Position numbers and translations under genes: made by a program. Source: a virus. From it: DNA of 64,000 nt. Below the pieces are notes generated by a model. It was not told the origin of the DNA. It ran no database searches and saw nothing but the letters and a program-made list of their open reading frames with translations. Of the stretch, positions 1 to 64,000 are shown piece after piece. The DNA is taken from positions 18,470 to 82,469 of the IMG/VR virus record IMGVR_UViG_3300033571_019537; one strand, 5' to 3'. The stretch's first letter is position 1; each line of letters starts with the position of its first letter.

Positions 1-310
1 TAATCTGCATGGTTTCATAAACAAAATTATTATTTATTTTTAAAGAATCAAGTTTAATATAAGAATTATTTGCCTTATCAAAATAATAATCAATTCTTGG
101 AATTAAGGTTTCCCTTAATGTTGGTGATGGTCTTTCACCAAAAAGAACATGAAGAAGATTTGATACCTGATATTTTGTTATAGGTTCTTCAAAAAAATCA
201 ATATCATCCCTATCCCTTGTACCATTTATATCACCAACTTTATCCTTATATTTTCCAGGTCTAAATTGTCTAGCATTTTTAAAACCCAATACCAAAAATT
301 TATTCTTCAT
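1..310 (-). CDS. Partial protein, third gene of the cas3 operon
   Basis: The open frame starts at an ATG whose complement is 308-310 and runs off the left edge, so only about 103 N-terminal residues are visible (MKNKFLVLGF...). It overlaps the stop of the Cas7-like gene by 11 nt, which indicates translational coupling within the operon. No family is recognisable from this fragment. From position in a type I CRISPR-Cas operon (cas3, cas7-like, this gene) I infer another effector subunit such as Cas5 or Cas8, but nothing in the visible residues proves it. It lacks the N-terminal FxVEE tag of its neighbour. Confidence 0.7.
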   Translation of the reverse strand, partial: MKNKFLVLGFKNARQFRPGKYKDKVGDINGTRDRDDIDFFEEPITKYQVSNLLHVLFGERPSPTLRETLIPRIDYYFDKANNSYIKLDSLKINNNFVYETMQI

Positions 311-1385
311 TTTTCTTTCCTTTTTTTGATTCTTTTTTCTCAGCAGATTTTTTCTTTCTGTTTTTATATTCTACTTCAATTGATTCTCTTAATTCTTTAC
401 TTTTCTTTAAATCAACTTCATTATAGAATAATTCTGATTCAAATTCCAATTTTGTTTGTGGTGTAAATTTAACCCAACCATTTTCATCTTCTAATGTATC
501 AGTTAATACATCATAAACAAATTTAACTTCCAATTCATTTGATTTAACAAATGCATCTCGTTTTGTTACATTTAATCTTAACATTTTTTGTAACAAATCA
601 TTAACCAAAAAGTTAACATTTTCTTGACTTAATAAGAATCCCCATTCAGGTATTTCAATGATTGAATTTTTCATTTGGAAATAACCTAATTCTGAATTAA
701 AGTTTGGTAACTTTGTTTGCAAGAATTTCTTAAACAATTCAAAATTGTCTGGGTCAAATGACATTCTATCAAAAATATCATCACAACTAACAAATTGTAA
801 TTGTGATAAATCAATTGAACCAACGGTTTGATAATCAATATCACCAACAACTTCTTTTTTGAAGAAAGTATTATCGGTTGCACCATTATCTTCATCATCT
901 TTTCTACCAGATTTTGCAAAAGTTTCAATATGTGAAACTGAATCATTTGTTTGTTCTGCATCAACCAAAGTTAAAGAACCTTTTCTTTTTAAGGTAACTG
1001 TTTTTGATGTTTCCAACCAACCTCTAACCAATTTTGATGGTGATGCAAGATAAGAATGTAATACCACCACATTATCTTGAACATTTGGTGATTGGAATGG
1101 AATATCAGAAAAAATATTATGCAATAAGAAATCTGATGAAGTTGTTAACTTATAAGAAAATTTATCACCATTCTTATAAAGTCTTTTCTTTGCATAATTG
1201 GTGTTTTTATGTTGGGTTTTCATGTAACTCAAATCAGTACTATTAAGTACAAATCTTTGGTCAGATGAATCAAAGTTTACAACACCCCTACCTTTTAATT
1301 TCCATCTTAAAAGAATAGATTTAACTGTTTTTTCTTTTTGTTTTGGTTGAACTTCCTCAACCGAAAATACTGATTTTTTTGACAT
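300..1385 (-). CDS. Cas7-like CRISPR effector backbone candidate with N-terminal tag
   Basis: 361 aa, second gene of the leftward operon, 30 nt after cas3. Residues 1-11 (MSKKSVFSVEE) match a tag shared with several unrelated proteins in this window and end in V-E-E. The putative fold begins after it with a strand-like stretch (ILLRWKLKGRGVVNF, about residues 24-38). A central SPSKLVRGW segment and a following basic TLKRKGSLTLVDAEQ segment look like the RNA-binding and thumb regions of Cas7-type RAMP proteins, and the length fits Cas7. The C-terminal 30 residues are lysine- and glutamate-rich and probably disordered. Assignment rests mainly on synteny with cas3 and general Cas7-like layout; I cannot fix the subtype. 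Alternative: an unrelated phage protein that happens to lie next to cas3. Confidence 0.55.
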   Translation of the reverse strand: MSKKSVFSVEEVQPKQKEKTVKSILLRWKLKGRGVVNFDSSDQRFVLNSTDLSYMKTQHKNTNYAKKRLYKNGDKFSYKLTTSSDFLLHNIFSDIPFQSPNVQDNVVVLHSYLASPSKLVRGWLETSKTVTLKRKGSLTLVDAEQTNDSVSHIETFAKSGRKDDEDNGATDNTFFKKEVVGDIDYQTVGSIDLSQLQFVSCDDIFDRMSFDPDNFELFKKFLQTKLPNFNSELGYFQMKNSIIEIPEWGFLLSQENVNFLVNDLLQKMLRLNVTKRDAFVKSNELEVKFVYDVLTDTLEDENGWVKFTPQTKLEFESELFYNEVDLKKSKELRESIEVEYKNRKKKSAEKKESKKGKKNEE

Positions 1386-1415
1386 TTTTTTGTTTGTTTT
1401 TTATGGTTATTAAAT

Positions 1416-3629
1416 TTATTCGGTATCTATTAATCCTAATTCAGAATCATATTTTTTATCATACCTTATATAAGGTGTATTTGATTTTTTCCCCATTCTA
1501 CGAACAATATCAATATTTAATTTTTCAAATTTTTCCAACATTTCTCTGAATTCAAATCGTTTATCATCACAAAGTGCTCGATATGTTTTTTTGAATCTTT
1601 CCATTACATTTTGTTTTTCATGGAAATCTTCACCAATTGATTTATATATTTGTTGGTTAAAAACATCAGTATATTCTTCTGAATTAACTTTTTGACAAAT
1701 ATAAAATATATTTGAACCAACAAGTCTTAGTTTATTTGATTCTGCGTTTTTAATATCAGTTTTTTGTTTTCCTTTATTAAAAAATTTAATAGGATAAATT
1801 CCACTTAATAATTCACAAGAAGTAAGAAATCTTTCTTGAATAAAGTCTTTAATTTCTTTTTGATTTATTTCATTGAATTTATTAAATATAGAATAAATTT
1901 CTGACAAAGTCAAATTCTTGTTATTTCCATTTTCTTTAAAGAAATTAAACCATTTAGTTGATAAGTCAAATGTATAATGAATGTGTTTTACTGCACGTTC
2001 TGCCTTATCCTTATTAAGATTAATAATATTAATAGTACTATCATCATATTTACCCCAACGATTTGTTCTACCTATTCTTTGTACTGTTGTTTGTGGTGAT
2101 AAAACTGATTCATATAAATTTTTAAAAGAAATATCCATTGATGCCTGTAAAATAAGTGAAGAAACAACATCTTCTTTTACACCATCTTTTGAATATTTAT
2201 CATATAAAGAATAAATTAAATCAGTTCTTTTCTTTCTATCTTCTTCTAAATAATCAGAATGAATTAAAATTTTCTTATTTAAGTTTCTATACACTTTTTG
2301 GGTATTCTTAATAGAATTTAAGATGATTAAATTATCACCATTTTCTTCTAAGTTTAAAACTGAAACATCAGATTTTTCAGAAAAATTAAGTTTATATTTT
2401 TTATCATGTGCAGGTGGGTAATGATGATTTTTCTCTGGTAAGAATTTTGATTTATTTGATGGGGTATCCCACATATAAGAAATATCAAATGGTGTTGCAG
2501 ATAATAGAATTGTATCAGAATTAGTATATTTATGTCTAATATTCATTAAGTTAATAAAACAAGAAAATAATGCACCTTCTGTAATTAATTCATGATATTC
2601 ATCAAAAACAACATCACAATCATTTATAAAATAAAGTTCATTCATTCTTCCACTATTAACTGATGGGGATAAAAAGTTATCTATATTAGTTACAATAATA
2701 TCAGAATCAAACCCACCACATCCATTCCAATTAGACATTTTCACTTCACTTTGGTAGAATAATTCAATTTTAACATTAACACAGAATTTACCAATCAAAT
2801 CTTTTAATTCACGATAAACTTGTTCTGCAACAATATTTCTTGGACAAACCCAAATCATTTTTTTATTTGATTGTAGATTTTTTAGAAATCCAATTAAAGT
2901 TTTACCAAACCCAGCAGGTGCATTAACAAAATTAGTACCTTTAAGTTGTGTAACAATATTTTTTTGAAGTTCAAATCTTTCATTATTAAATGGTGGATTA
3001 TAATTTTTTACTATTTCCTTTTCCAAGAGTTTTTGGATAAATTCTTCTGAATTAGGATAATTACCATCAAATGATGAAACCAATCTATCAGATGTAATTA
3101 AAATACTTCTTAATAAAGTTTTTTCAACTTGTTTTCCTTTTAATTCCAAAAATTCATAAAAAAGTGGTGGATTTATTTCTTTTCTACCATTATCATCCAC
3201 AAAACATTTTTTTGTTATTGGAAACTTTAAGAAATATTTCTTCATTGATTCAATATCTTTTTCAGTAATTGAATCATAAACATCTTGATTTGTTAATTTT
3301 TTATCGCCATATTTTTTAAAATAAGGAAACCCATGATGCCAATAAATTAAATCCAATATCATATTATATTCATAATCATCAATTTTTAAATGTTTGCTAA
3401 CAAATGCCCAACTGATTTCATTATGAGTAAATTTTCTTTGTGAATCTTCATCTTTTAAGAATCTTTGGAACTCTTCTGTACATTTACCTATATCATGTAA
3501 AAGTGATGATATTTCTAAAACTTTTTTATGTTGTTTATTAAGACTATCATATCTTTTTAAAAACTCTAAAGAATATTCCATTACTTTTAAAGAATGTACA
3601 TCTAATAATTCGTTTGTTTTTCCTAACAT
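1416..3629 (-). CDS. cas3: CRISPR-associated nuclease/helicase Cas3 (HD + SF2 helicase)
   Basis: 737 aa, a normal length for Cas3. An N-terminal HD nuclease domain shows H12, H45-D46 in LLHDIGK, H69 and the H98-H99 pair in IYWHHG. A superfamily 2 helicase follows: motif I APAGFGKT (237-244), motif II DEYH (343-346), motif III SAT (377-379), and motif VI QRIGRTNR (517-524). In type I systems Cas3 is recruited by Cascade to unwind and degrade target DNA. This is the first gene of a leftward operon with its own host-type promoter (3646-3683). All catalytic motifs look intact. The gene has the same AT-rich codon use as its phage neighbours, suggesting long residence in the phage genome. An HD-fused defence helicase of another kind is less likely given the motif order. 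Confidence 0.88.
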   Translation of the reverse strand: MLGKTNELLDVHSLKVMEYSLEFLKRYDSLNKQHKKVLEISSLLHDIGKCTEEFQRFLKDEDSQRKFTHNEISWAFVSKHLKIDDYEYNMILDLIYWHHGFPYFKKYGDKKLTNQDVYDSITEKDIESMKKYFLKFPITKKCFVDDNGRKEINPPLFYEFLELKGKQVEKTLLRSILITSDRLVSSFDGNYPNSEEFIQKLLEKEIVKNYNPPFNNERFELQKNIVTQLKGTNFVNAPAGFGKTLIGFLKNLQSNKKMIWVCPRNIVAEQVYRELKDLIGKFCVNVKIELFYQSEVKMSNWNGCGGFDSDIIVTNIDNFLSPSVNSGRMNELYFINDCDVVFDEYHELITEGALFSCFINLMNIRHKYTNSDTILLSATPFDISYMWDTPSNKSKFLPEKNHHYPPAHDKKYKLNFSEKSDVSVLNLEENGDNLIILNSIKNTQKVYRNLNKKILIHSDYLEEDRKKRTDLIYSLYDKYSKDGVKEDVVSSLILQASMDISFKNLYESVLSPQTTVQRIGRTNRWGKYDDSTINIINLNKDKAERAVKHIHYTFDLSTKWFNFFKENGNNKNLTLSEIYSIFNKFNEINQKEIKDFIQERFLTSCELLSGIYPIKFFNKGKQKTDIKNAESNKLRLVGSNIFYICQKVNSEEYTDVFNQQIYKSIGEDFHEKQNVMERFKKTYRALCDDKRFEFREMLEKFEKLNIDIVRRMGKKSNTPYIRYDKKYDSELGLIDTE

Positions 3630-3645
3630 ATTTTAAATTTATGAA

Positions 3646-3683
3646 CACAAAAATACTATTTTTTTACTACCAAATTAATGCAA
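3646..3683 (-). promoter_or_regulatory. Bacteroidota-type promoter for the cas operon
   Basis: Reading the minus strand, TTGCATT (3683-3677) is followed after 21 nt by TATTTTTG (3655-3648). This fits the TTG / TAnnTTTG architecture of primary-sigma promoters in Bacteroidota and leaves 18 nt between the -7 element and the cas3 ATG. The same TTGCATT-N21/22 layout recurs ahead of other genes here, which supports it being real. Confidence 0.7.
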
Positions 3684-3704
3684 TATTTATTTATAAACCA
3701 AATT

Positions 3705-5033
3705 ATGTTCATTGATATTCACACCCACCCAACACTTAAACCTTTTACCAATAATGGAAATATTTTCATTGAACATAAAAATAATCAAAAATCAAAGAAT
3801 GTTTTTCATAAATTAGTGAAATCAATAATATCACTTTTAACAAAGGATATACCAAAACATTCTCAATCACATTTTCAATCACTTATTCAAGGAAATTTTA
3901 ACATAATAATCACATCATTCTTTGCACTTGAAAAGGAATTCTTTAATACAAAAATTCTACCAAAAAAATTGGATTTACCACTTCTTTCTCACCTAACAGG
4001 AGTTCCAGAAAATAAAGTTACCTTAGATTATTATAATTTTATTTATAATGAAATGTTATGGTTAAAAGAACAAGAAAAAAATAACACCCAACTTTATAAT
4101 TTTGTTATTGCAAAAAACTATTCTCACATAGAAAGGATTCACAGAAAAAATCCAAAAACCCTTTGTGTTATTCCATCAATTGAGGGAATTCAATGTTTAT
4201 TAACTTATGATGAATTAAAAAATCCAAATAAAGAATTGTTATTAAGTAGATTGGATTCACTTCCCTTAAAACCTTTTTTTATAACTTTTAATCATCATTT
4301 TTGGAATGGGTTATCATCCAATGCAGATTCGGTACAAAGTTTCTTATTCACACAGAAAAATGAATTTAAAGGAATTTCACCTTTGGGATTGGAAATAATT
4401 GATTCACTTATTGAAAGGGGAATTTTAATTGATATAAAACATTTTGATGGGGATTCAAGAAGAGATTTTTATAACCACATAAGGGGAAAAAATATACCAA
4501 TTATTTGTTCGCATACAGGAATATCCACTTGGGAAAATTTATCAGATATTAAGGATGACCACAAAAGAAATAAAAAATCTTTTTTTCATGAATTGGAAAT
4601 TAATATATGTGGTGAGGATGTAAGAGAAATTGTTAATTCTGGGGGTTTAATTGGTATTCAGATGGACAAAAAACGTCTTGTGGGTAGTAGAGTTAAAATA
4701 ACCGAAGATAATGTCACAGAAGTCATTATTGCAAATATTTTAAAGTGTGTTGAATTTGGTGGAATTCAAACTTGGAATCACATTTCAATTGGAAGTGATT
4801 TTGATGGAATGATTACACACTTGCCAGGACTATTAAAAAGTGAGGATTTTCCAAAACTTTACTTTGAAATTTTGAACTTTTTAATTTGTCCGAAGGACAT
4901 TTTATTTAAGGGGGATTTAATTTACTCCAAAGAAAAAATTGATTCTTTAATAGGAGGTAGATATGTTAAAGAATTGGTTGATAGAATATTTGGGTTAAAC
5001 GCAAAAGAGTTCTTAAAAAGGAACTTCTTTTAA
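3705..5033 (+). CDS. Metal-dependent dipeptidase-like hydrolase (peptidase M19 / renal dipeptidase fold)
   Basis: 442 aa from the preferred ATG at 3705, where the protein begins MFIDIHTHPT; an upstream in-frame ATG at 3678 would lie in the cas3 promoter. Hallmarks of the M19 dipeptidase branch of amidohydrolases are present in order: HTH near the N terminus, an IPSIEG segment, FNHHFWN, GLEIIDSLIERGILIDIKH, IICSHTG and GSDFDGM near the C terminus. These supply the two-metal site. Known members hydrolyse dipeptides or related amide substrates. The gene is alone on the plus strand, divergent from cas3 and convergent with the 5013 gene (21-nt overlap of 3' ends). It is an uncommon phage gene; a role in nutrient scavenging or peptidoglycan peptide processing is only inference. 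Confidence 0.82.
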   Translation: MFIDIHTHPTLKPFTNNGNIFIEHKNNQKSKNVFHKLVKSIISLLTKDIPKHSQSHFQSLIQGNFNIIITSFFALEKEFFNTKILPKKLDLPLLSHLTGVPENKVTLDYYNFIYNEMLWLKEQEKNNTQLYNFVIAKNYSHIERIHRKNPKTLCVIPSIEGIQCLLTYDELKNPNKELLLSRLDSLPLKPFFITFNHHFWNGLSSNADSVQSFLFTQKNEFKGISPLGLEIIDSLIERGILIDIKHFDGDSRRDFYNHIRGKNIPIICSHTGISTWENLSDIKDDHKRNKKSFFHELEINICGEDVREIVNSGGLIGIQMDKKRLVGSRVKITEDNVTEVIIANILKCVEFGGIQTWNHISIGSDFDGMITHLPGLLKSEDFPKLYFEILNFLICPKDILFKGDLIYSKEKIDSLIGGRYVKELVDRIFGLNAKEFLKRNFF

Positions 5034-5225
5034 AATTTCATAAATCTGAATCTGGTCAGAAGTTTTTAAAAATTTATAGTTTTCATCATCATAATTACCA
5101 TCTAAATATGTTAAATTAAATTTTCGATTATCATACCAAATAACTAATGATTTTTTAATTAAATCATTAGTTAAAAAATTCCCACTATTTCTACCCAGAT
5201 TTAACAAAGTTTTTTCTAATGTCAT
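5013..5225 (-). CDS. Small hypothetical protein
   Basis: 70 aa starting at the ATG that overlaps the preceding gene's TGA (ATGA junction at 5222-5225); a longer frame up to 5306 would lie wholly inside that gene and is unlikely. No recognised domain. It is the last gene of a leftward run and its 3' end overlaps the dipeptidase gene tail-to-tail. Confidence 0.6.
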   Translation of the reverse strand: MTLEKTLLNLGRNSGNFLTNDLIKKSLVIWYDNRKFNLTYLDGNYDDENYKFLKTSDQIQIYEILKEVPF

Positions 5226-5731
5226 AAATAAATCATTTTTATTTGATAATCTGTTAAAGGTAATCCACTTCCTCCATGATAAGGTTGTCTGTGTGTTCCA
5301 AACCATTTTGGTTCAGGAGATTTAATATCATTAAAAATATGAACAATATTTGGCAATATATTTAAACCTTTTTTTAATACAACCTTAAAAATACCATCAA
5401 TATTATAACCATCAATAATATAATCTTCACCCAAATCACATTCAAAAATATCACCAGTTTCAAAATTAAAATTTCTATTAACAAATGGGGTTATTTCCAT
5501 TTTATTTTTTTGTTTATTAAAACGATAACCAATCATTATTGCATTTTTGTTTGGTTTTAATGAATAAGAAATTCCACAAAGTTTGTTCCATTGGTCATCT
5601 TGTTCACTTTCAAAACCTTCAAGAAAATTAAATTTCACCCTAAAATGATATTCCCAACCAAATGCGAATAAATCCATTAATCCCAATCTTGGTTTTGAAA
5701 AATGTTTTCCTTTTTTAAATTGATATATCAT
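5222..5731 (-). CDS. Hypothetical protein
   Basis: 169 aa from the ATG at 5731; the frame extends to a TTG at 5758 but that would overlap the upstream gene. The protein looks beta-rich with many aromatic and glycine residues, including GTHRQPYHGGSG near the C terminus. It has no signal peptide or membrane segment. Coupled to its downstream neighbour by an ATGA overlap and 5 nt from its upstream neighbour, so clearly part of one transcript. No family recognised. Confidence 0.65.
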   Translation of the reverse strand: MIYQFKKGKHFSKPRLGLMDLFAFGWEYHFRVKFNFLEGFESEQDDQWNKLCGISYSLKPNKNAIMIGYRFNKQKNKMEITPFVNRNFNFETGDIFECDLGEDYIIDGYNIDGIFKVVLKKGLNILPNIVHIFNDIKSPEPKWFGTHRQPYHGGSGLPLTDYQIKMIYL

Positions 5732-5736
5732 AATTT

Positions 5737-6429
5737 TTAATTTATAATTTCTATCCAATCAGGATGTAAATTTGATTCTGTATATATTCCCTTTTCAGGA
5801 AAATTTGTATCATTATAAAATTTTATCCCATTTAATTTTTCTTGTGGTATAGTTATTCTTAAAACAATAGGTTTAATATTATATTGATAACTAAACACAT
5901 CTATTAAATCATTTATAGATTCTTCATTTATTAATAAATAAATTCTACTTGGATGTGATGATATTTTTTCCTTACTTTTTGGTACTAAACCAATCTTCAT
6001 AATTTTATCAATATACTTATCAGAAGTTATATGATAAAAAATATTATTTTCAGGAATATATTTAACATCATATTTTGACTCAAATTTAACCATTACTTCA
6101 CCAAATTCTTCTAAAAACATTTCTAAATTTGGTTGACTATATTTTGCACTTTGTCCTTTATATTGGATATATGCAGGAAACCAACCTAAATTATCTACTA
6201 ATCTAAATAATTCTACTAAGTTGGTTTCCTTAGTAATTTTATAAACAAACCAATTTTCAATATCAGATTTTATAATTAACTTTGTTCGTTCCAAATCCAT
6301 CTCACCTTTAATCCAATTATTGATTAAAGTTATTGTATGATTAATATTTGTAGTTTTTATTAAACCTTCTTCTTCTTTTAAAATAGATTTAATAAATTCT
6401 TCTTTAGTGAAAGTTATTTTCTTAGACAT
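5737..6429 (-). CDS. ADP-ribosyltransferase-like protein
   Basis: 230 aa from the ATG at 6429. The C-terminal half carries a pattern typical of the ART fold of the KptA/DarT kind: IFYHITSDKYIDKIMKIGL followed by a short loop and SRIYLL, i.e. the NAD-binding H and downstream strand. The N-terminal half is a helical region without recognised similarity. Possible roles are modification of host proteins or nucleic acids, or removal of RNA 2'-phosphate; the sequence does not choose between them. It overlaps the upstream gene by 8 nt. Confidence 0.5.
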   Translation of the reverse strand: MSKKITFTKEEFIKSILKEEEGLIKTTNINHTITLINNWIKGEMDLERTKLIIKSDIENWFVYKITKETNLVELFRLVDNLGWFPAYIQYKGQSAKYSQPNLEMFLEEFGEVMVKFESKYDVKYIPENNIFYHITSDKYIDKIMKIGLVPKSKEKISSHPSRIYLLINEESINDLIDVFSYQYNIKPIVLRITIPQEKLNGIKFYNDTNFPEKGIYTESNLHPDWIEIIN

Positions 6430-6925
6430 TTTCCTCAATTACGGTTTGTTTTTTCTCAACCCTCCATACACCCATTCTTCTTTCATCAATTTGTCTAGCA
6501 ATGAATTTCCATCCCCTACCTTTTGACCAATTTGATGCATAAGAACAAATTGTTTTAAATTGTTTATCATTTTTAATTGGTATTACCGCACATTTACCTG
6601 GGGCATCCAATAAATTAAATTTATATTTGGACATTCTTTCCATTGGTCTTTTTCTTTCAGGAATTGCAAGTCCTTCAACAATAATTGGTTTATCATAATA
6701 CTCATCATATTTGTTTTCCAATTCTTTAATTAAAACATCACTTACTTCATTTCTGTACATTCCTTCAATTAAATCAAAAACATGTCCTACAAAGTCTTTA
6801 TGTAACCCAAGTTTTTCACTTTCTTGCGACATTGATGTTCCGTTTGCAATTGCAGATTTAATAATTTCAATTGCAGTTACAACTCTTTTGTTTCTTTCTT
6901 CTGGTGTTAATTTTTTGATAATCAT
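6422..6925 (-). CDS. Hypothetical protein with possible N-terminal helix-turn-helix
   Basis: 167 aa. An N-terminal helical stretch (AIANGTSMSQESEKLGLHKD) has the spacing of a helix-turn-helix. The C-terminal part contains GKCAVIPIKNDKQF and SNWSKGRGWKFIARQID, basic and aromatic, suggesting nucleic-acid binding. No family is named with confidence. It overlaps the ART-like gene by 8 nt and sits 3 nt after the 6929 gene's stop. Confidence 0.6.
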   Translation of the reverse strand: MIIKKLTPEERNKRVVTAIEIIKSAIANGTSMSQESEKLGLHKDFVGHVFDLIEGMYRNEVSDVLIKELENKYDEYYDKPIIVEGLAIPERKRPMERMSKYKFNLLDAPGKCAVIPIKNDKQFKTICSYASNWSKGRGWKFIARQIDERRMGVWRVEKKQTVIEENV

Positions 6926-6928
6926 AAT

Positions 6929-7180
6929 TTATTTTTTTAAGTTTTTCTTTAATTTTTTTAATAAGTTTTCAGGTGTATCTGATATTTGACTTTCTTTCAG
7001 ATAAAGAATTCTATAATAAGAACCTTTAAACCTAACATTATAAGTTGTATCTATTTGTTTAATACCAATTTTATTTTTACTAATGTTAATAATTATTGAC
7101 ACTATGACACCTGTTTGAAGTTTATTATCTTTAATTGCATAAACTTCCTGACCAACTTCAAATTTGTGTAAGACTTCCAT
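6929..7180 (-). CDS. Small beta-barrel-like hypothetical protein
   Basis: 83 aa. The segment EVGQEVYAIKDNKLQTG followed by IIVSI and YNVRFKG looks like an SH3/KOW-type small barrel, and the C terminus is lysine-rich. Function unknown. It lies in the leftward accessory run between an HTH-like protein and a 60-residue protein. Confidence 0.6.
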   Translation of the reverse strand: MEVLHKFEVGQEVYAIKDNKLQTGVIVSIIINISKNKIGIKQIDTTYNVRFKGSYYRILYLKESQISDTPENLLKKLKKNLKK

Positions 7181-7192
7181 TTTTATTTATTT

Positions 7193-7375
7193 TTAATTTT
7201 CTCCTCCATAATCAAAACCAAGAACAACAAGGGTTTGATTAGTTTTTGTATTTAAAACTTCTATTGAATTAATAGGAACAAATCTAAAATTTTGTTCATT
7301 CATTCCATCTAATAAAACACATTCATTTTCAGGATTTATTTTACTAAGTTCTTCAATCATTTCTTTTACTTTCAT
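7193..7375 (-). CDS. Small hypothetical protein
   Basis: 60 aa, beginning MKVKEMIEELSKINPENEC and ending in a beta hairpin rich in V, L and G. This helix-then-hairpin layout is common in small phage proteins. Start overlaps the DHFR stop by 4 nt (ATGA), indicating coupling. No function assigned. Confidence 0.6.
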   Translation of the reverse strand: MKVKEMIEELSKINPENECVLLDGMNEQNFRFVPINSIEVLNTKTNQTLVVLGFDYGGEN

Positions 7376-7752
7376 AAGTTAAAATAGTAGTTATAGATTT
7401 TACAATTTTTATTTAAATTTTTAAAATTAGGGAACATACAATCACCTATTGAATTATCATTTATATGGGATATATGTAATTCAGTAAAATAAGGTGAATA
7501 TTTCTCATAAGTTTTTTTACCACCAATGCACCAATCAATTAATTCAAAATCATTAACCAAACCATTCCTTTCATCTAAAATAATTTCTCTTTTAGGTAGT
7601 GGTGGTAATTTTGTAAAAGTGTTATAACCAACTAATATTTTAGTGTTTAATGTTAAATTTTTAAAATGATTTAAATCTTCTTTACATTTCCAAAGTAATT
7701 CATTTTCTTTTCCAATAAAACACAAATTATTAACTGATACTATTCCTTTCAT
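7372..7752 (-). CDS. folA: Short dihydrofolate reductase
   Basis: 126 aa from the ATG at 7752 (MKGIVSVNN). DHFR hallmarks are seen: the first strand GIVSVNN and IGKENELLW; the acidic catalytic residue in KEDLNHFK, equivalent to the active-site aspartate that follows the tryptophan; LVGYNTF for the NADPH-binding strand and helix; and CIGGKKTYEKY for the GG cofactor motif. At 126 residues it is shorter than the usual 155-165, with the loss mainly in the C-terminal half. DHFR regenerates tetrahydrofolate for thymidylate synthesis, and T4-like phages commonly encode it. Activity is plausible but the shortening makes it uncertain. Confidence 0.75.
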   Translation of the reverse strand: MKGIVSVNNLCFIGKENELLWKCKEDLNHFKNLTLNTKILVGYNTFTKLPPLPKREIILDERNGLVNDFELIDWCIGGKKTYEKYSPYFTELHISHINDNSIGDCMFPNFKNLNKNCKIYNYYFNL

Positions 7753-8662
7753 CTTCAATTTTTGAATATTTTTCTAAAACTTTACCTATATTTGCAATTG
7801 ATTTATTATGAATTTCATTTTTTAATTCTTGTGAAATTCTAATAGATTCTTCAAGAGTAATTTTTGGATTGTTCTTAGTTTTTTCATATATTTCATCAAC
7901 TTCTTTATCAGAAAGATTTTTATTAACCAAAAAAGAAACCTTATTTTTATGTTTTTTGGTTATTAATGATTCTTTTTCAACAGGATTTTTTTCCAATTTT
8001 TGAAACACCAAAAAATAAGAATGATACTTTCTTGCATGAACTTGTTTTGAATGTTTACCAGATAATATTCTATTTTTTGCATTTAGAATAAACATATCCT
8101 TACAATAAAACCCGATTTCAGTTCCTTGATTAATCAATTCAACATGAGATAAATATTGTTTTGAAGATGAAACCGTGTCTTGACATTTAACAACCAAAAA
8201 TTTATTTGGTTTGAGTATTCTATGACATTCTTTTAAGGTTTTATAATAATAATCCCACAAATCTTTCATTGTTTTAAATGAACCAAATCTATTTGCAATT
8301 ATATTACTTCCTGATTTACCTTTAGATGAATTTGGAATACCAACTGTAAATACTGGGTCAAATAATATTGAATTTACAGATTCATTATCAAGTGGTAAAT
8401 CATCTGATGATGCCTCAATGGTATCATTGGTTTGAGGATATAAATCAAATTTATGAATTGGTTCTTTAATTCCTTTCTTATAAAAGTTTCCTTTTGAATA
8501 AGTTGGGTCACATTCAAAAAAACCTTCCTCAATATAAAGTTTAATTATATTCCTTAATATTTCATTTTGGTCAAAAGAAATTGATTTAATAACTGTATCA
8601 TTATTATACAATTTTTTTTCTTCTATTTCTTCTAATTGAAAGAATGTATTTTGATTACCCAT
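7730..8662 (-). CDS. DNA methyltransferase (N4/N6 class) with N-terminal FFxLEE tag
   Basis: 310 aa. Residues 1-12 (MGNQNTFFQLEE) carry the shared N-terminal tag ending in L-E-E. An AdoMet-dependent methyltransferase core follows: FECDPTYSKGNF, SVNSILFDPVFT (DPPF-like catalytic motif IV as DPVF), ECHRILKPNKFLVVKCQD and KYHSYFLVF. This layout fits DNA N4-cytosine or N6-adenine methyltransferases. The lysine-rich C-terminal 80 residues are helical. Within the window it could use AdoMet made by the synthetase at 51065. Likely role: self-protection of phage DNA from host restriction, or host modification if the tag delivers it with the virion. Confidence 0.75.
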   Translation of the reverse strand: MGNQNTFFQLEEIEEKKLYNNDTVIKSISFDQNEILRNIIKLYIEEGFFECDPTYSKGNFYKKGIKEPIHKFDLYPQTNDTIEASSDDLPLDNESVNSILFDPVFTVGIPNSSKGKSGSNIIANRFGSFKTMKDLWDYYYKTLKECHRILKPNKFLVVKCQDTVSSSKQYLSHVELINQGTEIGFYCKDMFILNAKNRILSGKHSKQVHARKYHSYFLVFQKLEKNPVEKESLITKKHKNKVSFLVNKNLSDKEVDEIYEKTKNNPKITLEESIRISQELKNEIHNKSIANIGKVLEKYSKIEDERNSIS

Positions 8663-8798
8663 TTAATTGTTGTTTTTCATTATTACAAGAACAATTACCA
8701 CAACATTTTTTATCTTTTTTTCCTAAACCAAACTTTGTAAAATCGGTTTTGGAAATAATGAAGATAATAAGAAAAATTATTAATAAAGAAGTTAACAT
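8655..8798 (-). CDS. Tiny cysteine-rich membrane protein
   Basis: 47 aa. Residues 1-16 are a strongly hydrophobic membrane segment (MLTSLLIIFLIIFIIS), followed by a cytoplasmic-like basic stretch and a CCGNCSC cluster. This resembles FeoB-associated Cys-rich membrane proteins in layout. Its stop (GGGTAA) overlaps the start of the methyltransferase gene by 8 nt. Confidence 0.6.
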   Translation of the reverse strand: MLTSLLIIFLIIFIISKTDFTKFGLGKKDKKCCGNCSCNNEKQQLNG

Positions 8799-8825
8799 TT
8801 AAAATTATTTAATTGTGAAAAAAAG

Positions 8826-8894
8826 AATTCTATCCACAATATTATAACAGATAATAAAAGGGACTATTAAAACTTAAATATTATGGATAGAATT
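8826..8894. repeat. 18-bp inverted repeat, 33-nt loop
   Basis: The left arm 8826-8843 (AATTCTATCCACAATATT) and the right arm 8877-8894 (AATATTATGGATAGAATT) pair with one mismatch. The element lies in the 105-nt gap between two leftward genes, with the right arm 10 nt past the stop of the NUMOD4 gene. It could form a stem-loop in that gene's 3' UTR, act as an operator, or be a small mobile-element relic. Confidence 0.6.
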
Positions 8895-8903
8895 TTATCG
8901 GTA

Positions 8904-9260
8904 TTAGATATTACCGAATTGGTGTTTGATTAAGTTACTTCTATACCAGATTTTACGTTCACCGTTTCTGTTGTATAGGGAGTAACCATCTTTGTTTTTA
9001 CCATAACCTACTAAAACATACCCTGTTTTTTTGTTACGAATCATACCAGTTTTATTAATTTCATAGAAACCAACATAACCTTTTAAATCATACCAAGTTT
9101 GGTTAGATTTAGTAGTTTTCGCAACCATCTTTGGAGTTTTAATTGTTTTAGATGATTTGGTAATTGAGTTTTTAGTCATTTGACTCTTTTCCGTAGGTTT
9201 TGAACCTTTTGTCACAAACTTCCTTGAAGTTGTTGACACTTTATTTGTTTTTGTACTCAT
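8904..9260 (-). CDS. NUMOD4-domain protein with basic N-terminal tail
   Basis: 118 aa. Residues about 1-55 are low complexity (Lys, Thr, Ser) and strongly basic. Residues about 56-85 contain WYDLKGYVGFYEINKTG and IRNKKTG, the NUMOD4 motif normally found next to HNH homing-endonuclease domains, where it contacts DNA. No HNH catalytic core is present, so this is a standalone DNA-binding NUMOD4 protein or the remnant of a homing endonuclease. Base composition is less AT-rich than its neighbours. An inverted repeat follows the gene. Confidence 0.65.
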   Translation of the reverse strand: MSTKTNKVSTTSRKFVTKGSKPTEKSQMTKNSITKSSKTIKTPKMVAKTTKSNQTWYDLKGYVGFYEINKTGMIRNKKTGYVLVGYGKNKDGYSLYNRNGERKIWYRSNLIKHQFGNI

Positions 9261-9313
9261 GTAAGAAATATAATGTAGTTTTCAGAAAGTTAAAGTTATT
9301 TATTAACTTTGCA

Positions 9314-9685
9314 TTAAAATACTTCTGTATAAATATATTTTTCGTTCTCCTGAAATTGGATGTTATTTCTTTTTAAAAGTATTTTCACAAACTTATTTAA
9401 ACCATCATAATTAATTTTTTCAAATCCTATTTTTCCTTTAAAATTCAATTCTTTTATAAAGTTAATAATATCACCAAATAGTAATAAATTTGGATAAAAT
9501 GTTGGTTTAAAGAAATATTTTGGGTGTTTGTAGTATAAACAATTTATATTGTCTTTATTATAGTGAATTAAATAATGATTTGGTTCACCTAAAAAATCAA
9601 TTCTAATCTCATTATAACTTTCAGGTAAAATTATTTTAACATCTTTCCATTTATCCAATATTTTTTTATATTTTTTCTTGTTCAT
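9314..9685 (-). CDS. Hypothetical protein
   Basis: 123 aa, basic at the N terminus (MNKKKYKKILDKW), with mixed alpha/beta content and many aromatics. No known domain. Its start lies 20 nt inside the 3' end of the upstream gene, so the two are translated together. Confidence 0.6.
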   Translation of the reverse strand: MNKKKYKKILDKWKDVKIILPESYNEIRIDFLGEPNHYLIHYNKDNINCLYYKHPKYFFKPTFYPNLLLFGDIINFIKELNFKGKIGFEKINYDGLNKFVKILLKRNNIQFQENEKYIYTEVF

Positions 9686-10205
9686 ATTTTTTATTAATTA
9701 AAAATTTATTGGTGGTAGGTTTTTTATCTTTTGAATAGTAGAAAAATTTTTCTTTTAAAAATTTATTTATAAAAAAATCATAAATTCTATCTCGACTTAA
9801 ATCATAAGTATAATAAGTTAATACATTAACTTCATTTTCTTTTATAAATTCTTCTATAATTGCAAAAACATATTTAAAAATAGTTATACTGTTGTTTTTA
9901 TTAGTTTTAATATCATTAACATTTTGACCATCAATAACCACACCAAAATCCAAATAATATTTATTATCTAAGTTTTTAATTAATTCATAAAGTTCTGTAT
10001 CAGGTATCATTATTTTCCCAATATCTTTAATTTTTAGAAAGGCAACATAATATACTAAATCACCATCTTTAAATGTAAATTTTATTTCATTACCTTTAAT
10101 TGTTTTAGTGTATTCATTTGGTAAAATTAAATTATCAATTATTTCCAATAATAATTTTATTCTGTTTTCCTCAATTAATTCTTTTAAAATTTCACCTATT
10201 TTCAT
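9666..10205 (-). CDS. Phage protein with the recurrent IIxxFI...R domain
   Basis: 179 aa. The middle and C-terminal part (about residues 50-150) carries a domain that recurs in proteins at 28823, 47076 and 51987: a hydrophobic strand region, then a helix of the form VxxIIxxFIxxNxV, a short strand, and R-x(3)-Y-x-FFxxKFL. Function is unknown; the family is common in T4-like phages of environmental bacteria. It starts 4 nt before the stop of the 10202 gene. Confidence 0.65.
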   Translation of the reverse strand: MKIGEILKELIEENRIKLLLEIIDNLILPNEYTKTIKGNEIKFTFKDGDLVYYVAFLKIKDIGKIMIPDTELYELIKNLDNKYYLDFGVVIDGQNVNDIKTNKNNSITIFKYVFAIIEEFIKENEVNVLTYYTYDLSRDRIYDFFINKFLKEKFFYYSKDKKPTTNKFLINKKYEQEKI

Positions 10206-10522
10206 AATTTTTGTTCTATTCTATAAATAGTAGTTTCATAATTACCATTACCTTTATATTCAGTATTACCTTCTATAAAATATTCAACAGTACCATCTAT
10301 AAAAGAATAATTTTTTAAGGTATTAGGTATTCTATCAACATCTAATGTTTTAAATTGAAAATTATCCCATTTATGTCCTATTGGAATTTCTCCAGAATAT
10401 TTACCCTCAAAAAATTTTGGTACAGTTTTTATTGTTACTTTTGGTGAATTATTAAATTCAATTCTAAATTCATTACTTCTTTCTCCATTTGTATCCCTTA
10501 ATATTAATATTCCTTTTTTCAT
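10202..10522 (-). CDS. Small hypothetical protein
   Basis: 106 aa, beta-rich, with alternating charged and hydrophobic residues and no membrane segment. No family recognised. ATGA overlaps on both sides link it with the glycosyltransferase upstream and the 9666 gene downstream. Confidence 0.6.
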   Translation of the reverse strand: MKKGILILRDTNGERSNEFRIEFNNSPKVTIKTVPKFFEGKYSGEIPIGHKWDNFQFKTLDVDRIPNTLKNYSFIDGTVEYFIEGNTEYKGNGNYETTIYRIEQKL

Positions 10523-11715
10523 ACTAAAACCTCCTTATTTACAAGGGAATGATATAAATCCCTTCTTTTTTTTGAAACTTCTTTTATTTCATATTTTTGA
10601 ACAGTTTCATATAATTTTTCACCCATTTCTTTTATTTTATTTGGGTTATTTATTAATAATTTAATTTTCTTATACCAATCTTTATGATTTTTATGTGAAT
10701 CTATTAAAAATCCATTTTCACCATCAATAATATCTTCTTGATATGGTGGTAGATTTTGGGCAATTAAAACTTTTTTATGAAACCCTGCTTCTAGTATCTT
10801 TAAATTACTTTTGACTCCATTAAATGTATTATCCACTAAAGGTGCAAGTGATATATCAAAAAGATTGTAATTTGATGCATAAGTGGAAATAGGTTTAGTC
10901 CAAACTCTTCTATAATTTTCGTTATTCCATTGATTAAAATCATCTTTTATAAATTTATTTAAAAATCCTTTATATTGCGGTGTACAATTCTTATAATTAT
11001 CTGTAAATATTTTTTCATATTCATACCACACAGTTTCCATAGGTTTGATTGGTCTTTCTTTCATTTCACCAGTATCTTTATTAATTTCTTTAACTGTACC
11101 TCGCAAATCAAAACCACATAAAACTAATTGTGTATTTGGGAAATCTTGTGGAATTCTATTAATGGATGACATTAATTTAACATCATGTAAGTGAGAAGAA
11201 CCACATAAATAACCAATCCTAATTTTATCAGAATTTTCAGGATTTGATTTAAATTGTTCACTTTCTGAATTAATTGCATTTGGTATTACAAATACATTTT
11301 TATTAATTGGTTTTATTAAATCTGCGAATGTTTTTGTGGTTGTTGTGACATAATCAGATTCTTTAATATTTTTAATTATTAATTTATCTAAACCATATTG
11401 TCTTACAATACTATGTGCTGGATGGGTATGTGGTGGAGACCAGTAATCATCTATATCACATATTGTAACAATACCTAATTTCTTACAAACACTAAAAAAT
11501 TCATCCATTCTTTCATAATGAGTTGCAGTTCTATGAAAATGAACTATTTGATAATCTTTTAGATATTGTTCTGTTGGTTCATATTCATTAACAAAACGAA
11601 TATCCACTTTAAATTCTTCTGGATATAATTTCTCTAAAAAAGTATGTGGTTCTATTGAACGATAAGTACCAACCCCAAATTGGTCTGATGGTATTACTAA
11701 AATTCTCTTTTGCAT
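10519..11715 (-). CDS. Glycosyltransferase (GT-B fold, family 4-like)
   Basis: 398 aa. The N-terminal Rossmann half begins KRILVIPSDQFGVGTYR and includes VHFHRTA and CDIDDYW. The C-terminal half begins near FVIPNAI and contains IRIGYLCGSSHLHD, then NLKILEAGFHKKVLIAQ with the E of the donor-binding E-x7-E-like region, and GENGFLID. The layout fits retaining GT-B enzymes that transfer sugars from nucleotide donors. In phages these modify DNA bases, virion proteins or host surface glycans; the target cannot be read here. It heads a leftward run and is divergent from the HDYFH protein. Confidence 0.8.
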   Translation of the reverse strand: MQKRILVIPSDQFGVGTYRSIEPHTFLEKLYPEEFKVDIRFVNEYEPTEQYLKDYQIVHFHRTATHYERMDEFFSVCKKLGIVTICDIDDYWSPPHTHPAHSIVRQYGLDKLIIKNIKESDYVTTTTKTFADLIKPINKNVFVIPNAINSESEQFKSNPENSDKIRIGYLCGSSHLHDVKLMSSINRIPQDFPNTQLVLCGFDLRGTVKEINKDTGEMKERPIKPMETVWYEYEKIFTDNYKNCTPQYKGFLNKFIKDDFNQWNNENYRRVWTKPISTYASNYNLFDISLAPLVDNTFNGVKSNLKILEAGFHKKVLIAQNLPPYQEDIIDGENGFLIDSHKNHKDWYKKIKLLINNPNKIKEMGEKLYETVQKYEIKEVSKKRRDLYHSLVNKEVLV

Positions 11716-11759
11716 AAAAGAAATTTAATATATTTATATAAAAAGTAAAAAAATAATAA

Positions 11760-12422
11760 ATGTTTTTTAAAGAAAATATAACAATAAAAAATAAATATGA
11801 TGAATTTGTATATGCATGTATAGTGGCAGAAGAATATGATAAATTACCATTAAAAAATGAAGATGACTTTGATTATTGGAATTATTTAATATTATCTAAT
11901 GATGTTCTTTATAAAAGAATTACTGGTAAAATAAATGTTATATTTGTTGATGATGACCCCTATAAAAATCATTCTGAAATTGTTAATGATATAAAAAATA
12001 ATAGAACATTAAAGATATGGAAAGGTGCAAGTGATTTACATCTATTCTTTTCCCCTATACAAAATTGGGTTTTCAGAACAGTACATGATTATTTTCATGA
12101 CATAGGCGAATTTAATTTAAGAGGTGAATATAAAGTATATAATAGACAAATTAAATTAGCAAAAAATAAGGCAATACCTGCACTTTTTACTGAAATAATA
12201 GGACAAATATCTTATGCAATTATTACTGATGGATTTCCTGAACAAAAAGTTGCAAAAATGAATGGATTTGATTATTTTAATGTTGGTTTATATCTATCAC
12301 CAATGTTAAAAGAAAGACATAAAGTTCTTTTAAATGATTTAATGAATGAAGAACTTTATTTGAATATTAAAGGTTTTGAATCTGTTAATTTCTATGAAAA
12401 ATTTAAACAATTATATCTTTAA
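11760..12422 (+). CDS. HDYFH-family phage protein (larger paralogue)
   Basis: 220 aa. The central WVFRTVHDYFHD segment followed about 9 residues on by GEYKVYNR is conserved with the protein at 50538 (FRASHDYFH, then GELKVYK). The spaced H, D, H and E residues could bind a metal. Families with this layout are frequent in large phages but uncharacterised. It is a lone plus-strand gene whose 3' end overlaps the next leftward gene by 4 nt. Confidence 0.65.
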   Translation: MFFKENITIKNKYDEFVYACIVAEEYDKLPLKNEDDFDYWNYLILSNDVLYKRITGKINVIFVDDDPYKNHSEIVNDIKNNRTLKIWKGASDLHLFFSPIQNWVFRTVHDYFHDIGEFNLRGEYKVYNRQIKLAKNKAIPALFTEIIGQISYAIITDGFPEQKVAKMNGFDYFNVGLYLSPMLKERHKVLLNDLMNEELYLNIKGFESVNFYEKFKQLYL

Positions 12423-13471
12423 ACCTTAATTTGTATATCAAATATTATTGCCTGATTTTTTGATTTTTCTATTGGTCTATCTGGTTTAACTATTGCAACC
12501 AATTCATCTAAATCATTATATAAACCTATTTCTGTGATAAAAACTGATTCTATTCCAACACCTCCCTGACCATAGGATTCCAAAAATGTTGGATTTGAAG
12601 TTTCATAAAATTCATTAGGTTGAGCAAGACAAGTAATATGTTGAATAAATTCTGTATTAATTGAATTAAATGTTAATTCTGATAAAGTAGAACCTGTAAA
12701 ATATAAATCTGAAAATTCTGTATTTCCTGTATAATTTGTTGAACCGTTAATTGTACCTGCACTAAATGGGAAATTATTAACTATTGTTGGGTGTGATAAT
12801 ACAATAAAACCTTTATCTAAAAATGCAATACCTACTGGTTCATCAATTTCTGATTGATTAGAGGAAAAGAATTTAAAAGGTTCTTTATTATTTGTTAAAA
12901 ATGCATTTCCTGTATTATATCCTGTTGACCAAGATTTAGAATTATCACCTTTAGGTTTTTTAATTGAATCACTAAATAAAAATACAATATTACTTTCATA
13001 AGGTGTTAAAGTACCACTTGGTTGACCAAATTCCTTAGATTCATTTGATGAATCAGAATAAAGAGTATCAAAAAATTGTTTATAGTTTGTTTGTTCAACA
13101 AATGTAGAATAAATTTCAATTACATCAGATGGTGTTGAACCAGTGGGTATGGTTAATTTAATTTTTTTACCATCAATTAATTCACCATAAGTATCTTTAG
13201 GTATCTCAATAAAAATTATTTCATCTGTATTAAATCCAGAAAAACCTGTATCTATAAATCCACCATTTTGTCTTGTTGACAAAAATTTATTTTTTTGTAA
13301 ATTTGTTATTGGTAAATTAAATGTTGCAAACATATTACCAAATTCATTATTAATCAAAGTTCTATTTGCATAAGTAAATTTAAGGTCTGAATCATTTAAT
13401 GTTACTTGACCTAAACTAACTATTGTTTTAGTAAATTGTCCTGTTCCTTGCTCTACTGGTTTTAAAAACAT
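12419..13471 (-). CDS. Tail or fibre structural protein
   Basis: 350 aa, beta-rich, Ser/Thr/Asn/Gly-rich, without signal peptide. The last 45 residues (FITEIGLYNDLDELVAIVKP...RPIEKS) are clearly paralogous to the C terminus of the 15392 protein (ITDIGIYDTDKKLVGIGK...PIEKH). This shared tail suggests a common attachment or folding domain. It is the last gene in the leftward tail block. An ATATTTATAAAATA element lies about 15-30 nt upstream. Confidence 0.65.
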   Translation of the reverse strand: MFLKPVEQGTGQFTKTIVSLGQVTLNDSDLKFTYANRTLINNEFGNMFATFNLPITNLQKNKFLSTRQNGGFIDTGFSGFNTDEIIFIEIPKDTYGELIDGKKIKLTIPTGSTPSDVIEIYSTFVEQTNYKQFFDTLYSDSSNESKEFGQPSGTLTPYESNIVFLFSDSIKKPKGDNSKSWSTGYNTGNAFLTNNKEPFKFFSSNQSEIDEPVGIAFLDKGFIVLSHPTIVNNFPFSAGTINGSTNYTGNTEFSDLYFTGSTLSELTFNSINTEFIQHITCLAQPNEFYETSNPTFLESYGQGGVGIESVFITEIGLYNDLDELVAIVKPDRPIEKSKNQAIIFDIQIKV

Positions 13472-13531
13472 ATCTTTTTATTTTATAAATATTCGTTAAT
13501 TACTTCCCCCTAAAGGATTATTTTGTCCTAC

Positions 13532-13933
13532 TTAATTACCAAAAGGATTACTACCACTACTAAATATATTAATATTAGGGTTATTATTTAATGTACTAAC
13601 ATTAGTACTACAATCTATTTTAATTGTTGGTTGTGTATTTGAACCAATTAAAGGTTTACCTTTACCTATTATCGTAATATTTTCCTGTATAGGTAAAGTA
13701 TCTCTTTGTAAAAAATATTGTGTATAAGTTGTTCTATTTACTATATCATTTGAATTAACAGAAACAACATCCCAAACTTTACCTGAACCAAAACCACCAC
13801 TACCTGAATTACTAACTGATATAAATTGACTTTTTTCTTCACTATCTAGTGAATTAAAATGTGAATCCAAAATAGTATTCTTATTTTTGTATATTAAATT
13901 ACATAAACGTTTATTTACATCAAAAGTTGCCAT
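13532..13933 (-). CDS. Small tail-block protein
   Basis: 133 aa, with a helical N terminus (MATFDVNKRLCNLIYKNKN), then a Gly/Ser-rich linker (SNSGSGGFGSG) and an Asn/Ser/Thr-rich C-terminal half ending SGSNPFGN. The composition fits a virion fibre or baseplate accessory. No family recognised. It lies between two fibre-like genes of the same direction. Confidence 0.6.
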   Translation of the reverse strand: MATFDVNKRLCNLIYKNKNTILDSHFNSLDSEEKSQFISVSNSGSGGFGSGKVWDVVSVNSNDIVNRTTYTQYFLQRDTLPIQENITIIGKGKPLIGSNTQPTIKIDCSTNVSTLNNNPNINIFSSGSNPFGN

Positions 13934-13944
13934 AATTATGTTTT

Positions 13945-15153
13945 TTATAAAATTGTTATGAAATCACCATTTTGATTCCAATTATTAGTGTTTTTACTCA
14001 TTTTAAAAGTAATATTTAATTCACCAAATTTAGATTGTATTGTTTGAGAAATAAAATTCATTCCAATGGAAACATAATCTATATTTGATTGTGTAAAACC
14101 AAAACCAGAATTAACCAACCAACCCATTGTTTGCTGTAACAAATCAATTTCTTTATTCATTAAATCATTACCAAAACGTTTTATATGGTCATGTGAACCA
14201 CTTTGGTCATTATATGTTGTTTCTATATTTGCAACATAAACTAATTTTTGTGTTGGGTTATTGGGATTTGTTATTCTAACCGATGGTACTAATTTACGTT
14301 GTTTAGATAAAAATATATTAGAATTGTTTTCAACTAATTCAGGTTTAAAGAAATTAGTTACACCTAAATTTGGTATAGTAGTTAATATTGCAGAACCTAT
14401 AACATCCAAAGGTACTAAAGGGTTATTTGTATCAACAACTGAATAACCATATTCTCTACCCATTAAAACAACACCACCAGGTCCTGAACCAAAATAAGAA
14501 TTCAAACCTAAATCTAAAGAAGATAATAAAAATTTAAGTGGTGAATCAACTAAATTATTAAAATTTCTATTTCTATAATTAATTGGATTTAATAATAAAG
14601 TTTCAAAACTTAAATATTCATTTTGAATTTTTCTAAATAAATTATAATCCTGTTGTGTTTTAAATTCAACTTTAACATCATCATATTCTATACCAACTGT
14701 GTTACTGTTTGAATCAATTTCTTCAATTCTTATGAAGTTGTAAAAATCTATAATAGGTGATTTTAAATCTTTATTAAAAGTAGTTGTGGATGATTGATTA
14801 TCCAAATAAGCACAATAATTTCCCAAATCAATTTCAACATTTAAAACATTATAAGAAATATTATCATTTACAAATCTTAATTCTTTTATTGTAGTTTCAG
14901 TTAAACCAGAAATACTAATTTTATTTTTAATATCCACATTTCTTGCAACAGATAACACACAACCAATGTGGTCACCAGTAACATCAGGTACTTTACCTGG
15001 TGAATTTCTATTTTCAATTAAATAATTAGTATCAGAATCACCTAAACTAAATTTAGTGATATTTTTACTTATACCACTTAAAATAATTTCCCTACCTTTT
15101 TGTGTTAGGTGCGAATCTAATGTTATTGTTGTTGCACTTGTTATGTAACCCAT
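13945..15153 (-). CDS. Tail structural protein with LTxKGREIILSG N-terminal domain
   Basis: 402 aa. The N terminus (LDSHLTQKGREIILSG, then KFSLGDSDTNYLIE) is paralogous to the N termini of the 15141 and 15392 proteins (LTNKSKNELLKG...KFSISDNDVNYNIE; LTDYGRKQLSLG...WGLGDSEMDYQ). Such a shared N-terminal domain suggests these proteins dock at equivalent sites on the baseplate or tail. The rest is mixed alpha/beta. Its start overlaps the stop of the 83-residue paralogue by 13 nt. Confidence 0.7.
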   Translation of the reverse strand: MGYITSATTITLDSHLTQKGREIILSGISKNITKFSLGDSDTNYLIENRNSPGKVPDVTGDHIGCVLSVARNVDIKNKISISGLTETTIKELRFVNDNISYNVLNVEIDLGNYCAYLDNQSSTTTFNKDLKSPIIDFYNFIRIEEIDSNSNTVGIEYDDVKVEFKTQQDYNLFRKIQNEYLSFETLLLNPINYRNRNFNNLVDSPLKFLLSSLDLGLNSYFGSGPGGVVLMGREYGYSVVDTNNPLVPLDVIGSAILTTIPNLGVTNFFKPELVENNSNIFLSKQRKLVPSVRITNPNNPTQKLVYVANIETTYNDQSGSHDHIKRFGNDLMNKEIDLLQQTMGWLVNSGFGFTQSNIDYVSIGMNFISQTIQSKFGELNITFKMSKNTNNWNQNGDFITIL

Positions 15154-15392
15154 TTTATTTTATTTTTAATATCTTCTAAATTAATTGATTGTAAACAATC
15201 ACCCATTTCTCCTCTAATTCTATTTATATCTTCATTTCTTTCTTCTATATTATAATTAACATCATTATCAGAAATACTAAATTTTGTTACTTTTAAAAAG
15301 TTATTATTACCTTTTAAAAGTTCATTTTTAGACTTATTAGTTAGAATAATAGTCAAAGTATTTCCTGATGCAACTAAATATGGTAAACTCAT
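15141..15392 (-). CDS. Minimal paralogue of the tail N-terminal domain
   Basis: 83 aa consisting almost entirely of the domain found at the N termini of the 13945 and 15392 proteins (LTNKSKNELLKGNNNFL, then ISDNDVNYNIEERNED). It is either a truncated duplicate or a stand-alone connector. It overlaps both neighbours: one base with the upstream stop and 13 nt with the downstream start. Confidence 0.65.
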   Translation of the reverse strand: MSLPYLVASGNTLTIILTNKSKNELLKGNNNFLKVTKFSISDNDVNYNIEERNEDINRIRGEMGDCLQSINLEDIKNKIKWVT

Positions 15393-17428
15393 TAAAAATC
15401 AATTCCTAATTCTATTATTACTGTTTTTGCATTATGTTTCTCGATAGGTGAAGATAATTTACCTATACCAACTAATTTTTTATCTGTATCATAAATACCA
15501 ATATCTGTAATATGTATGTTTTGATTTCCATTAACAAATGTTGGATTTATTGATTGGTTAAATTCATTAGGTTTTAAATTAAAAATAAAATTTGTTTTAT
15601 ATGTAGTTGCCTCAATTTTAGTGTCAACATTACCAAATAAAAATCTTTCATCACCAAATTGTAATTTGTTTGGTTGATTTGTTAATGGTAAACCACTTAA
15701 AAAATTATTAATGTTATAGGTTGTTGCACCTGTATAAGTATTATAATCAATTATAAATGTTGAATTTTCTATTTCAATAGGGTCTAAATTATCACTTCCA
15801 GAAAATTTTAATGAATTATCTGTAAAATTAATTATTTTCCAATTTTGTGGGTTTGGTCTATCACCAATATTTACTTTTTGACAAATAACATAAAAATTAT
15901 TCGCCTGAAAACCACTACCATCTGAACCATCAGTCATATAAGGAAAAGTGGATTCATTTACTGCATCAAAATAACAAACAACATTAACTGGTGAAGAAAC
16001 ACCAACTTTATTTATACTTGAATAATACTGACAATGTATTCCATTTGTAAAACCAGAATTTGTTGTGAATAAATAAGAAACCCATAATTCTTCATAAGGT
16101 TGTAAAAGTGATGTTTGTGATGTTGTTTCTAAATTTAATTTAATTTGTGGTAACGTATGAGAACGATTAGATTTATAAGATAAAACTGTAACCAATTCCT
16201 CATCTTCTATTGTACATATTTTTAAATCAGGAAAAATTTTACCAACAACATTTCCAAACCAATCTACTAAATCATAATATCTTAAAGAATAGTTTGTATT
16301 ACCTGTAAAAGTTAATGTTTTTTCTACTGTATCACCAGTAAAAGACATACCTAATCTATTACCTGTGGTAGAACCACTAAATTCTCTTTTATGCCACATA
16401 ATGTGTGGTAATGAAAGAACAAAGGTATTGTCATTGAATCTTTCACCATAAACATTATTAATATTATTGTTTGTATAATGGATTATTGCAATAGATTTTT
16501 GATTACTATTTTGTGATGTATAATCTAAAAGTTCTTTTGAACCTAAATATTGTTGTGACCCATAATCATTAATATCTTCATTAGTTAATTCTATTCCTGC
16601 CAAATTTTCTGAAAAAGGAATATTTAAATTCCAAACTGACACATCATCAACTGATAAATCACAAGTACCATCAAAAATTAAAGTAGAATTATTCCAATAA
16701 GGTATAGTAGAACCACTTCCATAAAAATTTGTTATAGATTCACCACCTGGAAAAAAAACAAAATAAGTTTCACCTGTTAAAGATGGATATAAAGAAAAAT
16801 CAGGTAATTCCCTATCAACTTCAATAGAAAGTGTACCACCACTTAATGTACCTGATAAAGATTCAATTTTGTAAAATAAAAATGTTTCTGGTTTTGTTTG
16901 AATTAATTGTGTTCTAATTATTGGATTATTAGGGTGAGTATATGCAATTAAAACAATATCACCTACTTCTGGTTCTTCGGTTAAAGAACCAATTGTATTA
17001 ACAATATTAGAAACTATTGTACCACCTGTAAATTCACTATTTAAGGCAAAACCTATATTTATATAGTATTTTTCTGGATTAGTTAAAATTGCTGATAAAT
17101 TATCCGTTGTTCCTGTAAAAAAACCTCTTGTTTCTGCTTGATTTATCACTTTTTGTTCAAAAGATTGTAAATTATTTAGTGTTTGATAAAAATCTACATC
17201 AGTAGTTAATCTTATAAGTGGATATTTTATATCTTGATTATTATCTTTTGGTCTTAAAATATTAAAAGTAGATAAATCAAATGTGTTTTCTAACGTTTGA
17301 TAATCCATTTCTGAATCACCTAAACCCCAAAAACTAAAATTTAGTTTACCTAAACTTAATTGTTTTCTTCCGTAATCAGTTAATTTTGCATTTATAAATG
17401 CAGAAGATTCTTTTATTATGTAAGACAT
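15392..17428 (-). CDS. Large tail/fibre structural protein
   Basis: 678 aa. The N-terminal paralogous domain (residues about 10-45, LTDYGRKQLSLG and WGLGDSEMDY) is joined to a long beta-rich body full of TG, GST and GNT turns. The C-terminal domain (ITDIGIYDTDKKLVGIGK) is shared with the 12419 protein. The two shared ends suggest that this protein is an intact fibre and that the 13945 and 12419 genes are split or partial relatives. A TATAAATA element sits 10 nt upstream of the ATG. Confidence 0.7.
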   Translation of the reverse strand: MSYIIKESSAFINAKLTDYGRKQLSLGKLNFSFWGLGDSEMDYQTLENTFDLSTFNILRPKDNNQDIKYPLIRLTTDVDFYQTLNNLQSFEQKVINQAETRGFFTGTTDNLSAILTNPEKYYINIGFALNSEFTGGTIVSNIVNTIGSLTEEPEVGDIVLIAYTHPNNPIIRTQLIQTKPETFLFYKIESLSGTLSGGTLSIEVDRELPDFSLYPSLTGETYFVFFPGGESITNFYGSGSTIPYWNNSTLIFDGTCDLSVDDVSVWNLNIPFSENLAGIELTNEDINDYGSQQYLGSKELLDYTSQNSNQKSIAIIHYTNNNINNVYGERFNDNTFVLSLPHIMWHKREFSGSTTGNRLGMSFTGDTVEKTLTFTGNTNYSLRYYDLVDWFGNVVGKIFPDLKICTIEDEELVTVLSYKSNRSHTLPQIKLNLETTSQTSLLQPYEELWVSYLFTTNSGFTNGIHCQYYSSINKVGVSSPVNVVCYFDAVNESTFPYMTDGSDGSGFQANNFYVICQKVNIGDRPNPQNWKIINFTDNSLKFSGSDNLDPIEIENSTFIIDYNTYTGATTYNINNFLSGLPLTNQPNKLQFGDERFLFGNVDTKIEATTYKTNFIFNLKPNEFNQSINPTFVNGNQNIHITDIGIYDTDKKLVGIGKLSSPIEKHNAKTVIIELGIDF

Positions 17429-17438
17429 TGTTAATTTT

Positions 17439-17446
17439 TATTTATA
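17439..17446 (-). promoter_or_regulatory. Candidate T4-like late promoter
   Basis: On the minus strand this reads TATAAATA, within ATATTTATAAATA, 10 nt ahead of the tail gene start at 17428. It is identical to the T4 late consensus, but A/T-only motifs are common in this genome, so support comes mainly from recurrence ahead of other virion genes. Confidence 0.35.
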
Positions 17447-17455
17447 AATATATGG

Positions 17456-18874
17456 TTAGTAACTTTCAATAGAATTATCACCTGGTTTAAAAGAAATTAT
17501 ATTACTATAAGAATAAGGTTGAATTAAAAATTCAACAAAATTTATATTTTTAGTATTTTTAATTCTTGCTAAATATGTATTTCCCACTTGTAGTGGTGAA
17601 AATGTTAAAAAATATTCATAAGTATTATTTTTTTCAGTAATGTATTCACCATTAAAAGTATAATCTGTTGTTGCAGAAAATATTGGATTTAAAAAATTAG
17701 TATCAGTAAAATCAGTAACTTCTAATAAAAATTCACCATTTTCTTGTTCTATTGTACATTGGAAATTTATAGTTACTGCTGATGAATATATGTTACCTAC
17801 ATCACCATCACTTTCATAAATTGCAATTAAAGTATCACCAACTTCAATAGAAAATTCATGAAAAATTAATATTTTGGAATTTGTTAATGATTGATAAAAA
17901 TCAATACCTTCATTTAATTTCAAACCATTAATTATCAAAGTTATTTCACCATTTGGTATATTTTCTAATAAAAATTCATATTTTGTTGTTCCTGTGTTTA
18001 AAACAACCCTATCAGTTAAATCAGAAACATAAAAAGAATCAACTATAAAGTTTGGTTGATTATCATCTGCAATGTATTGTATCGTTATTATATCATTTGT
18101 TTGTGTTAAACCTGATTTTATTATAATTTTATTAAGTTCATTGGTATATTCAACTTCACCTATAATTTCTTCACCCCATAATAAAGATAAACCATTTAAA
18201 TTTAAATTTATTATTTTTGATGGTACTTTAGATAAATAAAATTCTGTTTGTCCACTAACAACTACTTCTAAAGTTTCATTATTATAAGTTCCTTCAAAAA
18301 ATTTAACTTCACCAATATTATTTAATTGAATAGGTGGGTTATTATAAAATGCAAAATATCCTGAATAATTGTTAGAATAATTTATATATTCTTTATTAGG
18401 TAATTCAAACTCTTTTGTATTATATGTTTGTGTTAAACCATAAGGTTCAGTTGTTCCTGAAAATATATAATAAGTGTTTATTATATATTGGGAATCAGGA
18501 ATATATTCTAAATTTTCTATACTGATAGTATCATTATAAGTATAACCAGTAAAGTCTGTTTTTTCTATTTCTTTATTGTAAATATTTTTTGTAAATCCTG
18601 TTGTTGAATCTTCCCACTTATAAATATTATAACCAAAGGTTTGAATTTTATCAAAAGATTGTGTATTACCTGTAACATTAAAAACTAAATTAATTTCATT
18701 ATCTGTTATGTTGTATATTCCTAATGATGTTATTGTTAATCCTGATGAAATTTTTGTTGTACCATTAATATCTAAATCAGGATAAACAAAAGTTTCAAAA
18801 TCTGAATTAAGATTCAAATTTGTCATAATTGTGTTAAAAACACAATTTTCATTACTATAATTAAATTTTTCCAT
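17456..18874 (-). CDS. Beta-rich tail protein
   Basis: 472 aa from the ATG at 18874 (MEKFNYSNENC); further upstream start codons would lie inside the upstream gene. Repeated stretches ending in TYLARIKN-, NTYYIFSG- and DTLIAIYES-like strands resemble tandem immunoglobulin or fibronectin-type beta sandwiches, as in tail fibres and tail-associated adhesins. No catalytic motif. It overlaps the upstream gene by 14 nt. Confidence 0.6.
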   Translation of the reverse strand: MEKFNYSNENCVFNTIMTNLNLNSDFETFVYPDLDINGTTKISSGLTITSLGIYNITDNEINLVFNVTGNTQSFDKIQTFGYNIYKWEDSTTGFTKNIYNKEIEKTDFTGYTYNDTISIENLEYIPDSQYIINTYYIFSGTTEPYGLTQTYNTKEFELPNKEYINYSNNYSGYFAFYNNPPIQLNNIGEVKFFEGTYNNETLEVVVSGQTEFYLSKVPSKIINLNLNGLSLLWGEEIIGEVEYTNELNKIIIKSGLTQTNDIITIQYIADDNQPNFIVDSFYVSDLTDRVVLNTGTTKYEFLLENIPNGEITLIINGLKLNEGIDFYQSLTNSKILIFHEFSIEVGDTLIAIYESDGDVGNIYSSAVTINFQCTIEQENGEFLLEVTDFTDTNFLNPIFSATTDYTFNGEYITEKNNTYEYFLTFSPLQVGNTYLARIKNTKNINFVEFLIQPYSYSNIISFKPGDNSIESY

Positions 18875-19520
18875 TATAATATACTGTATCAAATTTTAAA
18901 GTTGATTCACCGTTTTTGGTTATTTCTGCATTAAATTTAAAAATAACATAATCACCATGAGGTTTAAAACCTATAAAATCTTTAATTAAAAATTCCCAAA
19001 TTTTATTATTTTCCTCATATTGAGTAATTGTTAGTTTATCTAAATTAGAAATAGAATTATATTCACTTTTTGAATCAACATAAAATTCCAAAACTTTTAA
19101 ATCACCATAACCTTTTTTTACATGAACATATTCAGTTAAATAATATAATTCATTATCACATTTTAAAGAATATTCAAAATCATCAGGTGTGTCTTTTAAC
19201 TTTTGTATTTGTTTTATTGCATAAATTGATTCATTTATTACTTTTTTATTATTTGTAAAAATATTTTCTATTTCTAAACCATCAGATTTATCACCTTTAA
19301 GTAACATTTTTTGATTTAATTTTTCTTTATCTCTATTTCTTACAAATTGGTCTGCCTTTTCAAGTATTTGGTGAAATCTTTGTTTATCTATTAATTTTAA
19401 TTCGTGTTTTTGATATTCTTTTTTGATGTTTAAATCATCTTCTAAAATATCACGAACCATTTGTTTTTCTGTCTTAGATAATGACATCATAGTTGCCAAA
19501 AATAAATCTTTTAGTGCCAT
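18861..19520 (-). CDS. Tail-block protein of unknown role
   Basis: 219 aa. The N-terminal half is helical and highly charged (LSKTEKQMVRDILEDDLNIKKEYQKHE in part), probably a coiled coil; the C-terminal half is beta-rich. It lies between the gp25-like gene region and the fibre genes, so a baseplate or neck role is likely but unproven. An upstream A/T-only motif (TATTTATAATAAA) may be a late promoter. Confidence 0.55.
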   Translation of the reverse strand: MALKDLFLATMMSLSKTEKQMVRDILEDDLNIKKEYQKHELKLIDKQRFHQILEKADQFVRNRDKEKLNQKMLLKGDKSDGLEIENIFTNNKKVINESIYAIKQIQKLKDTPDDFEYSLKCDNELYYLTEYVHVKKGYGDLKVLEFYVDSKSEYNSISNLDKLTITQYEENNKIWEFLIKDFIGFKPHGDYVIFKFNAEITKNGESTLKFDTVYYNGKI

Positions 19521-19575
19521 ATATAAATAAAATTTATTATAAATATAAATACTTAAAAACCAAATTAAAGTAAAA

Positions 19576-19611
19576 TTGCATTAAAAAATAAATTTTTTAT
19601 TTCTATTTTTA
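19576..19611 (+). promoter_or_regulatory. Host-type promoter candidate for the 19628 gene
   Basis: TTGCATT (19576-19582), a 21-nt spacer and TATTTTTA (19604-19611). The -7 element differs from TAnnTTTG at the last base, but the spacing matches the other copies exactly and the start codon follows 16 nt later. Confidence 0.5.
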
Positions 19612-19627
19612 CTGAAAAAATAATTTT

Positions 19628-20182
19628 ATGGAAGAACTTACAAAAGAACAAATTGAGGAATTATGGAAAGAAATTCATTATAGAATAAAACAAGGTCTAT
19701 ATCTACAAGATTATCTTTTTAATTTATTAAAAATAGAAAATAATAAAAAATTAATAAAATTATATTTTAAAAATCTTTTAAAAGATAATTACGTACCTAA
19801 CATCTCTTTTGAACAATGGTCTTTACTACCTAATAAAATAAAAATTAAATATACAAGAACAAGAATAGAAAAACATTATAATTTATCTAATTGGGAATAT
19901 GATTTTATTTCAACTAAATTAAAAAAACGATATGTTAATATTAAAAGTAGATTTTCAAATAATCTTTTATCTGATGACCAATTCAATCTACTTAAAAAAG
20001 TAGATAAATTATCTTATATCAAAAATAGAATTGATGATAGGTATCATTTAACGGAATATCAATTTAAATATTACCTAAACCTATTTCCAGATGAATTAAA
20101 AATAATACAAATTAAAAATTTAATACCAGATTATATACTTAAAAATATAGAAATAGAATTAAAAAAAACATTAAATACTTAA
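19628..20182 (+). CDS. Protein of repeated LPxxIKxxYxxxI helical modules
   Basis: 184 aa. The protein is built of about 28-residue units with the pattern (F/L)xxLPxxIKIKYTRTRI, (F)ISTKLKKRYVNIKSRF, LLKKVDKLSYIKNRI, NLFPDELKIIQIKNLI. The same unit occurs in the 20948, 28823 and 44582 proteins downstream of their SRANDQEKQ leaders, but here no leader is present. The gene is inserted on the plus strand between leftward baseplate genes and has its own promoter candidate. Confidence 0.65.
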   Translation: MEELTKEQIEELWKEIHYRIKQGLYLQDYLFNLLKIENNKKLIKLYFKNLLKDNYVPNISFEQWSLLPNKIKIKYTRTRIEKHYNLSNWEYDFISTKLKKRYVNIKSRFSNNLLSDDQFNLLKKVDKLSYIKNRIDDRYHLTEYQFKYYLNLFPDELKIIQIKNLIPDYILKNIEIELKKTLNT

Positions 20183-20214
20183 ATTCGTGAAAATATAGAG
20201 ATAAAAATAAAATC

Positions 20215-20592
20215 TTAAAGTTTCACAACAATAACATCTGATTGTCTAAATACATCTTCTGTTACACTATATTTTATTTCTATTTCTACTGCATATTCAT
20301 TAGTAGAATCTTCTTCAACTGTTATTTCATCAATATTCAAATTAGGAATCCACTTACTAATATCATCATTTAATTGACGTTTAATATCATTTCTTGTAAA
20401 ATTATCTTGTTGCTCAAAGATATATTTTTTTAAGTTTGTTCCAAATTCTGGCAAATACCATCTTTCACCTTTTTCAGTCATAATAAGATGAATTAAATTA
20501 CTTCTTATTGCTTCAATAGAAGTTTTATTTAATTTTAAAAAACTACCTTCTTCTGCATCCCTAAAAGGGAATTTAATATTAATACCTTTCAT
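20215..20592 (-). CDS. Baseplate wedge protein, gp25 / GPW family
   Basis: 125 aa, the usual gp25 size. Family features are visible: the N-terminal IKFPFRDAEEGSF, a helix IEAIRSNLIHLIMTEKGER, the conserved WYLPEFGTNLKKYIFE, and a C-terminal strand IEIKYSV. In T4 the gp25 protein sits at the inner wedge, contacts the sheath and initiates sheath polymerisation. It is divergent from the plus-strand 20638 gene; the AATATTTATTATT element just upstream may be its promoter. Confidence 0.85.
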   Translation of the reverse strand: MKGINIKFPFRDAEEGSFLKLNKTSIEAIRSNLIHLIMTEKGERWYLPEFGTNLKKYIFEQQDNFTRNDIKRQLNDDISKWIPNLNIDEITVEEDSTNEYAVEIEIKYSVTEDVFRQSDVIVVKL

Positions 20593-20637
20593 AATAATAA
20601 ATATTATTTTAATATATTTATTTTGAAAATTTATAAC

Positions 20638-20943
20638 ATGAAGGATTTATTTTCTCAAATAGAAGATGGGGAATACAAAAAAATGACTGAACAAGTATGG
20701 AAAAAAGTTAATCAAACCTTTATTGTTGATGATACTGGTGATGATAATATGAAACATTATAAATGGTTAAAACTAAAACTAAATAAAGGTGATGATGAAT
20801 TATTAAAAATAATGAATAAAGATAAAATAAAAGAATACACTAATTTTTATAATGAATTTCAGGAAAAATACCACTCTTCTTTAGAATATTTTTGTATTAT
20901 TGACTATCGTGAAGGAATAGTTTATGTAATAAGATATTTATGA
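20638..20943 (+). CDS. Small hypothetical protein with a tag-like N terminus
   Basis: 101 aa from the ATG at 20638; the frame extends to a TTG at 20623. The N terminus MKDLFSQIED resembles the shared tag (compare MFWQIEE) but has D where the tag has its final E. The rest is helical and charged, with a KWLKLKLNKGDDE segment. It precedes the 20948 gene by 4 nt. Confidence 0.55.
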   Translation: MKDLFSQIEDGEYKKMTEQVWKKVNQTFIVDDTGDDNMKHYKWLKLKLNKGDDELLKIMNKDKIKEYTNFYNEFQEKYHSSLEYFCIIDYREGIVYVIRYL

Positions 20944-20947
20944 TTAA

Positions 20948-22477
20948 ATGGGTAAAAATTTCTTAAAATCACTTACAGTAGAAAATGGGATGGTGAAATT
21001 ATATCACTATTCTGATAAAAAAATTGATTCTGGATTTATTCAAGTAAATAAACCCTATAATATTCATTCAAAAAATGAATTTAGGATTTGGGGTAAATCG
21101 AGAAGTTTTTTTTATTGTAATGAAGATGGTTATAAATTTGATAAAGGTGTTAATACAAATTACCTTTATATTTGTTATATACCCATTAATGACATTTATC
21201 CTATCAATGATAACCCCTATAAATATAAAAAATTGGATGATGATTATAATTCATTTGATTCTTATTTTAAACAATCTTGGGATGATGGATTTACTGCATG
21301 GGGTTACTTTTTAGGTGGTAATAAAAATGCACCTATAATTATTTCTTTTATTGATTTACCAATTTCTGAATCTTTTAAAATATCCAAAGGTGGACTAAGA
21401 ATTCCTATGGATGAAACAGAATTGGATTATGTAATAGGGGATATTTTAATTGGTGAAGAAAAATATTTTGTTATTCAAAAAGGTGGTTATCCAACAACAC
21501 TTCTTAATTGTTATTTAAGTGATGAAAAAAATATTAAGAAGGTAATGAAAGGTTATCAAAAAACCTTAGAAGTCTATATGTGGGATGATTTATCATTAAA
21601 AGAAGAATTTATTGGTGATTATATAAAAGATTTAAAGAAATCTAAATTATGGATAAAAAGATTAAGTGAAAGTTTAAGTGATAAGATTAAATCCAGAGCA
21701 AATGACCAGGAAAAACAAGCAATAGAATATTATACAAAGAAAATTGAGGAAGGTGAATGGGATATTCCAGATAATATTTTTGATAAATTACCAGATAATA
21801 TTAAATTAAAATATGTTGAAAACATTATCAATCGTAAAGTTGGTTTTGGTTTAACAAAAGAAAAATTTAATTCTTTATCAAATGATTTAAAATTAAAATA
21901 CATTAAATATATAATTGAAAACCAACATAAAGGTTCAGTTTTATCAGATGAAGAATTTGATTTTGCCCCAGATGAATTAAAATTAAAATATATTAAAATT
22001 AGACTTGATGAAATGGGTCTTGGTATATCAAATTATAAAATGACATGGTATATTGAAAATAGAAATATAAATGAAGTATTAAATTTAAAATCTCGTGCAA
22101 AAGAACAGGAAAAACAAAAGGAAGAATATATTAAAACCATTATTTCAAAAGGAATTGAAAATATTAATGCAAAAGACATAAAAACATTTTTTAATTTTGA
22201 GAAATTAGATATAATTTGGAAAAAAGTTATTGAAGATTTGGGTGTTTTACGTAATTATTGGGATTATAAAATAACTGATAGTTTTTTAAAATTTACTCAT
22301 GGTAATACAGAAGTTGTAGTTATAGTAGTGCCAACTTTTGGATTATTTAAAATAATGATAATAGGTAAAGGTCATTTTAATAAAGGTTTTAAAAAATCAG
22401 AATTTGCAACAAATTATAAAACATTAATAGAAACATTAACTGAAATTCTAAAAGAGGGTGATATAACAAATGAGTAA
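20948..22477 (+). CDS. Modular protein: ART-like LYHYS domain plus two leader-linked modules
   Basis: 509 aa. Residues about 15-210 form a domain starting VKLYHYSDKKI with a downstream SRSFFYC, a layout common in phage proteins and similar to ADP-ribosyltransferase folds. Leader 1 (IKSRANDQEKQ, about residue 249) is followed by helical LPDNIKLKYVENI repeat units. Leader 2 (INEVLNLKSRAKEQEKQ, about residue 378) is followed by an EEYI-type alpha/beta module. Leader 2 is directly preceded by I-N-E, a hydrophobic-x-E triplet. It overlaps the next gene by 8 nt. I interpret it as a polyprotein of independent modules; function unknown. Confidence 0.65.
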   Translation: MGKNFLKSLTVENGMVKLYHYSDKKIDSGFIQVNKPYNIHSKNEFRIWGKSRSFFYCNEDGYKFDKGVNTNYLYICYIPINDIYPINDNPYKYKKLDDDYNSFDSYFKQSWDDGFTAWGYFLGGNKNAPIIISFIDLPISESFKISKGGLRIPMDETELDYVIGDILIGEEKYFVIQKGGYPTTLLNCYLSDEKNIKKVMKGYQKTLEVYMWDDLSLKEEFIGDYIKDLKKSKLWIKRLSESLSDKIKSRANDQEKQAIEYYTKKIEEGEWDIPDNIFDKLPDNIKLKYVENIINRKVGFGLTKEKFNSLSNDLKLKYIKYIIENQHKGSVLSDEEFDFAPDELKLKYIKIRLDEMGLGISNYKMTWYIENRNINEVLNLKSRAKEQEKQKEEYIKTIISKGIENINAKDIKTFFNFEKLDIIWKKVIEDLGVLRNYWDYKITDSFLKFTHGNTEVVVIVVPTFGLFKIMIIGKGHFNKGFKKSEFATNYKTLIETLTEILKEGDITNE

Positions 22478-25037
22478 TAAAAAAGTCATACCAAAGTCCT
22501 TAACGGATGCATATAATAAAAGTGATTTTTCACCAAACTTAGTTGGTTTGCAAATAACCAATGGTAGTTCACTTTTTACATTTGGTAACTTTGAAATTAC
22601 ATCAAATTTAGAAGAAAGATTTGTTAAAAATTATACTTTAGGAAGTTTTTCTAATCCTATAACAGTAGAAACAATTAATTTAGAAAGTAATTCAGAAAAC
22701 ATAGAATCAAACAATATTAAGATATTTTTAAATTATGATAGAAAAAATTTAAAAAACTATGCATATTTTGGTTCTTTAAAAGAATTTATAAGAGTTGAAA
22801 TAGAAGATATTATTGAAAAATTTCCATCATCTTTAGTTGTTTCATCACTTATTGATGGTCAAGTTAAAATTACAGTATTAAATAATGTTTATGATTCTTT
22901 AACAAACAAATCAACTTTTAATGTTCCAGTATCTTCTTTTGTTAATAATTTTGAAATGTCTTATACGGAAGAAGATGTTTTAATTAATTCTTTTTCACCA
23001 ACAAATGATTTAAGAAACATTTCTGCAAATTTTTTGAATTACGAAATTTCTTTCCCACCTTTTGAATCTGGTTATAAAATATTGGAATTTACTGGTTCTA
23101 CTACTGTTAGTACTGGATTTTTAACAATAGTTTGTGAAGGAAATCCTTTTAGTGGTAATACTTCACTTTCTATAACTTATCATATAAAACCTATCCAAAA
23201 TGTAATTGATAATTTTTTTAATTCTATTTCTTATTTTCAATCTTATTTATTAAATAGGGATACTACACCAAAATATACTGCAACTTTTTCAGTAATAGAA
23301 GAAGATAGTAATGGAATTACCAGTTTTACAGAACAAAGTTTCACATTTCCCACATCAGATGGTTATAATATTGATATTAACACCAGTCTATATCAATTGT
23401 ATTTAAATGATTTAAATAATCTTGCATTAACTTATGACCAATATAAAACTGATTTAGTTTCAAGATTTTTAACCACATCAGTTTTAAAGGAATTTGATAC
23501 ACCAAATTTAAAATTTGATAAAATGTTAAAAGTTTATGGAAGGGAATTGGATGAAATAAAATTATTTATTGATTCTATTGCATTTTCATCAACAATACAA
23601 TACAATAGGGAATTAGAAAATTTACCAGACCAATTAGTTAAAAATTTTGCAAAAGTTTTAGGTTTTGATGTTTTACAATCAATTAACGAAAATGATTTAT
23701 TAAAATTCTTTGTTTCAACAGGGGATTCACCCATTTATGGTAACAATAAAACTTTTTTAACTCCATCAGAAATGGACATTGAACTTTGGAGAAGAATTAT
23801 TTTAAATTCTTCATTTTTATGGAAAGGAAAAGGAACAAGAAAAGTTTTAGAATTTTTGTTTAGATTTATCGGTGCACCAGATTGTTTAGTTGATTTTAAT
23901 GAACATGTTTACACAGTAGATAATATTGTAGATTATGACCAATTAAAATTAAATTTAATTAATTTATCAGGATTATCAATTAATATGTCTGATTACCCAA
24001 TTTCCGAAGAAGGTTTTCCTAATAAACTACCCAATACTTTTGATTATTATTTTCAAATGAATGGTGGTTGGTTTGAAGAAAATGTTTACCATGAAGGTTC
24101 TTATGATTTTGGTCAAAAATATATGGATAAATTTCGTGATATTGGTTTTATTTTAAATTTAACAGAAGATAATAAAAAATCTTGGGTTTATACAGGTAAT
24201 ACAACCAATAGAAATTATAATTTAGAATTAAGGGAAACCAATTATAATGAAAAAAGAAGTGAATTAATAATAAATACAAAGGAAGTAACATTATTTTTAG
24301 ACCCAGCAAAGGCAATAGAATGTGATGTATTTAATTTTTATAAAACCAATTATCCACTTTGCGATATTTCAAAGTATCCTACCTATGGTTATGATAAATC
24401 AATATCTGCAATGACTTTTTCAGAATTCATTAAATTAAGTTATGAAAGATTTATTGATGCAAGAACAAGAAAAACAGTATCTTATTACCCAACATTAAGA
24501 ATGATTTATGAAGATTATTTAAATTCTTTAGAAAAGTGTGGAATTGATTCAAAAGGTTTAACATATCAAATAATGATGAATCAATATATTAATTTAATTG
24601 ATTCCTATTGGTTTGGTTTAATACAACAATTTATTCCTGCAACTACAATATGGAAAGGTGGTGAAAAATATAGAAATACCTTATTTGATAGACAAAAATT
24701 TCAATATAAAAAAGGTATTGATTATGGTTCTGAATTTAAAAATGAACAACCACCACATTTAGAAACAGAACTTTCTACATTACAAATTGATTCTAAAGTA
24801 GTTTTACCACAAGTAGGTAAAATTAATGGATTACTTACAACATGTGGATTTTGGCAATCAGGAAATTCAATTATTATGAACGATAATTGTGAATTGAGTG
24901 TTGAAAGGGTTATTTTAAATAACCAAAATTCTGGTTTGGTTGCATCACAAGTTTTGTTTCAAAACAGACCAAATAATATCACTTTAATCACTCCATTAAC
25001 TTTTTCTGGAGTATTCTTAAACCCAAATTTTTTCTAA
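22470..25037 (+). CDS. Large baseplate/tail protein
   Basis: 855 aa. The central region has features of baseplate proteins of the P2 gpI / T4 wedge type: long helices around DKMLKVYGRELDEIKLFI and QLVKNFAKVLGFDV, then ELWRRIILNSSFLWKGKGTR and KVLEFLFRFIGAP. The N-terminal 250 residues are beta-rich with TGSTT-type turns; the C-terminal part contains QQFIPATTIWKGGEKYRN, typical of tail proteins. Probably a wedge component; the exact T4 counterpart is not clear. It overlaps the upstream gene by 8 nt. Confidence 0.6.
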   Translation: MSNKKVIPKSLTDAYNKSDFSPNLVGLQITNGSSLFTFGNFEITSNLEERFVKNYTLGSFSNPITVETINLESNSENIESNNIKIFLNYDRKNLKNYAYFGSLKEFIRVEIEDIIEKFPSSLVVSSLIDGQVKITVLNNVYDSLTNKSTFNVPVSSFVNNFEMSYTEEDVLINSFSPTNDLRNISANFLNYEISFPPFESGYKILEFTGSTTVSTGFLTIVCEGNPFSGNTSLSITYHIKPIQNVIDNFFNSISYFQSYLLNRDTTPKYTATFSVIEEDSNGITSFTEQSFTFPTSDGYNIDINTSLYQLYLNDLNNLALTYDQYKTDLVSRFLTTSVLKEFDTPNLKFDKMLKVYGRELDEIKLFIDSIAFSSTIQYNRELENLPDQLVKNFAKVLGFDVLQSINENDLLKFFVSTGDSPIYGNNKTFLTPSEMDIELWRRIILNSSFLWKGKGTRKVLEFLFRFIGAPDCLVDFNEHVYTVDNIVDYDQLKLNLINLSGLSINMSDYPISEEGFPNKLPNTFDYYFQMNGGWFEENVYHEGSYDFGQKYMDKFRDIGFILNLTEDNKKSWVYTGNTTNRNYNLELRETNYNEKRSELIINTKEVTLFLDPAKAIECDVFNFYKTNYPLCDISKYPTYGYDKSISAMTFSEFIKLSYERFIDARTRKTVSYYPTLRMIYEDYLNSLEKCGIDSKGLTYQIMMNQYINLIDSYWFGLIQQFIPATTIWKGGEKYRNTLFDRQKFQYKKGIDYGSEFKNEQPPHLETELSTLQIDSKVVLPQVGKINGLLTTCGFWQSGNSIIMNDNCELSVERVILNNQNSGLVASQVLFQNRPNNITLITPLTFSGVFLNPNFF

Positions 25038-25075
25038 ATTTGATTAATTCATTTTTTTTTCTTAAATTTAAGATT

Positions 25076-25435
25076 ATGAGAAAAAAATTGTTTTGGGAAG
25101 TAACTCATCTTGATAATAAAGTGATGGGTAGATATTCCTTAGATTCTTTAATAAAAAAAATAGAACCATATAAAAGAGAAATATGGGAACTTAATTCTAA
25201 TATTTATAATGTTAATTTAGTTCTTTATATTAAAAAAAATACTTTATATAATATTAAATTTCCTTCTTTAACTATTTCTAATATTTCAAATTTTGAACAC
25301 ATAATTATTGATATTGTTGGTAATTGTTACTTGGGTAATAATTACGTTAATTGTACAAAATTAAATTCAACTTTTACAAATAAAGAAAAAATAGAGAAGA
25401 AAGTAAAAGAAATACTAAAATGTTCTGGCAAATAG
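25076..25435 (+). CDS. Hypothetical protein
   Basis: 119 aa from the ATG at 25076 (MRKKLFWEVTHLD); an earlier alternative start lies too close to the previous stop. Beta-rich in the middle, lysine-rich at the C terminus. LFWEV near the start loosely recalls the tag of the next two genes but lacks the E-E. Its 3' end overlaps the next gene by 16 nt. Confidence 0.55.
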   Translation: MRKKLFWEVTHLDNKVMGRYSLDSLIKKIEPYKREIWELNSNIYNVNLVLYIKKNTLYNIKFPSLTISNISNFEHIIIDIVGNCYLGNNYVNCTKLNSTFTNKEKIEKKVKEILKCSGK

Positions 25436-26106
25436 AAGAATTAAAATTACCTTGTTTCATACCGAAACAAAGAATAAAAAAAACCTACATTAGTAAACAA
25501 ACTGTAAAAACTACTAATGAAGATATTCCTTTAATTTTAAATTTATTTAAAAGAAGGGATATTAATACGATTTTTAAAATAGAATCAAGTCCTTCACAAA
25601 AGGAATGGCAAAGTTTTGTTAAGTCTGATATAAAATATTTCTATAAAAATATTTTCTACTTAGATAGTATGAAAACATTCCAAATGTCAATAAAAAAAGA
25701 TAAACCAACTGGTGTTATGATAAATTATGTGAAATATAATAATCAAAATACTTTGGTAATTATGAATGATTTAAATATATTTAAAATAATTAACAATAAC
25801 ATAATTGAAGTTAAAAATGAAGTAATTGATAGATATATTAATAATATTCATGGTTTGCAAAAATATAAATCAGAAATGATAAGGGAAATTCTTTCTAATA
25901 ACTCTATTAATAATTTTAAATTACCTAAAAAATTGGGTACTGAATATTTTGGTGATTTAACTTTAGATGGTGTTAATATAAACATTTTTCCTTTGACCAA
26001 AGTACATGGTACTTTAACATTTAAAAATTCTGTTGTTAATTATGTAAAATGTAAATATAAACATTTGATTTTTAATATAAATGACAGTAAAATTAATATA
26101 TTCTAA
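25420..26106 (+). CDS. Tagged hypothetical protein (MFWQIEEL)
   Basis: 228 aa. It starts with the shared tag MFWQIEE, and the first 21 nt of the gene are identical to those of the next gene. The body is mixed alpha/beta with a repeated NIFKIINNN-type segment also seen in its neighbour (KIFKINNN), so the two genes are paralogues. The C-terminal 60 residues look like beta-helix rungs. No catalytic motif recognised. The overlap with the upstream gene implies coupling. Confidence 0.6.
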   Translation: MFWQIEELKLPCFIPKQRIKKTYISKQTVKTTNEDIPLILNLFKRRDINTIFKIESSPSQKEWQSFVKSDIKYFYKNIFYLDSMKTFQMSIKKDKPTGVMINYVKYNNQNTLVIMNDLNIFKIINNNIIEVKNEVIDRYINNIHGLQKYKSEMIREILSNNSINNFKLPKKLGTEYFGDLTLDGVNINIFPLTKVHGTLTFKNSVVNYVKCKYKHLIFNINDSKINIF

Positions 26107-26444
26107 TGTTCTGGCAAATAGAAGAAATTAAAATTAAAAAATGTTCAATTTTTTCAATAAAAAGTGAAGATGTTATTGATATAGGTAACATTTATTTTGG
26201 TACTACAAATGTGTATTATTATATAGAAATATTTAGAGGTGATATTTTTAAGGGTGTTATTTCTGAAAATCTTTTTCAATCATTTTTAAACCCAAAAAAA
26301 GGTATTTTTATTAAATCAAATTATAAAGATGAAGAATATCTTTATATTGATAAAGATAAAAAAATATTTAAAATAAATAATAATAAAATACAAAATCAAA
26401 TTCATAACGAATATATTTTAAAAATAATGGATAAATATGAATAA
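26106..26444 (+). CDS. Tagged hypothetical protein (MFWQIEEI), paralogue of the preceding gene
   Basis: 112 aa, starting within the stop of the previous gene (TAATG). It has the same MFWQIEE tag and shares the middle segment ending KIFKINNNKIQ. It is a shortened paralogue lacking the C-terminal rung-like region. The next start overlaps its end by 8 nt. Confidence 0.6.
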   Translation: MFWQIEEIKIKKCSIFSIKSEDVIDIGNIYFGTTNVYYYIEIFRGDIFKGVISENLFQSFLNPKKGIFIKSNYKDEEYLYIDKDKKIFKINNNKIQNQIHNEYILKIMDKYE

Positions 26445-26898
26445 ACAATGGTTATATGTTATTTTTAGTAATTCCAAAGAAAATAAAAAATTTCAGGAAA
26501 AACTTATTTCTTTGGGATGGTCTTGGAATGGTACTGATGTAATGAAAAATTTTGATAGACCATTACTTCTTAAACGATTTGGTTTAAACAATAATAATGA
26601 AATTCATTATAAAAGATTAAGAATAAGTGATATAGAATATGTAATAAATACTTTTACACCAATAGTAATATATGGTGTTGATAATGAAATTATTGATGAA
26701 TTTATTAATTACGAAATTCCTTATTATCAAAACAACATTTTATTTAATGTTGATATTGATTTTAATGTTTTTAAACAACATAATTTATCAAAAAATCCGA
26801 TTGACAAAATAGGATTTAAATATTTTCTTAATAAAGTAAATGATAAAATTAATAAATTTCATAACAGACCTAAACCTGATTGGATATGGTATCATTAA
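26437..26898 (+). CDS. Hypothetical protein
   Basis: 153 aa. The N terminus WLYVIFSNSKENKKF and LISLGWSWNG look like a small alpha/beta domain; the C terminus ends in an aromatic cluster (KPDWIWYH). No family recognised. Part of a tight plus-strand cluster with overlaps on both sides. Confidence 0.6.
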   Translation: MNKQWLYVIFSNSKENKKFQEKLISLGWSWNGTDVMKNFDRPLLLKRFGLNNNNEIHYKRLRISDIEYVINTFTPIVIYGVDNEIIDEFINYEIPYYQNNILFNVDIDFNVFKQHNLSKNPIDKIGFKYFLNKVNDKINKFHNRPKPDWIWYH

Positions 26899-27125
26899 GT
26901 GCATTCCTTAGTATGATTTTTTTATCATTATTATGTTCAAAAATCTTTTTTGATAATAAAAAAATACTTTATATTATTGATTTATTTATATTTATTTTTT
27001 CTTGTTATTTCGCAATTGAATATACATTAGAATCAAATTTTATAATAGTATTTATTTGGGTTATGAATATTATTGTATATGGGTATTCCTTATTAAAGTA
27101 TATGGATGATATTTGGTTTACCTAA
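26880..27125 (+). CDS. Small three-span membrane protein
   Basis: 81 aa (79 if the ATG at 26886 is used). Three hydrophobic segments: residues about 5-20, 29-48 and 52-70. No charged pore or catalytic motif. A holin-like role is conceivable from size and topology but there is no direct support. It overlaps the upstream gene by 19 nt and the terminase gene tail-to-tail by 8 nt. Confidence 0.6.
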   Translation: MDMVSLSAFLSMIFLSLLCSKIFFDNKKILYIIDLFIFIFSCYFAIEYTLESNFIIVFIWVMNIIVYGYSLLKYMDDIWFT

Positions 27126-28788
27126 ACAACCACATATTATCCATATATTGTTTATTTTCTGGACTAATAAATCTTTCATTATTAGAAACAGTTTCCTTGT
27201 TATTTACATTTATCATTGCATTAAGTATTGCCTTTGCATGATTCATATTTTTATCAATAAATTTTAAAGAAGTTTGAATAACATATAACCCCATTGCACA
27301 ACCCATTATTAAATCATCATGAGTATTTTTTGTATGGTTTGGTTTTCCACTTCTATCATAAATAAATGTTTTCATTTCACTACATAAACGAGAAGAACGT
27401 ACTTTAAACTCATTCATTCTTATTTGTCTTTCAAATTCATCAACAATTAATGCTCTATTTGATTGGATTTGGAAACCTGGCATTTTTTCATCAGATGTTT
27501 TTAAGTGAGAAAATTTATCATTCATTATCTTTGCCTTTGGTATATCATAATACATATTCTTTTTATCCAAACCTAATTCGTATAATTTAAGAATAACAGT
27601 TAATCCCATACCACCTGTAACATCAGGAACTATTAACCCACCATAACGTTTCCAATATTCATATATTAATTCTGCAAATGTATCTGGTCTTATTTTACCC
27701 TGATATTCTGCAACTTGTTCATTATTTTCAATATCAATTATTTGTATTGTTGAGTAATCTGTACCAAAAGAAGAAGATACATCACAACTTAATATATATC
27801 TTTTACCATATTCAGGGTCTTTCCATATCCACATATTACCATCAAAATTTTCCTTTCTTATAGGTTCTGATACATTTTCAACTTCTTGCATTTTAATATA
27901 TTCTTCATCAATAACATTACCACCAGAACCAACGAAATCACCATCCAATTCTTGTGCAATTGCTCTTTGATTCCAATTCATTTGTCTGCACATATTTTCA
28001 TACCAGGGAGACCAGGGTTTATAACCTTTTCTTTTTAATTCTTTACCCAAATCCAAATCTTGACTTTTAATTATATCATCATCTTTTCTCCATTCCAAAT
28101 TTTTATTATATCTTGGGTCTTGCCACCATTCAACTTCAACTATTTTAAAGTCATTTTTTCCTTGTAAAGAAGAATCATAAGTAACAAAATATAATGGGTC
28201 CATACCATTTGTAGTGGAAATCATAAAACATTTACCACCAGTTGATAGTGATGGAAATGTTGCCTTCCATAATTCATCACCATTATCAATAAATGCTGCC
28301 TCATCAAATATAACTATTGTTGGTGAATAACCCCTTAAAGAGTCAATTGATGTTGCAACTGCCTTAACTTCTGAACCATTTTTAAGTATTATATGTTTTT
28401 CATTCCATTTTACTGCATCTTTTGCAATAGACACATCCATCCATTTAGGGTATTGGGATAAAAATTCTTTTACTTGAGCAAGAAATTTCTGTGAAGTTTC
28501 ATGTTTATTTGCAATAAGAAGTATTCTTTCTGGTCTTAATTCATCTGCAAGACCAACTCTATGTGAAACCCATGCTGCAGTTGTTGTTGTAATACCTGCC
28601 TGTCTTGGTTTTTTTAATATAACAAAATTATTCTTTTCATAATTTTCAATTAATTCCTTTTGTTTTGGGAATAGTTTAAATGGAACATATCCACCTTGAG
28701 TTTTATCAAAAGTTTGTAAATATGTTTCAATTGTGTAAATTGAATCACTTAAACAACGTGCATATTCTAAAAATAAATTATTATCCAT
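27118..28788 (-). CDS. terL: Terminase large subunit (T4 gp17-like)
   Basis: 556 aa. ATPase: a P-loop of the displaced-lysine type, VILKKPRQAGITT (about 56-68), Walker B TIVIFDEAAF (D162, E163), and the coupling motif ISTTNG (190-195). RNase H-like nuclease: LSCDVSSSFGTD with D336, VPDVTGGMG, and HDDLIMGCAMG near residue 500. It pumps DNA into the prohead and cuts it at headful. It is a lone leftward gene, divergent from the 1200-residue modular protein, with A/T-only promoter-like elements between them. Confidence 0.95.
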   Translation of the reverse strand: MDNNLFLEYARCLSDSIYTIETYLQTFDKTQGGYVPFKLFPKQKELIENYEKNNFVILKKPRQAGITTTTAAWVSHRVGLADELRPERILLIANKHETSQKFLAQVKEFLSQYPKWMDVSIAKDAVKWNEKHIILKNGSEVKAVATSIDSLRGYSPTIVIFDEAAFIDNGDELWKATFPSLSTGGKCFMISTTNGMDPLYFVTYDSSLQGKNDFKIVEVEWWQDPRYNKNLEWRKDDDIIKSQDLDLGKELKRKGYKPWSPWYENMCRQMNWNQRAIAQELDGDFVGSGGNVIDEEYIKMQEVENVSEPIRKENFDGNMWIWKDPEYGKRYILSCDVSSSFGTDYSTIQIIDIENNEQVAEYQGKIRPDTFAELIYEYWKRYGGLIVPDVTGGMGLTVILKLYELGLDKKNMYYDIPKAKIMNDKFSHLKTSDEKMPGFQIQSNRALIVDEFERQIRMNEFKVRSSRLCSEMKTFIYDRSGKPNHTKNTHDDLIMGCAMGLYVIQTSLKFIDKNMNHAKAILNAMINVNNKETVSNNERFISPENKQYMDNMWLFR

Positions 28789-28804
28789 TAACGAATATTT
28801 ATTA

Positions 28805-28812
28805 TATAAATA
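28805..28812 (+). promoter_or_regulatory. Candidate T4-like late promoter between terminase and modular gene
   Basis: TATAAATA 11 nt ahead of the 28823 ATG, inside an A/T-only near-palindrome (ATATTTATTATATAAATAT) that could serve both divergent genes. Evidence is motif identity and position only. Confidence 0.35.
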
Positions 28813-28822
28813 TCAAAAAATA

Positions 28823-31800
28823 ATGTTTTTAACCGAAATAGTAGATTTATCTAATGTTTATATTACAAAAAGAACTAAAAATAGGAATCTAAATATTATT
28901 ACGTATAATTTTAAGACTGATGATGATTATAATTTTTCAGTAGATTTTATATTAGATGGTAATGATATTTGGAATAGACATTTTTCAACATTTGAGAAAC
29001 AATTTGATGATATTAATAGTCAGGAAAGATTTAAAATATTAAATACAATAACAAAAATTACTTTGGATTTTATTGAAAAATATAACCCAAAGAAAATAAA
29101 AATTTACCATGTAAGAAGTAAAAGTGAATTTGCAAATAACCCCTATGATGAAAATAAAAGAACAAGGGTGAACAAATATTTTTTGGAAAAAGTATTACCA
29201 AGTAACTATAAAATCAAAACTTTTGGTAATAATACTGAAATTGATTTGGTTGAAAATAAATTGAATTTAAAATCTCGTGCTGGAGAACAAGAGAAACAAA
29301 GAGAAGAATATATAAAAAGTATTATTGGAAATAAAGATATAATGGAATTAACCCCAAAAGAAGTAAATTCAACTTTTTTGTCTAAATTTATATTTCCAAT
29401 ATTAATTAATAAATTAAAACAAAAATTCCCAAAATTAAAGTATAATAATCTATTTCTTATAGATATAAGAAATAAAAAACTACTTTTCTTCTCGAATGGG
29501 AAAAAATTTTTTTTACATTTTTATACACCAATCACAACATATAATGGTTTTGGTGAAATTATAATGGAAGAAGAATTTAATACAGTAGGTGAATTATATA
29601 ATAAATTGGAAGAAATTATTTCTGATAATTATAATTTAAAAGAAAATTTAAATTTAAAATCTCGTGCAAAAGAACAGGAAAAACAAAGGGAAGAATACAT
29701 TAAAAATATTGATGATAAAATTCTAAATTCACCAGTAAAAGATTTACCTGAAAATATTTTGAATTTATTGGGTTTAATTATAAGACAAAAAGTTAAAGAA
29801 AAATATCCTTTTATTAATACTTTTGATAAATTTTATGAAAATAATCTTAATTTTGATAAAGTTGATTTTAAAAATATACGTTTTAAAAATATCATTGGTT
29901 CGTTTTCAATTACTCAACATTTAGATAAAATAAACTTACATATTTTAGGTCCAAGAGATATAATAACACAAGAAAGAACATTAAAGAATATAAACATAGA
30001 GTTTGATACAATCAATGAAATTCTAGAATTTTTATTTTATTCAATTTCCAAAACTTATGATTCTAATGGTAATTTACTTGATTTTAAAAATTTAAAAGAA
30101 TCTAAAAAACAAATTAATGAAATTGCAGAATTAACCAACACTTATTCTTATGAAAAAATTGTGGATGGTGATAAAATAAAATATCGTTTTTCAGATGGTG
30201 AGGAAATATTCTTTGTTAAATTTCTTCTTTTATCAATTGGAAAGTTTGGTGAAGAATGGGAAAGAGAATATTACACAACATCAAAATGGATGAATGAATT
30301 AAATAAAGAAAATTCTTTAAGAGTTCTTGGTACTGTTACAAAAATAACAAATGAATTTATTAATGATTATAGACCTGAAATAATAACCATTTCACATATT
30401 GATTCAAGAAAGGAAACAATGGGAAGATTTTCAATTGATTCTATTTTAAGTGGGAATAAAAAAGATGACAACGAACCAAATAAAAGAGCAAAAATAAATA
30501 GATTATTTTTATCAAAAAACCTACCGCAAGATTATAAATTGGAATACAAAGGAAATGTTACATTTATTAAAAGAAAAGATTTAAATGAAAGTTGGAAAGA
30601 TATGTTAATTGGTACTGCGATAGGTTTATCATCCTTAAATCCGCAAGAAGTTAAATCTCAAAATATTAATCAACAACAAATACAAACAAAAATTTTATCT
30701 AAAGTTAATGGACCTGTTGGTGTACAATCAATTTCAAACCCTGACTTAGATTTAGTGCATGGAATACTGGGTTCAAAAAGACTTTCAGATGATTTTGAAC
30801 AAAGAGTTTCTGATGAACTAAAAAAATTAAATAATCAAGGTTTTAAAACAGATGTAACTAACATACAAATAAAAACTTATGTAAAAGATAATAAAATAAT
30901 AACAGAAAGTTCTTGTGATATTATTGAATCAAAAGATGGTAATTCTTATACTATATTCACTACAAGAGGTAGTATTGGTGATAACTTTGAACAAAGACAT
31001 AACCAACAAATTTCTGGATTAGAAGATAGACTAAAAAATCATTACGGTGGTAATTCTAAAAAAATTAAAACAGTTACAATTAATTTTTTGTTAGGTGGTG
31101 AAACAATTTATTACAAACAAAGTTTTTTTGTTGTTTCAGAAAATAAAAATGAACAAATTAATATTAGTGCTAATAATTTAGAGGATTTAAGAAATAAACT
31201 GTTAAATATAAGTAAAAATGATTCAATAAATTTAAATTCATTAGTTATTGATATTGACAACTATAAAATATCTTACGAAAAAGGTAATACGAAAATTACT
31301 AATTTGTCTTTAATTTTTGATACTAATTTTGATAATCTTAATTTAAGATTACAAACAATAAAAGAAAAAAATCCAACACTTAAAGTTTTATCTAAAGGAA
31401 ATAATTCTGGTTACTATTGGGTTTTTTCTGTTATATTAAAAAACTTAAATGAAGGATTAAATTTAAAATCTCGTGCAAATAACCAAATAATTCAATCAGT
31501 AAAATACTATTCAGATAAATTTTTAAATGGTACTCATAGTGAAAAACTTAATTTAAAAATACCTAAAGAGGTTTTTAAACTTCTTTCAGATGATGTTAAA
31601 TCTAAAATTATTAATTTCTACCCAAATTTACTTAAATATGATTATTTCTTAGATTTAAGTAAACCACTAAAAAAAGAATATATTGATTCTGGTTGGGGTT
31701 TGAGTGATGAATATTTTTTATCTTTATCAGATGATTTAAAACAATATTATTTAAATAAAATTTTAAAACACGTTAATTGGAATTTATCAGATATTCAGTA

Positions 31801-32425
31801 TAAATTTTTGACTGATGATTTAAAAGAAAAATACATTAATTATTTATTTTTAAATCCAAATAATACACCAAGAGTACTTTCTAAAGAACAAGTAAAAAAT
31901 ACTTCAAATGAATTGTTAAATAAGTATATTGGTTTAATAATCAAAAATTATGATAAAGATTTTTATTTTTTATATCCAGATTATTTAAAAAAATTAGTAA
32001 GAAATTATAAAAAACAAAATATAAAAGAAAATTTAAAACTAACTTCTAGAGCAAATCAACAAGAAAAACAAAGAAATGATTATATAAAAAATATTATTGG
32101 TGATAAATCAATTATGGATTTAAAACCAAAAGAAGTAGTTGAAGTTGAAAAAATTGATGAACATTTTATGGATAAATTTATAATTAATAGAATAAAACAA
32201 AAATTCCCAAATTTAAAACATGATGATAATTTTATTTATATTACTTATGACAACAAACCAAGTCACATTACAATTTTTGTATCAACAAGAAATTACTTTG
32301 TTTTAAGATGTTTTGATGATAAAAAAATTGGTACAACAGGACTACTATTAGATGAAAAATTTTATTCGGTTGGTGAATTATATAAGAGATTGGAGGAAAT
32401 TATTTCGCAAAATTATATACCTTAA
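28823..32425 (+). CDS. 1200-residue modular protein with four SRAxxQEKQ leaders
   Basis: Order of modules: (1) residues 1-140, the recurrent TKITLDFIEKYNP domain; (2) leader at about 147 (LVENKLNLKSRAGEQEKQ) with an EEYI-type module; (3) leader at about 275 (LKENLNLKSRAKEQEKQ) with a second EEYI-type module; (4) about 430-585, another copy of the recurrent domain (TKITNEFINDYRP); (5) after LNE-SWKDMLIGTAIG, a distinct alpha/beta domain; (6) leader at about 878 (LNEGLNLKSRANNQ) with helical LSDDLKQYYLNKI repeats; (7) leader at about 1069 (IKENLKLTSRANQQEKQ) with a module paralogous to module 2. Most junctions carry hydrophobic-x-E. Probably a polyprotein; function of the modules unknown. Confidence 0.7.
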   Translation: MFLTEIVDLSNVYITKRTKNRNLNIITYNFKTDDDYNFSVDFILDGNDIWNRHFSTFEKQFDDINSQERFKILNTITKITLDFIEKYNPKKIKIYHVRSKSEFANNPYDENKRTRVNKYFLEKVLPSNYKIKTFGNNTEIDLVENKLNLKSRAGEQEKQREEYIKSIIGNKDIMELTPKEVNSTFLSKFIFPILINKLKQKFPKLKYNNLFLIDIRNKKLLFFSNGKKFFLHFYTPITTYNGFGEIIMEEEFNTVGELYNKLEEIISDNYNLKENLNLKSRAKEQEKQREEYIKNIDDKILNSPVKDLPENILNLLGLIIRQKVKEKYPFINTFDKFYENNLNFDKVDFKNIRFKNIIGSFSITQHLDKINLHILGPRDIITQERTLKNINIEFDTINEILEFLFYSISKTYDSNGNLLDFKNLKESKKQINEIAELTNTYSYEKIVDGDKIKYRFSDGEEIFFVKFLLLSIGKFGEEWEREYYTTSKWMNELNKENSLRVLGTVTKITNEFINDYRPEIITISHIDSRKETMGRFSIDSILSGNKKDDNEPNKRAKINRLFLSKNLPQDYKLEYKGNVTFIKRKDLNESWKDMLIGTAIGLSSLNPQEVKSQNINQQQIQTKILSKVNGPVGVQSISNPDLDLVHGILGSKRLSDDFEQRVSDELKKLNNQGFKTDVTNIQIKTYVKDNKIITESSCDIIESKDGNSYTIFTTRGSIGDNFEQRHNQQISGLEDRLKNHYGGNSKKIKTVTINFLLGGETIYYKQSFFVVSENKNEQINISANNLEDLRNKLLNISKNDSINLNSLVIDIDNYKISYEKGNTKITNLSLIFDTNFDNLNLRLQTIKEKNPTLKVLSKGNNSGYYWVFSVILKNLNEGLNLKSRANNQIIQSVKYYSDKFLNGTHSEKLNLKIPKEVFKLLSDDVKSKIINFYPNLLKYDYFLDLSKPLKKEYIDSGWGLSDEYFLSLSDDLKQYYLNKILKHVNWNLSDIQYKFLTDDLKEKYINYLFLNPNNTPRVLSKEQVKNTSNELLNKYIGLIIKNYDKDFYFLYPDYLKKLVRNYKKQNIKENLKLTSRANQQEKQRNDYIKNIIGDKSIMDLKPKEVVEVEKIDEHFMDKFIINRIKQKFPNLKHDDNFIYITYDNKPSHITIFVSTRNYFVLRCFDDKKIGTTGLLLDEKFYSVGELYKRLEEIISQNYIP

Positions 32426-32864
32426 ACCAATTTCTAAATTTTTCCTTTTGAATAATCCACATTTTTGTGTTACTTCTCCAATCACCACCATTAACCCATT
32501 TAAGATTATTTTCCTTAATAAGTTTTTTAAGGTCTTTGGTTCTTATTAACCAAATTTCATCATAATGAGCATAATAATATATATAATAATGAGATTTGGT
32601 TACAGATATTCCAGAATCTTTTCCTCTACTCTCAAATTCAATAACCATATTTCCTGTGTCTTTTGGGTAAACATCTGTTTTAATTTCATATTTAATCTTT
32701 TTTCCCCTCCATTCCATTAATAAATCAAATGTTTTATCATTATTTCTATCAATAAATTTAAAACCTTTTGATTCAAGAAAATTAATTATATAATCCTCAC
32801 CCTTTTTACCAATCTTTAAATCTTTTTTAAAGTTGTAGTTTCCTGATGCACTTTTTAAGTTCAT
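32400..32864 (-). CDS. PD-(D/E)xK nuclease-like protein
   Basis: 154 aa. KKGEDYIINFLESKGF (helix with the first acidic residue), then TFDLLMEWRGKKIKYEIKTD, in which D and the E-x-K form the PD-(D/E)xK active site, and a later WLIRTKDLKK strand. This is the layout of Holliday-junction resolvase-like and restriction-like nucleases. It is encoded leftward against the rightward modular gene, with a 26-nt 3' overlap. Its natural substrate cannot be read from sequence. Confidence 0.7.
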   Translation of the reverse strand: MNLKSASGNYNFKKDLKIGKKGEDYIINFLESKGFKFIDRNNDKTFDLLMEWRGKKIKYEIKTDVYPKDTGNMVIEFESRGKDSGISVTKSHYYIYYYAHYDEIWLIRTKDLKKLIKENNLKWVNGGDWRSNTKMWIIQKEKFRNWFKVYNFAK

Positions 32865-32912
32865 AAAAAGAAATATATTATATATAGAAAAAAAATAAAC
32901 AAGTTATTAAAT

Positions 32913-32949
32913 TTGCATTGAAAAATTTGGGAATTTTGTTTTATATTTG
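32913..32949 (+). promoter_or_regulatory. Bacteroidota-type promoter for the 32964 cluster
   Basis: TTGCATT (32913-32919), 22 nt, TATATTTG (32942-32949), then TGG and the ATG 14 nt further on. A close match to the TTG / TAnnTTTG arrangement. Confidence 0.75.
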
Positions 32950-32963
32950 TGGAAAATTAAATT

Positions 32964-33233
32964 ATGTTACAGATTGAAAAAGAAGATTTAATTAAATTCT
33001 TAAAAGAAAAGGGATTTAAATTTGATATTGAAGAGGAAATAACTTTTAAAGAATACAAAGGTATTGATTTTTTTGAGGTTAAATTAACAATGTGTGTTCC
33101 TGATACAGAAATTCCAATGGAAAATTTATTTGGTAGGAAAAAAGTTGTTTTATCAATTGATAAGGAAGTTTATCAATGGTGGTTAAAGGAAAAGAATTGT
33201 ATTCAAATACAGAAGATTGATTTTCAAAAATAG
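32964..33233 (+). CDS. Small hypothetical protein
   Basis: 89 aa, first gene of a rightward cluster with a strong host-type promoter. It starts with a helix (LIKFLKEKGFKFDIEEE) followed by strands; charged, with no membrane segment. No family recognised. Confidence 0.65.
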   Translation: MLQIEKEDLIKFLKEKGFKFDIEEEITFKEYKGIDFFEVKLTMCVPDTEIPMENLFGRKKVVLSIDKEVYQWWLKEKNCIQIQKIDFQK

Positions 33234-33242
33234 AAATAAAAT

Positions 33243-33500
33243 ATGAAAAATTATTTATCACAGTTTATCCTTTTAACCTTAGATAAAGGTTATGAAGTTA
33301 GGAAATTAAAAAATAAATATCATTTTGTTAATGATGGAATAGATTTTGATGTATATGAATCTAACTTTGATTTGGTTTTTAAAATTTTTCCAGAAATAGG
33401 TAAAAATTTTAATATGAAAATTAATTTTAATCCTTTAGTATGTAAAACAATTATCAGTACAGAAGATTGTTTATCAAAAATAGAAAAATTATGCAAATAA
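33243..33500 (+). CDS. Small hypothetical protein
   Basis: 85 aa, 9 nt after the previous gene and of similar architecture (short helix, LDKGYEVRKLKNKYHFV, strands), perhaps a distant paralogue of it. Its stop overlaps the next start (ATGCAAATAA). Confidence 0.6.
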   Translation: MKNYLSQFILLTLDKGYEVRKLKNKYHFVNDGIDFDVYESNFDLVFKIFPEIGKNFNMKINFNPLVCKTIISTEDCLSKIEKLCK

Positions 33501-33874
33501 AAAAATTGGAATTTAGAGATTTTACAACTGATTTGGGTAAAGAAAAAGGATTTATCTATTTAAAAAGTGAAAGTCTATTACATTCTTGTATCATATCAAA
33601 TCATAGACTTGGTGATAAAATTCCACAAAATGAATTTTATGTTTCATTTGATTATGAAGAAAGTACTTTTTCAGATTTAAATTCTGCAATAGAATTTTGT
33701 CAAAAAGAATTTGAAAATAAAATAATTGATTTATTCTTTGAAAAGAAAAAATTTAAAGAACCTATAATCACAATTATTTGGTTTGATTTTTGGTTTCAGT
33801 CATTGAAAAAAGATTTTATTGATTTATTCAGAAAACCCTTTAAAGAACATTTTAGGTTATGGAAAAATTATTAA
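33491..33874 (+). CDS. Hypothetical protein
   Basis: 127 aa from the ATG at 33491. Mixed alpha/beta, with an aromatic C-terminal region (IWFDFWFQSLKKDF). No family recognised. Overlaps both neighbours, so it is part of one operon with the HNH gene. Confidence 0.6.
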   Translation: MQIKKLEFRDFTTDLGKEKGFIYLKSESLLHSCIISNHRLGDKIPQNEFYVSFDYEESTFSDLNSAIEFCQKEFENKIIDLFFEKKKFKEPIITIIWFDFWFQSLKKDFIDLFRKPFKEHFRLWKNY

Positions 33875-34206
33875 ATAGGGATGAATTTAGGGAATCTGTT
33901 TTTAAAAGAGATAATTATAAATGTGTAATTTGTAGTGAACCTGCAAAAGATGCTCACCATATAATAGAACGTAGATTATTTACGGAAGATTTTGAAAAGG
34001 GTGGTTATTTTATTGATAATGGTGCATCTTTATGTGAAAAACACCATATTCTTGCAGAAACAACTGAATTAACTTGTGAAGAAATAAGGGAAAGATGTGG
34101 TATTAAAAATATAATTTTACTATCTGATTTTTATAAAGATTTAATAGATTTTACTTTTTTGCATTTGTTTTATTACTTTTTTTTGTTTAAATTTGTTTTA
34201 AAATAA
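33859..34206 (+). CDS. HNH endonuclease-like protein
   Basis: 115 aa. The HNH core is clear: RDNYKCVICSEPAKDAHHIIE supplies the first Cys pair and the H of the metal finger (quoted in part), and NGASLCEKHH supplies the N-H end. The tail from residue about 90 is unusually hydrophobic (FTFLHLFYYFFLFKFVLK) and may reflect a frameshift or recombination just before gltX. HNH proteins of this size in phages are usually homing or packaging-associated nucleases; no packaging gene is adjacent, so a free-standing endonuclease is more likely. Confidence 0.75.
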   Translation: MEKLLNRDEFRESVFKRDNYKCVICSEPAKDAHHIIERRLFTEDFEKGGYFIDNGASLCEKHHILAETTELTCEEIRERCGIKNIILLSDFYKDLIDFTFLHLFYYFFLFKFVLK

Positions 34207-34214
34207 ATATCTTT

Positions 34215-35777
34215 ATGTCAGAAAAAAAGATTAGATTAAGGTTCTCACCTTCTCCCAGCGGCACTCTACACATCGGTGGTGTGCGTACAGCACTATTCAA
34301 TTATCTATTAGCAAAGAAACTCGGTGGTGATTTCTATATCCGAATCGAGGATACAGATAGGGAACGTTTCGTTCCAACTGCAGAAAAATATATCTATGAT
34401 TCTTTAGAGTGGTTAGGTATTATGCCTGATGAATCCCCAAAACACGGTGGACAATTCGGTCCTTACACTCAATCCCAAAGAACTGAAATCTATAAAGAAC
34501 ATGTTCAAATTCTTTTAAATAAAGGTTATGCATATTATGCATTCGATACCCCTGATGAACTTGAAAAAATGAGAGAAGATTTCGGTGGTAAATCTCGTTC
34601 TGCAAAATATGATTCAGTTACTCGTCAATATATGAAGAACTCTTTAGTTCTTCCTGAATCAGAAACAAAAAAACTTTTAGAAGAAAATCACCCTTATTGT
34701 GTTAGATTATTAATGCCAAAAAATCGTGATATTATTTTCACAGATATGATTCGTGGTAAAGTTAAATTTAATACATCAGAATGTGATGATAAAGTTATTT
34801 GGAAATCTAAAGATAATCTTCCAACTTACCATCTTGCAAATGTGGTAGATGACCATTTAATGCAAACCACACATGTTATTCGTGGTGAAGAATGGTTATC
34901 ATCTGTACCTACACATATAATGTTATATGAATCATTTGGTTGGGAACATCCAACATTTGCACACCTACCTTTAATTCTTAGACCTGAAGGAAATGGTAAA
35001 TTAAGTAAACGTGATGGTGATGCATTTGGTATTCCTGTTTATCCACTTCAATTTAAAGAAATGGGATTTTTACCTGAAGCAGTAAATAATTTCCTTGCAT
35101 TTTTGGGTTGGAATCCTGGTGGTAATAAAGAATTATATACCATTGATGAATTAATTCAATCTTTTTCAATCGAAAGAGTTTCCAAATCTGGAGCAAGATA
35201 CAATTTCAAAAAGGCATTGTGGTATAATAATCAATATATCAAAGTAATGGATAATAATCTTGCACTTGAACAATTGGTTAATGATAAAGGTGAAAAACTT
35301 TATGAATTGTATGGAAAAGAATTGGTTGAAAAAATGTGGGATTTAACCAAAGATAAGGTTATGTCTTTTAAAGATATTACCTTAAAAGAAATGACTGAAA
35401 AAGGTGAAAAAGAAAAATTCTATCCAAATTTTTATTCCCTAACAAAATGGTTTTGGAATTCGTTTGACTTAAATAATTTAAACCCTGAATCATTTAAAAA
35501 TTGGGGTGAAACACAAGAAAAATGGTTTTCCGAATATATTAATTATTTAAAAGAAACAAAACCAACAGATTTGGATGGATTTCAATTAAAAGGATTGGAA
35601 TTAATAACACAATTAGAATGTCAACAAAAGGACATAATGATGTATTTAAGACAATCTTTGACTGGGGGTGAACCTTCACCTGGTTTGTTTGATTTAATGG
35701 TTCTGTGGGGTTATAAAGAAACAATTTCAAGATTGGAATCTTATTATGAATTTGTTCAAAAAACCTTAGTCAAATGA
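34215..35777 (+). CDS. gltX: Glutamyl-tRNA synthetase
   Basis: 520 aa, the usual bacterial GluRS length. Class I signatures: the HIGH-type HIGG motif in SPSGTLHIGGVRTALFNYLL, YIRIEDTDRER, then YHLANVVDDHLM, HVIRGEEWLSSVPTH, and the KMSKS-type KLSKRDGD. The GluRS-specific C-terminal anticodon domain follows. It charges tRNA-Glu. The first roughly 250 nt are markedly richer in G+C than the rest of the gene and its surroundings, while the remainder shows phage codon use. A 55-residue gene starts within its stop codon. Whether it replaces or merely supplements the host enzyme is unknown. Confidence 0.95.
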   Translation: MSEKKIRLRFSPSPSGTLHIGGVRTALFNYLLAKKLGGDFYIRIEDTDRERFVPTAEKYIYDSLEWLGIMPDESPKHGGQFGPYTQSQRTEIYKEHVQILLNKGYAYYAFDTPDELEKMREDFGGKSRSAKYDSVTRQYMKNSLVLPESETKKLLEENHPYCVRLLMPKNRDIIFTDMIRGKVKFNTSECDDKVIWKSKDNLPTYHLANVVDDHLMQTTHVIRGEEWLSSVPTHIMLYESFGWEHPTFAHLPLILRPEGNGKLSKRDGDAFGIPVYPLQFKEMGFLPEAVNNFLAFLGWNPGGNKELYTIDELIQSFSIERVSKSGARYNFKKALWYNNQYIKVMDNNLALEQLVNDKGEKLYELYGKELVEKMWDLTKDKVMSFKDITLKEMTEKGEKEKFYPNFYSLTKWFWNSFDLNNLNPESFKNWGETQEKWFSEYINYLKETKPTDLDGFQLKGLELITQLECQQKDIMMYLRQSLTGGEPSPGLFDLMVLWGYKETISRLESYYEFVQKTLVK

Positions 35778-35941
35778 TTAGTAAAGAAAAAAAAGGTAAT
35801 GAACTTTATGTTTGGTTCTGGGAAAGGGGTTTAAAAACTTTAATCTATAAAAGATGGATTGATAAAGGTTATGGTATGGTCATGGATAGAATTCCTTTTA
35901 CTGCGAAAGAAATTGATGAACAAAAATTAAAAAAACAATAA
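35774..35941 (+). CDS. Small hypothetical protein
   Basis: 55 aa, starting at the ATGA overlap with the gltX stop. Contains LYVWFWERGLKTLIYKRWI and a charged C terminus; amphipathic and aromatic. No family recognised. Confidence 0.6.
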   Translation: MISKEKKGNELYVWFWERGLKTLIYKRWIDKGYGMVMDRIPFTAKEIDEQKLKKQ

Positions 35942-35945
35942 ATAT

Positions 35946-36086
35946 ATGATTTACTTATTAAGTACAATTGTTCAATTTTTATTTTTCTACATGATTATTC
36001 GTTGGTTCACAATGGAAGTTATGAACAAATTTTGGTTTCCTGAATTTGAAGAAAAAATTAGACGTTGGTGGGGTAGAACTTTTTAA
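35946..36086 (+). CDS. Tiny single-span membrane protein
   Basis: 46 aa. An N-terminal hydrophobic segment (MIYLLSTIVQFLFFYMII) is followed by an aromatic, basic tail ending RRWWGRTF. It starts 4 nt after the previous stop. Function unknown. Confidence 0.55.
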   Translation: MIYLLSTIVQFLFFYMIIRWFTMEVMNKFWFPEFEEKIRRWWGRTF

Positions 36087-36089
36087 AGT

Positions 36090-36125
36090 TTGCAATACCA
36101 ATTTAAATTTTTTTCCTTATCTTTG
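36090..36125 (+). promoter_or_regulatory. Bacteroidota-type promoter for the Pnkp-ligase gene
   Basis: TTGCAAT (36090-36096), 21 nt, TATCTTTG (36118-36125), followed by TGG and the ATG 14 nt later. Same architecture and downstream context as the promoter at 32913. Confidence 0.75.
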
Positions 36126-36139
36126 TGGAAACTTAATCA

Positions 36140-38317
36140 ATGAGAACTTTAATTCTAACAAGGGGTTGTCCTGGTTCAGGAAAATCAACTTTTATTAAAA
36201 ATAATGGTCTGGAGGAATATACACTTTCCCCAGACCAAATTCGTTTATTATTTCAATCACCATCTCTTAATGAATTGGGTGGTTTAAATATTTCAATGAA
36301 TAATGATAACAAAGTTTGGTCATTACTTTTTGAACTTCTTGAAAAACGAATGGAAAGGGGTGAATTAACGGTAATAGATGCAACACATCAAGGTAGAACA
36401 AATTTTCAACGTTATAAAAAATTAATTGAAAATTATCGTTATCGTGCATTTGTATTGGATTTTACTGATGTTCCAATAGAAAGGGTTTTAAAACAAAATA
36501 AAATGCGTGATGAATATAAATTTGTTCCAGAAGAAGTTATTCACCGTGCATTTGCAAGATATGATTTGGAAAAACCTCAAGGTAGGTTTATTATAACAAA
36601 ACCTGATAATTTATTTGAAAATATTCATGCAAAACCAATTGATTTATCCAATTATAAAAATGTTTATATATTCGGTGATATTCATGGTTGTGTTGAACCT
36701 TTAATTCAATTTTTTCAAGATAATCCTTTTTCTTTAGAAAATCAATATATTTTTGTTGGTGACTTTATTGATAGGGGTATAAATAATTCTGATGTATTAA
36801 AATATATGTTGGAATTATCAAAACAACCCAATGTTTATCTTATTGAAGGTAATCATGAAATACATCTTTGGAAATGGGGTAATAATGAAATATCAAAATC
36901 TAAAGTATTTGAAGTTGAAACAAAACCCCAATTAGAAGAATCTGATTTCACCAAATCTGATGCAAGGGAATTATATCGAAAATTAGGTCAAATGTCATGG
37001 TTTACATATAATGGAAAAGAATATCTTGTAACTCATGGTGGTTTATCTACGTTCCCAAAAAGAAATTTAATTTATATTGCAACGCAAGAAATGATTAAAG
37101 GTGTTGGCAGACATAATTTGGATATTGATGAAGTTTTTTCACAAAACTGTAATAAGGAAATTTATCAAATTCATGGTCATAGAAATTCAAAAAACTCATC
37201 AATATTTGCATCAGAAAAATCATTTAACTTGGAGGGTAAAATTGAATTTGGTGGTCATTTAAGAATTTTGCATTTATCTGGTAATGAAATTAAAGGTATT
37301 GAAATTAAAAATAATTTATTTAAAATAAAAGAAGAACTTGATACCGAAGTGGTAAATCTTGAAGGACTTAATTTGGTTAATGAATTAAGAAAATCCAGAT
37401 TAGTTCGTGAAAATAAGTTAACCAATTATATATCTTCTTTTAATTTTACTCGTGATGCATTTTTCAATTCAAAATGGAATCAATTAAACATTAAGGCAAG
37501 GGGATTATTTCTTAATACAATTAATGGTGAAATTATAACTCGTTCTTATGATAAATTTTTTAATATTGGAGAACAAAAAGAAACATCATTGGATATATTA
37601 CCTACAAAAATAAAATTTCCACTTACTTGTTGGCATAAATATAATGGTTTTTTGGGATTGGTAGGTTATGATTCCATTAAAGATGAAGTTTTTATATCAT
37701 CAAAATCAACTTCTGATGGAGAATTTTCCCAAATGTTTGCCAAAATATTAAAAGAAAAAATCACTAACTTTGACTTACTAAAAGATTATGTAAAAAATAA
37801 TAATTGTTCACTTATTTTTGAGGTAATTGAACCGAATTTAGACCCACATATTATTGAATATCCCAAACCAAATATCGTTCTTATTGAATCTGTAAAAAGA
37901 GATATTGAATTTAAAACTGATTCTTATGAAGAATTATTAAAAATTGGTAAGGAATTGGGATTGGATGTTAAAGAAAAAGTTGCAGTTTTTAATCATTGGG
38001 AAGAATTTTATGAATTCTATAAAAAAATTCTTCATCATGATTATAATTTAAATGGTGAATGGATTGAGGGATTTGTATTTGAGGATATGAATAAATTTAT
38101 GTTTAAATACAAAACTTATTTTTATAATAAGTGGAAGTATAGAAGAGGAATTAAAGATGCAGTTGCAAGACAAAAAGATGATAATAAACCATTTAATCAC
38201 GGTAAATTAAAATCTAAAGAAGATGTTGAATTTTATGGTTGGTTAAAACAACTTGATAAGGATTATTTAAAAGAAGTGTCAATTATTGCATTAAGAAATC
38301 AATGGTTAAAAAGATGA
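36140..38317 (+). CDS. RNA repair enzyme: polynucleotide kinase - phosphatase - RNA ligase fusion
   Basis: 725 aa. Domain 1 (1-150): P-loop kinase, GCPGSGKST at residues 9-17, for 5'-phosphorylation. Domain 2 (about 172-390): calcineurin-type metallophosphatase with GDIHGC (179-184), GDFIDRG (207-213), GNHE (237-240) and VTHGG, for removal of 2',3'-cyclic or 3' phosphate. Domain 3 (about 400-725): nucleotidyltransferase ligase, with motif I K500-Y-N-G in HKYNGFLG, motif III LIFEVIEP, motif IV EGFVFED and motif V FKYK. One chain thus heals and seals broken RNA. In T4 the separate Pnkp and Rnl1 repair tRNA cut by host anticodon nucleases. The gene heads an operon with its own promoter. Confidence 0.9.
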   Translation: MRTLILTRGCPGSGKSTFIKNNGLEEYTLSPDQIRLLFQSPSLNELGGLNISMNNDNKVWSLLFELLEKRMERGELTVIDATHQGRTNFQRYKKLIENYRYRAFVLDFTDVPIERVLKQNKMRDEYKFVPEEVIHRAFARYDLEKPQGRFIITKPDNLFENIHAKPIDLSNYKNVYIFGDIHGCVEPLIQFFQDNPFSLENQYIFVGDFIDRGINNSDVLKYMLELSKQPNVYLIEGNHEIHLWKWGNNEISKSKVFEVETKPQLEESDFTKSDARELYRKLGQMSWFTYNGKEYLVTHGGLSTFPKRNLIYIATQEMIKGVGRHNLDIDEVFSQNCNKEIYQIHGHRNSKNSSIFASEKSFNLEGKIEFGGHLRILHLSGNEIKGIEIKNNLFKIKEELDTEVVNLEGLNLVNELRKSRLVRENKLTNYISSFNFTRDAFFNSKWNQLNIKARGLFLNTINGEIITRSYDKFFNIGEQKETSLDILPTKIKFPLTCWHKYNGFLGLVGYDSIKDEVFISSKSTSDGEFSQMFAKILKEKITNFDLLKDYVKNNNCSLIFEVIEPNLDPHIIEYPKPNIVLIESVKRDIEFKTDSYEELLKIGKELGLDVKEKVAVFNHWEEFYEFYKKILHHDYNLNGEWIEGFVFEDMNKFMFKYKTYFYNKWKYRRGIKDAVARQKDDNKPFNHGKLKSKEDVEFYGWLKQLDKDYLKEVSIIALRNQWLKR

Positions 38318-38625
38318 AAAATACATTTTTTACGGTAGAAGAAATTCAATTAAAAAATAATATTATGATTAATACAGAAAAATTAAGAAAAATTATTCTT
38401 TTAAAAGAAAAAGAAAACGAGGAAATTAAAGAAAAGGAAAATTTAATACACAAATGTGTTTATGATTTACAGATTTGTCCTGTTTGCGGTAATCCTTTAA
38501 AATATGAAATAATAAAAGAAAGAAGTTTTTTGTTTTTTACTAATAAAAGAGCATTTACTTATTGTACTACAAATAAGACCCATTATAATGAAGAAGATGA
38601 ATCTGGTGAAGAAGAAGATTGTTAA
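38314..38625 (+). CDS. Tagged small zinc-ribbon-like protein
   Basis: 103 aa from the ATG overlapping the ligase stop (ATGA). Starts MKNTFFTVEEI, a clear copy of the shared N-terminal tag. A helical charged stretch follows, then CPVCGNP and a later single Cys, suggesting a partial zinc ribbon, and an acidic C terminus (EEDESGEEEDC). Function unknown. Confidence 0.65.
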   Translation: MKNTFFTVEEIQLKNNIMINTEKLRKIILLKEKENEEIKEKENLIHKCVYDLQICPVCGNPLKYEIIKERSFLFFTNKRAFTYCTTNKTHYNEEDESGEEEDC

Positions 38626-38642
38626 TATTTTAATAAATTAAA

Positions 38643-39335
38643 ATGAACTATCAAGATTATAAATATATTTTTCCACCAAGACCAGAAAATGCAACAAAAA
38701 TTTCTGATTGTGAATTTTATCAATCTAATGGTTATTTCGCACAACCAAAATTAAATGGTTCTTGCTGTTTATTATTCACAAATGGTCAAACTTTTATTGT
38801 AAAAAATAGACATAAACAATCTTTTTCAAATTTTAAAATAAGTGTAGAAATAGAAACATTAGTTAAAAGAATTTATGAAAAAAATAAAGATTTGGGTTGG
38901 ATTGTTTTGGTTGGTGAATATCTAAATAAATCGCAAAAAGATGAAAATGGAAAAATATTTAACCAAAAACTTGTTTTTTTCGATTTAATTGTTTATAATT
39001 CAAAACATCTTCTGGGTGAATCTTTCCAAAGTCGTTATAATCTTCTTTTGAATTTGTTCACATCTAAAGATGAAACTGATAAATATTACTTTGGTAAATT
39101 GGATTTAAAAGACTATAACAAATGGTTATATACAATAGATGAAACTTTTTATGTTGTTAAAACCTTTGTAAAAGAAGATTTTAAGGAATTATATGAAGAA
39201 ATGGTGAAACATGAATTATATGAAGGTTTGGTCTTAAAGAGAATGGTTGCACCATTGGAAAATGGTATTACCGAAAAAAATAATACCAAGTCACAAATAA
39301 AAATTAGAAAAGAAACAAAAAATTATAAATTCTGA
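38643..39335 (+). CDS. Second RNA ligase (nucleotidyltransferase superfamily)
   Basis: 230 aa. Motif I K36-L-N-G (AQPKLNGSC), a downstream RHKQSF strand, motif III LVGEYL, motif IV EGLVLKR and motif V IKIRK match the covalent nucleotidyltransferase core of RNA ligases. No separate C-terminal domain is present. The short length suggests a minimal ligase or a partner-dependent enzyme. Position right after the kinase-phosphatase-ligase gene suggests a role in RNA repair; a DNA ligase function is less likely. Confidence 0.8.
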   Translation: MNYQDYKYIFPPRPENATKISDCEFYQSNGYFAQPKLNGSCCLLFTNGQTFIVKNRHKQSFSNFKISVEIETLVKRIYEKNKDLGWIVLVGEYLNKSQKDENGKIFNQKLVFFDLIVYNSKHLLGESFQSRYNLLLNLFTSKDETDKYYFGKLDLKDYNKWLYTIDETFYVVKTFVKEDFKELYEEMVKHELYEGLVLKRMVAPLENGITEKNNTKSQIKIRKETKNYKF

Positions 39336-39658
39336 TGAAAACATTTTTTCAAGTAGATGAAATAAAACCCATAAAAAGGAAGAAAAATAATTCAGTTGTA
39401 GAATCAACCACTCAATTGATTGATAATTCATTACCTAATTGGTTTACAAATATTCAATTACTTAGAAAAAAGTATAATGAAATAGAAAAACTTAATGATA
39501 ATGAATTATTATTATTTTTAGATAATAAAAACTTTGATGAACGTTGTCAATATATTTTAGGGTTAGTTGATTATTGTCTTGAAATTAATTCATTTCCTTC
39601 ATTAAAAAAATATAAAGAAGAACTTTTATATTTAAAAAAAATAAATAAACAAAAATAA
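39335..39658 (+). CDS. Tagged small helical protein
   Basis: 107 aa, starting at the ATGA-type overlap with the ligase stop. The N terminus MKTFFQVDEIKPIKRKK is the shared tag, with V-D-E in place of V-E-E. The rest is helical and charged. No domain recognised. Confidence 0.65.
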   Translation: MKTFFQVDEIKPIKRKKNNSVVESTTQLIDNSLPNWFTNIQLLRKKYNEIEKLNDNELLLFLDNKNFDERCQYILGLVDYCLEINSFPSLKKYKEELLYLKKINKQK

Positions 39659-39659
39659 A

Positions 39660-40145
39660 ATGAAAAAAGACATTACAAAAGAAGAGTTTGAAAAACTTTA
39701 TAACGAATGGTATCCCAAATTCAAATCTTTGGGTTTGGACAACTTAAAGTTCCAAATTATGCGTACATTGTATGGTGAAAAAATAAAAGAAACTTTTCAA
39801 CAAAAAAAGGATTTTGGTAATTCATTGGAAAATTTTGAGAATTATGAAAAACTTTGCAAAGAAACAAAAAAAGATGTTTTAAAAAACGAATTGGAATTAA
39901 AAATTTTAAATGATAATGAATTTGAAATTTATTTCAATAAATCCCTAAAATGTAAAATTACAGATTATTATGAAGGAAAAACAAAACACTTCATAATGTA
40001 TAATCTTTTGTGTAATAAAAAATCAGACACATACGAAAGGGAAATTAGTTCTTTGATTGCAAATCAAGAATATAATGTAACAAAAATAAAATTCAATCCA
40101 ACTTTTGATGAAATTATTGATAAATTTCTTCCTCAATTAAAATAA
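39660..40145 (+). CDS. Hypothetical protein
   Basis: 161 aa, one nt after the previous stop. The helical N-terminal half is charged (ITKEEFEKLYNEWYPKF); the C-terminal half has strands around FEIYFNKSLKCKI. No family recognised. Lies between the RNA-repair genes and the sigma factor. Confidence 0.6.
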   Translation: MKKDITKEEFEKLYNEWYPKFKSLGLDNLKFQIMRTLYGEKIKETFQQKKDFGNSLENFENYEKLCKETKKDVLKNELELKILNDNEFEIYFNKSLKCKITDYYEGKTKHFIMYNLLCNKKSDTYEREISSLIANQEYNVTKIKFNPTFDEIIDKFLPQLK

Positions 40146-40170
40146 TTTTTTATAATCAAACCAAACCTAT

Positions 40171-41004
40171 ATGTTAAAAACCAAAACAAGAAAAAAAGAA
40201 AAAAAAGAAGGTATTGATGATATAATTGAAACCAATCTATCATCCTTATTTTTTAAGGATGTTAGAAAAACACAAAAATTATCAGGTGATGATGAAAAAT
40301 TAATGTGGCAAAAATATTTTAAAACAAAAGATAAAAAAATAAGAGATTTAATAATAAAATCTCATTTACTTTTCGCAATAAAAACTGCAAATGAATTTAG
40401 TGGTGTTTGTAATCAATATAATATTGATATAAAAGATTTATATCAAGAGGCATTAATTGGTCTTGTTACCGCATCTGAAAAATATACTTTAGAAAAAAAC
40501 ACTAAATTTATATCTTATGCAGTATGGTGGGTTCGCCAATCCATTCTTGCATATCTTTCTGAATATTCAAGAGAAATAAGATTACCTTTAAATGTTGTTA
40601 ATGATATTCAAAAACAACAAAAAAAGAATGAACAAAAACTAAAACAAGATGAGTTTGTTGATACAAGTGATGATATATTTGTACCAACAGTACAATCAAT
40701 TTATTCTTCAATTAATGAAGATGGTGATGAATTAATTGATTTAATACCAGCAAATATAACCCCACCTGATAATATTGATAAATTTGATAAAAGAAAAGAA
40801 TTAGAAGATTTAATTAGTAATGTACTTGATGAAAGAGAAAAAACTATTATTACAATGTATTATGGGTTTGATGGTAATAATAATTGTAATTTAGAAGATG
40901 TTGGTGATGAATTAAATTTAACCAAAGAAAGGGTTAGACAAATAAAAGAAATTGCACTTAAAAAACTTAGAACAAACGGAAAAAATCTTTTTAAATTTAA
41001 ATAA
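40171..41004 (+). CDS. RNA polymerase sigma factor (sigma-70 family)
   Basis: 277 aa. Region 1.2/2: LSGDDEKLMWQKYF, then LIIKSHLLFAIKTANEF; region 2.2-2.4: IDIKDLYQEALIGLVTASEKY and ISYAVWWVRQSILAYL (shown in part); region 4: NLEDVGDELNLTKERVRQIK with LKKLR. A short linker replaces part of region 3. It would direct host RNA polymerase to phage promoters, the natural candidate reader for the A/T-only late-like motifs. Group 2/RpoD-like rather than ECF. Confidence 0.9.
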   Translation: MLKTKTRKKEKKEGIDDIIETNLSSLFFKDVRKTQKLSGDDEKLMWQKYFKTKDKKIRDLIIKSHLLFAIKTANEFSGVCNQYNIDIKDLYQEALIGLVTASEKYTLEKNTKFISYAVWWVRQSILAYLSEYSREIRLPLNVVNDIQKQQKKNEQKLKQDEFVDTSDDIFVPTVQSIYSSINEDGDELIDLIPANITPPDNIDKFDKRKELEDLISNVLDEREKTIITMYYGFDGNNNCNLEDVGDELNLTKERVRQIKEIALKKLRTNGKNLFKFK

Positions 41005-41005
41005 A

Positions 41006-41108
41006 ATGAATACAGTTTTTACAGTAGAAGAACATAAAGAAAAGATTGATTCATTTTATTAAGAATAATCCTGAAAATAGAATATTTTATAAATATTTTA
41101 AAATATAA
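41006..41108 (+). pseudogene. Tag-bearing gene fragment
   Basis: An ATG one nt after the sigma stop opens an 18-codon frame, MNTVFTVEEHKEK..., ending at 41062; the first nine residues are the shared tag. A +1 frame from about 41043 continues as LIHFIKNNPENRIFY and ends at 41108. I read this as the broken remnant of a tagged protein, though a real 18-residue peptide is possible. Confidence 0.45.
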
Positions 41109-41168
41109 ATTAAATTTAAAAAGTAATTGTCAATTTGACTGGTTTATAAAACTATTAAATAATTAATT

Positions 41169-41594
41169 ATGATATACTTACTAATATTATTATTTTTTGT
41201 TTCATTAACATTAATAATTGTTTGCAACAATCCAAAAAGATTAGGTGTTGTTTACACTACAAAATTCGGTATGTTTTTATTTCAAAAAACTATGGAAAAA
41301 GGTTTTTCAATATACTTTTCCAAAAAACCAATGATTTTAAATCATACCAAATTTGTAACAAATCAATTATCATTACATATTTGGACTTCCCAAGTTACAT
41401 TTATTTCAAATAAATTAAAAGAAATTAAACCTGACCCATATCAATTTGGAATTCAGGAAGGTAGTAAATTTTTGGAAAGGGAACAAAGAAGAATTATAAA
41501 TAAGTCTGATAATGAAACTGCAAAAACAATTAGAAAATTTGATGATATGAATTATTACTTTAATTTATATAAAGTAGAAGAAAATGTACTATAA
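41169..41594 (+). CDS. Membrane-anchored hypothetical protein
   Basis: 141 aa. Residues about 1-19 form a membrane anchor (MIYLLILLFFVSLTLIIVC), followed by a basic, soluble domain with no recognised motif. A 106-nt gap precedes it, containing a GTCAATTTGAC palindrome (41127-41137). It overlaps the next gene by 11 nt. Confidence 0.6.
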   Translation: MIYLLILLFFVSLTLIIVCNNPKRLGVVYTTKFGMFLFQKTMEKGFSIYFSKKPMILNHTKFVTNQLSLHIWTSQVTFISNKLKEIKPDPYQFGIQEGSKFLEREQRRIINKSDNETAKTIRKFDDMNYYFNLYKVEENVL

Positions 41595-42036
41595 TGATTA
41601 TAAAGTAGATTTTTTATATACAAAAAAGTTAATAACAAAAAATTCTTTTGTATTATTACCTGACCAAACCATAGGTAAGGTAATTGGATTTTCATCAGGT
41701 ATTTGTTGTTTAACAAAAGATGGTGAAAAAAAATATACATTAAAAGAAATTAAACCAATTTTGTTATTTGCAACAAATAAATCAATTTTTAAAAGTAATA
41801 TAGTTATTTATGAAAATGAATTCTTTGTTGTAGATTCTGTTAATGATAATGAAGTAACTTGTTTAAATCATTTAGAAGAAGTTATTAAATTACCAAAAGA
41901 AAAACTTAAAAGGTTTAATGGTATAATTAAAACAGAAAAATTATTTCAGGTTGGTGATTCTATTTCAGGATATGAAAGTTATGGTTATTTTAATGAAAAT
42001 TTATATCCTGAAAGTATATACGATAACTGGTATTAA
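41584..42036 (+). CDS. Hypothetical protein
   Basis: 150 aa, beta-rich, with repeated short hairpins (SFVLLPDQTIGKVIGFSSG, KIVIYENEFFVVDSV-like). It may hold two SH3-like barrels (about 20-60 and 70-110). No family recognised. Confidence 0.55.
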   Translation: MYYNDYKVDFLYTKKLITKNSFVLLPDQTIGKVIGFSSGICCLTKDGEKKYTLKEIKPILLFATNKSIFKSNIVIYENEFFVVDSVNDNEVTCLNHLEEVIKLPKEKLKRFNGIIKTEKLFQVGDSISGYESYGYFNENLYPESIYDNWY

Positions 42037-42039
42037 AAT

Positions 42040-42333
42040 ATGACATTAAAAAGAACTTTTGAAAATATTAAAAAATATTCCTTATTGCATAATGATTTTT
42101 TAATTTGGAGTGATAGTTATGAAAAATCAAGAAAAATAGTTAAAACTTTACAACAATTAGGTTTTAAAAATCCTAATTTTTATGAGGGAACAGAAATAGA
42201 ATGTTATTATGGTATTGAATCAAAAAAAATAATTTTTAAAAATTTCATTCGTATAATGAACCTAAAATCAAGTGGTTTTCATAAAGTTATTGATTATGAT
42301 GTTTTTGAAAAAAATTTTATAAAATCTTTATAA
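42040..42333 (+). CDS. Small hypothetical protein
   Basis: 97 aa, mixed alpha/beta; starts MTLKRTFENIKKYSLLHND. Ends tail-to-tail with the leftward 42317 gene (17-nt overlap). No family recognised. Confidence 0.55.
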   Translation: MTLKRTFENIKKYSLLHNDFLIWSDSYEKSRKIVKTLQQLGFKNPNFYEGTEIECYYGIESKKIIFKNFIRIMNLKSSGFHKVIDYDVFEKNFIKSL

Positions 42334-43003
42334 GTTTATCCTTTTCAATCAAATAAGAATTATTTTTTATTTTAACTCCTTTATTTTCAAAAATCCATAT
42401 TTTATCATCATTATCATGAAATATAAATAAATCTTGTTTATAATCCTTTGCGAATTGATTTAAGTTAATAAAATAAACCTTTTCCCCTTCTTTTACAGAT
42501 TTAACTTTTTTAATTTGTCCAGTCTTTCCATCTATTATAATATCCTGTCCAATAAAATCTATTACTGAACCATCACCAGAAGTTACCTTAATTCTTTCAT
42601 AAACTTCATTTAAACGACTTTCTACTATTTTCTCTGTCTTACTACCCCTTTCACGAGAAAACGTTATAAAATCAATTATTTGTGGTATTAGTGGGGAATT
42701 TGGTGAGAACATATCATTTCTATAATACCAAATCATATTTAAAAGGTCATTATTCTTTTTTGAATCTAATCTAGTTTTTTGTTGCTCATAACCAAATTTC
42801 TTTCCTGAAATTTTTTCTAAATAAGGTAAAACAACTTTTTGGAAAGTTGTATAATGAGTATTGATAAAATTTATATTACTCCAAGTAGGATTATCTTTTT
42901 CAGTTAAAGGTTTAACAACACCCCTTTTTTCTTCTGAATAAAAATCTTTAAATTGTTCTTTAACAATTTTATTTATAACATCTTTATAATCTTCTATAAA
43001 CAT
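42317..43003 (-). CDS. PD-(D/E)xK-type nuclease candidate
   Basis: 228 aa. The central IDFIGQDIIIDGKTGQIKKVK region (shown in part: DIIIDGKTGQIKK) has the D...Q-x-K pattern seen in restriction-type nucleases with Gln in place of Glu. A preceding helix RGSKTEKIVESRLNEVYERI supplies a possible upstream Glu. The N-terminal half is helical. Substrate unknown. It is the last gene of a leftward cluster. Confidence 0.5.
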   Translation of the reverse strand: MFIEDYKDVINKIVKEQFKDFYSEEKRGVVKPLTEKDNPTWSNINFINTHYTTFQKVVLPYLEKISGKKFGYEQQKTRLDSKKNNDLLNMIWYYRNDMFSPNSPLIPQIIDFITFSRERGSKTEKIVESRLNEVYERIKVTSGDGSVIDFIGQDIIIDGKTGQIKKVKSVKEGEKVYFINLNQFAKDYKQDLFIFHDNDDKIWIFENKGVKIKNNSYLIEKDKLIKIL

Positions 43004-43032
43004 GGATTAAATATAATGAAAAATTGCAGAAA

Positions 43033-43386
43033 TTAAATTTTTTCCACCAATTCAGTCAATTTCTGCAAATCTGAATTCTGAAAAGTTTGTTTTAATTTTT
43101 CAATAGTTTGTTGCAGTAATTCATCTTTCTTTTCCTTTTCAATATTATCATTAATCAATTTTTTAATATATTCAACAGATGATTCAATTTTACTTTCCTT
43201 TTCTGAATAAAAGAAAACAGTTTTTTTATTCATTTCATTTAAATCTGAATTATCTTCACGAATTACTATAATCCCTTCACTTTCAGGAATAAACCAACTA
43301 TTTTTAATGGAAATAGTGAAAAGGATATTTTCCTTTAAAAATTTAATTTCTTTAATATAATCTTTTAATTTTTCTAATTCTATCAT
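43033..43386 (-). CDS. Helical hypothetical protein
   Basis: 117 aa. The C-terminal half is predicted helical with heptad-like spacing (EKEKKDELLQQTIEKLKQT), perhaps a coiled coil. No family recognised. ATGA-type overlap with the upstream gene. Confidence 0.6.
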   Translation of the reverse strand: MIELEKLKDYIKEIKFLKENILFTISIKNSWFIPESEGIIVIREDNSDLNEMNKKTVFFYSEKESKIESSVEYIKKLINDNIEKEKKDELLQQTIEKLKQTFQNSDLQKLTELVEKI

Positions 43387-43583
43387 AAAAATATTTTAAA
43401 AATATAAGTAAATATAAAAGATATTGCAAACAACAAATACATTTTATCTCTTTTATCTAATATTATCGGTTCAGGAAATTCCTTTCTTAATTCCATTACA
43501 AAATCAAACAAATATTTTCCACATAAAAAAATTGATACAAATAAACCAAATAATAAAACTATATTGATTAAATTAATTATCAT
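43383..43583 (-). CDS. Small two-span membrane protein
   Basis: 66 aa with two hydrophobic segments (about 2-24 and 47-65) joined by a charged loop (ELRKEFPEPIILDKRDK). The hairpin topology is compatible with class II holins, but no lysis gene is adjacent. Overlaps its neighbours by 4 nt on each side. Confidence 0.6.
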   Translation of the reverse strand: MIINLINIVLLFGLFVSIFLCGKYLFDFVMELRKEFPEPIILDKRDKMYLLFAISFIFTYIFKIFL

Positions 43584-43795
43584 TTAATACCTCCCATATC
43601 TTTTAACATAAACAAAATAATTTTTCTTAATTTAAGAGATTGTTTACGCATTTCATTTAAGTAACGTCTTGCAAGTTTACCATTTTTTTTAACACCAAAT
43701 TCATCAAACTTGGTTATGTTTTTTTCTATTAAGAAATTAATATTTTTGTATCTTTCAATTTCTTCTTTTAATGATTTAAATTCTAATTCTGTCAT
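43580..43795 (-). CDS. Small helical basic protein
   Basis: 71 aa, helical and lysine/arginine-rich, with KKNGKLARRYLNEMRKQSLK. Possibly nucleic-acid binding. Overlaps the following gene by 4 nt and follows the upstream gene by 2 nt. Confidence 0.6.
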   Translation of the reverse strand: MTELEFKSLKEEIERYKNINFLIEKNITKFDEFGVKKNGKLARRYLNEMRKQSLKLRKIILFMLKDMGGIK

Positions 43796-43797
43796 GG

Positions 43798-44532
43798 TTA
43801 ATTTGTTTTTTCAGGAATGAATGTAAAACGGTAAAATTTATTATTTTCTTCATTATCATAAATTTTCAATGTTGGGTAAATTACTATACCTAAAGAATTT
43901 ATTTTTTCTAAATTTTCTTTAACATAATCTTCTGTATAGGTTTCAACACCTAATGTTATATTATTTTCATTAGTCATTTTAAAACTACCATTACCATCAC
44001 TAATTAAATCAAAAGAATCATGATAATTAACAATTTTATTTTTTGTTAAAGAATAAGTAAACACTGGTAAATCTGTAACTAAAATTTTATCAGGATTAAC
44101 CCCTAATTTTATATATCTTTCTTTTTCTTCTTCAATTGTATTAAATCTAACTTCTGATGAAATAGTTTTAATTTTTCTTTCACCAAACCATTTTGTCAAA
44201 AAAGATTTAATGTCAAAATTAAGCATATCTTGGATATATTTATCTTTTTTGTTATATTGTTTAATCAAATTTTCTTTATCCTTTTCTTGTTTTTTTAAAA
44301 CATTTGTTAGATAATTCATTTCATTTTCTTCAAAAGTAAATTCGTCATATAATTCACCATTCAGGATTATATTATATGCAGATTTAATTCTGTCTTTTAA
44401 ATTTTTTCTTTCATTCTTTAATTTAAAGACCATTACATTCTTAGGGAAATTGGTTTGTGAGGTATTAATTACCTCATTTTCCATTATTAATTCTGAATTA
44501 TTTCTTTTTGATTTTAATTTAATTGCGTTCAT
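43798..44532 (-). CDS. Hypothetical protein
   Basis: 244 aa. Central coiled-coil-like helix (LTNVLKKQEKDKENLIKQYN) and a beta-rich C-terminal half. No domain recognised. It is the first gene of the leftward cluster and divergent from the 44582 modular gene. Confidence 0.6.
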   Translation of the reverse strand: MNAIKLKSKRNNSELIMENEVINTSQTNFPKNVMVFKLKNERKNLKDRIKSAYNIILNGELYDEFTFEENEMNYLTNVLKKQEKDKENLIKQYNKKDKYIQDMLNFDIKSFLTKWFGERKIKTISSEVRFNTIEEEKERYIKLGVNPDKILVTDLPVFTYSLTKNKIVNYHDSFDLISDGNGSFKMTNENNITLGVETYTEDYVKENLEKINSLGIVIYPTLKIYDNEENNKFYRFTFIPEKTN

Positions 44533-44581
44533 AATGCATAAATATAATAAATTATTCCAAAAATTAAAATATTTATTCTAT

Positions 44582-45499
44582 ATGAAATATATTCTTACCG
44601 AAAAACAATTAAAACTAATCGAAGATTTGGAGTTAAAAAGTCGTGCAAAAGACCAAGAAAAACAAAGGGAAGAATATATAAATCAGATTTTAAAAAAAGA
44701 AATTACTGATATTAATTACCAAGATTATAATATTTTAGGTGTACAAAAAAAAGATATATTAAATAAATTTACTGATTATTTAAAAGAAAAATATAAATTA
44801 GAACTAACAAAAAAAGTAATAATTTTTACTGATGAACCAAATGTTATTGATTTTAGAATCTTCTTTGAAAAAAACATTGGTAAACATGAAGTTCATTTTT
44901 ATTTTCATAATTTAAGTGGTTCAGATTTTTGGTTATTTAGGATTGATGTTGATAATCATAATCATATTGATTTTAGTTCAGAGATTCAATTTTCCAAATA
45001 TCCATTTAAAACGATTGAACAATTAATAAAATTACAGATTGAAAAATTGGAAAAGAAAGAAAATGTGAAAGAAAATTTAAACCTTAAATCTCGTGCAAAT
45101 GACCAAGAAAAACAGGCAATAGAATATTATTCAAAAAAAATAATGAATGGTGAATATGAAGATATTCCAGAAAATATTATAAGAAAATTACCAAATGAAG
45201 TTTTATCAAAATATGTAAATTATTATTCAGAATTAATTAAAAGGGATGTTAATGGTTTTTTGGAAATTGAAAATGAACATGAAATTCAAGGTGATTATAC
45301 AAATCCTATTGATATTATTTTTGATTTATTACCAAATAATATTAAACAAATTTATATTAATGGAAAATTAGAAAGAGATGATTGGTTTACCTTACTTGAA
45401 TTTAAAAATTTAACTGATGAGCAAATAAAAAAATATATAGAACATAGAAAAGTGATTAAAATAAAACAACTTTACTTAGGGATGAATTTGAATTATTAA
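44582..45499 (+). CDS. Modular protein with two SRAxxQEKQ leaders; 3' end frameshifted
   Basis: 305 aa from the ATG at 44582 (MKYILTEKQLKLIE). Leader 1 follows at once (LIEDLELKSRAKDQEKQ) and introduces an EEYI-type alpha/beta module. Leader 2 (VKENLNLKSRANDQEKQ, about residue 162) introduces helical LPNEVLSKYVNYY units. Both leaders are immediately preceded by hydrophobic-x-E (LIE, VKE). The reading frame stops after YLGMNLNY in the middle of a repeat unit; the rest of the unit is readable in another frame (see 45460-45561). An ATATTTAT element lies just upstream. Confidence 0.65.
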   Translation: MKYILTEKQLKLIEDLELKSRAKDQEKQREEYINQILKKEITDINYQDYNILGVQKKDILNKFTDYLKEKYKLELTKKVIIFTDEPNVIDFRIFFEKNIGKHEVHFYFHNLSGSDFWLFRIDVDNHNHIDFSSEIQFSKYPFKTIEQLIKLQIEKLEKKENVKENLNLKSRANDQEKQAIEYYSKKIMNGEYEDIPENIIRKLPNEVLSKYVNYYSELIKRDVNGFLEIENEHEIQGDYTNPIDIIFDLLPNNIKQIYINGKLERDDWFTLLEFKNLTDEQIKKYIEHRKVIKIKQLYLGMNLNY

Positions 45500-45561
45500 G
45501 TGAAGAAATGAAAAATTGGTATTTAAATTTTATATCGTATTATATTCAAAAAAATAAATAG
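45460..45561 (+). pseudogene. Out-of-frame C-terminal continuation of the 44582 protein
   Basis: In the -1 frame, codons from about 45469 read LLRDEFELLSEEMKNWYLNF and stop at TAG 45559-45561. This is the expected continuation of the helical repeat (compare LSDEEFDFAPDELKLKYIK in the 20948 protein). A single indel between about 45460 and 45480 explains it: a true mutation, a sequencing error, or less likely a programmed shift. Confidence 0.6.
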
Positions 45562-45590
45562 AAAACTAAGATTAAATATTGATTTAACTT

Positions 45591-46181
45591 ATGGTGGTAG
45601 AAGAATTTAGAAATAATAAAATAGGAACTGATAATATTGTTATAGATGGTAAAAATTATTTATCATTTGATGATATTGATTTATTAATGGATTTAAATAA
45701 AAATTTTTATGATAGTCAAAAAAATTATAAACTTTTAAATAATGATACTTTAATAAAAAAAATAGAAAGTTACATAAAAAATGGTAAATTAAATAATGAT
45801 TATAAATTTTTAATAGATTTTATAAAACAAATAAATATGAAAGAAAACGTAATAAAAAAAGGTGATTTCATCAAATTGGTGGAATCAGAATTGGGTGAGG
45901 CAACAACCACAGATTCAACTGGGAGTTATGAAACACCTAAGGCATGGGCAAAATCAATGTCCAAGAAAGATTGGAGACATCAAAGTAAAACCACATTTCC
46001 TGGAGGAAAATTTGTTAAGGTTAAAGAAAAATGTAAAAAATTCCCTTATTGCAATCAAGGAGATATAAACGCACTTGAATTGTGGGAAGATGAAGAATTA
46101 GTTAAAGAATCAATAAAAGAATTGAGTAAAGAAATGAATATTTCTGAAAATCTGATTAGAAGTATTATTTATGGAAACTAA
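45591..46181 (+). CDS. Modular protein with TTTDSTGSY / CNQGD module
   Basis: 196 aa. The N-terminal 80 residues are helical. After NMKE-NVIKKGD and ELGE-ATTTDSTGSYETP comes a module with KAWAKSMSKKDWRHQ, a GGKFVKVKEKCKKFPYCNQGD Cys-containing segment (shown in part), and INALELWE. The same junction motif (LNE-TTTDASGSF) occurs in the 53366 protein. Modules like this recur in large T4-like phages of marine bacteria, with unknown role. Its stop overlaps the next start by 11 nt. Confidence 0.6.
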   Translation: MVVEEFRNNKIGTDNIVIDGKNYLSFDDIDLLMDLNKNFYDSQKNYKLLNNDTLIKKIESYIKNGKLNNDYKFLIDFIKQINMKENVIKKGDFIKLVESELGEATTTDSTGSYETPKAWAKSMSKKDWRHQSKTTFPGGKFVKVKEKCKKFPYCNQGDINALELWEDEELVKESIKELSKEMNISENLIRSIIYGN

Positions 46182-47079
46182 AGAAATATTAAAAGAAATT
46201 TATAATATTTTTGAATCAATCGGTAAAGTTAATAAATTAGATGAATTTACTAATCAATTAACAGAATTAACAATTAATAATAAATTTGGTTTTATTCTTC
46301 ATAAAGGTAACTATGACTTTAAAGATTTACCAATTAATAGTATTGTTATAAAAACAAATAATGATTTAAATAAAACAACTGCAAGAATTAATTTAAATCC
46401 TTTTATTGATGATATTGGTGATGTTAAATACAATTTAAATATTGAACTTTGGTTTAATCATAATAATCCTGATAAAGAAACAATTAGATTTATATTTTCA
46501 CATGAATTACATCATTTCTGGGATGATTATATTAGATTTAATAAGGAAACCAAAACTAAAAATTTAGTTAAAGTAAAAAATCTTTTAAATTTTGAATATA
46601 GATTTATTGAAAATCCTATTATAAAAAATTTTTTAAGATTATTTTATTTATCACTCGATGAAGAAATAAATGCAAGGGTACAAGAATTTCATTATCAATT
46701 AAAAAATAAAACTAAAGAAGAAGTTATAGAATTTACAAAACAATCACAGATTTATGAAGATTCATTTTATTTAATGAATTATAACATAAATCAATTGGAT
46801 GAATTAAGTGATGAAGAAAAGGAAAAATTTTTAATTTCCTTTAATAGTGGTTTTAAAATAACTAAAATGAATTTTAATTTTAAAGATTTTAATGAATTAA
46901 AAAAATATATTGATAAAAAATTTAAGGAAAAAGGAGAAAAATTACATAAAAAAATTCTTAAAGTTGCAGGTTATTCTGTTGGTTTAAAGGAAGGTGATTT
47001 AATTTTTTATGTTGATGAATTTTTGGATGAAAGAATAGTGATGAATGAATCACCATATATTTATTTTAATACATTATGA
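46171..47079 (+). CDS. Zincin-like metallopeptidase candidate
   Basis: 302 aa. A canonical HExxH (FIFSHELHHFWDDYI, about residues 109-123) with a downstream DEEINARVQEF segment that supplies a possible third zinc ligand (E). The rest is helical. It could be a virion or host-directed protease; the prohead protease of T4 is a serine enzyme and not of this type. Overlaps both neighbours. Confidence 0.65.
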   Translation: METKEILKEIYNIFESIGKVNKLDEFTNQLTELTINNKFGFILHKGNYDFKDLPINSIVIKTNNDLNKTTARINLNPFIDDIGDVKYNLNIELWFNHNNPDKETIRFIFSHELHHFWDDYIRFNKETKTKNLVKVKNLLNFEYRFIENPIIKNFLRLFYLSLDEEINARVQEFHYQLKNKTKEEVIEFTKQSQIYEDSFYLMNYNINQLDELSDEEKEKFLISFNSGFKITKMNFNFKDFNELKKYIDKKFKEKGEKLHKKILKVAGYSVGLKEGDLIFYVDEFLDERIVMNESPYIYFNTL

Positions 47080-47738
47080 AAAACGAAATTATTAAATTGG
47101 TTAGAGAAATTTTAAACGAAGAAATTTTTGACACCCCATTTACAAATGTTAAAAAAATTGATGACCAATTCTATCAAATAAATGAAGAAGGTGTTATTGT
47201 TGATTTTCGTTTCAAAATCAGATTTGATGTAGAAAATTTAATTAAAGTTAAAAAAGAAGAAATAGATATTTTTTGGGAAGTTTATTGGTTGTGGAATAAA
47301 GAAATGAAAGAAGAATTAAAAACTCCTAAAAATTGGGGTAGAGTAATTGCAACATCTTATAAAATAATAAACGAATTTATTGAAGATTATCAACCAAAAG
47401 TAATTCATTTTGGTAGGCAAACTGATGGAAATAAAAAAATTTATTCAAATCCAAATTTTATTGATAAAGTAAGAACGATTTTTGGTGATAAATATATTTT
47501 CATATCCGATGATGAAAAAGAAAATTTTTTCTTAGTTCAAAAAGAACTATCAACAATTTATGAAACTGCAATCAAAAAAAGAATACAATTTTTAAATGAA
47601 TCTTTTGATGTTGCAAAACAAAGAGTTCTACATCCAAATATCAATGACCTAAAAGGAATTGTTAAAAACGATTTCATAAAAGAAGAAGAAAAAAGAAAAC
47701 AATATAAATTAACATATATTTATTATAAAAACAAATAA
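47076..47738 (+). CDS. Phage protein with the recurrent IIxxFI domain
   Basis: 220 aa. The N terminus KLVREILNEEIFDTPF and the body (TSYKIINEFIEDYQPKVIHF, then RQTDGNKKIYSN) are paralogous to the 51987 protein (LNEELFDSPL; APKIINDFIKTNNPTMLKY; HQTDGNDKIYSN). The same domain appears twice in the 28823 protein and once in the 9666 protein. A hydrophobic-x-E triplet (ILNE) lies at the junction before the domain. Function unknown. Confidence 0.65.
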   Translation: MKNEIIKLVREILNEEIFDTPFTNVKKIDDQFYQINEEGVIVDFRFKIRFDVENLIKVKKEEIDIFWEVYWLWNKEMKEELKTPKNWGRVIATSYKIINEFIEDYQPKVIHFGRQTDGNKKIYSNPNFIDKVRTIFGDKYIFISDDEKENFFLVQKELSTIYETAIKKRIQFLNESFDVAKQRVLHPNINDLKGIVKNDFIKEEEKRKQYKLTYIYYKNK

Positions 47739-47740
47739 AA

Positions 47741-50548
47741 ATGTCAGACAACCTTAAAGTGCATATCCTAACACAATTGGATAAATTAAAAAAACAAAAT
47801 AAGGAAACCGAAGATAAAGAGGTTAAAGATTTAATGAAAGATGTTGAAAAATCAACCAAAACAAATACTGATGTTAAATTCAAACCTGTAAAGAAAGATT
47901 TATCAAAAAAACAAGAAGAAGAAGTTGATGTCTTTAATAGAGGTTTTGGTATGGAAGATTTAAAATATGATTCTGAACCAGATGAATTATTCAAAAAAAG
48001 AATGGAAAAAAACATGGATGATAAGGGAGATTTTTCTGATGGTGTTGGAAAAGGAATGTTGGACAGAGCAAAGAAAAGAAGGGAATATATGGATAGTGGT
48101 GCAGGAAACAGATTTAATGTAACACTTAAAGATAAAGAAAAAGTTAATTACACAAAAAAGAAATTTGGATTAAAAGAATCCGAAAATTCAAAAATTAATG
48201 ACCTTACTTCTGAAATGGAAGATTTTTTAGATAATTATAAAAAAACTATATATGCAGAAGATTATTCATTAAATCCAGTTGACCAAACAATTTATTTTTA
48301 TGATGGAATTGGTAAAAAAATAAATAATAAAACTATTACAGTAAGTGAATTAATTAAAAAGATGAATAATATTAATGAATCAGAAGAAGTATCAAATCCA
48401 AATTACACTCACTATGCAGTTGATAAGAATACAAATAAAATTATTACTGGTTGGGATTATTCAGATATTGATAAAGATGAATTAAATAGTTTCAAAAAAG
48501 ATTATTTTACTGTTGATATTAAAGATATGGGTTTTAATCCAAAGGAAACAAAAATTCTAACCAAAGGTGCATTATTGAAACAAGGATTAAATCCTCAAAA
48601 ATTAAGTGATTGGTTAAATATGGGTGAAAGTAATGAAGTTTCTGATGAAGATTTATCTGCAAGTTCTGAATATTTTGATGGTTTAAAAGAAGGATTAAGT
48701 TTTGGGAATGAGCAAAAAATTAGAACAAAACATATTTTATATTCACCAGAAATAGACTCTTGGGAAGAAGAATTATTAGATTTACGTCAAGAAACTAATA
48801 AAATATGTAATTGTTTTCTACATAGAGAAAATAGTGTTATGTGTCAACTTTGGATATTACCAAATAATCGAAACAAAACAATTTTTGTTAAAAAAAATAA
48901 AGTTAATTTTACAATAGATGATAATGGAAATGAAATAAAAAAAGAAAATATAACTAATGTTAAAGAATATTTAAAAAATTTATGTAAGAATCAACTAAAA
49001 GAATCCTTCACCCCCATGAGAACTGTGAAAGTTAATTTTGAAAATGGTGATTCTATAACAACATCAATTAATGGAACTAATGAAGAAATAAAAAATTATT
49101 ATAAAGTTGGTAGAAAATTTAATATTGGTAATGGTGAAAAAGATAATATGCAAACAGTAAAAAATATTGAATTTTTGGATTCAATTGAGGAAAATCATGA
49201 AGATACTTTACTTGGATTGGAAACTGATGATGAAGGTAATATGATTATGAATCAATTAACAAGTGCAAGTAATGCAATTGATACAATAAAAGATGAAATA
49301 AAAACTGGTGATGAACAATTTCCTGCATGGATTCAATCAAAAGTAAGTGTTGGAACTAACGAACTTGATGTGGTTGCAGACCATATATCAGGTGATGAAA
49401 TAAATAAATTAGAAAAACAAGAAAATATGGAACAAAAAATTGATGAAACAGTTGTGGATACCACAATGGATAGATTGGAAAATCTTAAAAATATAATTGG
49501 TGAAGAAGAATTAATGGATAATATTGTTAGAAAAATGGATGAACAAACTCTTAACACTATTCTTAATCAAATTGAAAGGGATTTCGATATTACTCATGAT
49601 GCAAATTATGAAGAATTGGATATGGTTGAAAATACAGATAAAGTTGGTCAGGAAGATTCTGACATTAATAATGATGGTGAGGTAGATTCACAAGATGAAT
49701 ACCTTAAAAATCGTAGAGAAAAAATTTCACAAAATATGAAAGAAAATAAAGAATACAGATTAAAAACATCTGTTACATTAAATGAATCAAGTATAATGGA
49801 TATTTTACCAGAAAAATATAGAGTTGAAGGAAATAGAATTTCTTTAACAAATGGTGAACAAACACTTAAATTTATTTGGGAAAATAACAAACCAAAATTT
49901 GTTGATGAAAAAACTGAACTTTATGAATCAGTTAAAAAATCTGATGAATTCAATTTAATGAAAAAATTATGGTCATTTGATTCAAGAGAATTGCATCAAA
50001 AAAATAGATTGGATGAAAATAATAAAGTTAAAGAAATGATAATGGAAAGTAAATTCACTATACCATCAAAATTTAAAACTAAAGTTGGTAAACAAATTTT
50101 TAAAAGTAAAGAAGGAGTTTCTTATATGTTAGAAGAAAATTCAATTTTAAATATTACTAATGATTATACAGAAATACAAAATATTAAAAAATTAGAAGGT
50201 AAAAAGAATAAACATATTGTTGATGTTTATGAATATGGAAAAATAGATAATGACACAATATGGAATACTATGGAATTTCTTAGAAAAGATTCTGAATTAA
50301 GTAATGATGTTAAAGAACTTGTTAAAAAAATAGAAAAATTTTATGATGAAAAATTTAATTTCCAACTCTTAGATTCTAAGGAAAATAAATTTGAAAAAAC
50401 ATTAGATGATAATTTAAAAAATATTTATAATCAATTAATTGAGTGTAATAAAGAATTTAAAAAATTGGATTTAATTATAAGTAATTTTGATATATCTAAT
50501 GTTGGTTATAAAACTAATGGTAAAATAGGCATATATAATGTCAAATAA
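47741..50548 (+). CDS. 935-residue modular protein ending in a pseudokinase
   Basis: N-terminal 150 residues: charged, helical, scaffold-like. Then modules separated by hydrophobic-x-E: GLKE-SENSK; INE-SEEVSNPNYTHYAV with ITGWDYSDID; LKE-GLSFGNE; LKE-SFTPMRTVKVNFENGD with YYKVGRKFNIGNGEKDN; a Ca-binding-like DINNDGEVDSQDEYL; LNE-SSIMDILPEKY; and a C-terminal kinase-like domain with SILNITNDYTEIQN, KHIVDVYEYG and NFDISNVGY...GIYNVK. In that domain the usual ATP-binding Lys and the Mg-binding Asp appear as Asn. I infer a virion-packaged polyprotein with an inactive kinase fold. Confidence 0.6.
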   Translation: MSDNLKVHILTQLDKLKKQNKETEDKEVKDLMKDVEKSTKTNTDVKFKPVKKDLSKKQEEEVDVFNRGFGMEDLKYDSEPDELFKKRMEKNMDDKGDFSDGVGKGMLDRAKKRREYMDSGAGNRFNVTLKDKEKVNYTKKKFGLKESENSKINDLTSEMEDFLDNYKKTIYAEDYSLNPVDQTIYFYDGIGKKINNKTITVSELIKKMNNINESEEVSNPNYTHYAVDKNTNKIITGWDYSDIDKDELNSFKKDYFTVDIKDMGFNPKETKILTKGALLKQGLNPQKLSDWLNMGESNEVSDEDLSASSEYFDGLKEGLSFGNEQKIRTKHILYSPEIDSWEEELLDLRQETNKICNCFLHRENSVMCQLWILPNNRNKTIFVKKNKVNFTIDDNGNEIKKENITNVKEYLKNLCKNQLKESFTPMRTVKVNFENGDSITTSINGTNEEIKNYYKVGRKFNIGNGEKDNMQTVKNIEFLDSIEENHEDTLLGLETDDEGNMIMNQLTSASNAIDTIKDEIKTGDEQFPAWIQSKVSVGTNELDVVADHISGDEINKLEKQENMEQKIDETVVDTTMDRLENLKNIIGEEELMDNIVRKMDEQTLNTILNQIERDFDITHDANYEELDMVENTDKVGQEDSDINNDGEVDSQDEYLKNRREKISQNMKENKEYRLKTSVTLNESSIMDILPEKYRVEGNRISLTNGEQTLKFIWENNKPKFVDEKTELYESVKKSDEFNLMKKLWSFDSRELHQKNRLDENNKVKEMIMESKFTIPSKFKTKVGKQIFKSKEGVSYMLEENSILNITNDYTEIQNIKKLEGKKNKHIVDVYEYGKIDNDTIWNTMEFLRKDSELSNDVKELVKKIEKFYDEKFNFQLLDSKENKFEKTLDDNLKNIYNQLIECNKEFKKLDLIISNFDISNVGYKTNGKIGIYNVK

Positions 50549-51041
50549 TGATTTAATTAAATTAATGTCTGATACCTATGAATTTTCTGAATGTGAATTA
50601 AGTAGTTTACAAAAAAATGACTTAAATAATATAAGAAAATTCATAGGTAATACTTATTCAATGATAAGTAATTTTGTATTTATAGATTTTCATAATAATT
50701 TTACTTATGAAAGTTTTGAAGATATGAAAAACGATTTCAATAATGGTATATTGAAAATATCAACAAAATATAACTTTTCACCTGTACTTGGTGATGTTTA
50801 TAATCTTTTATTTAGAGCATCTCATGATTATTTTCATTTATTATTAAATGAACCATTTTCTTTTGATGGGGAATTAAAAGTATATAAGTTTACTTGCAAT
50901 TTAACGAATAATCAATTAATACATAAAGTTTTACGTTCTGAAATACTTTATCAATCATGTTATTCATCATTACATAATGGGGAATTTATAATGCCACAAA
51001 AATTAATTTTAAAAGATTTTCATAAAGATTTTAAAATTTAA
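50538..51041 (+). CDS. HDYFH-family phage protein (smaller paralogue)
   Basis: 167 aa. FRASHDYFHLLLNEPFSFDGE followed by LKVYKFTCN matches the pattern of the 11760 protein (the motif is shown in part). Start lies 11 nt inside the previous gene. Uncharacterised; the H, D, H and E residues could bind metal. Confidence 0.6.
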   Translation: MSNNDLIKLMSDTYEFSECELSSLQKNDLNNIRKFIGNTYSMISNFVFIDFHNNFTYESFEDMKNDFNNGILKISTKYNFSPVLGDVYNLLFRASHDYFHLLLNEPFSFDGELKVYKFTCNLTNNQLIHKVLRSEILYQSCYSSLHNGEFIMPQKLILKDFHKDFKI

Positions 51042-51064
51042 ATTTATTTGTTATATTTTAAATT

Positions 51065-52009
51065 ATGTTTGAAATAATTGAGTATAAAAGCAACGCACAT
51101 CCAGACACTATATGTGATATAGTTTGTGATGATTTAACAAATACCTTAGATTATTATTATAAAACTAAATATGGTCATATAAAACACTATAATATTGATA
51201 AATCTTTACTTTGTGCTGGTGATATAAATATTTATTTTGGTGGTGGTGAAATAATTAAAGAACCTGAATTTATTTTAGGTGGGCAAATATCTTTTTTAGA
51301 TGATGAATTAAAAAACATATTAAATGAAAGAATAAATAAAAAAATAAAAGAACTTGTACCAAATTTACCTAATATTAATATTTTGATAAAATCAAATAAT
51401 GTGTCTTATTCATTAAATAAAATTTCTGAAAATGAAATAATTTTAGCGAATGATACAAGTTTTGGTGTTGGTTATTATCCTTATTCTAAGAATGAAAATT
51501 TTGTTTTTGAAATTTCAGAAAAAATTAAAGATTTAATAAAGGTATTACCAATTGGTGAATTATATAAAATAATGCTAACACCAAACTCAATTACAATATG
51601 TTCACCAATATATTCAAAATTTTGTAAAAATAAAAATGAATATGATTTAATAAAAAAAGATTTTATTAATAAATTAAATATTGGAAATGTCTTATTTAAT
51701 ACGTCAGATATTCCTTTTTTAACTCTTTGTGGGTCATCAATCGAAAACGGTGATGATGGACAAGTTGGTAGAGGAAATAGATATAATGGTTTAATAACAC
51801 CAAATAGACCTATGACTATTGAAGCATTTCATGGTAAGAATAATAGAAATCATGTTGGTAAGTTATATCAAAAACTTGCATTTGAAAAGGCAAAAGAAAT
51901 TTATGAAAAAACAAATGAATATACAGAAGTTTTTATTGTATCTAAAATAGGTAAACCAATAGATGAATATGAAATATTTATAAATAATGAAAGAACAAAA
52001 AATTTATAA
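51065..52009 (+). CDS. S-adenosylmethionine synthetase, archaeal type
   Basis: 314 aa. The archaeal-type MAT signature is unmistakable: N-terminal HPDTICDIVCD (H12, P13, D14), then GGQISF, and near the C terminus GDDGQVGRGNRYNGLITPNR followed by MTIEAFHGKNNRNHVGKLY. The family usually has about 400 residues, so some internal loops are shortened, but the catalytic segments are kept. It makes AdoMet from methionine and ATP, the cofactor of the methyltransferase at 7730. Its 3' end overlaps the next gene by 23 nt. Bacteria normally use a different MAT family, so this gene was not taken from a typical host metK. Confidence 0.85.
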   Translation: MFEIIEYKSNAHPDTICDIVCDDLTNTLDYYYKTKYGHIKHYNIDKSLLCAGDINIYFGGGEIIKEPEFILGGQISFLDDELKNILNERINKKIKELVPNLPNINILIKSNNVSYSLNKISENEIILANDTSFGVGYYPYSKNENFVFEISEKIKDLIKVLPIGELYKIMLTPNSITICSPIYSKFCKNKNEYDLIKKDFINKLNIGNVLFNTSDIPFLTLCGSSIENGDDGQVGRGNRYNGLITPNRPMTIEAFHGKNNRNHVGKLYQKLAFEKAKEIYEKTNEYTEVFIVSKIGKPIDEYEIFINNERTKNL

Positions 52010-52673
52010 TCAATTATTAAAAGAATTTAAAAGATATAATGTTTTAAATGAAGAATTATTTGATTCACCTTTGAATAATATTAAAAAAATTTCAGATACA
52101 GAATATATTATTAATGAAGATGGGATAAAAGTTAAATTTTATTTTCGTAGAGAAAATGACATTCATTTTTATTTTAATTATTTCTTAGAAGGTAAAATAC
52201 CTGATTTTTATTTTGACATACATTGGGGTTGGTTAAAAGATATGAATAATGATTTAAAAACATCTAAATCTTGGTTAAAAGTAACTGCAACTGCACCAAA
52301 AATAATTAATGATTTTATTAAAACAAATAACCCAACAATGTTAAAATACTCACATCAAACTGATGGAAATGATAAAATTTATAGTAATGAAAGATTTTCT
52401 GAAATAATTAAAACAATTTTTAGTGATAAATATGATATGTTTAATGTAGAAAATCCTAAATCATATATTTTTATTCGTAAAGATATTTCTAATCGTTATG
52501 GTAGTTCAATCAAAAAATTACACATAAATGGTGATATGACTTTAGAAGATGCACATGAATATTGGACAAATCCAGAAAAAAGATTAATGGAGGGAAAAAT
52601 GAAAGGTATTGTTAAAAATGATTATAAAAGAAATAAAATAAAAAGAATATATTATAAAATACATTTTCTTTAA
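51987..52673 (+). CDS. Paralogue of the 47076 protein (recurrent IIxxFI domain)
   Basis: 228 aa. VLNE-ELFDSPLNNIKKIS, then APKIINDFIKTNNP, HQTDGNDKIYSNERF and a C-terminal MKGIVKNDYKRNK that matches LKGIVKNDFIKEE in the 47076 protein. The two genes are a duplicated pair flanking the polyprotein, HDYFH and AdoMet synthetase genes. Function unknown. Confidence 0.65.
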   Translation: MKEQKIYNQLLKEFKRYNVLNEELFDSPLNNIKKISDTEYIINEDGIKVKFYFRRENDIHFYFNYFLEGKIPDFYFDIHWGWLKDMNNDLKTSKSWLKVTATAPKIINDFIKTNNPTMLKYSHQTDGNDKIYSNERFSEIIKTIFSDKYDMFNVENPKSYIFIRKDISNRYGSSIKKLHINGDMTLEDAHEYWTNPEKRLMEGKMKGIVKNDYKRNKIKRIYYKIHFL

Positions 52674-52708
52674 TTTCCAAAAATCTTTATTATATTATCA
52701 TTAATATT

Positions 52709-52716
52709 TATAAATA
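52709..52716 (+). promoter_or_regulatory. Candidate T4-like late promoter
   Basis: TATAAATA within AATATTTATAAATAAAG, 3 nt before the ATG at 52720. Same motif family as at 17439 and 28805. The short distance to the start codon would give a nearly leaderless mRNA, so this copy is the least convincing. Confidence 0.3.
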
Positions 52717-52719
52717 AAG

Positions 52720-53175
52720 ATGAAAAACCTAATGGAATTTTATAATGCAACCCATCCACTAAAAGAAGAACAAATTCTTTCACTTTATAAAAATTTTAAT
52801 TTGAAGTGTGAAAGAATTGAAATTTTATCAGATTTTACTGATTCTTTATTAAAATTATTGGATGAAACTTTTTTGGGTAAAGATGTAATGAATTCAAATG
52901 AAATTTTCAAAGGTCATTTTAAATGGTGTTGGAATAAAGTTTGCAAACAATTTGAAAAAGAAAAAATAACAATACTTGGGGTTAATTCAGATTTATTCAA
53001 TTATTTTTGGTATGAAATTTATGAAAGATTTTATATTAATGATAAAAAAGAAATGGATTTTGATTTGGAAAGAAAAAATTATAAAAAATTATTTTCTTTG
53101 GGAAAAGATACTAGCAGAAATGATATTGACAAAATTGTTGAATTATATAATATGTTTAATAAAATTTTGAAATGA
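52720..53175 (+). CDS. Helical hypothetical protein
   Basis: 151 aa, helical, with ILSLYKNFNLKCERIEIL and a Trp-rich middle (FKWCWNKVCKQF). No family recognised. Stop overlaps the next start (ATGA). Confidence 0.6.
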   Translation: MKNLMEFYNATHPLKEEQILSLYKNFNLKCERIEILSDFTDSLLKLLDETFLGKDVMNSNEIFKGHFKWCWNKVCKQFEKEKITILGVNSDLFNYFWYEIYERFYINDKKEMDFDLERKNYKKLFSLGKDTSRNDIDKIVELYNMFNKILK

Positions 53176-53333
53176 GTAACCTTTATGAATTAAATAAAAA
53201 ACAATTAATACAAGAAATGTTGATTGATGAAGGTTTAATTAAAACCAATGATATTCAATTAACTGTTAATTCATTAAGAATGTGGACAAGAGGTAAAAAT
53301 AACCAACCAGTGGTATTAGTACCACAAAGATAA
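53172..53333 (+). CDS. Small hypothetical protein
   Basis: 53 aa starting at an ATGA overlap. LNKKQLIQEMLIDEGLI followed by LTVNSLRMWTRGKN looks like a compact helical DNA-binding-size protein. No family recognised. Convergent with the 53366 gene. Confidence 0.6.
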   Translation: MSNLYELNKKQLIQEMLIDEGLIKTNDIQLTVNSLRMWTRGKNNQPVVLVPQR

Positions 53334-53365
53334 ATTTCTATAATTTATTATACTCTTCAAATTAA

Positions 53366-55408
53366 TTAAATATTAAATCCACCAAAATATTTCATATAAT
53401 CAGAAACCTTTGTTCCGTTTGCATCAGATAAATCAATCTTACCATTTGAATCAATAAATTTCTTAACTGCAAGAGCACCCCTTAAATGTGATGCTGCAAG
53501 TAAACCTGATTCAGTAACATTTATACCACCAACAGTTTTACCATCATAAGAAAGATAATTATCACCCAAGTATTTTCTATTTTTATTTAATAATTTTTTA
53601 ACTAAATTATCTTGCATTTTTGGTGGGAATACATTAGGATTATCTTTAAATTGTAAAATAATATCAGGATTAACACCCAAATCTTCAAGTGCAATTTTAC
53701 CAAATTGATATTTTCCAATATATACAGGATTACCAGTTTTTTTAGAATATCTGATTTTTTTCCAATTACCAGAACTTTCTTTAAATGCAAGAAGATTTAA
53801 AAAATCATTAATATCACCCCTATATTGTTTTTCTATTTTAGGTTTAATATCTTTTTGAATAAGTTGTTCAATATCTGAACTATTAAATTCATGAAGAATA
53901 TCATCTTTTGATATACCATAATTTATCATTGCAGTAACCAAACCAATCATTATGATTTTTCTTTTATTTCCACCAGATGATAATTTATTATATAATCTTT
54001 TTGAGAATTCGATAATTTGTTGTTTATTTAATGTTTTAAACAACTTTTCTAAGTAAGGTAGGGTTTGGTGTTCATTTTGTAAAATCCATTCAATAGAACC
54101 ATCTAAACGATTAATTTTGGTGGTATTATTTTCCAAATCCCATTCTACTGTTTCCCCAGGTGAAACCTGATATTCATTTAAGTGTTTAAAATATTGTACT
54201 TGTCTTTCCCTTTTTTCTGCGCCAGATTTTGTTGGGTAACAACCCAAATTTTTTCCTTTTTTGGATTTTAAACAATATTCATTATTATTTTTTACAATTG
54301 TTTCATTTAATAAACCTTTATTTTTAAAATATTCTTTTTGTAACTCTTCTGATAAATAATGATTTCTAAAACCTGGATTACTTTGTGAACACCATTGTGT
54401 ATTTTGACTAAAACATTTTGCAGTTTTTGCATCTCTAACATTTATAACCAATAAATCATCATCTTCATGAATAACATCATAATTTTTTCCATCATTTTTT
54501 ATGTTTTCTTTAATACTTATGTTTTCTTTCATATTTACTGATTCCATTATTTTATCCAATATTTCAAACATTTCTTTTGTGTTTGAGAAGTACACTATAT
54601 CATGCCATTTATTTCCTTTAATATAATCCCTTAATTTAGGTGTAACCAAAGAAAAATGATTGGTTATGTATTGTAATTGAAATTTTTCACCATTTTTTAA
54701 AATAAAAACACCTTTATCAAAATAACTTTCAATTTCATAATAATATTCAAAAAGTCTATTATTAAATTCATTTATATATTTTGTATCATTTTGTATATCC
54801 CATTCTTTTAATTTCTGTAAATCTTCCAATTTAACTTCCCTTATAGGGGGTTTTGTCACTTTATTTATTAAATCTTTAATATATTCTTCCCTTTGTTTTT
54901 CTTGGTCTTTTGCTCTGGATTTTAACTCCAAATCCTCTTTTATATAATCCCCAATATTACCCCTATGTATTGGTGAATTTAAAGTACCCACAAAACTACC
55001 ACTTGCATCAGTTGTGGTTTCATTTAAATGTTTATTTAAAACTTTTTGAACAAATGGTTTTGTTAATGTTTTGTTAAGTCCTGGATGGATATTTTTGGGT
55101 AATTCAGAATAATCAAACCATTTAAAATCTGAATGTTCTTTATTAAGAGTGGGTGTGAATTCTGAATCAACAAAAGAAATAAATGTTTTATAATTTTCAT
55201 TATCATCAATTGGAATTAATTTTGGGTTTAAATCAATTCCCAATTCTTCTTTAATTTCCCTTGTTAGACATTCCAAAAAAGATTCACCTTCTTCAATTCC
55301 ACCACCAATGGTTGACCAAGTATTAGGACTATTACCATCTGCACGTAAACCCAAACCAATTTTTTTTGTTGGTTTTGAAATAAAAAGGATTCCACAAGAA
55401 TTTTGCAT
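53366..55408 (-). CDS. Polyprotein: Nudix hydrolase - leader module - unknown modules - lytic transglycosylase
   Basis: 680 aa. Residues about 1-130: Nudix domain with a complete box (G-x5-E-x7-REIKEELGI). Then HLNE-TTTDASGSF and YIKE-DLELKSRAKDQEKQ introduce an EEYI-type module. NMKE-NISIKE leads to a domain with TAKCFSQNTQWCSQSNPGF. LLNE-TIVK leads to SKKGKNLGCYPTKSGAEKRE. HLNE-YQVSPG leads to a helical region and a C-terminal transglycosylase-like domain (LLAFKESSGNWKKI with catalytic-type Glu, then YIGKYQFGKIALEDLG). Nudix enzymes cleave nucleoside-diphosphate links; the C-terminal domain would cut peptidoglycan. Such unlike activities in one chain fit processing into separate proteins. 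Confidence 0.75.
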   Translation of the reverse strand: MQNSCGILFISKPTKKIGLGLRADGNSPNTWSTIGGGIEEGESFLECLTREIKEELGIDLNPKLIPIDDNENYKTFISFVDSEFTPTLNKEHSDFKWFDYSELPKNIHPGLNKTLTKPFVQKVLNKHLNETTTDASGSFVGTLNSPIHRGNIGDYIKEDLELKSRAKDQEKQREEYIKDLINKVTKPPIREVKLEDLQKLKEWDIQNDTKYINEFNNRLFEYYYEIESYFDKGVFILKNGEKFQLQYITNHFSLVTPKLRDYIKGNKWHDIVYFSNTKEMFEILDKIMESVNMKENISIKENIKNDGKNYDVIHEDDDLLVINVRDAKTAKCFSQNTQWCSQSNPGFRNHYLSEELQKEYFKNKGLLNETIVKNNNEYCLKSKKGKNLGCYPTKSGAEKRERQVQYFKHLNEYQVSPGETVEWDLENNTTKINRLDGSIEWILQNEHQTLPYLEKLFKTLNKQQIIEFSKRLYNKLSSGGNKRKIIMIGLVTAMINYGISKDDILHEFNSSDIEQLIQKDIKPKIEKQYRGDINDFLNLLAFKESSGNWKKIRYSKKTGNPVYIGKYQFGKIALEDLGVNPDIILQFKDNPNVFPPKMQDNLVKKLLNKNRKYLGDNYLSYDGKTVGGINVTESGLLAASHLRGALAVKKFIDSNGKIDLSDANGTKVSDYMKYFGGFNI

Positions 55409-55438
55409 TAGTTTTTAATAAATAAATATGTAACTTTG
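55403..55438 (+). promoter_or_regulatory. Bacteroidota-type promoter upstream of the GNAT remnant and gene
   Basis: TTGCATT (55403-55409), 21 nt, TAACTTTG (55431-55438), then TG. The -33 element overlaps the start codon of the divergent polyprotein gene. The first ATG downstream is that of the broken frame at 55454. Confidence 0.7.
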
Positions 55439-55453
55439 TGTAAAATATAATTT

Positions 55454-55536
55454 ATGAAATCAGTAAATTAGGGTTTAAAAATTATGGTATTAATAAATAC
55501 GATACTTATTCTTATGTAATGGGTTTAAAATGGTAA
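55454..55536 (+). pseudogene. Short gene remnant, possibly the C-terminal end of a GNAT
   Basis: An ATG at 55454 stops after five codons, but the +2 frame (55456-55536) reads EISKLGFKNYGINKYDTYSY and ends MGLKW. The GFKxYGxxKYxxYxYVM pattern looks like the last strand of an acetyltransferase. With a promoter directly upstream, this is probably what remains after an internal deletion. Confidence 0.4.
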
Positions 55537-55540
55537 TAAA

Positions 55541-55858
55541 ATGGAGATAATAAAATATAATGGTGAATTTCATTTAATTGATAAAAATGAAAATATAGGT
55601 TCTTGTTTCATTCAAGAAGAAACAACTACAAAAAGTAGTTTATGGGAATTTATAATTAATGAAAAATTCAGAGGTAAAGGTTACAGTAAAATATTTTTAA
55701 AACTATTAGTAAATGATTTAAAAAAGAAAGAAGTAAAAGTTTTAGAATTAGGGGTAATGAAAGAAAATATAATTGCCCAAAATCTTTATAAAAGTTTTGG
55801 TTTCACCAAACAAAAAGATTGTGGACTTTATTATAGAATGATTTTAAAAATTAAATAG
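55541..55858 (+). CDS. GNAT-family N-acetyltransferase
   Basis: 105 aa. Motif A of GNAT proteins is present: FIINEKFRGKGYSKIFLKLL, with the R-x-x-G-x-S-type acetyl-CoA loop RGKGYS; then VLELGVMKENIIAQNLYKSF and GF. It lacks the first N-terminal strand-helix unit of larger members. Substrate unknown. Ends tail-to-tail with the amidase gene (8-nt overlap). Confidence 0.75.
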   Translation: MEIIKYNGEFHLIDKNENIGSCFIQEETTTKSSLWEFIINEKFRGKGYSKIFLKLLVNDLKKKEVKVLELGVMKENIIAQNLYKSFGFTKQKDCGLYYRMILKIK

Positions 55859-56825
55859 AACCATCATTTATACTACTTCCTGGATATACTTTCTTTTGTT
55901 GTTGTTTGGTTAAAGTATTAGTTACTTTTAAAGTTTTTTCAAATTCTTCCCTTTCTTTTTTTGAATTTTTCAAAATAGATATAACTTTTCTGAAAGTTTC
56001 TTTTATATTTACATTTGGTAGTAATTCAAAGGTTTGATTACCCCCTATTTGGTCAACTGTTATATTACCATTAATTATACCATTAAAAATGTTTAAATAA
56101 TTTTGTGGTGCAGAACCAATACCTGTAACAATAAAAGTTTTATTTAAATCATTTATAAATTTTTCACCATTAAAAAATACTGGGTCACTTTTGGTACTTA
56201 TAAAATCTTTATGAAAAATAAAACCACTTAAATTAGATTTTTTTAATTTTTCTATTGCATTAGACCCATTACCTGAAACTGTTCTATCATTTACATTAAA
56301 GATGGGGTTTGGTGATACAATATTTGTATTATTTTTTATTTCATATAAAGAAATATACTTTCTTGGAATTCCTAATCTAATTGATAAATCTGTACATAAT
56401 ATTAAACATGATAAATATTCTTCTGGTGTTAACCATTCCCCAACCCTATTATCATTAATAAAGGGTTCATAATTGGGTAAACTATTATAAAATTTATCAA
56501 CTAATTCAATACCAATTGATAAATCATTTAAATTATTTGCATGTACACCTTTTAATCTTTCATCCAACAATTGAAATATTAAACCATTTTCTTTATCTTT
56601 ATTACCAATTAAATAATGAGCACAAACATAAGTGTTTGATTTTGGTGGTAATTTTTTTGATGTTAGTAAATCCAAGTTTGTATTAAAATTGGGTCCTCCT
56701 GTTGAATGTAATACCACAAATCTTGGTGATAATCTACCAAAATTTTCATTTGGTTGTCCACTTGCACCAATTGGATTGTTATTTATATCTATTAAAGAAT
56801 ATTGAAATCCTTGTATTAAACTCAT
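55851..56825 (-). CDS. Tail-associated N-acetylmuramoyl-L-alanine amidase
   Basis: 324 aa from the ATG at 56825 that overlaps the hub stop (ATGA). Amidase_2/PGRP-type features: RFVVLHSTGG supplies the first zinc His, CAHYLIG, LSIGIELVD, and FIFHKDF the second metal-site His. It cleaves the amide between MurNAc and the stem peptide. Translational coupling to the hub-like gene suggests a tail-tip lysin for entry rather than the endolysin for exit; with no holin next to it, this is the better reading. Confidence 0.8.
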   Translation of the reverse strand: MSLIQGFQYSLIDINNNPIGASGQPNENFGRLSPRFVVLHSTGGPNFNTNLDLLTSKKLPPKSNTYVCAHYLIGNKDKENGLIFQLLDERLKGVHANNLNDLSIGIELVDKFYNSLPNYEPFINDNRVGEWLTPEEYLSCLILCTDLSIRLGIPRKYISLYEIKNNTNIVSPNPIFNVNDRTVSGNGSNAIEKLKKSNLSGFIFHKDFISTKSDPVFFNGEKFINDLNKTFIVTGIGSAPQNYLNIFNGIINGNITVDQIGGNQTFELLPNVNIKETFRKVISILKNSKKEREEFEKTLKVTNTLTKQQQKKVYPGSSINDGSI

Positions 56826-59800
56826 ACTATATTTAATTCTTTTAATTGTTTTATCCAACCATTTTCTGTTGGGTTTACGTTATCTTGATTGCTACCACTT
56901 GAATCACTTATACCTAATGTTTCAAAATAACTTTTTACAATAGGTATTGTTGCATTACTAATTCTTACACCAGTGAATTTTGTTTCCATAAAATTTGGTG
57001 TAATTGAATGTTCTACATTAATAATTAAATAATAACCATTTATTAATGGAATATTAGGAATTCTAAAATAAAGTAATGGTTGTATTAATGCATTACCTAA
57101 TCCAGTAACAGTACAAGAATAAGAATATTGTAAATAAACTGAATATAATGATTGACTTGTTAATAAACCTTTTCTTGTATTTGATGAATTTGCAATATTT
57201 TCTTGTGCTTGCAAAGATTCATTTGTTACTTTAAATTGTTTTTGGTCAAACTGTAAATCCTTAAAATGTGATTGTGTTTGTGAACCTATTTCTACATCAA
57301 ATGAAAATGGTTTATAATTTATAACTTCAATTTCATCATTATAATCTTTAGGGGTTATTTTATCTGGACTATCATTTAAAAAATCACCGAATACATTACC
57401 AACTTTATCATTAATAATATATTTTGAAGTTCCACCAACATACATGCAAATAAACTTTGGTTCAGTTATTACATTTTCTATTGTGTTATATTGACCAAAC
57501 ATTTCTTTTGCCAGTTTATCATTTTCTGGATTAAAATTATTTATAAATGCAGGTAAAGGATGAAAATCCAATTTGTTTTCTGATAATAAATTGGATATAA
57601 TTGAATAAAGTGGTGTTTTTGGATTATCAAATAAATTTGTTAAACTTTGTGGATTTATAACCAAAATATCACCAATATCTTTATAAAACCGATTTATATA
57701 AATAAAGTCTTTCCTTAAATTAAAATCAGAACTTGTATTCGCAATCCATCTATCATATAATGATTTAAATGAGTTATAAGTTTCCAATTTATAATCATTA
57801 AATTCTTTTAATAATTCATTAAAATTAGATTTTTGTTCCTTTTCAATTGTATCAATTTTTGTTTTCAATTCACTTTCAAAAGTTCTAAAGAAAATTTCAC
57901 CAGCATTTTTTAATATATCTTCTATTTCAAAACTTTCGTTTGTTCTATTATAAATTAACGGTTGATATAAAAATGAAACATTATTAGAATAATAACCTAA
58001 TTCAGTATTAGGATTTTTCCATAATCTGTATGATGGATTTATTAATATTCTTTTTTCTTTTAAGAAATTTTTAAATTTTATTAATTGATTTTTATTAAAA
58101 AATAAAAAATCTGAATTATTATCATCAATTCCTTGTGTTGTAAAAAATTCAGTAAATATTTCATTAAAATCAAAATTTAAAAATTCATTAATAAAAACTT
58201 CCCTATTGTTTATGTAAAATGATAAATCATTTATAATTGCATTATAACTAATATCAAATAAATTTTCTATATTATTAATATTGAAATTATTATTATTGAA
58301 ATTATCCCATAAAATGGAACCTATTTGCAATACTGTAAAATAAGGTAATTCAATAACCCCAGCGAAGTTAGTTAATATATTTGTAATTTCTTCCCAATTT
58401 ATTTTGTAAATATTATTTAAAAAATAAATTGATGTTCCCCCATTAACCCCATATAAATTCTCAAGTTCTATTACAGAATTGTAAAAATCTTTTTTAATAT
58501 TAATTTCTTCAAGATTTAATGGATTTAAATTATCATCAAAAGTACTTTTACCTTCATTTATTAATGATGGTTTTTGTATAAAATTTTTATAATCTAATAA
58601 TAATCTTGGTAATTTACTTTTGTCATCAATTACAATATTTCTATCAGGACTTACAAAATTATTTTTAAAAATATTTAAATTTTGACTTATTAAACTATTT
58701 AAATTATTATCTGTAATATTAGAACTAACACTTTCATTATCTAAATTTAATATTTTAGATTCAATATTATCATCTAATACTAAATTACCAATTATAGGTG
58801 GATTTATATTAACAAAATAATCTGTACCATTATAATTAATTACCTGTCTTAATTTTATTCTTTCTATTATTTTAGAATAAAATCCATTAGTTTTTATATT
58901 TTTAAGTAATGTTTTAAATTCATTACTATTTTCAGGAAAAGAAAGTAACAAATTACTTAATTCTATTTTGGCAAGTTGTATTTCAAGTTCGTTTTTTAAA
59001 TTATCTCTATCATTACCTTCATTTGATAAAAATGATGATAATAAAATAACATATCTATCAATTATTTTATCCAAAAGTTCATTTACATTTGTAATATTTG
59101 AGTAAGGTGATAAAGGATTATTTCCATTAAAATAATAAACACTTTCTAAAGGAGATATTGGAAACCAACCACTTTCAGGATTAAGTAAATTATTTTGTCT
59201 TTGTGTATTTTCAAAATTTTTTTGAAAAATAATAAATCTTTCAGTAAAATCTAATTCAGGAAAAAAATTTCTATTTTGTTTTACTTTATCATTGTTACCC
59301 AAATATTCATGTTTATATTCATTATTTTGTTCATCTTTTATATAATATGCTGGAAAAGGAAAAACATTTTTATTTTTTTTTGTTTCTGGAATATCAGAAT
59401 CTACACCACTAAAAATTTCTAATCTACTTTGATTTTCTTTTTCTGCACTAATTGCAACTTCTCTAAGTTTATTTAAAAAAATTTCTGTATCACTTAAAAT
59501 AATATCAAAAACATATTTTATTGTTGGTATTCTACCTAATGTTTTTTTTGCCAAATTATTTATTTTATCTGCAATAATATCTTTATTGTTGTTTAATTTT
59601 ATATTAATATCATCAATTAATTTTTGAAAAGATTTTGTAACTTCCCCAAATTTTTCATCTTTAAATATTTCAAAAGTTTCTGTTGTAAATTGATTTTGTA
59701 ATTCTATACTAAGATAAGGTATTGTAATACCACCTGATATATAAGTTATTTTTGTGTTCTGATAAAATGCATAAGGTGGTAATTCTTGTTTTGTTGTATA

Positions 59801-60703
59801 AGGTCTATTTTTTCTTAATGAAAAATTTTCTTTCGTATAAGGAAATTCAATACCATATTCATTAAGTATTTTTAAATCTTTCCAAAATTCATTACCTTTA
59901 ATATATGTTTCATTAGAATAAAAATCTCGATTTCTCCAACCCCTTTCATATTCACCTTTCCAATTTACTATTCTATCTAAGATTGGTCTTAAATTTTCTA
60001 TTTCTTTTGTGGTTTCATCATTTTTTAAGGTATCAATTTGTTCATTTAAAGTACCAATATTTTCAATAAAATCCCTTAAATAAGGTAATTCTTCCCCATT
60101 TTCATCCAATTTTGGTTGTCCATTTATATCTTTTGCATATAAAATATATGCAGCAGGAATATCAGTTAATTTTGCATAAGTAAAACCAACAAATTCACAA
60201 GTAATTTCAAAATTACCATTTTGTGAATTATACCGTGATGAAAAATCCAACAAAGAAAGTGAATAAGTTACAGGTTTACCATAATAACCCTTAATTGTTA
60301 ATAAAAATTCTGGATATGGTAAACTAAAAAATGCATTATATGGTGAATTATTTCCCTGACCAATTAATGATGCACCCCTTATATCCACAAATTGTATTGT
60401 AACTCTTGGTATATTATTTTTGTCAAATTTAATTTGAATATCTGTCATACCAAAAGTTTCATCATTAACCTTTTCATTATTTATTAATTCATTTGTCCAA
60501 TTTGTTGTTTGTTCATTTTTTGATAAATCACTATTCAAAAAAGAAATATTAAATGTTCTTTGTGATGAAGAAAAATTACCATCACCATCACTCACTAAAA
60601 TACTACGTTTAGTTAGTTTTACTTCTAAATTCGCATATATTATATAATTTTCTGGTAGTGGGATACCTTCTTCGTAAATACTATTTGGATTAATTGAATT
60701 CAT
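56822..60703 (-). CDS. Very large baseplate hub-like tail protein
   Basis: 1293 aa. The N-terminal part (about 1-190) has RVTIQFVDIRGASLIG, NAFFSLPYPEFLLTIKGYYG and EITCEFVGFTYAKLTDIP, the pattern of hub/tail-spike base proteins. The last 150 residues (YSCTVTGLGNALIQP, YFRIPNIPLINGYYLIINVEHSI and TKFTGVRIS) match the C-terminal barrel of gp27/gpD-type hub proteins. About 700 residues of Asn-rich helical insert lie between, much larger than T4 gp27. It is coupled to the amidase. Assignment as hub is inference from the two end domains. Confidence 0.65.
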   Translation of the reverse strand: MNSINPNSIYEEGIPLPENYIIYANLEVKLTKRSILVSDGDGNFSSSQRTFNISFLNSDLSKNEQTTNWTNELINNEKVNDETFGMTDIQIKFDKNNIPRVTIQFVDIRGASLIGQGNNSPYNAFFSLPYPEFLLTIKGYYGKPVTYSLSLLDFSSRYNSQNGNFEITCEFVGFTYAKLTDIPAAYILYAKDINGQPKLDENGEELPYLRDFIENIGTLNEQIDTLKNDETTKEIENLRPILDRIVNWKGEYERGWRNRDFYSNETYIKGNEFWKDLKILNEYGIEFPYTKENFSLRKNRPYTTKQELPPYAFYQNTKITYISGGITIPYLSIELQNQFTTETFEIFKDEKFGEVTKSFQKLIDDINIKLNNNKDIIADKINNLAKKTLGRIPTIKYVFDIILSDTEIFLNKLREVAISAEKENQSRLEIFSGVDSDIPETKKNKNVFPFPAYYIKDEQNNEYKHEYLGNNDKVKQNRNFFPELDFTERFIIFQKNFENTQRQNNLLNPESGWFPISPLESVYYFNGNNPLSPYSNITNVNELLDKIIDRYVILLSSFLSNEGNDRDNLKNELEIQLAKIELSNLLLSFPENSNEFKTLLKNIKTNGFYSKIIERIKLRQVINYNGTDYFVNINPPIIGNLVLDDNIESKILNLDNESVSSNITDNNLNSLISQNLNIFKNNFVSPDRNIVIDDKSKLPRLLLDYKNFIQKPSLINEGKSTFDDNLNPLNLEEINIKKDFYNSVIELENLYGVNGGTSIYFLNNIYKINWEEITNILTNFAGVIELPYFTVLQIGSILWDNFNNNNFNINNIENLFDISYNAIINDLSFYINNREVFINEFLNFDFNEIFTEFFTTQGIDDNNSDFLFFNKNQLIKFKNFLKEKRILINPSYRLWKNPNTELGYYSNNVSFLYQPLIYNRTNESFEIEDILKNAGEIFFRTFESELKTKIDTIEKEQKSNFNELLKEFNDYKLETYNSFKSLYDRWIANTSSDFNLRKDFIYINRFYKDIGDILVINPQSLTNLFDNPKTPLYSIISNLLSENKLDFHPLPAFINNFNPENDKLAKEMFGQYNTIENVITEPKFICMYVGGTSKYIINDKVGNVFGDFLNDSPDKITPKDYNDEIEVINYKPFSFDVEIGSQTQSHFKDLQFDQKQFKVTNESLQAQENIANSSNTRKGLLTSQSLYSVYLQYSYSCTVTGLGNALIQPLLYFRIPNIPLINGYYLIINVEHSITPNFMETKFTGVRISNATIPIVKSYFETLGISDSSGSNQDNVNPTENGWIKQLKELNIV

Positions 60704-60724
60704 AATTTATTATTAAATAAATAA

Positions 60725-60760
60725 TTGCATTAAGATTTTATGAAAAAATTAGTATTTTTG
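60725..60760 (+). promoter_or_regulatory. Upstream promoter of the M42 peptidase gene
   Basis: TTGCATT (60725-60731), 21 nt, TATTTTTG (60753-60760). It is followed 5 nt later by a short frame, ATG at 60765 to TAA at 60821 (MKKNVKRINILNKFAFEK), which spans the second promoter's -33 element. Confidence 0.65.
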
Positions 60761-60804
60761 TTTTATGAAGAAGAATGTAAAAAGAATAAATATTTTAAAT
60801 AAAT

Positions 60805-60841
60805 TTGCATTTGAAAAATAAAAAAATAAATTTTATCTTTG
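60805..60841 (+). promoter_or_regulatory. Downstream promoter of the M42 peptidase gene
   Basis: TTGCATT (60805-60811), 22 nt, TATCTTTG (60834-60841), with the ATG only 4 nt further on. Both promoters are followed by near-identical sequence (TTTTATGAA), suggesting a local duplication. Confidence 0.6.
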
Positions 60842-60845
60842 TTTT

Positions 60846-61976
60846 ATGAATAACTTTAAATACAACATGGAATTCCTATTGGAATACCTGCAAACTCCCA
60901 CTCCTGCAGGATTTGAAATTCTTGGTCAAAAAAAATGGTTAAACTATGGAAGAAAATTCCTTAATGAAGGTGATTTATATCATCTTGACCATTCACAATC
61001 AGGTTTTTTATATAAAAAATCAAAAGTTGAAAATCCTTTAAAGGTTGCAATTACTGCTCATGTTGATGAAATTGGTATGACAGTTGAAAGTGTTAATTCA
61101 GGTGGTTATATTTCTGTTTTTGAAAACGGTGGAATTGACCCAAATATTTGTCAAGGAAAACAAGTACAAATTTTAAATAGAAACGGTGATATTATAAATG
61201 GTATTACTACAACAGTTGCACCACATTTTAAAACCGCAGAATCAAAAAAATCGGGAACTTCTATTAAAGACATTTATATTGATTTAGGTATCTATGATAA
61301 GAAATTGGTTGAGAAAATGGTTCAACCTGGTGACCCAATTGTTTTTAAACAAAATATTCAAATTTTAAATGAAGAATATTTGGTGGCAAAAGGATTAGAC
61401 AATAAAATATCTGGTTTTGTTTTGGTAGAACTCTTAAAGAAACTTCAAGATGTTGAATTACCTTTTGACCTTTATTTGGTTAATTGTGTACAAGAAGAAG
61501 TTGGTAAAAGGGGTGCAGAATTAATGGCAAGATTGATTAAACCTGATTTAACATTTGTTTTGGATGTTGGACATGATACAACATCACCTGGAATTACTGG
61601 ACAAAAACAACAATTCATGAGTGGGTTAGGTCCTTTGGTATTAACTGCACCTGCAATTAATCAGAATTTATTTAATTTTGTTATTCAACAAATTGAATCT
61701 ATTCAAATACCTATTAAATCTACTGATAACCAAAAGAAAACAAGAACAATTCCTTATCAAATAAGAGCAAAAGGAAAAGTTACTGGTACTGATGCAGATG
61801 TTTTTTCTATGTGGTCTCCATTAACAGGATTATTCCAAATTCCAATAAAGTATATGCATTCCACACAGGAAACATGTTCTTTAAAAGATGTATCAAGATT
61901 AATAAGAATTCTTGACACTATTTTAAGAAATTTGGGTGGTAATTTTAAAAATGATTTAAATTATAAATTGGATTAA
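60846..61976 (+). CDS. M42-family aminopeptidase
   Basis: 376 aa, close to the usual 340-370. Metal and catalytic motifs in order: ITAHVDEIG (first His and Asp), GLDNKISGF (bridging Asp), VQEEVGKRGA (catalytic Glu and metal Glu), VLDVGHD (Asp), and MHSTQE near the C terminus (His). M42 enzymes form large dodecameric shells that trim peptides in the cytoplasm. It is unusual in a phage. A double host-type promoter suggests early or strong expression. The 5' end again looks slightly richer in G+C than the rest. Confidence 0.9.
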   Translation: MNNFKYNMEFLLEYLQTPTPAGFEILGQKKWLNYGRKFLNEGDLYHLDHSQSGFLYKKSKVENPLKVAITAHVDEIGMTVESVNSGGYISVFENGGIDPNICQGKQVQILNRNGDIINGITTTVAPHFKTAESKKSGTSIKDIYIDLGIYDKKLVEKMVQPGDPIVFKQNIQILNEEYLVAKGLDNKISGFVLVELLKKLQDVELPFDLYLVNCVQEEVGKRGAELMARLIKPDLTFVLDVGHDTTSPGITGQKQQFMSGLGPLVLTAPAINQNLFNFVIQQIESIQIPIKSTDNQKKTRTIPYQIRAKGKVTGTDADVFSMWSPLTGLFQIPIKYMHSTQETCSLKDVSRLIRILDTILRNLGGNFKNDLNYKLD

Positions 61977-61977
61977 T

Positions 61978-62253
61978 ATGAAATCAATAGAACTAACAGA
62001 AAAACATAAAGAAAAATTATTGGAAATGTGTAAAACATTATTTCCTGAATATAACGATATTATTATGTTTTCAAAAGACCAAGAAGTAAATTATGAAGAA
62101 GAAGATTTTATTGATTTTGATAATAAACACATTCACTGGTTTGAATTTGTAATGACAACTTTATGCTCTAATTTATATAAATTATTTTTTAAAAAAATGG
62201 ATACACAAAATAATCTTTGGGATTTATTAACAAAAGAAAAGTTTTATATTTAA
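61978..62253 (+). CDS. Small acidic hypothetical protein
   Basis: 91 aa, acidic (KDQEVNYEEEDFIDFDNK) with a hydrophobic helix IHWFEFVMTTLCSNLYKLFF. One nt after the peptidase stop. No family recognised. Confidence 0.6.
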   Translation: MKSIELTEKHKEKLLEMCKTLFPEYNDIIMFSKDQEVNYEEEDFIDFDNKHIHWFEFVMTTLCSNLYKLFFKKMDTQNNLWDLLTKEKFYI

Positions 62254-62284
62254 GTATTATCAATGAAATTAAACGATTTTAAAA

Positions 62285-62449
62285 GTGTTTTCAAAAATAT
62301 ATAATTGGTTTTTAGAAGAAATAATATTAAAATTTAATCCAAAAGAAAATGAATTTGAAATTGGTTGGATATGGATTATTATTTTATTCCCTAAATTTTA
62401 TTTAGGTTTAAAAACATTAATTAACGATTTAATTTGGTTATTTCAATAA
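62285..62449 (+). CDS. Possible small membrane protein with GTG start
   Basis: 54 aa if read from GTG at 62285: VFSKIYNWFLEEIILKF, then a hydrophobic IGWIWIIILFPKFYLGL. An ATG frame at 62263 (MKLNDFKSVFKNI) overlaps its start and stops early, so a one-base frameshift joining the two is also possible. Marginal call. Confidence 0.4.
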   Translation: MFSKIYNWFLEEIILKFNPKENEFEIGWIWIIILFPKFYLGLKTLINDLIWLFQ

Positions 62450-62458
62450 AATAAATTT

Positions 62459-62839
62459 ATGAAAAAATATTATCCTTTATTAACCACACTTTCTGTAATA
62501 CTTTTGTTTGTTGGTGTTTTAATACTTATTGGGGTTAAATCTATAACAACAAATGCATCTATATGTGATTGTTATGGTTTAAAATCCCCATGTATTAATG
62601 TAATACCTAGTTTATTATTTTTTGGTTATATAATATCTGTTATTTTATTAAGGAAATTTAATTTAAAACTTTATAAAATTAATCCTGATATTTACCATAA
62701 AAAAGTTTGGATTTGGTTTATTCCTATTATTAATACAATATCAATACCCTTTATTTTGTGGGATTTATTTATGGAATCATCTTGGGGTAAATGGTTAAAA
62801 ACAACAGATTTTTATAAAGATTTAATTGATGAAGAATAA
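62459..62839 (+). CDS. Three-span membrane protein
   Basis: 126 aa. Hydrophobic segments at about 6-27, 48-65 and 82-103, with a short Cys-containing loop (ICDCYGLKSPCINV) after the first. No family recognised. The 3' end is one nt from the leftward baseplate partner gene. Confidence 0.6.
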   Translation: MKKYYPLLTTLSVILLFVGVLILIGVKSITTNASICDCYGLKSPCINVIPSLLFFGYIISVILLRKFNLKLYKINPDIYHKKVWIWFIPIINTISIPFILWDLFMESSWGKWLKTTDFYKDLIDEE

Positions 62840-62840
62840 T

Positions 62841-63056
62841 TTATCTATTAAATTTATTCTTCCTGTTTTCCCTTTCATAATGTTCTTTTTGTTCTTCTAA
62901 TTCTTTTAAGAACATATTAATCTGAAATTTCCTTCTATAAGTTGGCATATTCTGAACATCTGCATCAGTAAAACCTATATGTTTAACCATATAGTAAACT
63001 TCTTCTTCAAAATATTTACGATACTCTAATGTCAGGGTAAAAAAAGTCTGGTCCAA
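62841..63056 (-). CDS. Small baseplate-associated protein, TTG start or +1 frameshift product
   Basis: 71 aa. YMVKHIGFTDADVQNMPTYR and RRKFQINMFLKELEEQKEH resemble the small tail proteins encoded after T4-baseplate-family genes. The coding pattern clearly extends upstream of the first ATG (62990) to a TTG at 63056, inside the previous gene. There a T7 run (about 63040-63046) could allow a +1 shift that would fuse the two proteins. Either way it overlaps the upstream gene by 41 nt. Confidence 0.6.
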   Translation of the reverse strand: MDQTFFTLTLEYRKYFEEEVYYMVKHIGFTDADVQNMPTYRRKFQINMFLKELEEQKEHYERENRKNKFNR

Positions 63057-63786
63057 TACGAAAAAAGGAATTTACCACACCTCCCGATGGCAATTCTACA
63101 TCTACTTTGGATTCGTAACCAGGTTCTACTTGTTCATAAAATTTTCTTAATGCAAGAGAATCACCTGCCAACATTATTTGAACTTCATTCATAATATGAA
63201 TACCATCAGTATTTCCATCTATTGATTTAATAAATTTTGTTAATCTATCAGTTAAAAGAGTTGATATATTTGAACCTCTTTTCATTTTTTGTTCAGAAGT
63301 TTGAAGTAATTCTCTTTCATCTTTAACTGTTAATAATTTAAATTTTACTACTTTTTTTGAAATTGGTAGAACAAACTCAAATAATCCATTTTCATCAGGT
63401 TGATGATTTAAATATTTAGGTTTTAATTTAGTTAAATCTAACGCACCTTCTAATTCTTCTCCTGTATCTGGGTCATTGACTTTAACTGGATAATGAGTTC
63501 CGTATGCAGTTGCTCTTAACCAAATTAATATTGCATTTCTATCTCCAATTAATAATTCATCAGTTCTAAAAGGTAAATCTTTTACTTTTCTTTGAAGTAA
63601 AATATCAAATACTTGTCCATTTTGAATTAAATTGAAAGAAGTTAATATATTTTCATCATTTCCAACTAAATATTCAACTTTAACTCTATCAATTTTATTA
63701 GGATATAAAATACCTTTACTTGGTAATTCTAATACATCAAAAGGAATTTGATATACTGGTTGATTTTCATAATTTGAATTTGCCAT
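63016..63786 (-). CDS. T4 baseplate-family protein (gp26/gp51-like)
   Basis: 256 aa. Features of the T4 base plate protein family: LPSKGILYPNKIDRVKVEYL, the NILTSFNLIQNGQVFDILLQ helix, LLIGDRNAILIWLRATAYG, a DPDTGEELEGALDLTKLKP module and the C-terminal FFRIGPDFFYPDI. In T4 these proteins help build the baseplate hub. First leftward gene after the repeat region at the window edge. Confidence 0.8.
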   Translation of the reverse strand: MANSNYENQPVYQIPFDVLELPSKGILYPNKIDRVKVEYLVGNDENILTSFNLIQNGQVFDILLQRKVKDLPFRTDELLIGDRNAILIWLRATAYGTHYPVKVNDPDTGEELEGALDLTKLKPKYLNHQPDENGLFEFVLPISKKVVKFKLLTVKDERELLQTSEQKMKRGSNISTLLTDRLTKFIKSIDGNTDGIHIMNEVQIMLAGDSLALRKFYEQVEPGYESKVDVELPSGGVVNSFFRIGPDFFYPDIRVS

Positions 63787-63829
63787 AATTATTTTTTATT
63801 TTTATATATAACTATTAATAATATTAATT

Positions 63830-64000
63830 TTATAATAAATTAATATATATTTTATTAAATTATTTAAATATACTAGGTACTTCTGGACCTTATAAAAATT
63901 AATATATATATATATATATATTTTATTAAATTATTTAAATATACTAGGTCCTTCTGGACCTTATAATAAATTAATATATATTTTATTAAATTATTTAAAT
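63830..64000. repeat. AT-rich tandem repeats with a GC-containing hairpin
   Basis: Three units are visible: 63830-63889 (60 bp), 63890-63960 (71 bp, longer because of a TA expansion) and 63961-64000 (cut by the window edge). Each unit is about 40 bp of pure A/T followed by ATACTAGGTCCTTCTGGACC. In unit 2 AGGTCCTTCTGGACCT forms a perfect 6-bp stem with a 4-nt loop; unit 1 has a C-to-A change (AGGTACTT) that breaks one pair. No open frame. It lies upstream of the leftward baseplate gene. Confidence 0.85.

Follow-up and report, generated by a model that had tools for sequence, protein, structure and literature searches.

A short N-terminal peptide, best written as [FVLW]-[FW]-x-[VIL]-x-E-[ILV], recurs above chance on otherwise unrelated proteins of a T4-like phage. 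It is modular on a Cas7 CRISPR effector and a DNA methyltransferase, is under selection at the level of the peptide and persists in one diverged relative. At least 14 tagged genes and one degenerate copy were counted, and no published report of the motif was found in literature searches. We give slightly better than even chances to a model where this tag is a short N-terminal docking motif for one putative receptor, which would bring different proteins together. The first-pass annotation had described a common tag on unrelated proteins; all of the peptides that it listed were found where it had placed them, and a shared, modular tag is well supported by the enrichment and by the unlike bodies described below.

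The window, i.e. the whole stretch of 64,000 nucleotides analyzed here, corresponds to positions 18470-82469 in a virus record of 82 kb. A second record of 173 kb (G001) includes the whole window at 99.998% identity. The end of G001 overlaps a 133-kb contig (G003) over 6,904 bases with 99.986% identity, and the other ends of the two have 43 bases in common, from which we infer one T4-like phage genome of ~300 kb; G001 and G003 come from two samples and possibly represent two near-identical strains. The phage encodes a sigma-70-like factor and T4-type head and tail proteins, including gp23 (4e-75), gp20 (4.6e-72), sheath, tube and TerL. As the nearest major capsid proteins among cultured phages include those of Flavobacterium and Rhodothermus phages, the host is likely in or near the Bacteroidota.

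To score recurrence, the motif of the first-pass annotation, F[FW]x[VIL][ED]E, was kept fixed and searched in the first 14 residues of each protein, the gene starts used throughout being predictions from one lineage and few contigs. In the window, the motif was present in 5/77 genes (shuffle mean 0.007) and at none of 18,545 internal positions. The genome-wide N-terminal search that the annotation had called for gave a frequency above that of shuffled N-termini (shuffle mean 0.030, maximum 1 in 2000): outside the window, 4 of the 367 held-out genes of the same phage carry the motif, and no match was found at 62,250 internal positions there. Over all tested phage proteins, the internal count was 0/80,795. 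Such N-terminal enrichment, with 4 matches vs 0.03 expected and 0 internal, rules out a chance origin. A slightly wider motif added two copies outside the window and the Cas7 copy, VFSVEEV, which is one residue off the strict motif, at the cost of three internal matches overall, and reading by eye added MFWIIEKI (G003:33133) and a mini-ORF at 41006. The motif is one residue longer than first written, with an aliphatic residue next in nearly all copies.

Two tagged genes of the window lie on the minus strand. Gene 300..1385 encodes a 361-aa Cas7fv-like CRISPR effector (PADLOC and PDB matches) whose N-terminal tag, MSKKSVFSVEE, is translated from 1353..1385, and gene 7730..8662 encodes a 310-aa N6/N4 DNA methyltransferase (Pfam and PHROG matches) that starts with MGNQNTFFQLEE (8627..8662). 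The others were read from translations of the plus strand. MFWQIEE begins both a 228-aa protein (gene 25420-26106; tag 25420..25440) and a 112-aa protein (gene 26106-26444; tag 26106..26126). A 103-aa protein containing a CxxC...C zinc-ribbon-like stretch (gene 38314-38625) starts with MKNTFFTVEE (38314..38343), an alternative start being present four codons 5' at 38302, and a 107-aa protein (gene 39335-39658) starts with MKTFFQVDE (39335..39361); no confident family was found for either in PHROG/Pfam searches. The sequence MRKKLFWEVTH (25076..25108, plus strand) is a weak, degenerate tag and was left out of the certain copies. At 41006..41062 on the plus strand, directly after the sigma factor gene, the tag stands almost alone: what had been listed as a fragment does contain the peptide but is an 18-codon ORF, MNTVFTVEEHKEKIDSFY followed by a stop codon. 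In the stretch 41006-41125, another frame just 3' of this ORF is open briefly, so that the ORF may be what is left of a tagged gene that was once longer. Outside the window, the tags are MKTFFTVEEL (L003:5648-6010), MFWQIEEV (G003:1671), MFWQIEEI (G003:32594), the MFWIIEKI mentioned above, MKTFFEISEL (G003:83686), MNTLFTVEEL (G003:89653) and MKNFFTVEEI (G003:98434).

The bodies behind the tags were mutually unlike in an all-vs-all comparison, with the sole exception of a weak 56-aa match between 25420 and G003:1671 (E 0.002). The annotation had made the same claim with an exception for the 25420/26106 pair; the lack of relationship holds and the exception does not, since these two bodies are not detectably alike and only their 21-nt tags are identical. 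The modularity is clearest in the two proteins of known families. The product of gene 300-1385 matches Cas7fv (PADLOC, 8.6e-19) and the PDB entries 9g44_F / 5o6u_C (about 3e-13), a homology that identifies it as a type I-F variant CRISPR effector. This homology begins only at residues 16-19, past the tag, and the tag is therefore extra to the Cas7 fold. No relatives of this Cas7 were found by a degenerate DNA search of cell genomes or by tblastn of GenBank phages. The product of gene 7730-8662 matches Pfam PF01555 (3.8e-10) and phrog_24333 (4.3e-65), and its homologues in other phages, 46-54% identical, are without the tag; those of L072, L074 and LR756504 start with the ‘IKSIS’ found at residue ~24 or have a few residues in front of it. 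In a structure model of low confidence overall, residues 1-22 are without secondary structure (pLDDT 25-29) and the fold starts from about residue 24. The AlphaFold model of the 25420 product (pLDDT 43) was too poor for use. At its other end, the methyltransferase has a C-terminal extension of ~85 residues (window 7730-7985) that is missing in the homologues examined.

The Cas7 gene is part of a phage-encoded CRISPR-Cas system located at 300-3629 of the window and at L003:16666-18779. It comprises Cas3, the Cas7fv-like protein and Cas6b, along with a gene located where Cas5 would be expected, and its array has 36-nt repeats separated by spacers of 29-30 nt. The system mixes an I-F-variant Cas7 with an I-B-type Cas6. 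No protospacers for the array were found in the loci examined.

The tag codons differ silently (TTT/TTC, GTA/GTT, GAA/GAG), and the 40 nt upstream of tagged genes are no more similar to each other than those of random genes (mean 8.35 vs 8.37). Selection has thus acted on the peptide and not on the DNA, and these two observations rule out a DNA-level element or a copied cassette.

The tag is kept in a diverged 12.5-kb relative (G002), where the orthologues of 25420, 26106 and 25076 start with MFWEIHEIK, MNFWEITEIK and MNVKPYWEIKD, respectively. The first two retain M-F-W-x-I-x-E-[IL]-K on bodies that are about 41-50% identical. In the 25420 orthologue, the tag residues M-F-W-I-E-K are retained and the next ~20 residues gain or lose residues; the stretch after the tag differs in length between both window proteins and their orthologues. 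No enrichment of the tag was seen in 14 further phage records, which were mostly from T4-like or huge phages. Pattern searches of IMG/VR gave 51 + 30 + 8 matches, almost all of which lay in very short ORFs, in frame but internal to a gene, or on single genes without relation to each other (the match in G007, MTKCFTVEEV, is a 20-codon ORF), and repeated tags were found there only in the studied phage and G002. A host-derived peptide was rejected after a search of a genome collection, where the 20 matches to MKxFFx[VI]EE[ILV] were mostly very short ORFs or the own N-terminus of one RibF-like family and gave no repeated tag. The tag appears to be lineage-specific, and the evidence for its conservation, from the studied phage and one 12.5-kb relative, is thin.

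In the docking model that we favor, [FVLW]-[FW]-x-[VIL]-x-E-[ILV] would act as a linear motif at the extreme N-terminus, usually followed by a variable linker. A single receptor, phage- or host-encoded, would bind it and gather Cas7 and the methyltransferase, along with a dozen small proteins, into one place or complex during infection. Candidates for this receptor include the scaffold, an SSB-like protein and the AAA ATPase encoded next to G003:83686. As Cas7 and the methyltransferase are both DNA-acting, our first guess is that this recruitment would concentrate such proteins at the replicating phage genome, that is, on phage DNA or at a replication site; most of the tagged bodies are without an assigned function. 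In known type I systems, each effector complex contains several Cas7 copies, so that one complex would show the tag many times over. For the small FW proteins, however, it could belong to the fold itself. A T4-type sliding clamp, to which such a tag might dock, was looked for by its gp45 C-terminal domain and not found in the phage. The tag is a ready bait for the receptor and could be used as a portable label to unite proteins of choice.

The first-pass annotation had put forward a T4-style capsid-targeting role. Spelled out, the tag would take proteins into the prohead core and be cut after its second E by the gp21-type protease, with Cas7, the methyltransferase and others being ejected with the DNA. 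In T4, a targeting sequence is carried by IPI, IPII, IPIII and Alt. It has ten residues and gp21 cuts it after L/I-x-E (PMC9026906), and the T4 internal proteins are diverse defence proteins with only this sequence in common (PMC3012670). Our tag is likewise N-terminal, about ten residues long and common to otherwise unrelated proteins, it ends in hydrophobic-x-E at residue 7-12, and the phage has, in addition to its T4-type gp23 and gp20, a gp21 protease (gene G003:102527-103228; PF03420 match at 102635-103111, 3.1e-22). Unlike in T4, a CRISPR effector and a methyltransferase are among the tagged proteins. The ending agrees with the T4 rule in part of the copies: L/I-x-E is present in the FW copies (IEE), the methyltransferase (LEE) and FFEISE, but P3 is V in 7/14 copies where L/I is expected, and P1' is I/L/V in 12/14.

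The apparent cut sites of the phage's own protease look different. A block L-x-L-[KT]-S-[RA]-A (LKSRA block) was found in 25 copies in 12 proteins, with up to five per protein, and [LI]-x-E directly precedes 23 of the 25 (background 1.7%). At these junctions, themselves inferred cut sites, P1' is G in 8, N in 7, D in 4, S in 4 and K and V in one each, so that the apparent site is [LI]-x-E followed mostly by G/N/S/D, which the tag does not resemble. Nor does it resemble the gp23 homologue, which reads YLINE^ATTTDSSGSF near the expected cut position (site LINE^A), about the place where T4 gp23 is cut. A capsid-targeting role is better suited to another N-terminus of the phage, MKYIITEKQLKLIE (with its variants, MKY[IL]ITEKQL[KR]LIE), whose end coincides with such an [LI]-x-E junction. 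N-termini of the MKxxITExQLxxL type occur on different proteins in the studied phage and in two T4-like relatives (G004 and G008), neither of which shows the FF/FW tag, and are candidate capsid-targeting sequences. The mismatch at P3 and P1', together with the better fit of this other N-terminus, weakens the capsid-targeting reading of the tag and makes it unlikely in our view, but is no proof against packaging, as T4 permits targeting without cutting.

More tentatively, one T4-like jumbo phage may have two N-terminal address codes, a T4-style capsid-targeting one (ITEKQL...LIE) and, separate from it, a docking code (FFxVEEI/FWxIEEI). The latter would send the CRISPR effector and the methyltransferase, together with many small proteins, to a common hub or compartment. 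Phages are known to sort proteins by short terminal addresses mainly when packaging the head. If true, a second, non-packaging address on a phage CRISPR effector would mean that large phages use simple peptide codes to arrange their proteins inside the infected cell.

Common ancestry, with small proteins from one ancestor retaining only their N-terminus, or a structural N-terminal strand, is quite improbable as an explanation for all copies. Three or four FW copies are identical in DNA for about 21 nt from the start, the weak 25420/G003:1671 match points the same way, and common ancestry could apply to some FW proteins; Cas7 and the methyltransferase, however, belong to different known families in which other members are without the peptide. 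Identical N-termini on otherwise diverged proteins are also seen in gp53 and gp54 of Salmonella phage SPN3US, where the first 15 residues are identical, the proteins are 34% identical and the propeptides have 124-125 residues (PMC5694885), but those are paralogues, whereas here ~7 residues are found on unrelated bodies.

The tag could also be a degradation or stability signal. A protease or adaptor under phage or host control would then recognise it, and the tagged proteins would be removed or kept at one stage. Such a recognition peptide fits the N-terminal placement, the small unrelated targets and the tag-only ORF at 41006. However, we know of no protease N-motif that matches, and degradation signals are usually less specific than a strict FFxVEE pattern with an acidic core, which makes this proposal very doubtful.

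The first-pass annotation had named another phage compartment as its alternative. Least probable is that the tag directs proteins to a closed compartment of the phage-nucleus kind, for which chimalliviruses encode chimallin, PicA and PhuZ tubulin: the jumbo genome and the DNA-acting cargo would suit it, and PicA-dependent import in chimalliviruses likewise sorts proteins of a jumbo phage selectively, but that import reads surface patches on cargo without a conserved signal sequence or common terminal peptide (PMC11087766), and the studied phage has T4-type head and tail genes, no match to the tubulin profile PF00091 in 307 kb and its own sigma-70-like factor, which suggests use of host RNA polymerase and, with the other points, makes a chimallivirus-type nucleus unlikely.

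Two further features of this phage were observed. A fuller form of the LKSRA block, LxL[KT]SRAxxQEKQREEYI, is found in the window at 28823-32425, 53366-55408, 44450-45499 and 20948-22477, at G003:5599-9798 and in others. The proteins with LKSRA blocks look like polyproteins from which the gp21-type protease would release several head proteins, and they are possibly as interesting as the tag. In addition, 18 small ORFs starting with M-x-x-x-KT[LIF]xN[LI] were found at G001 119519-120275 and in many places in G003; these look like a paralogous family with a second recurrent N-terminus.
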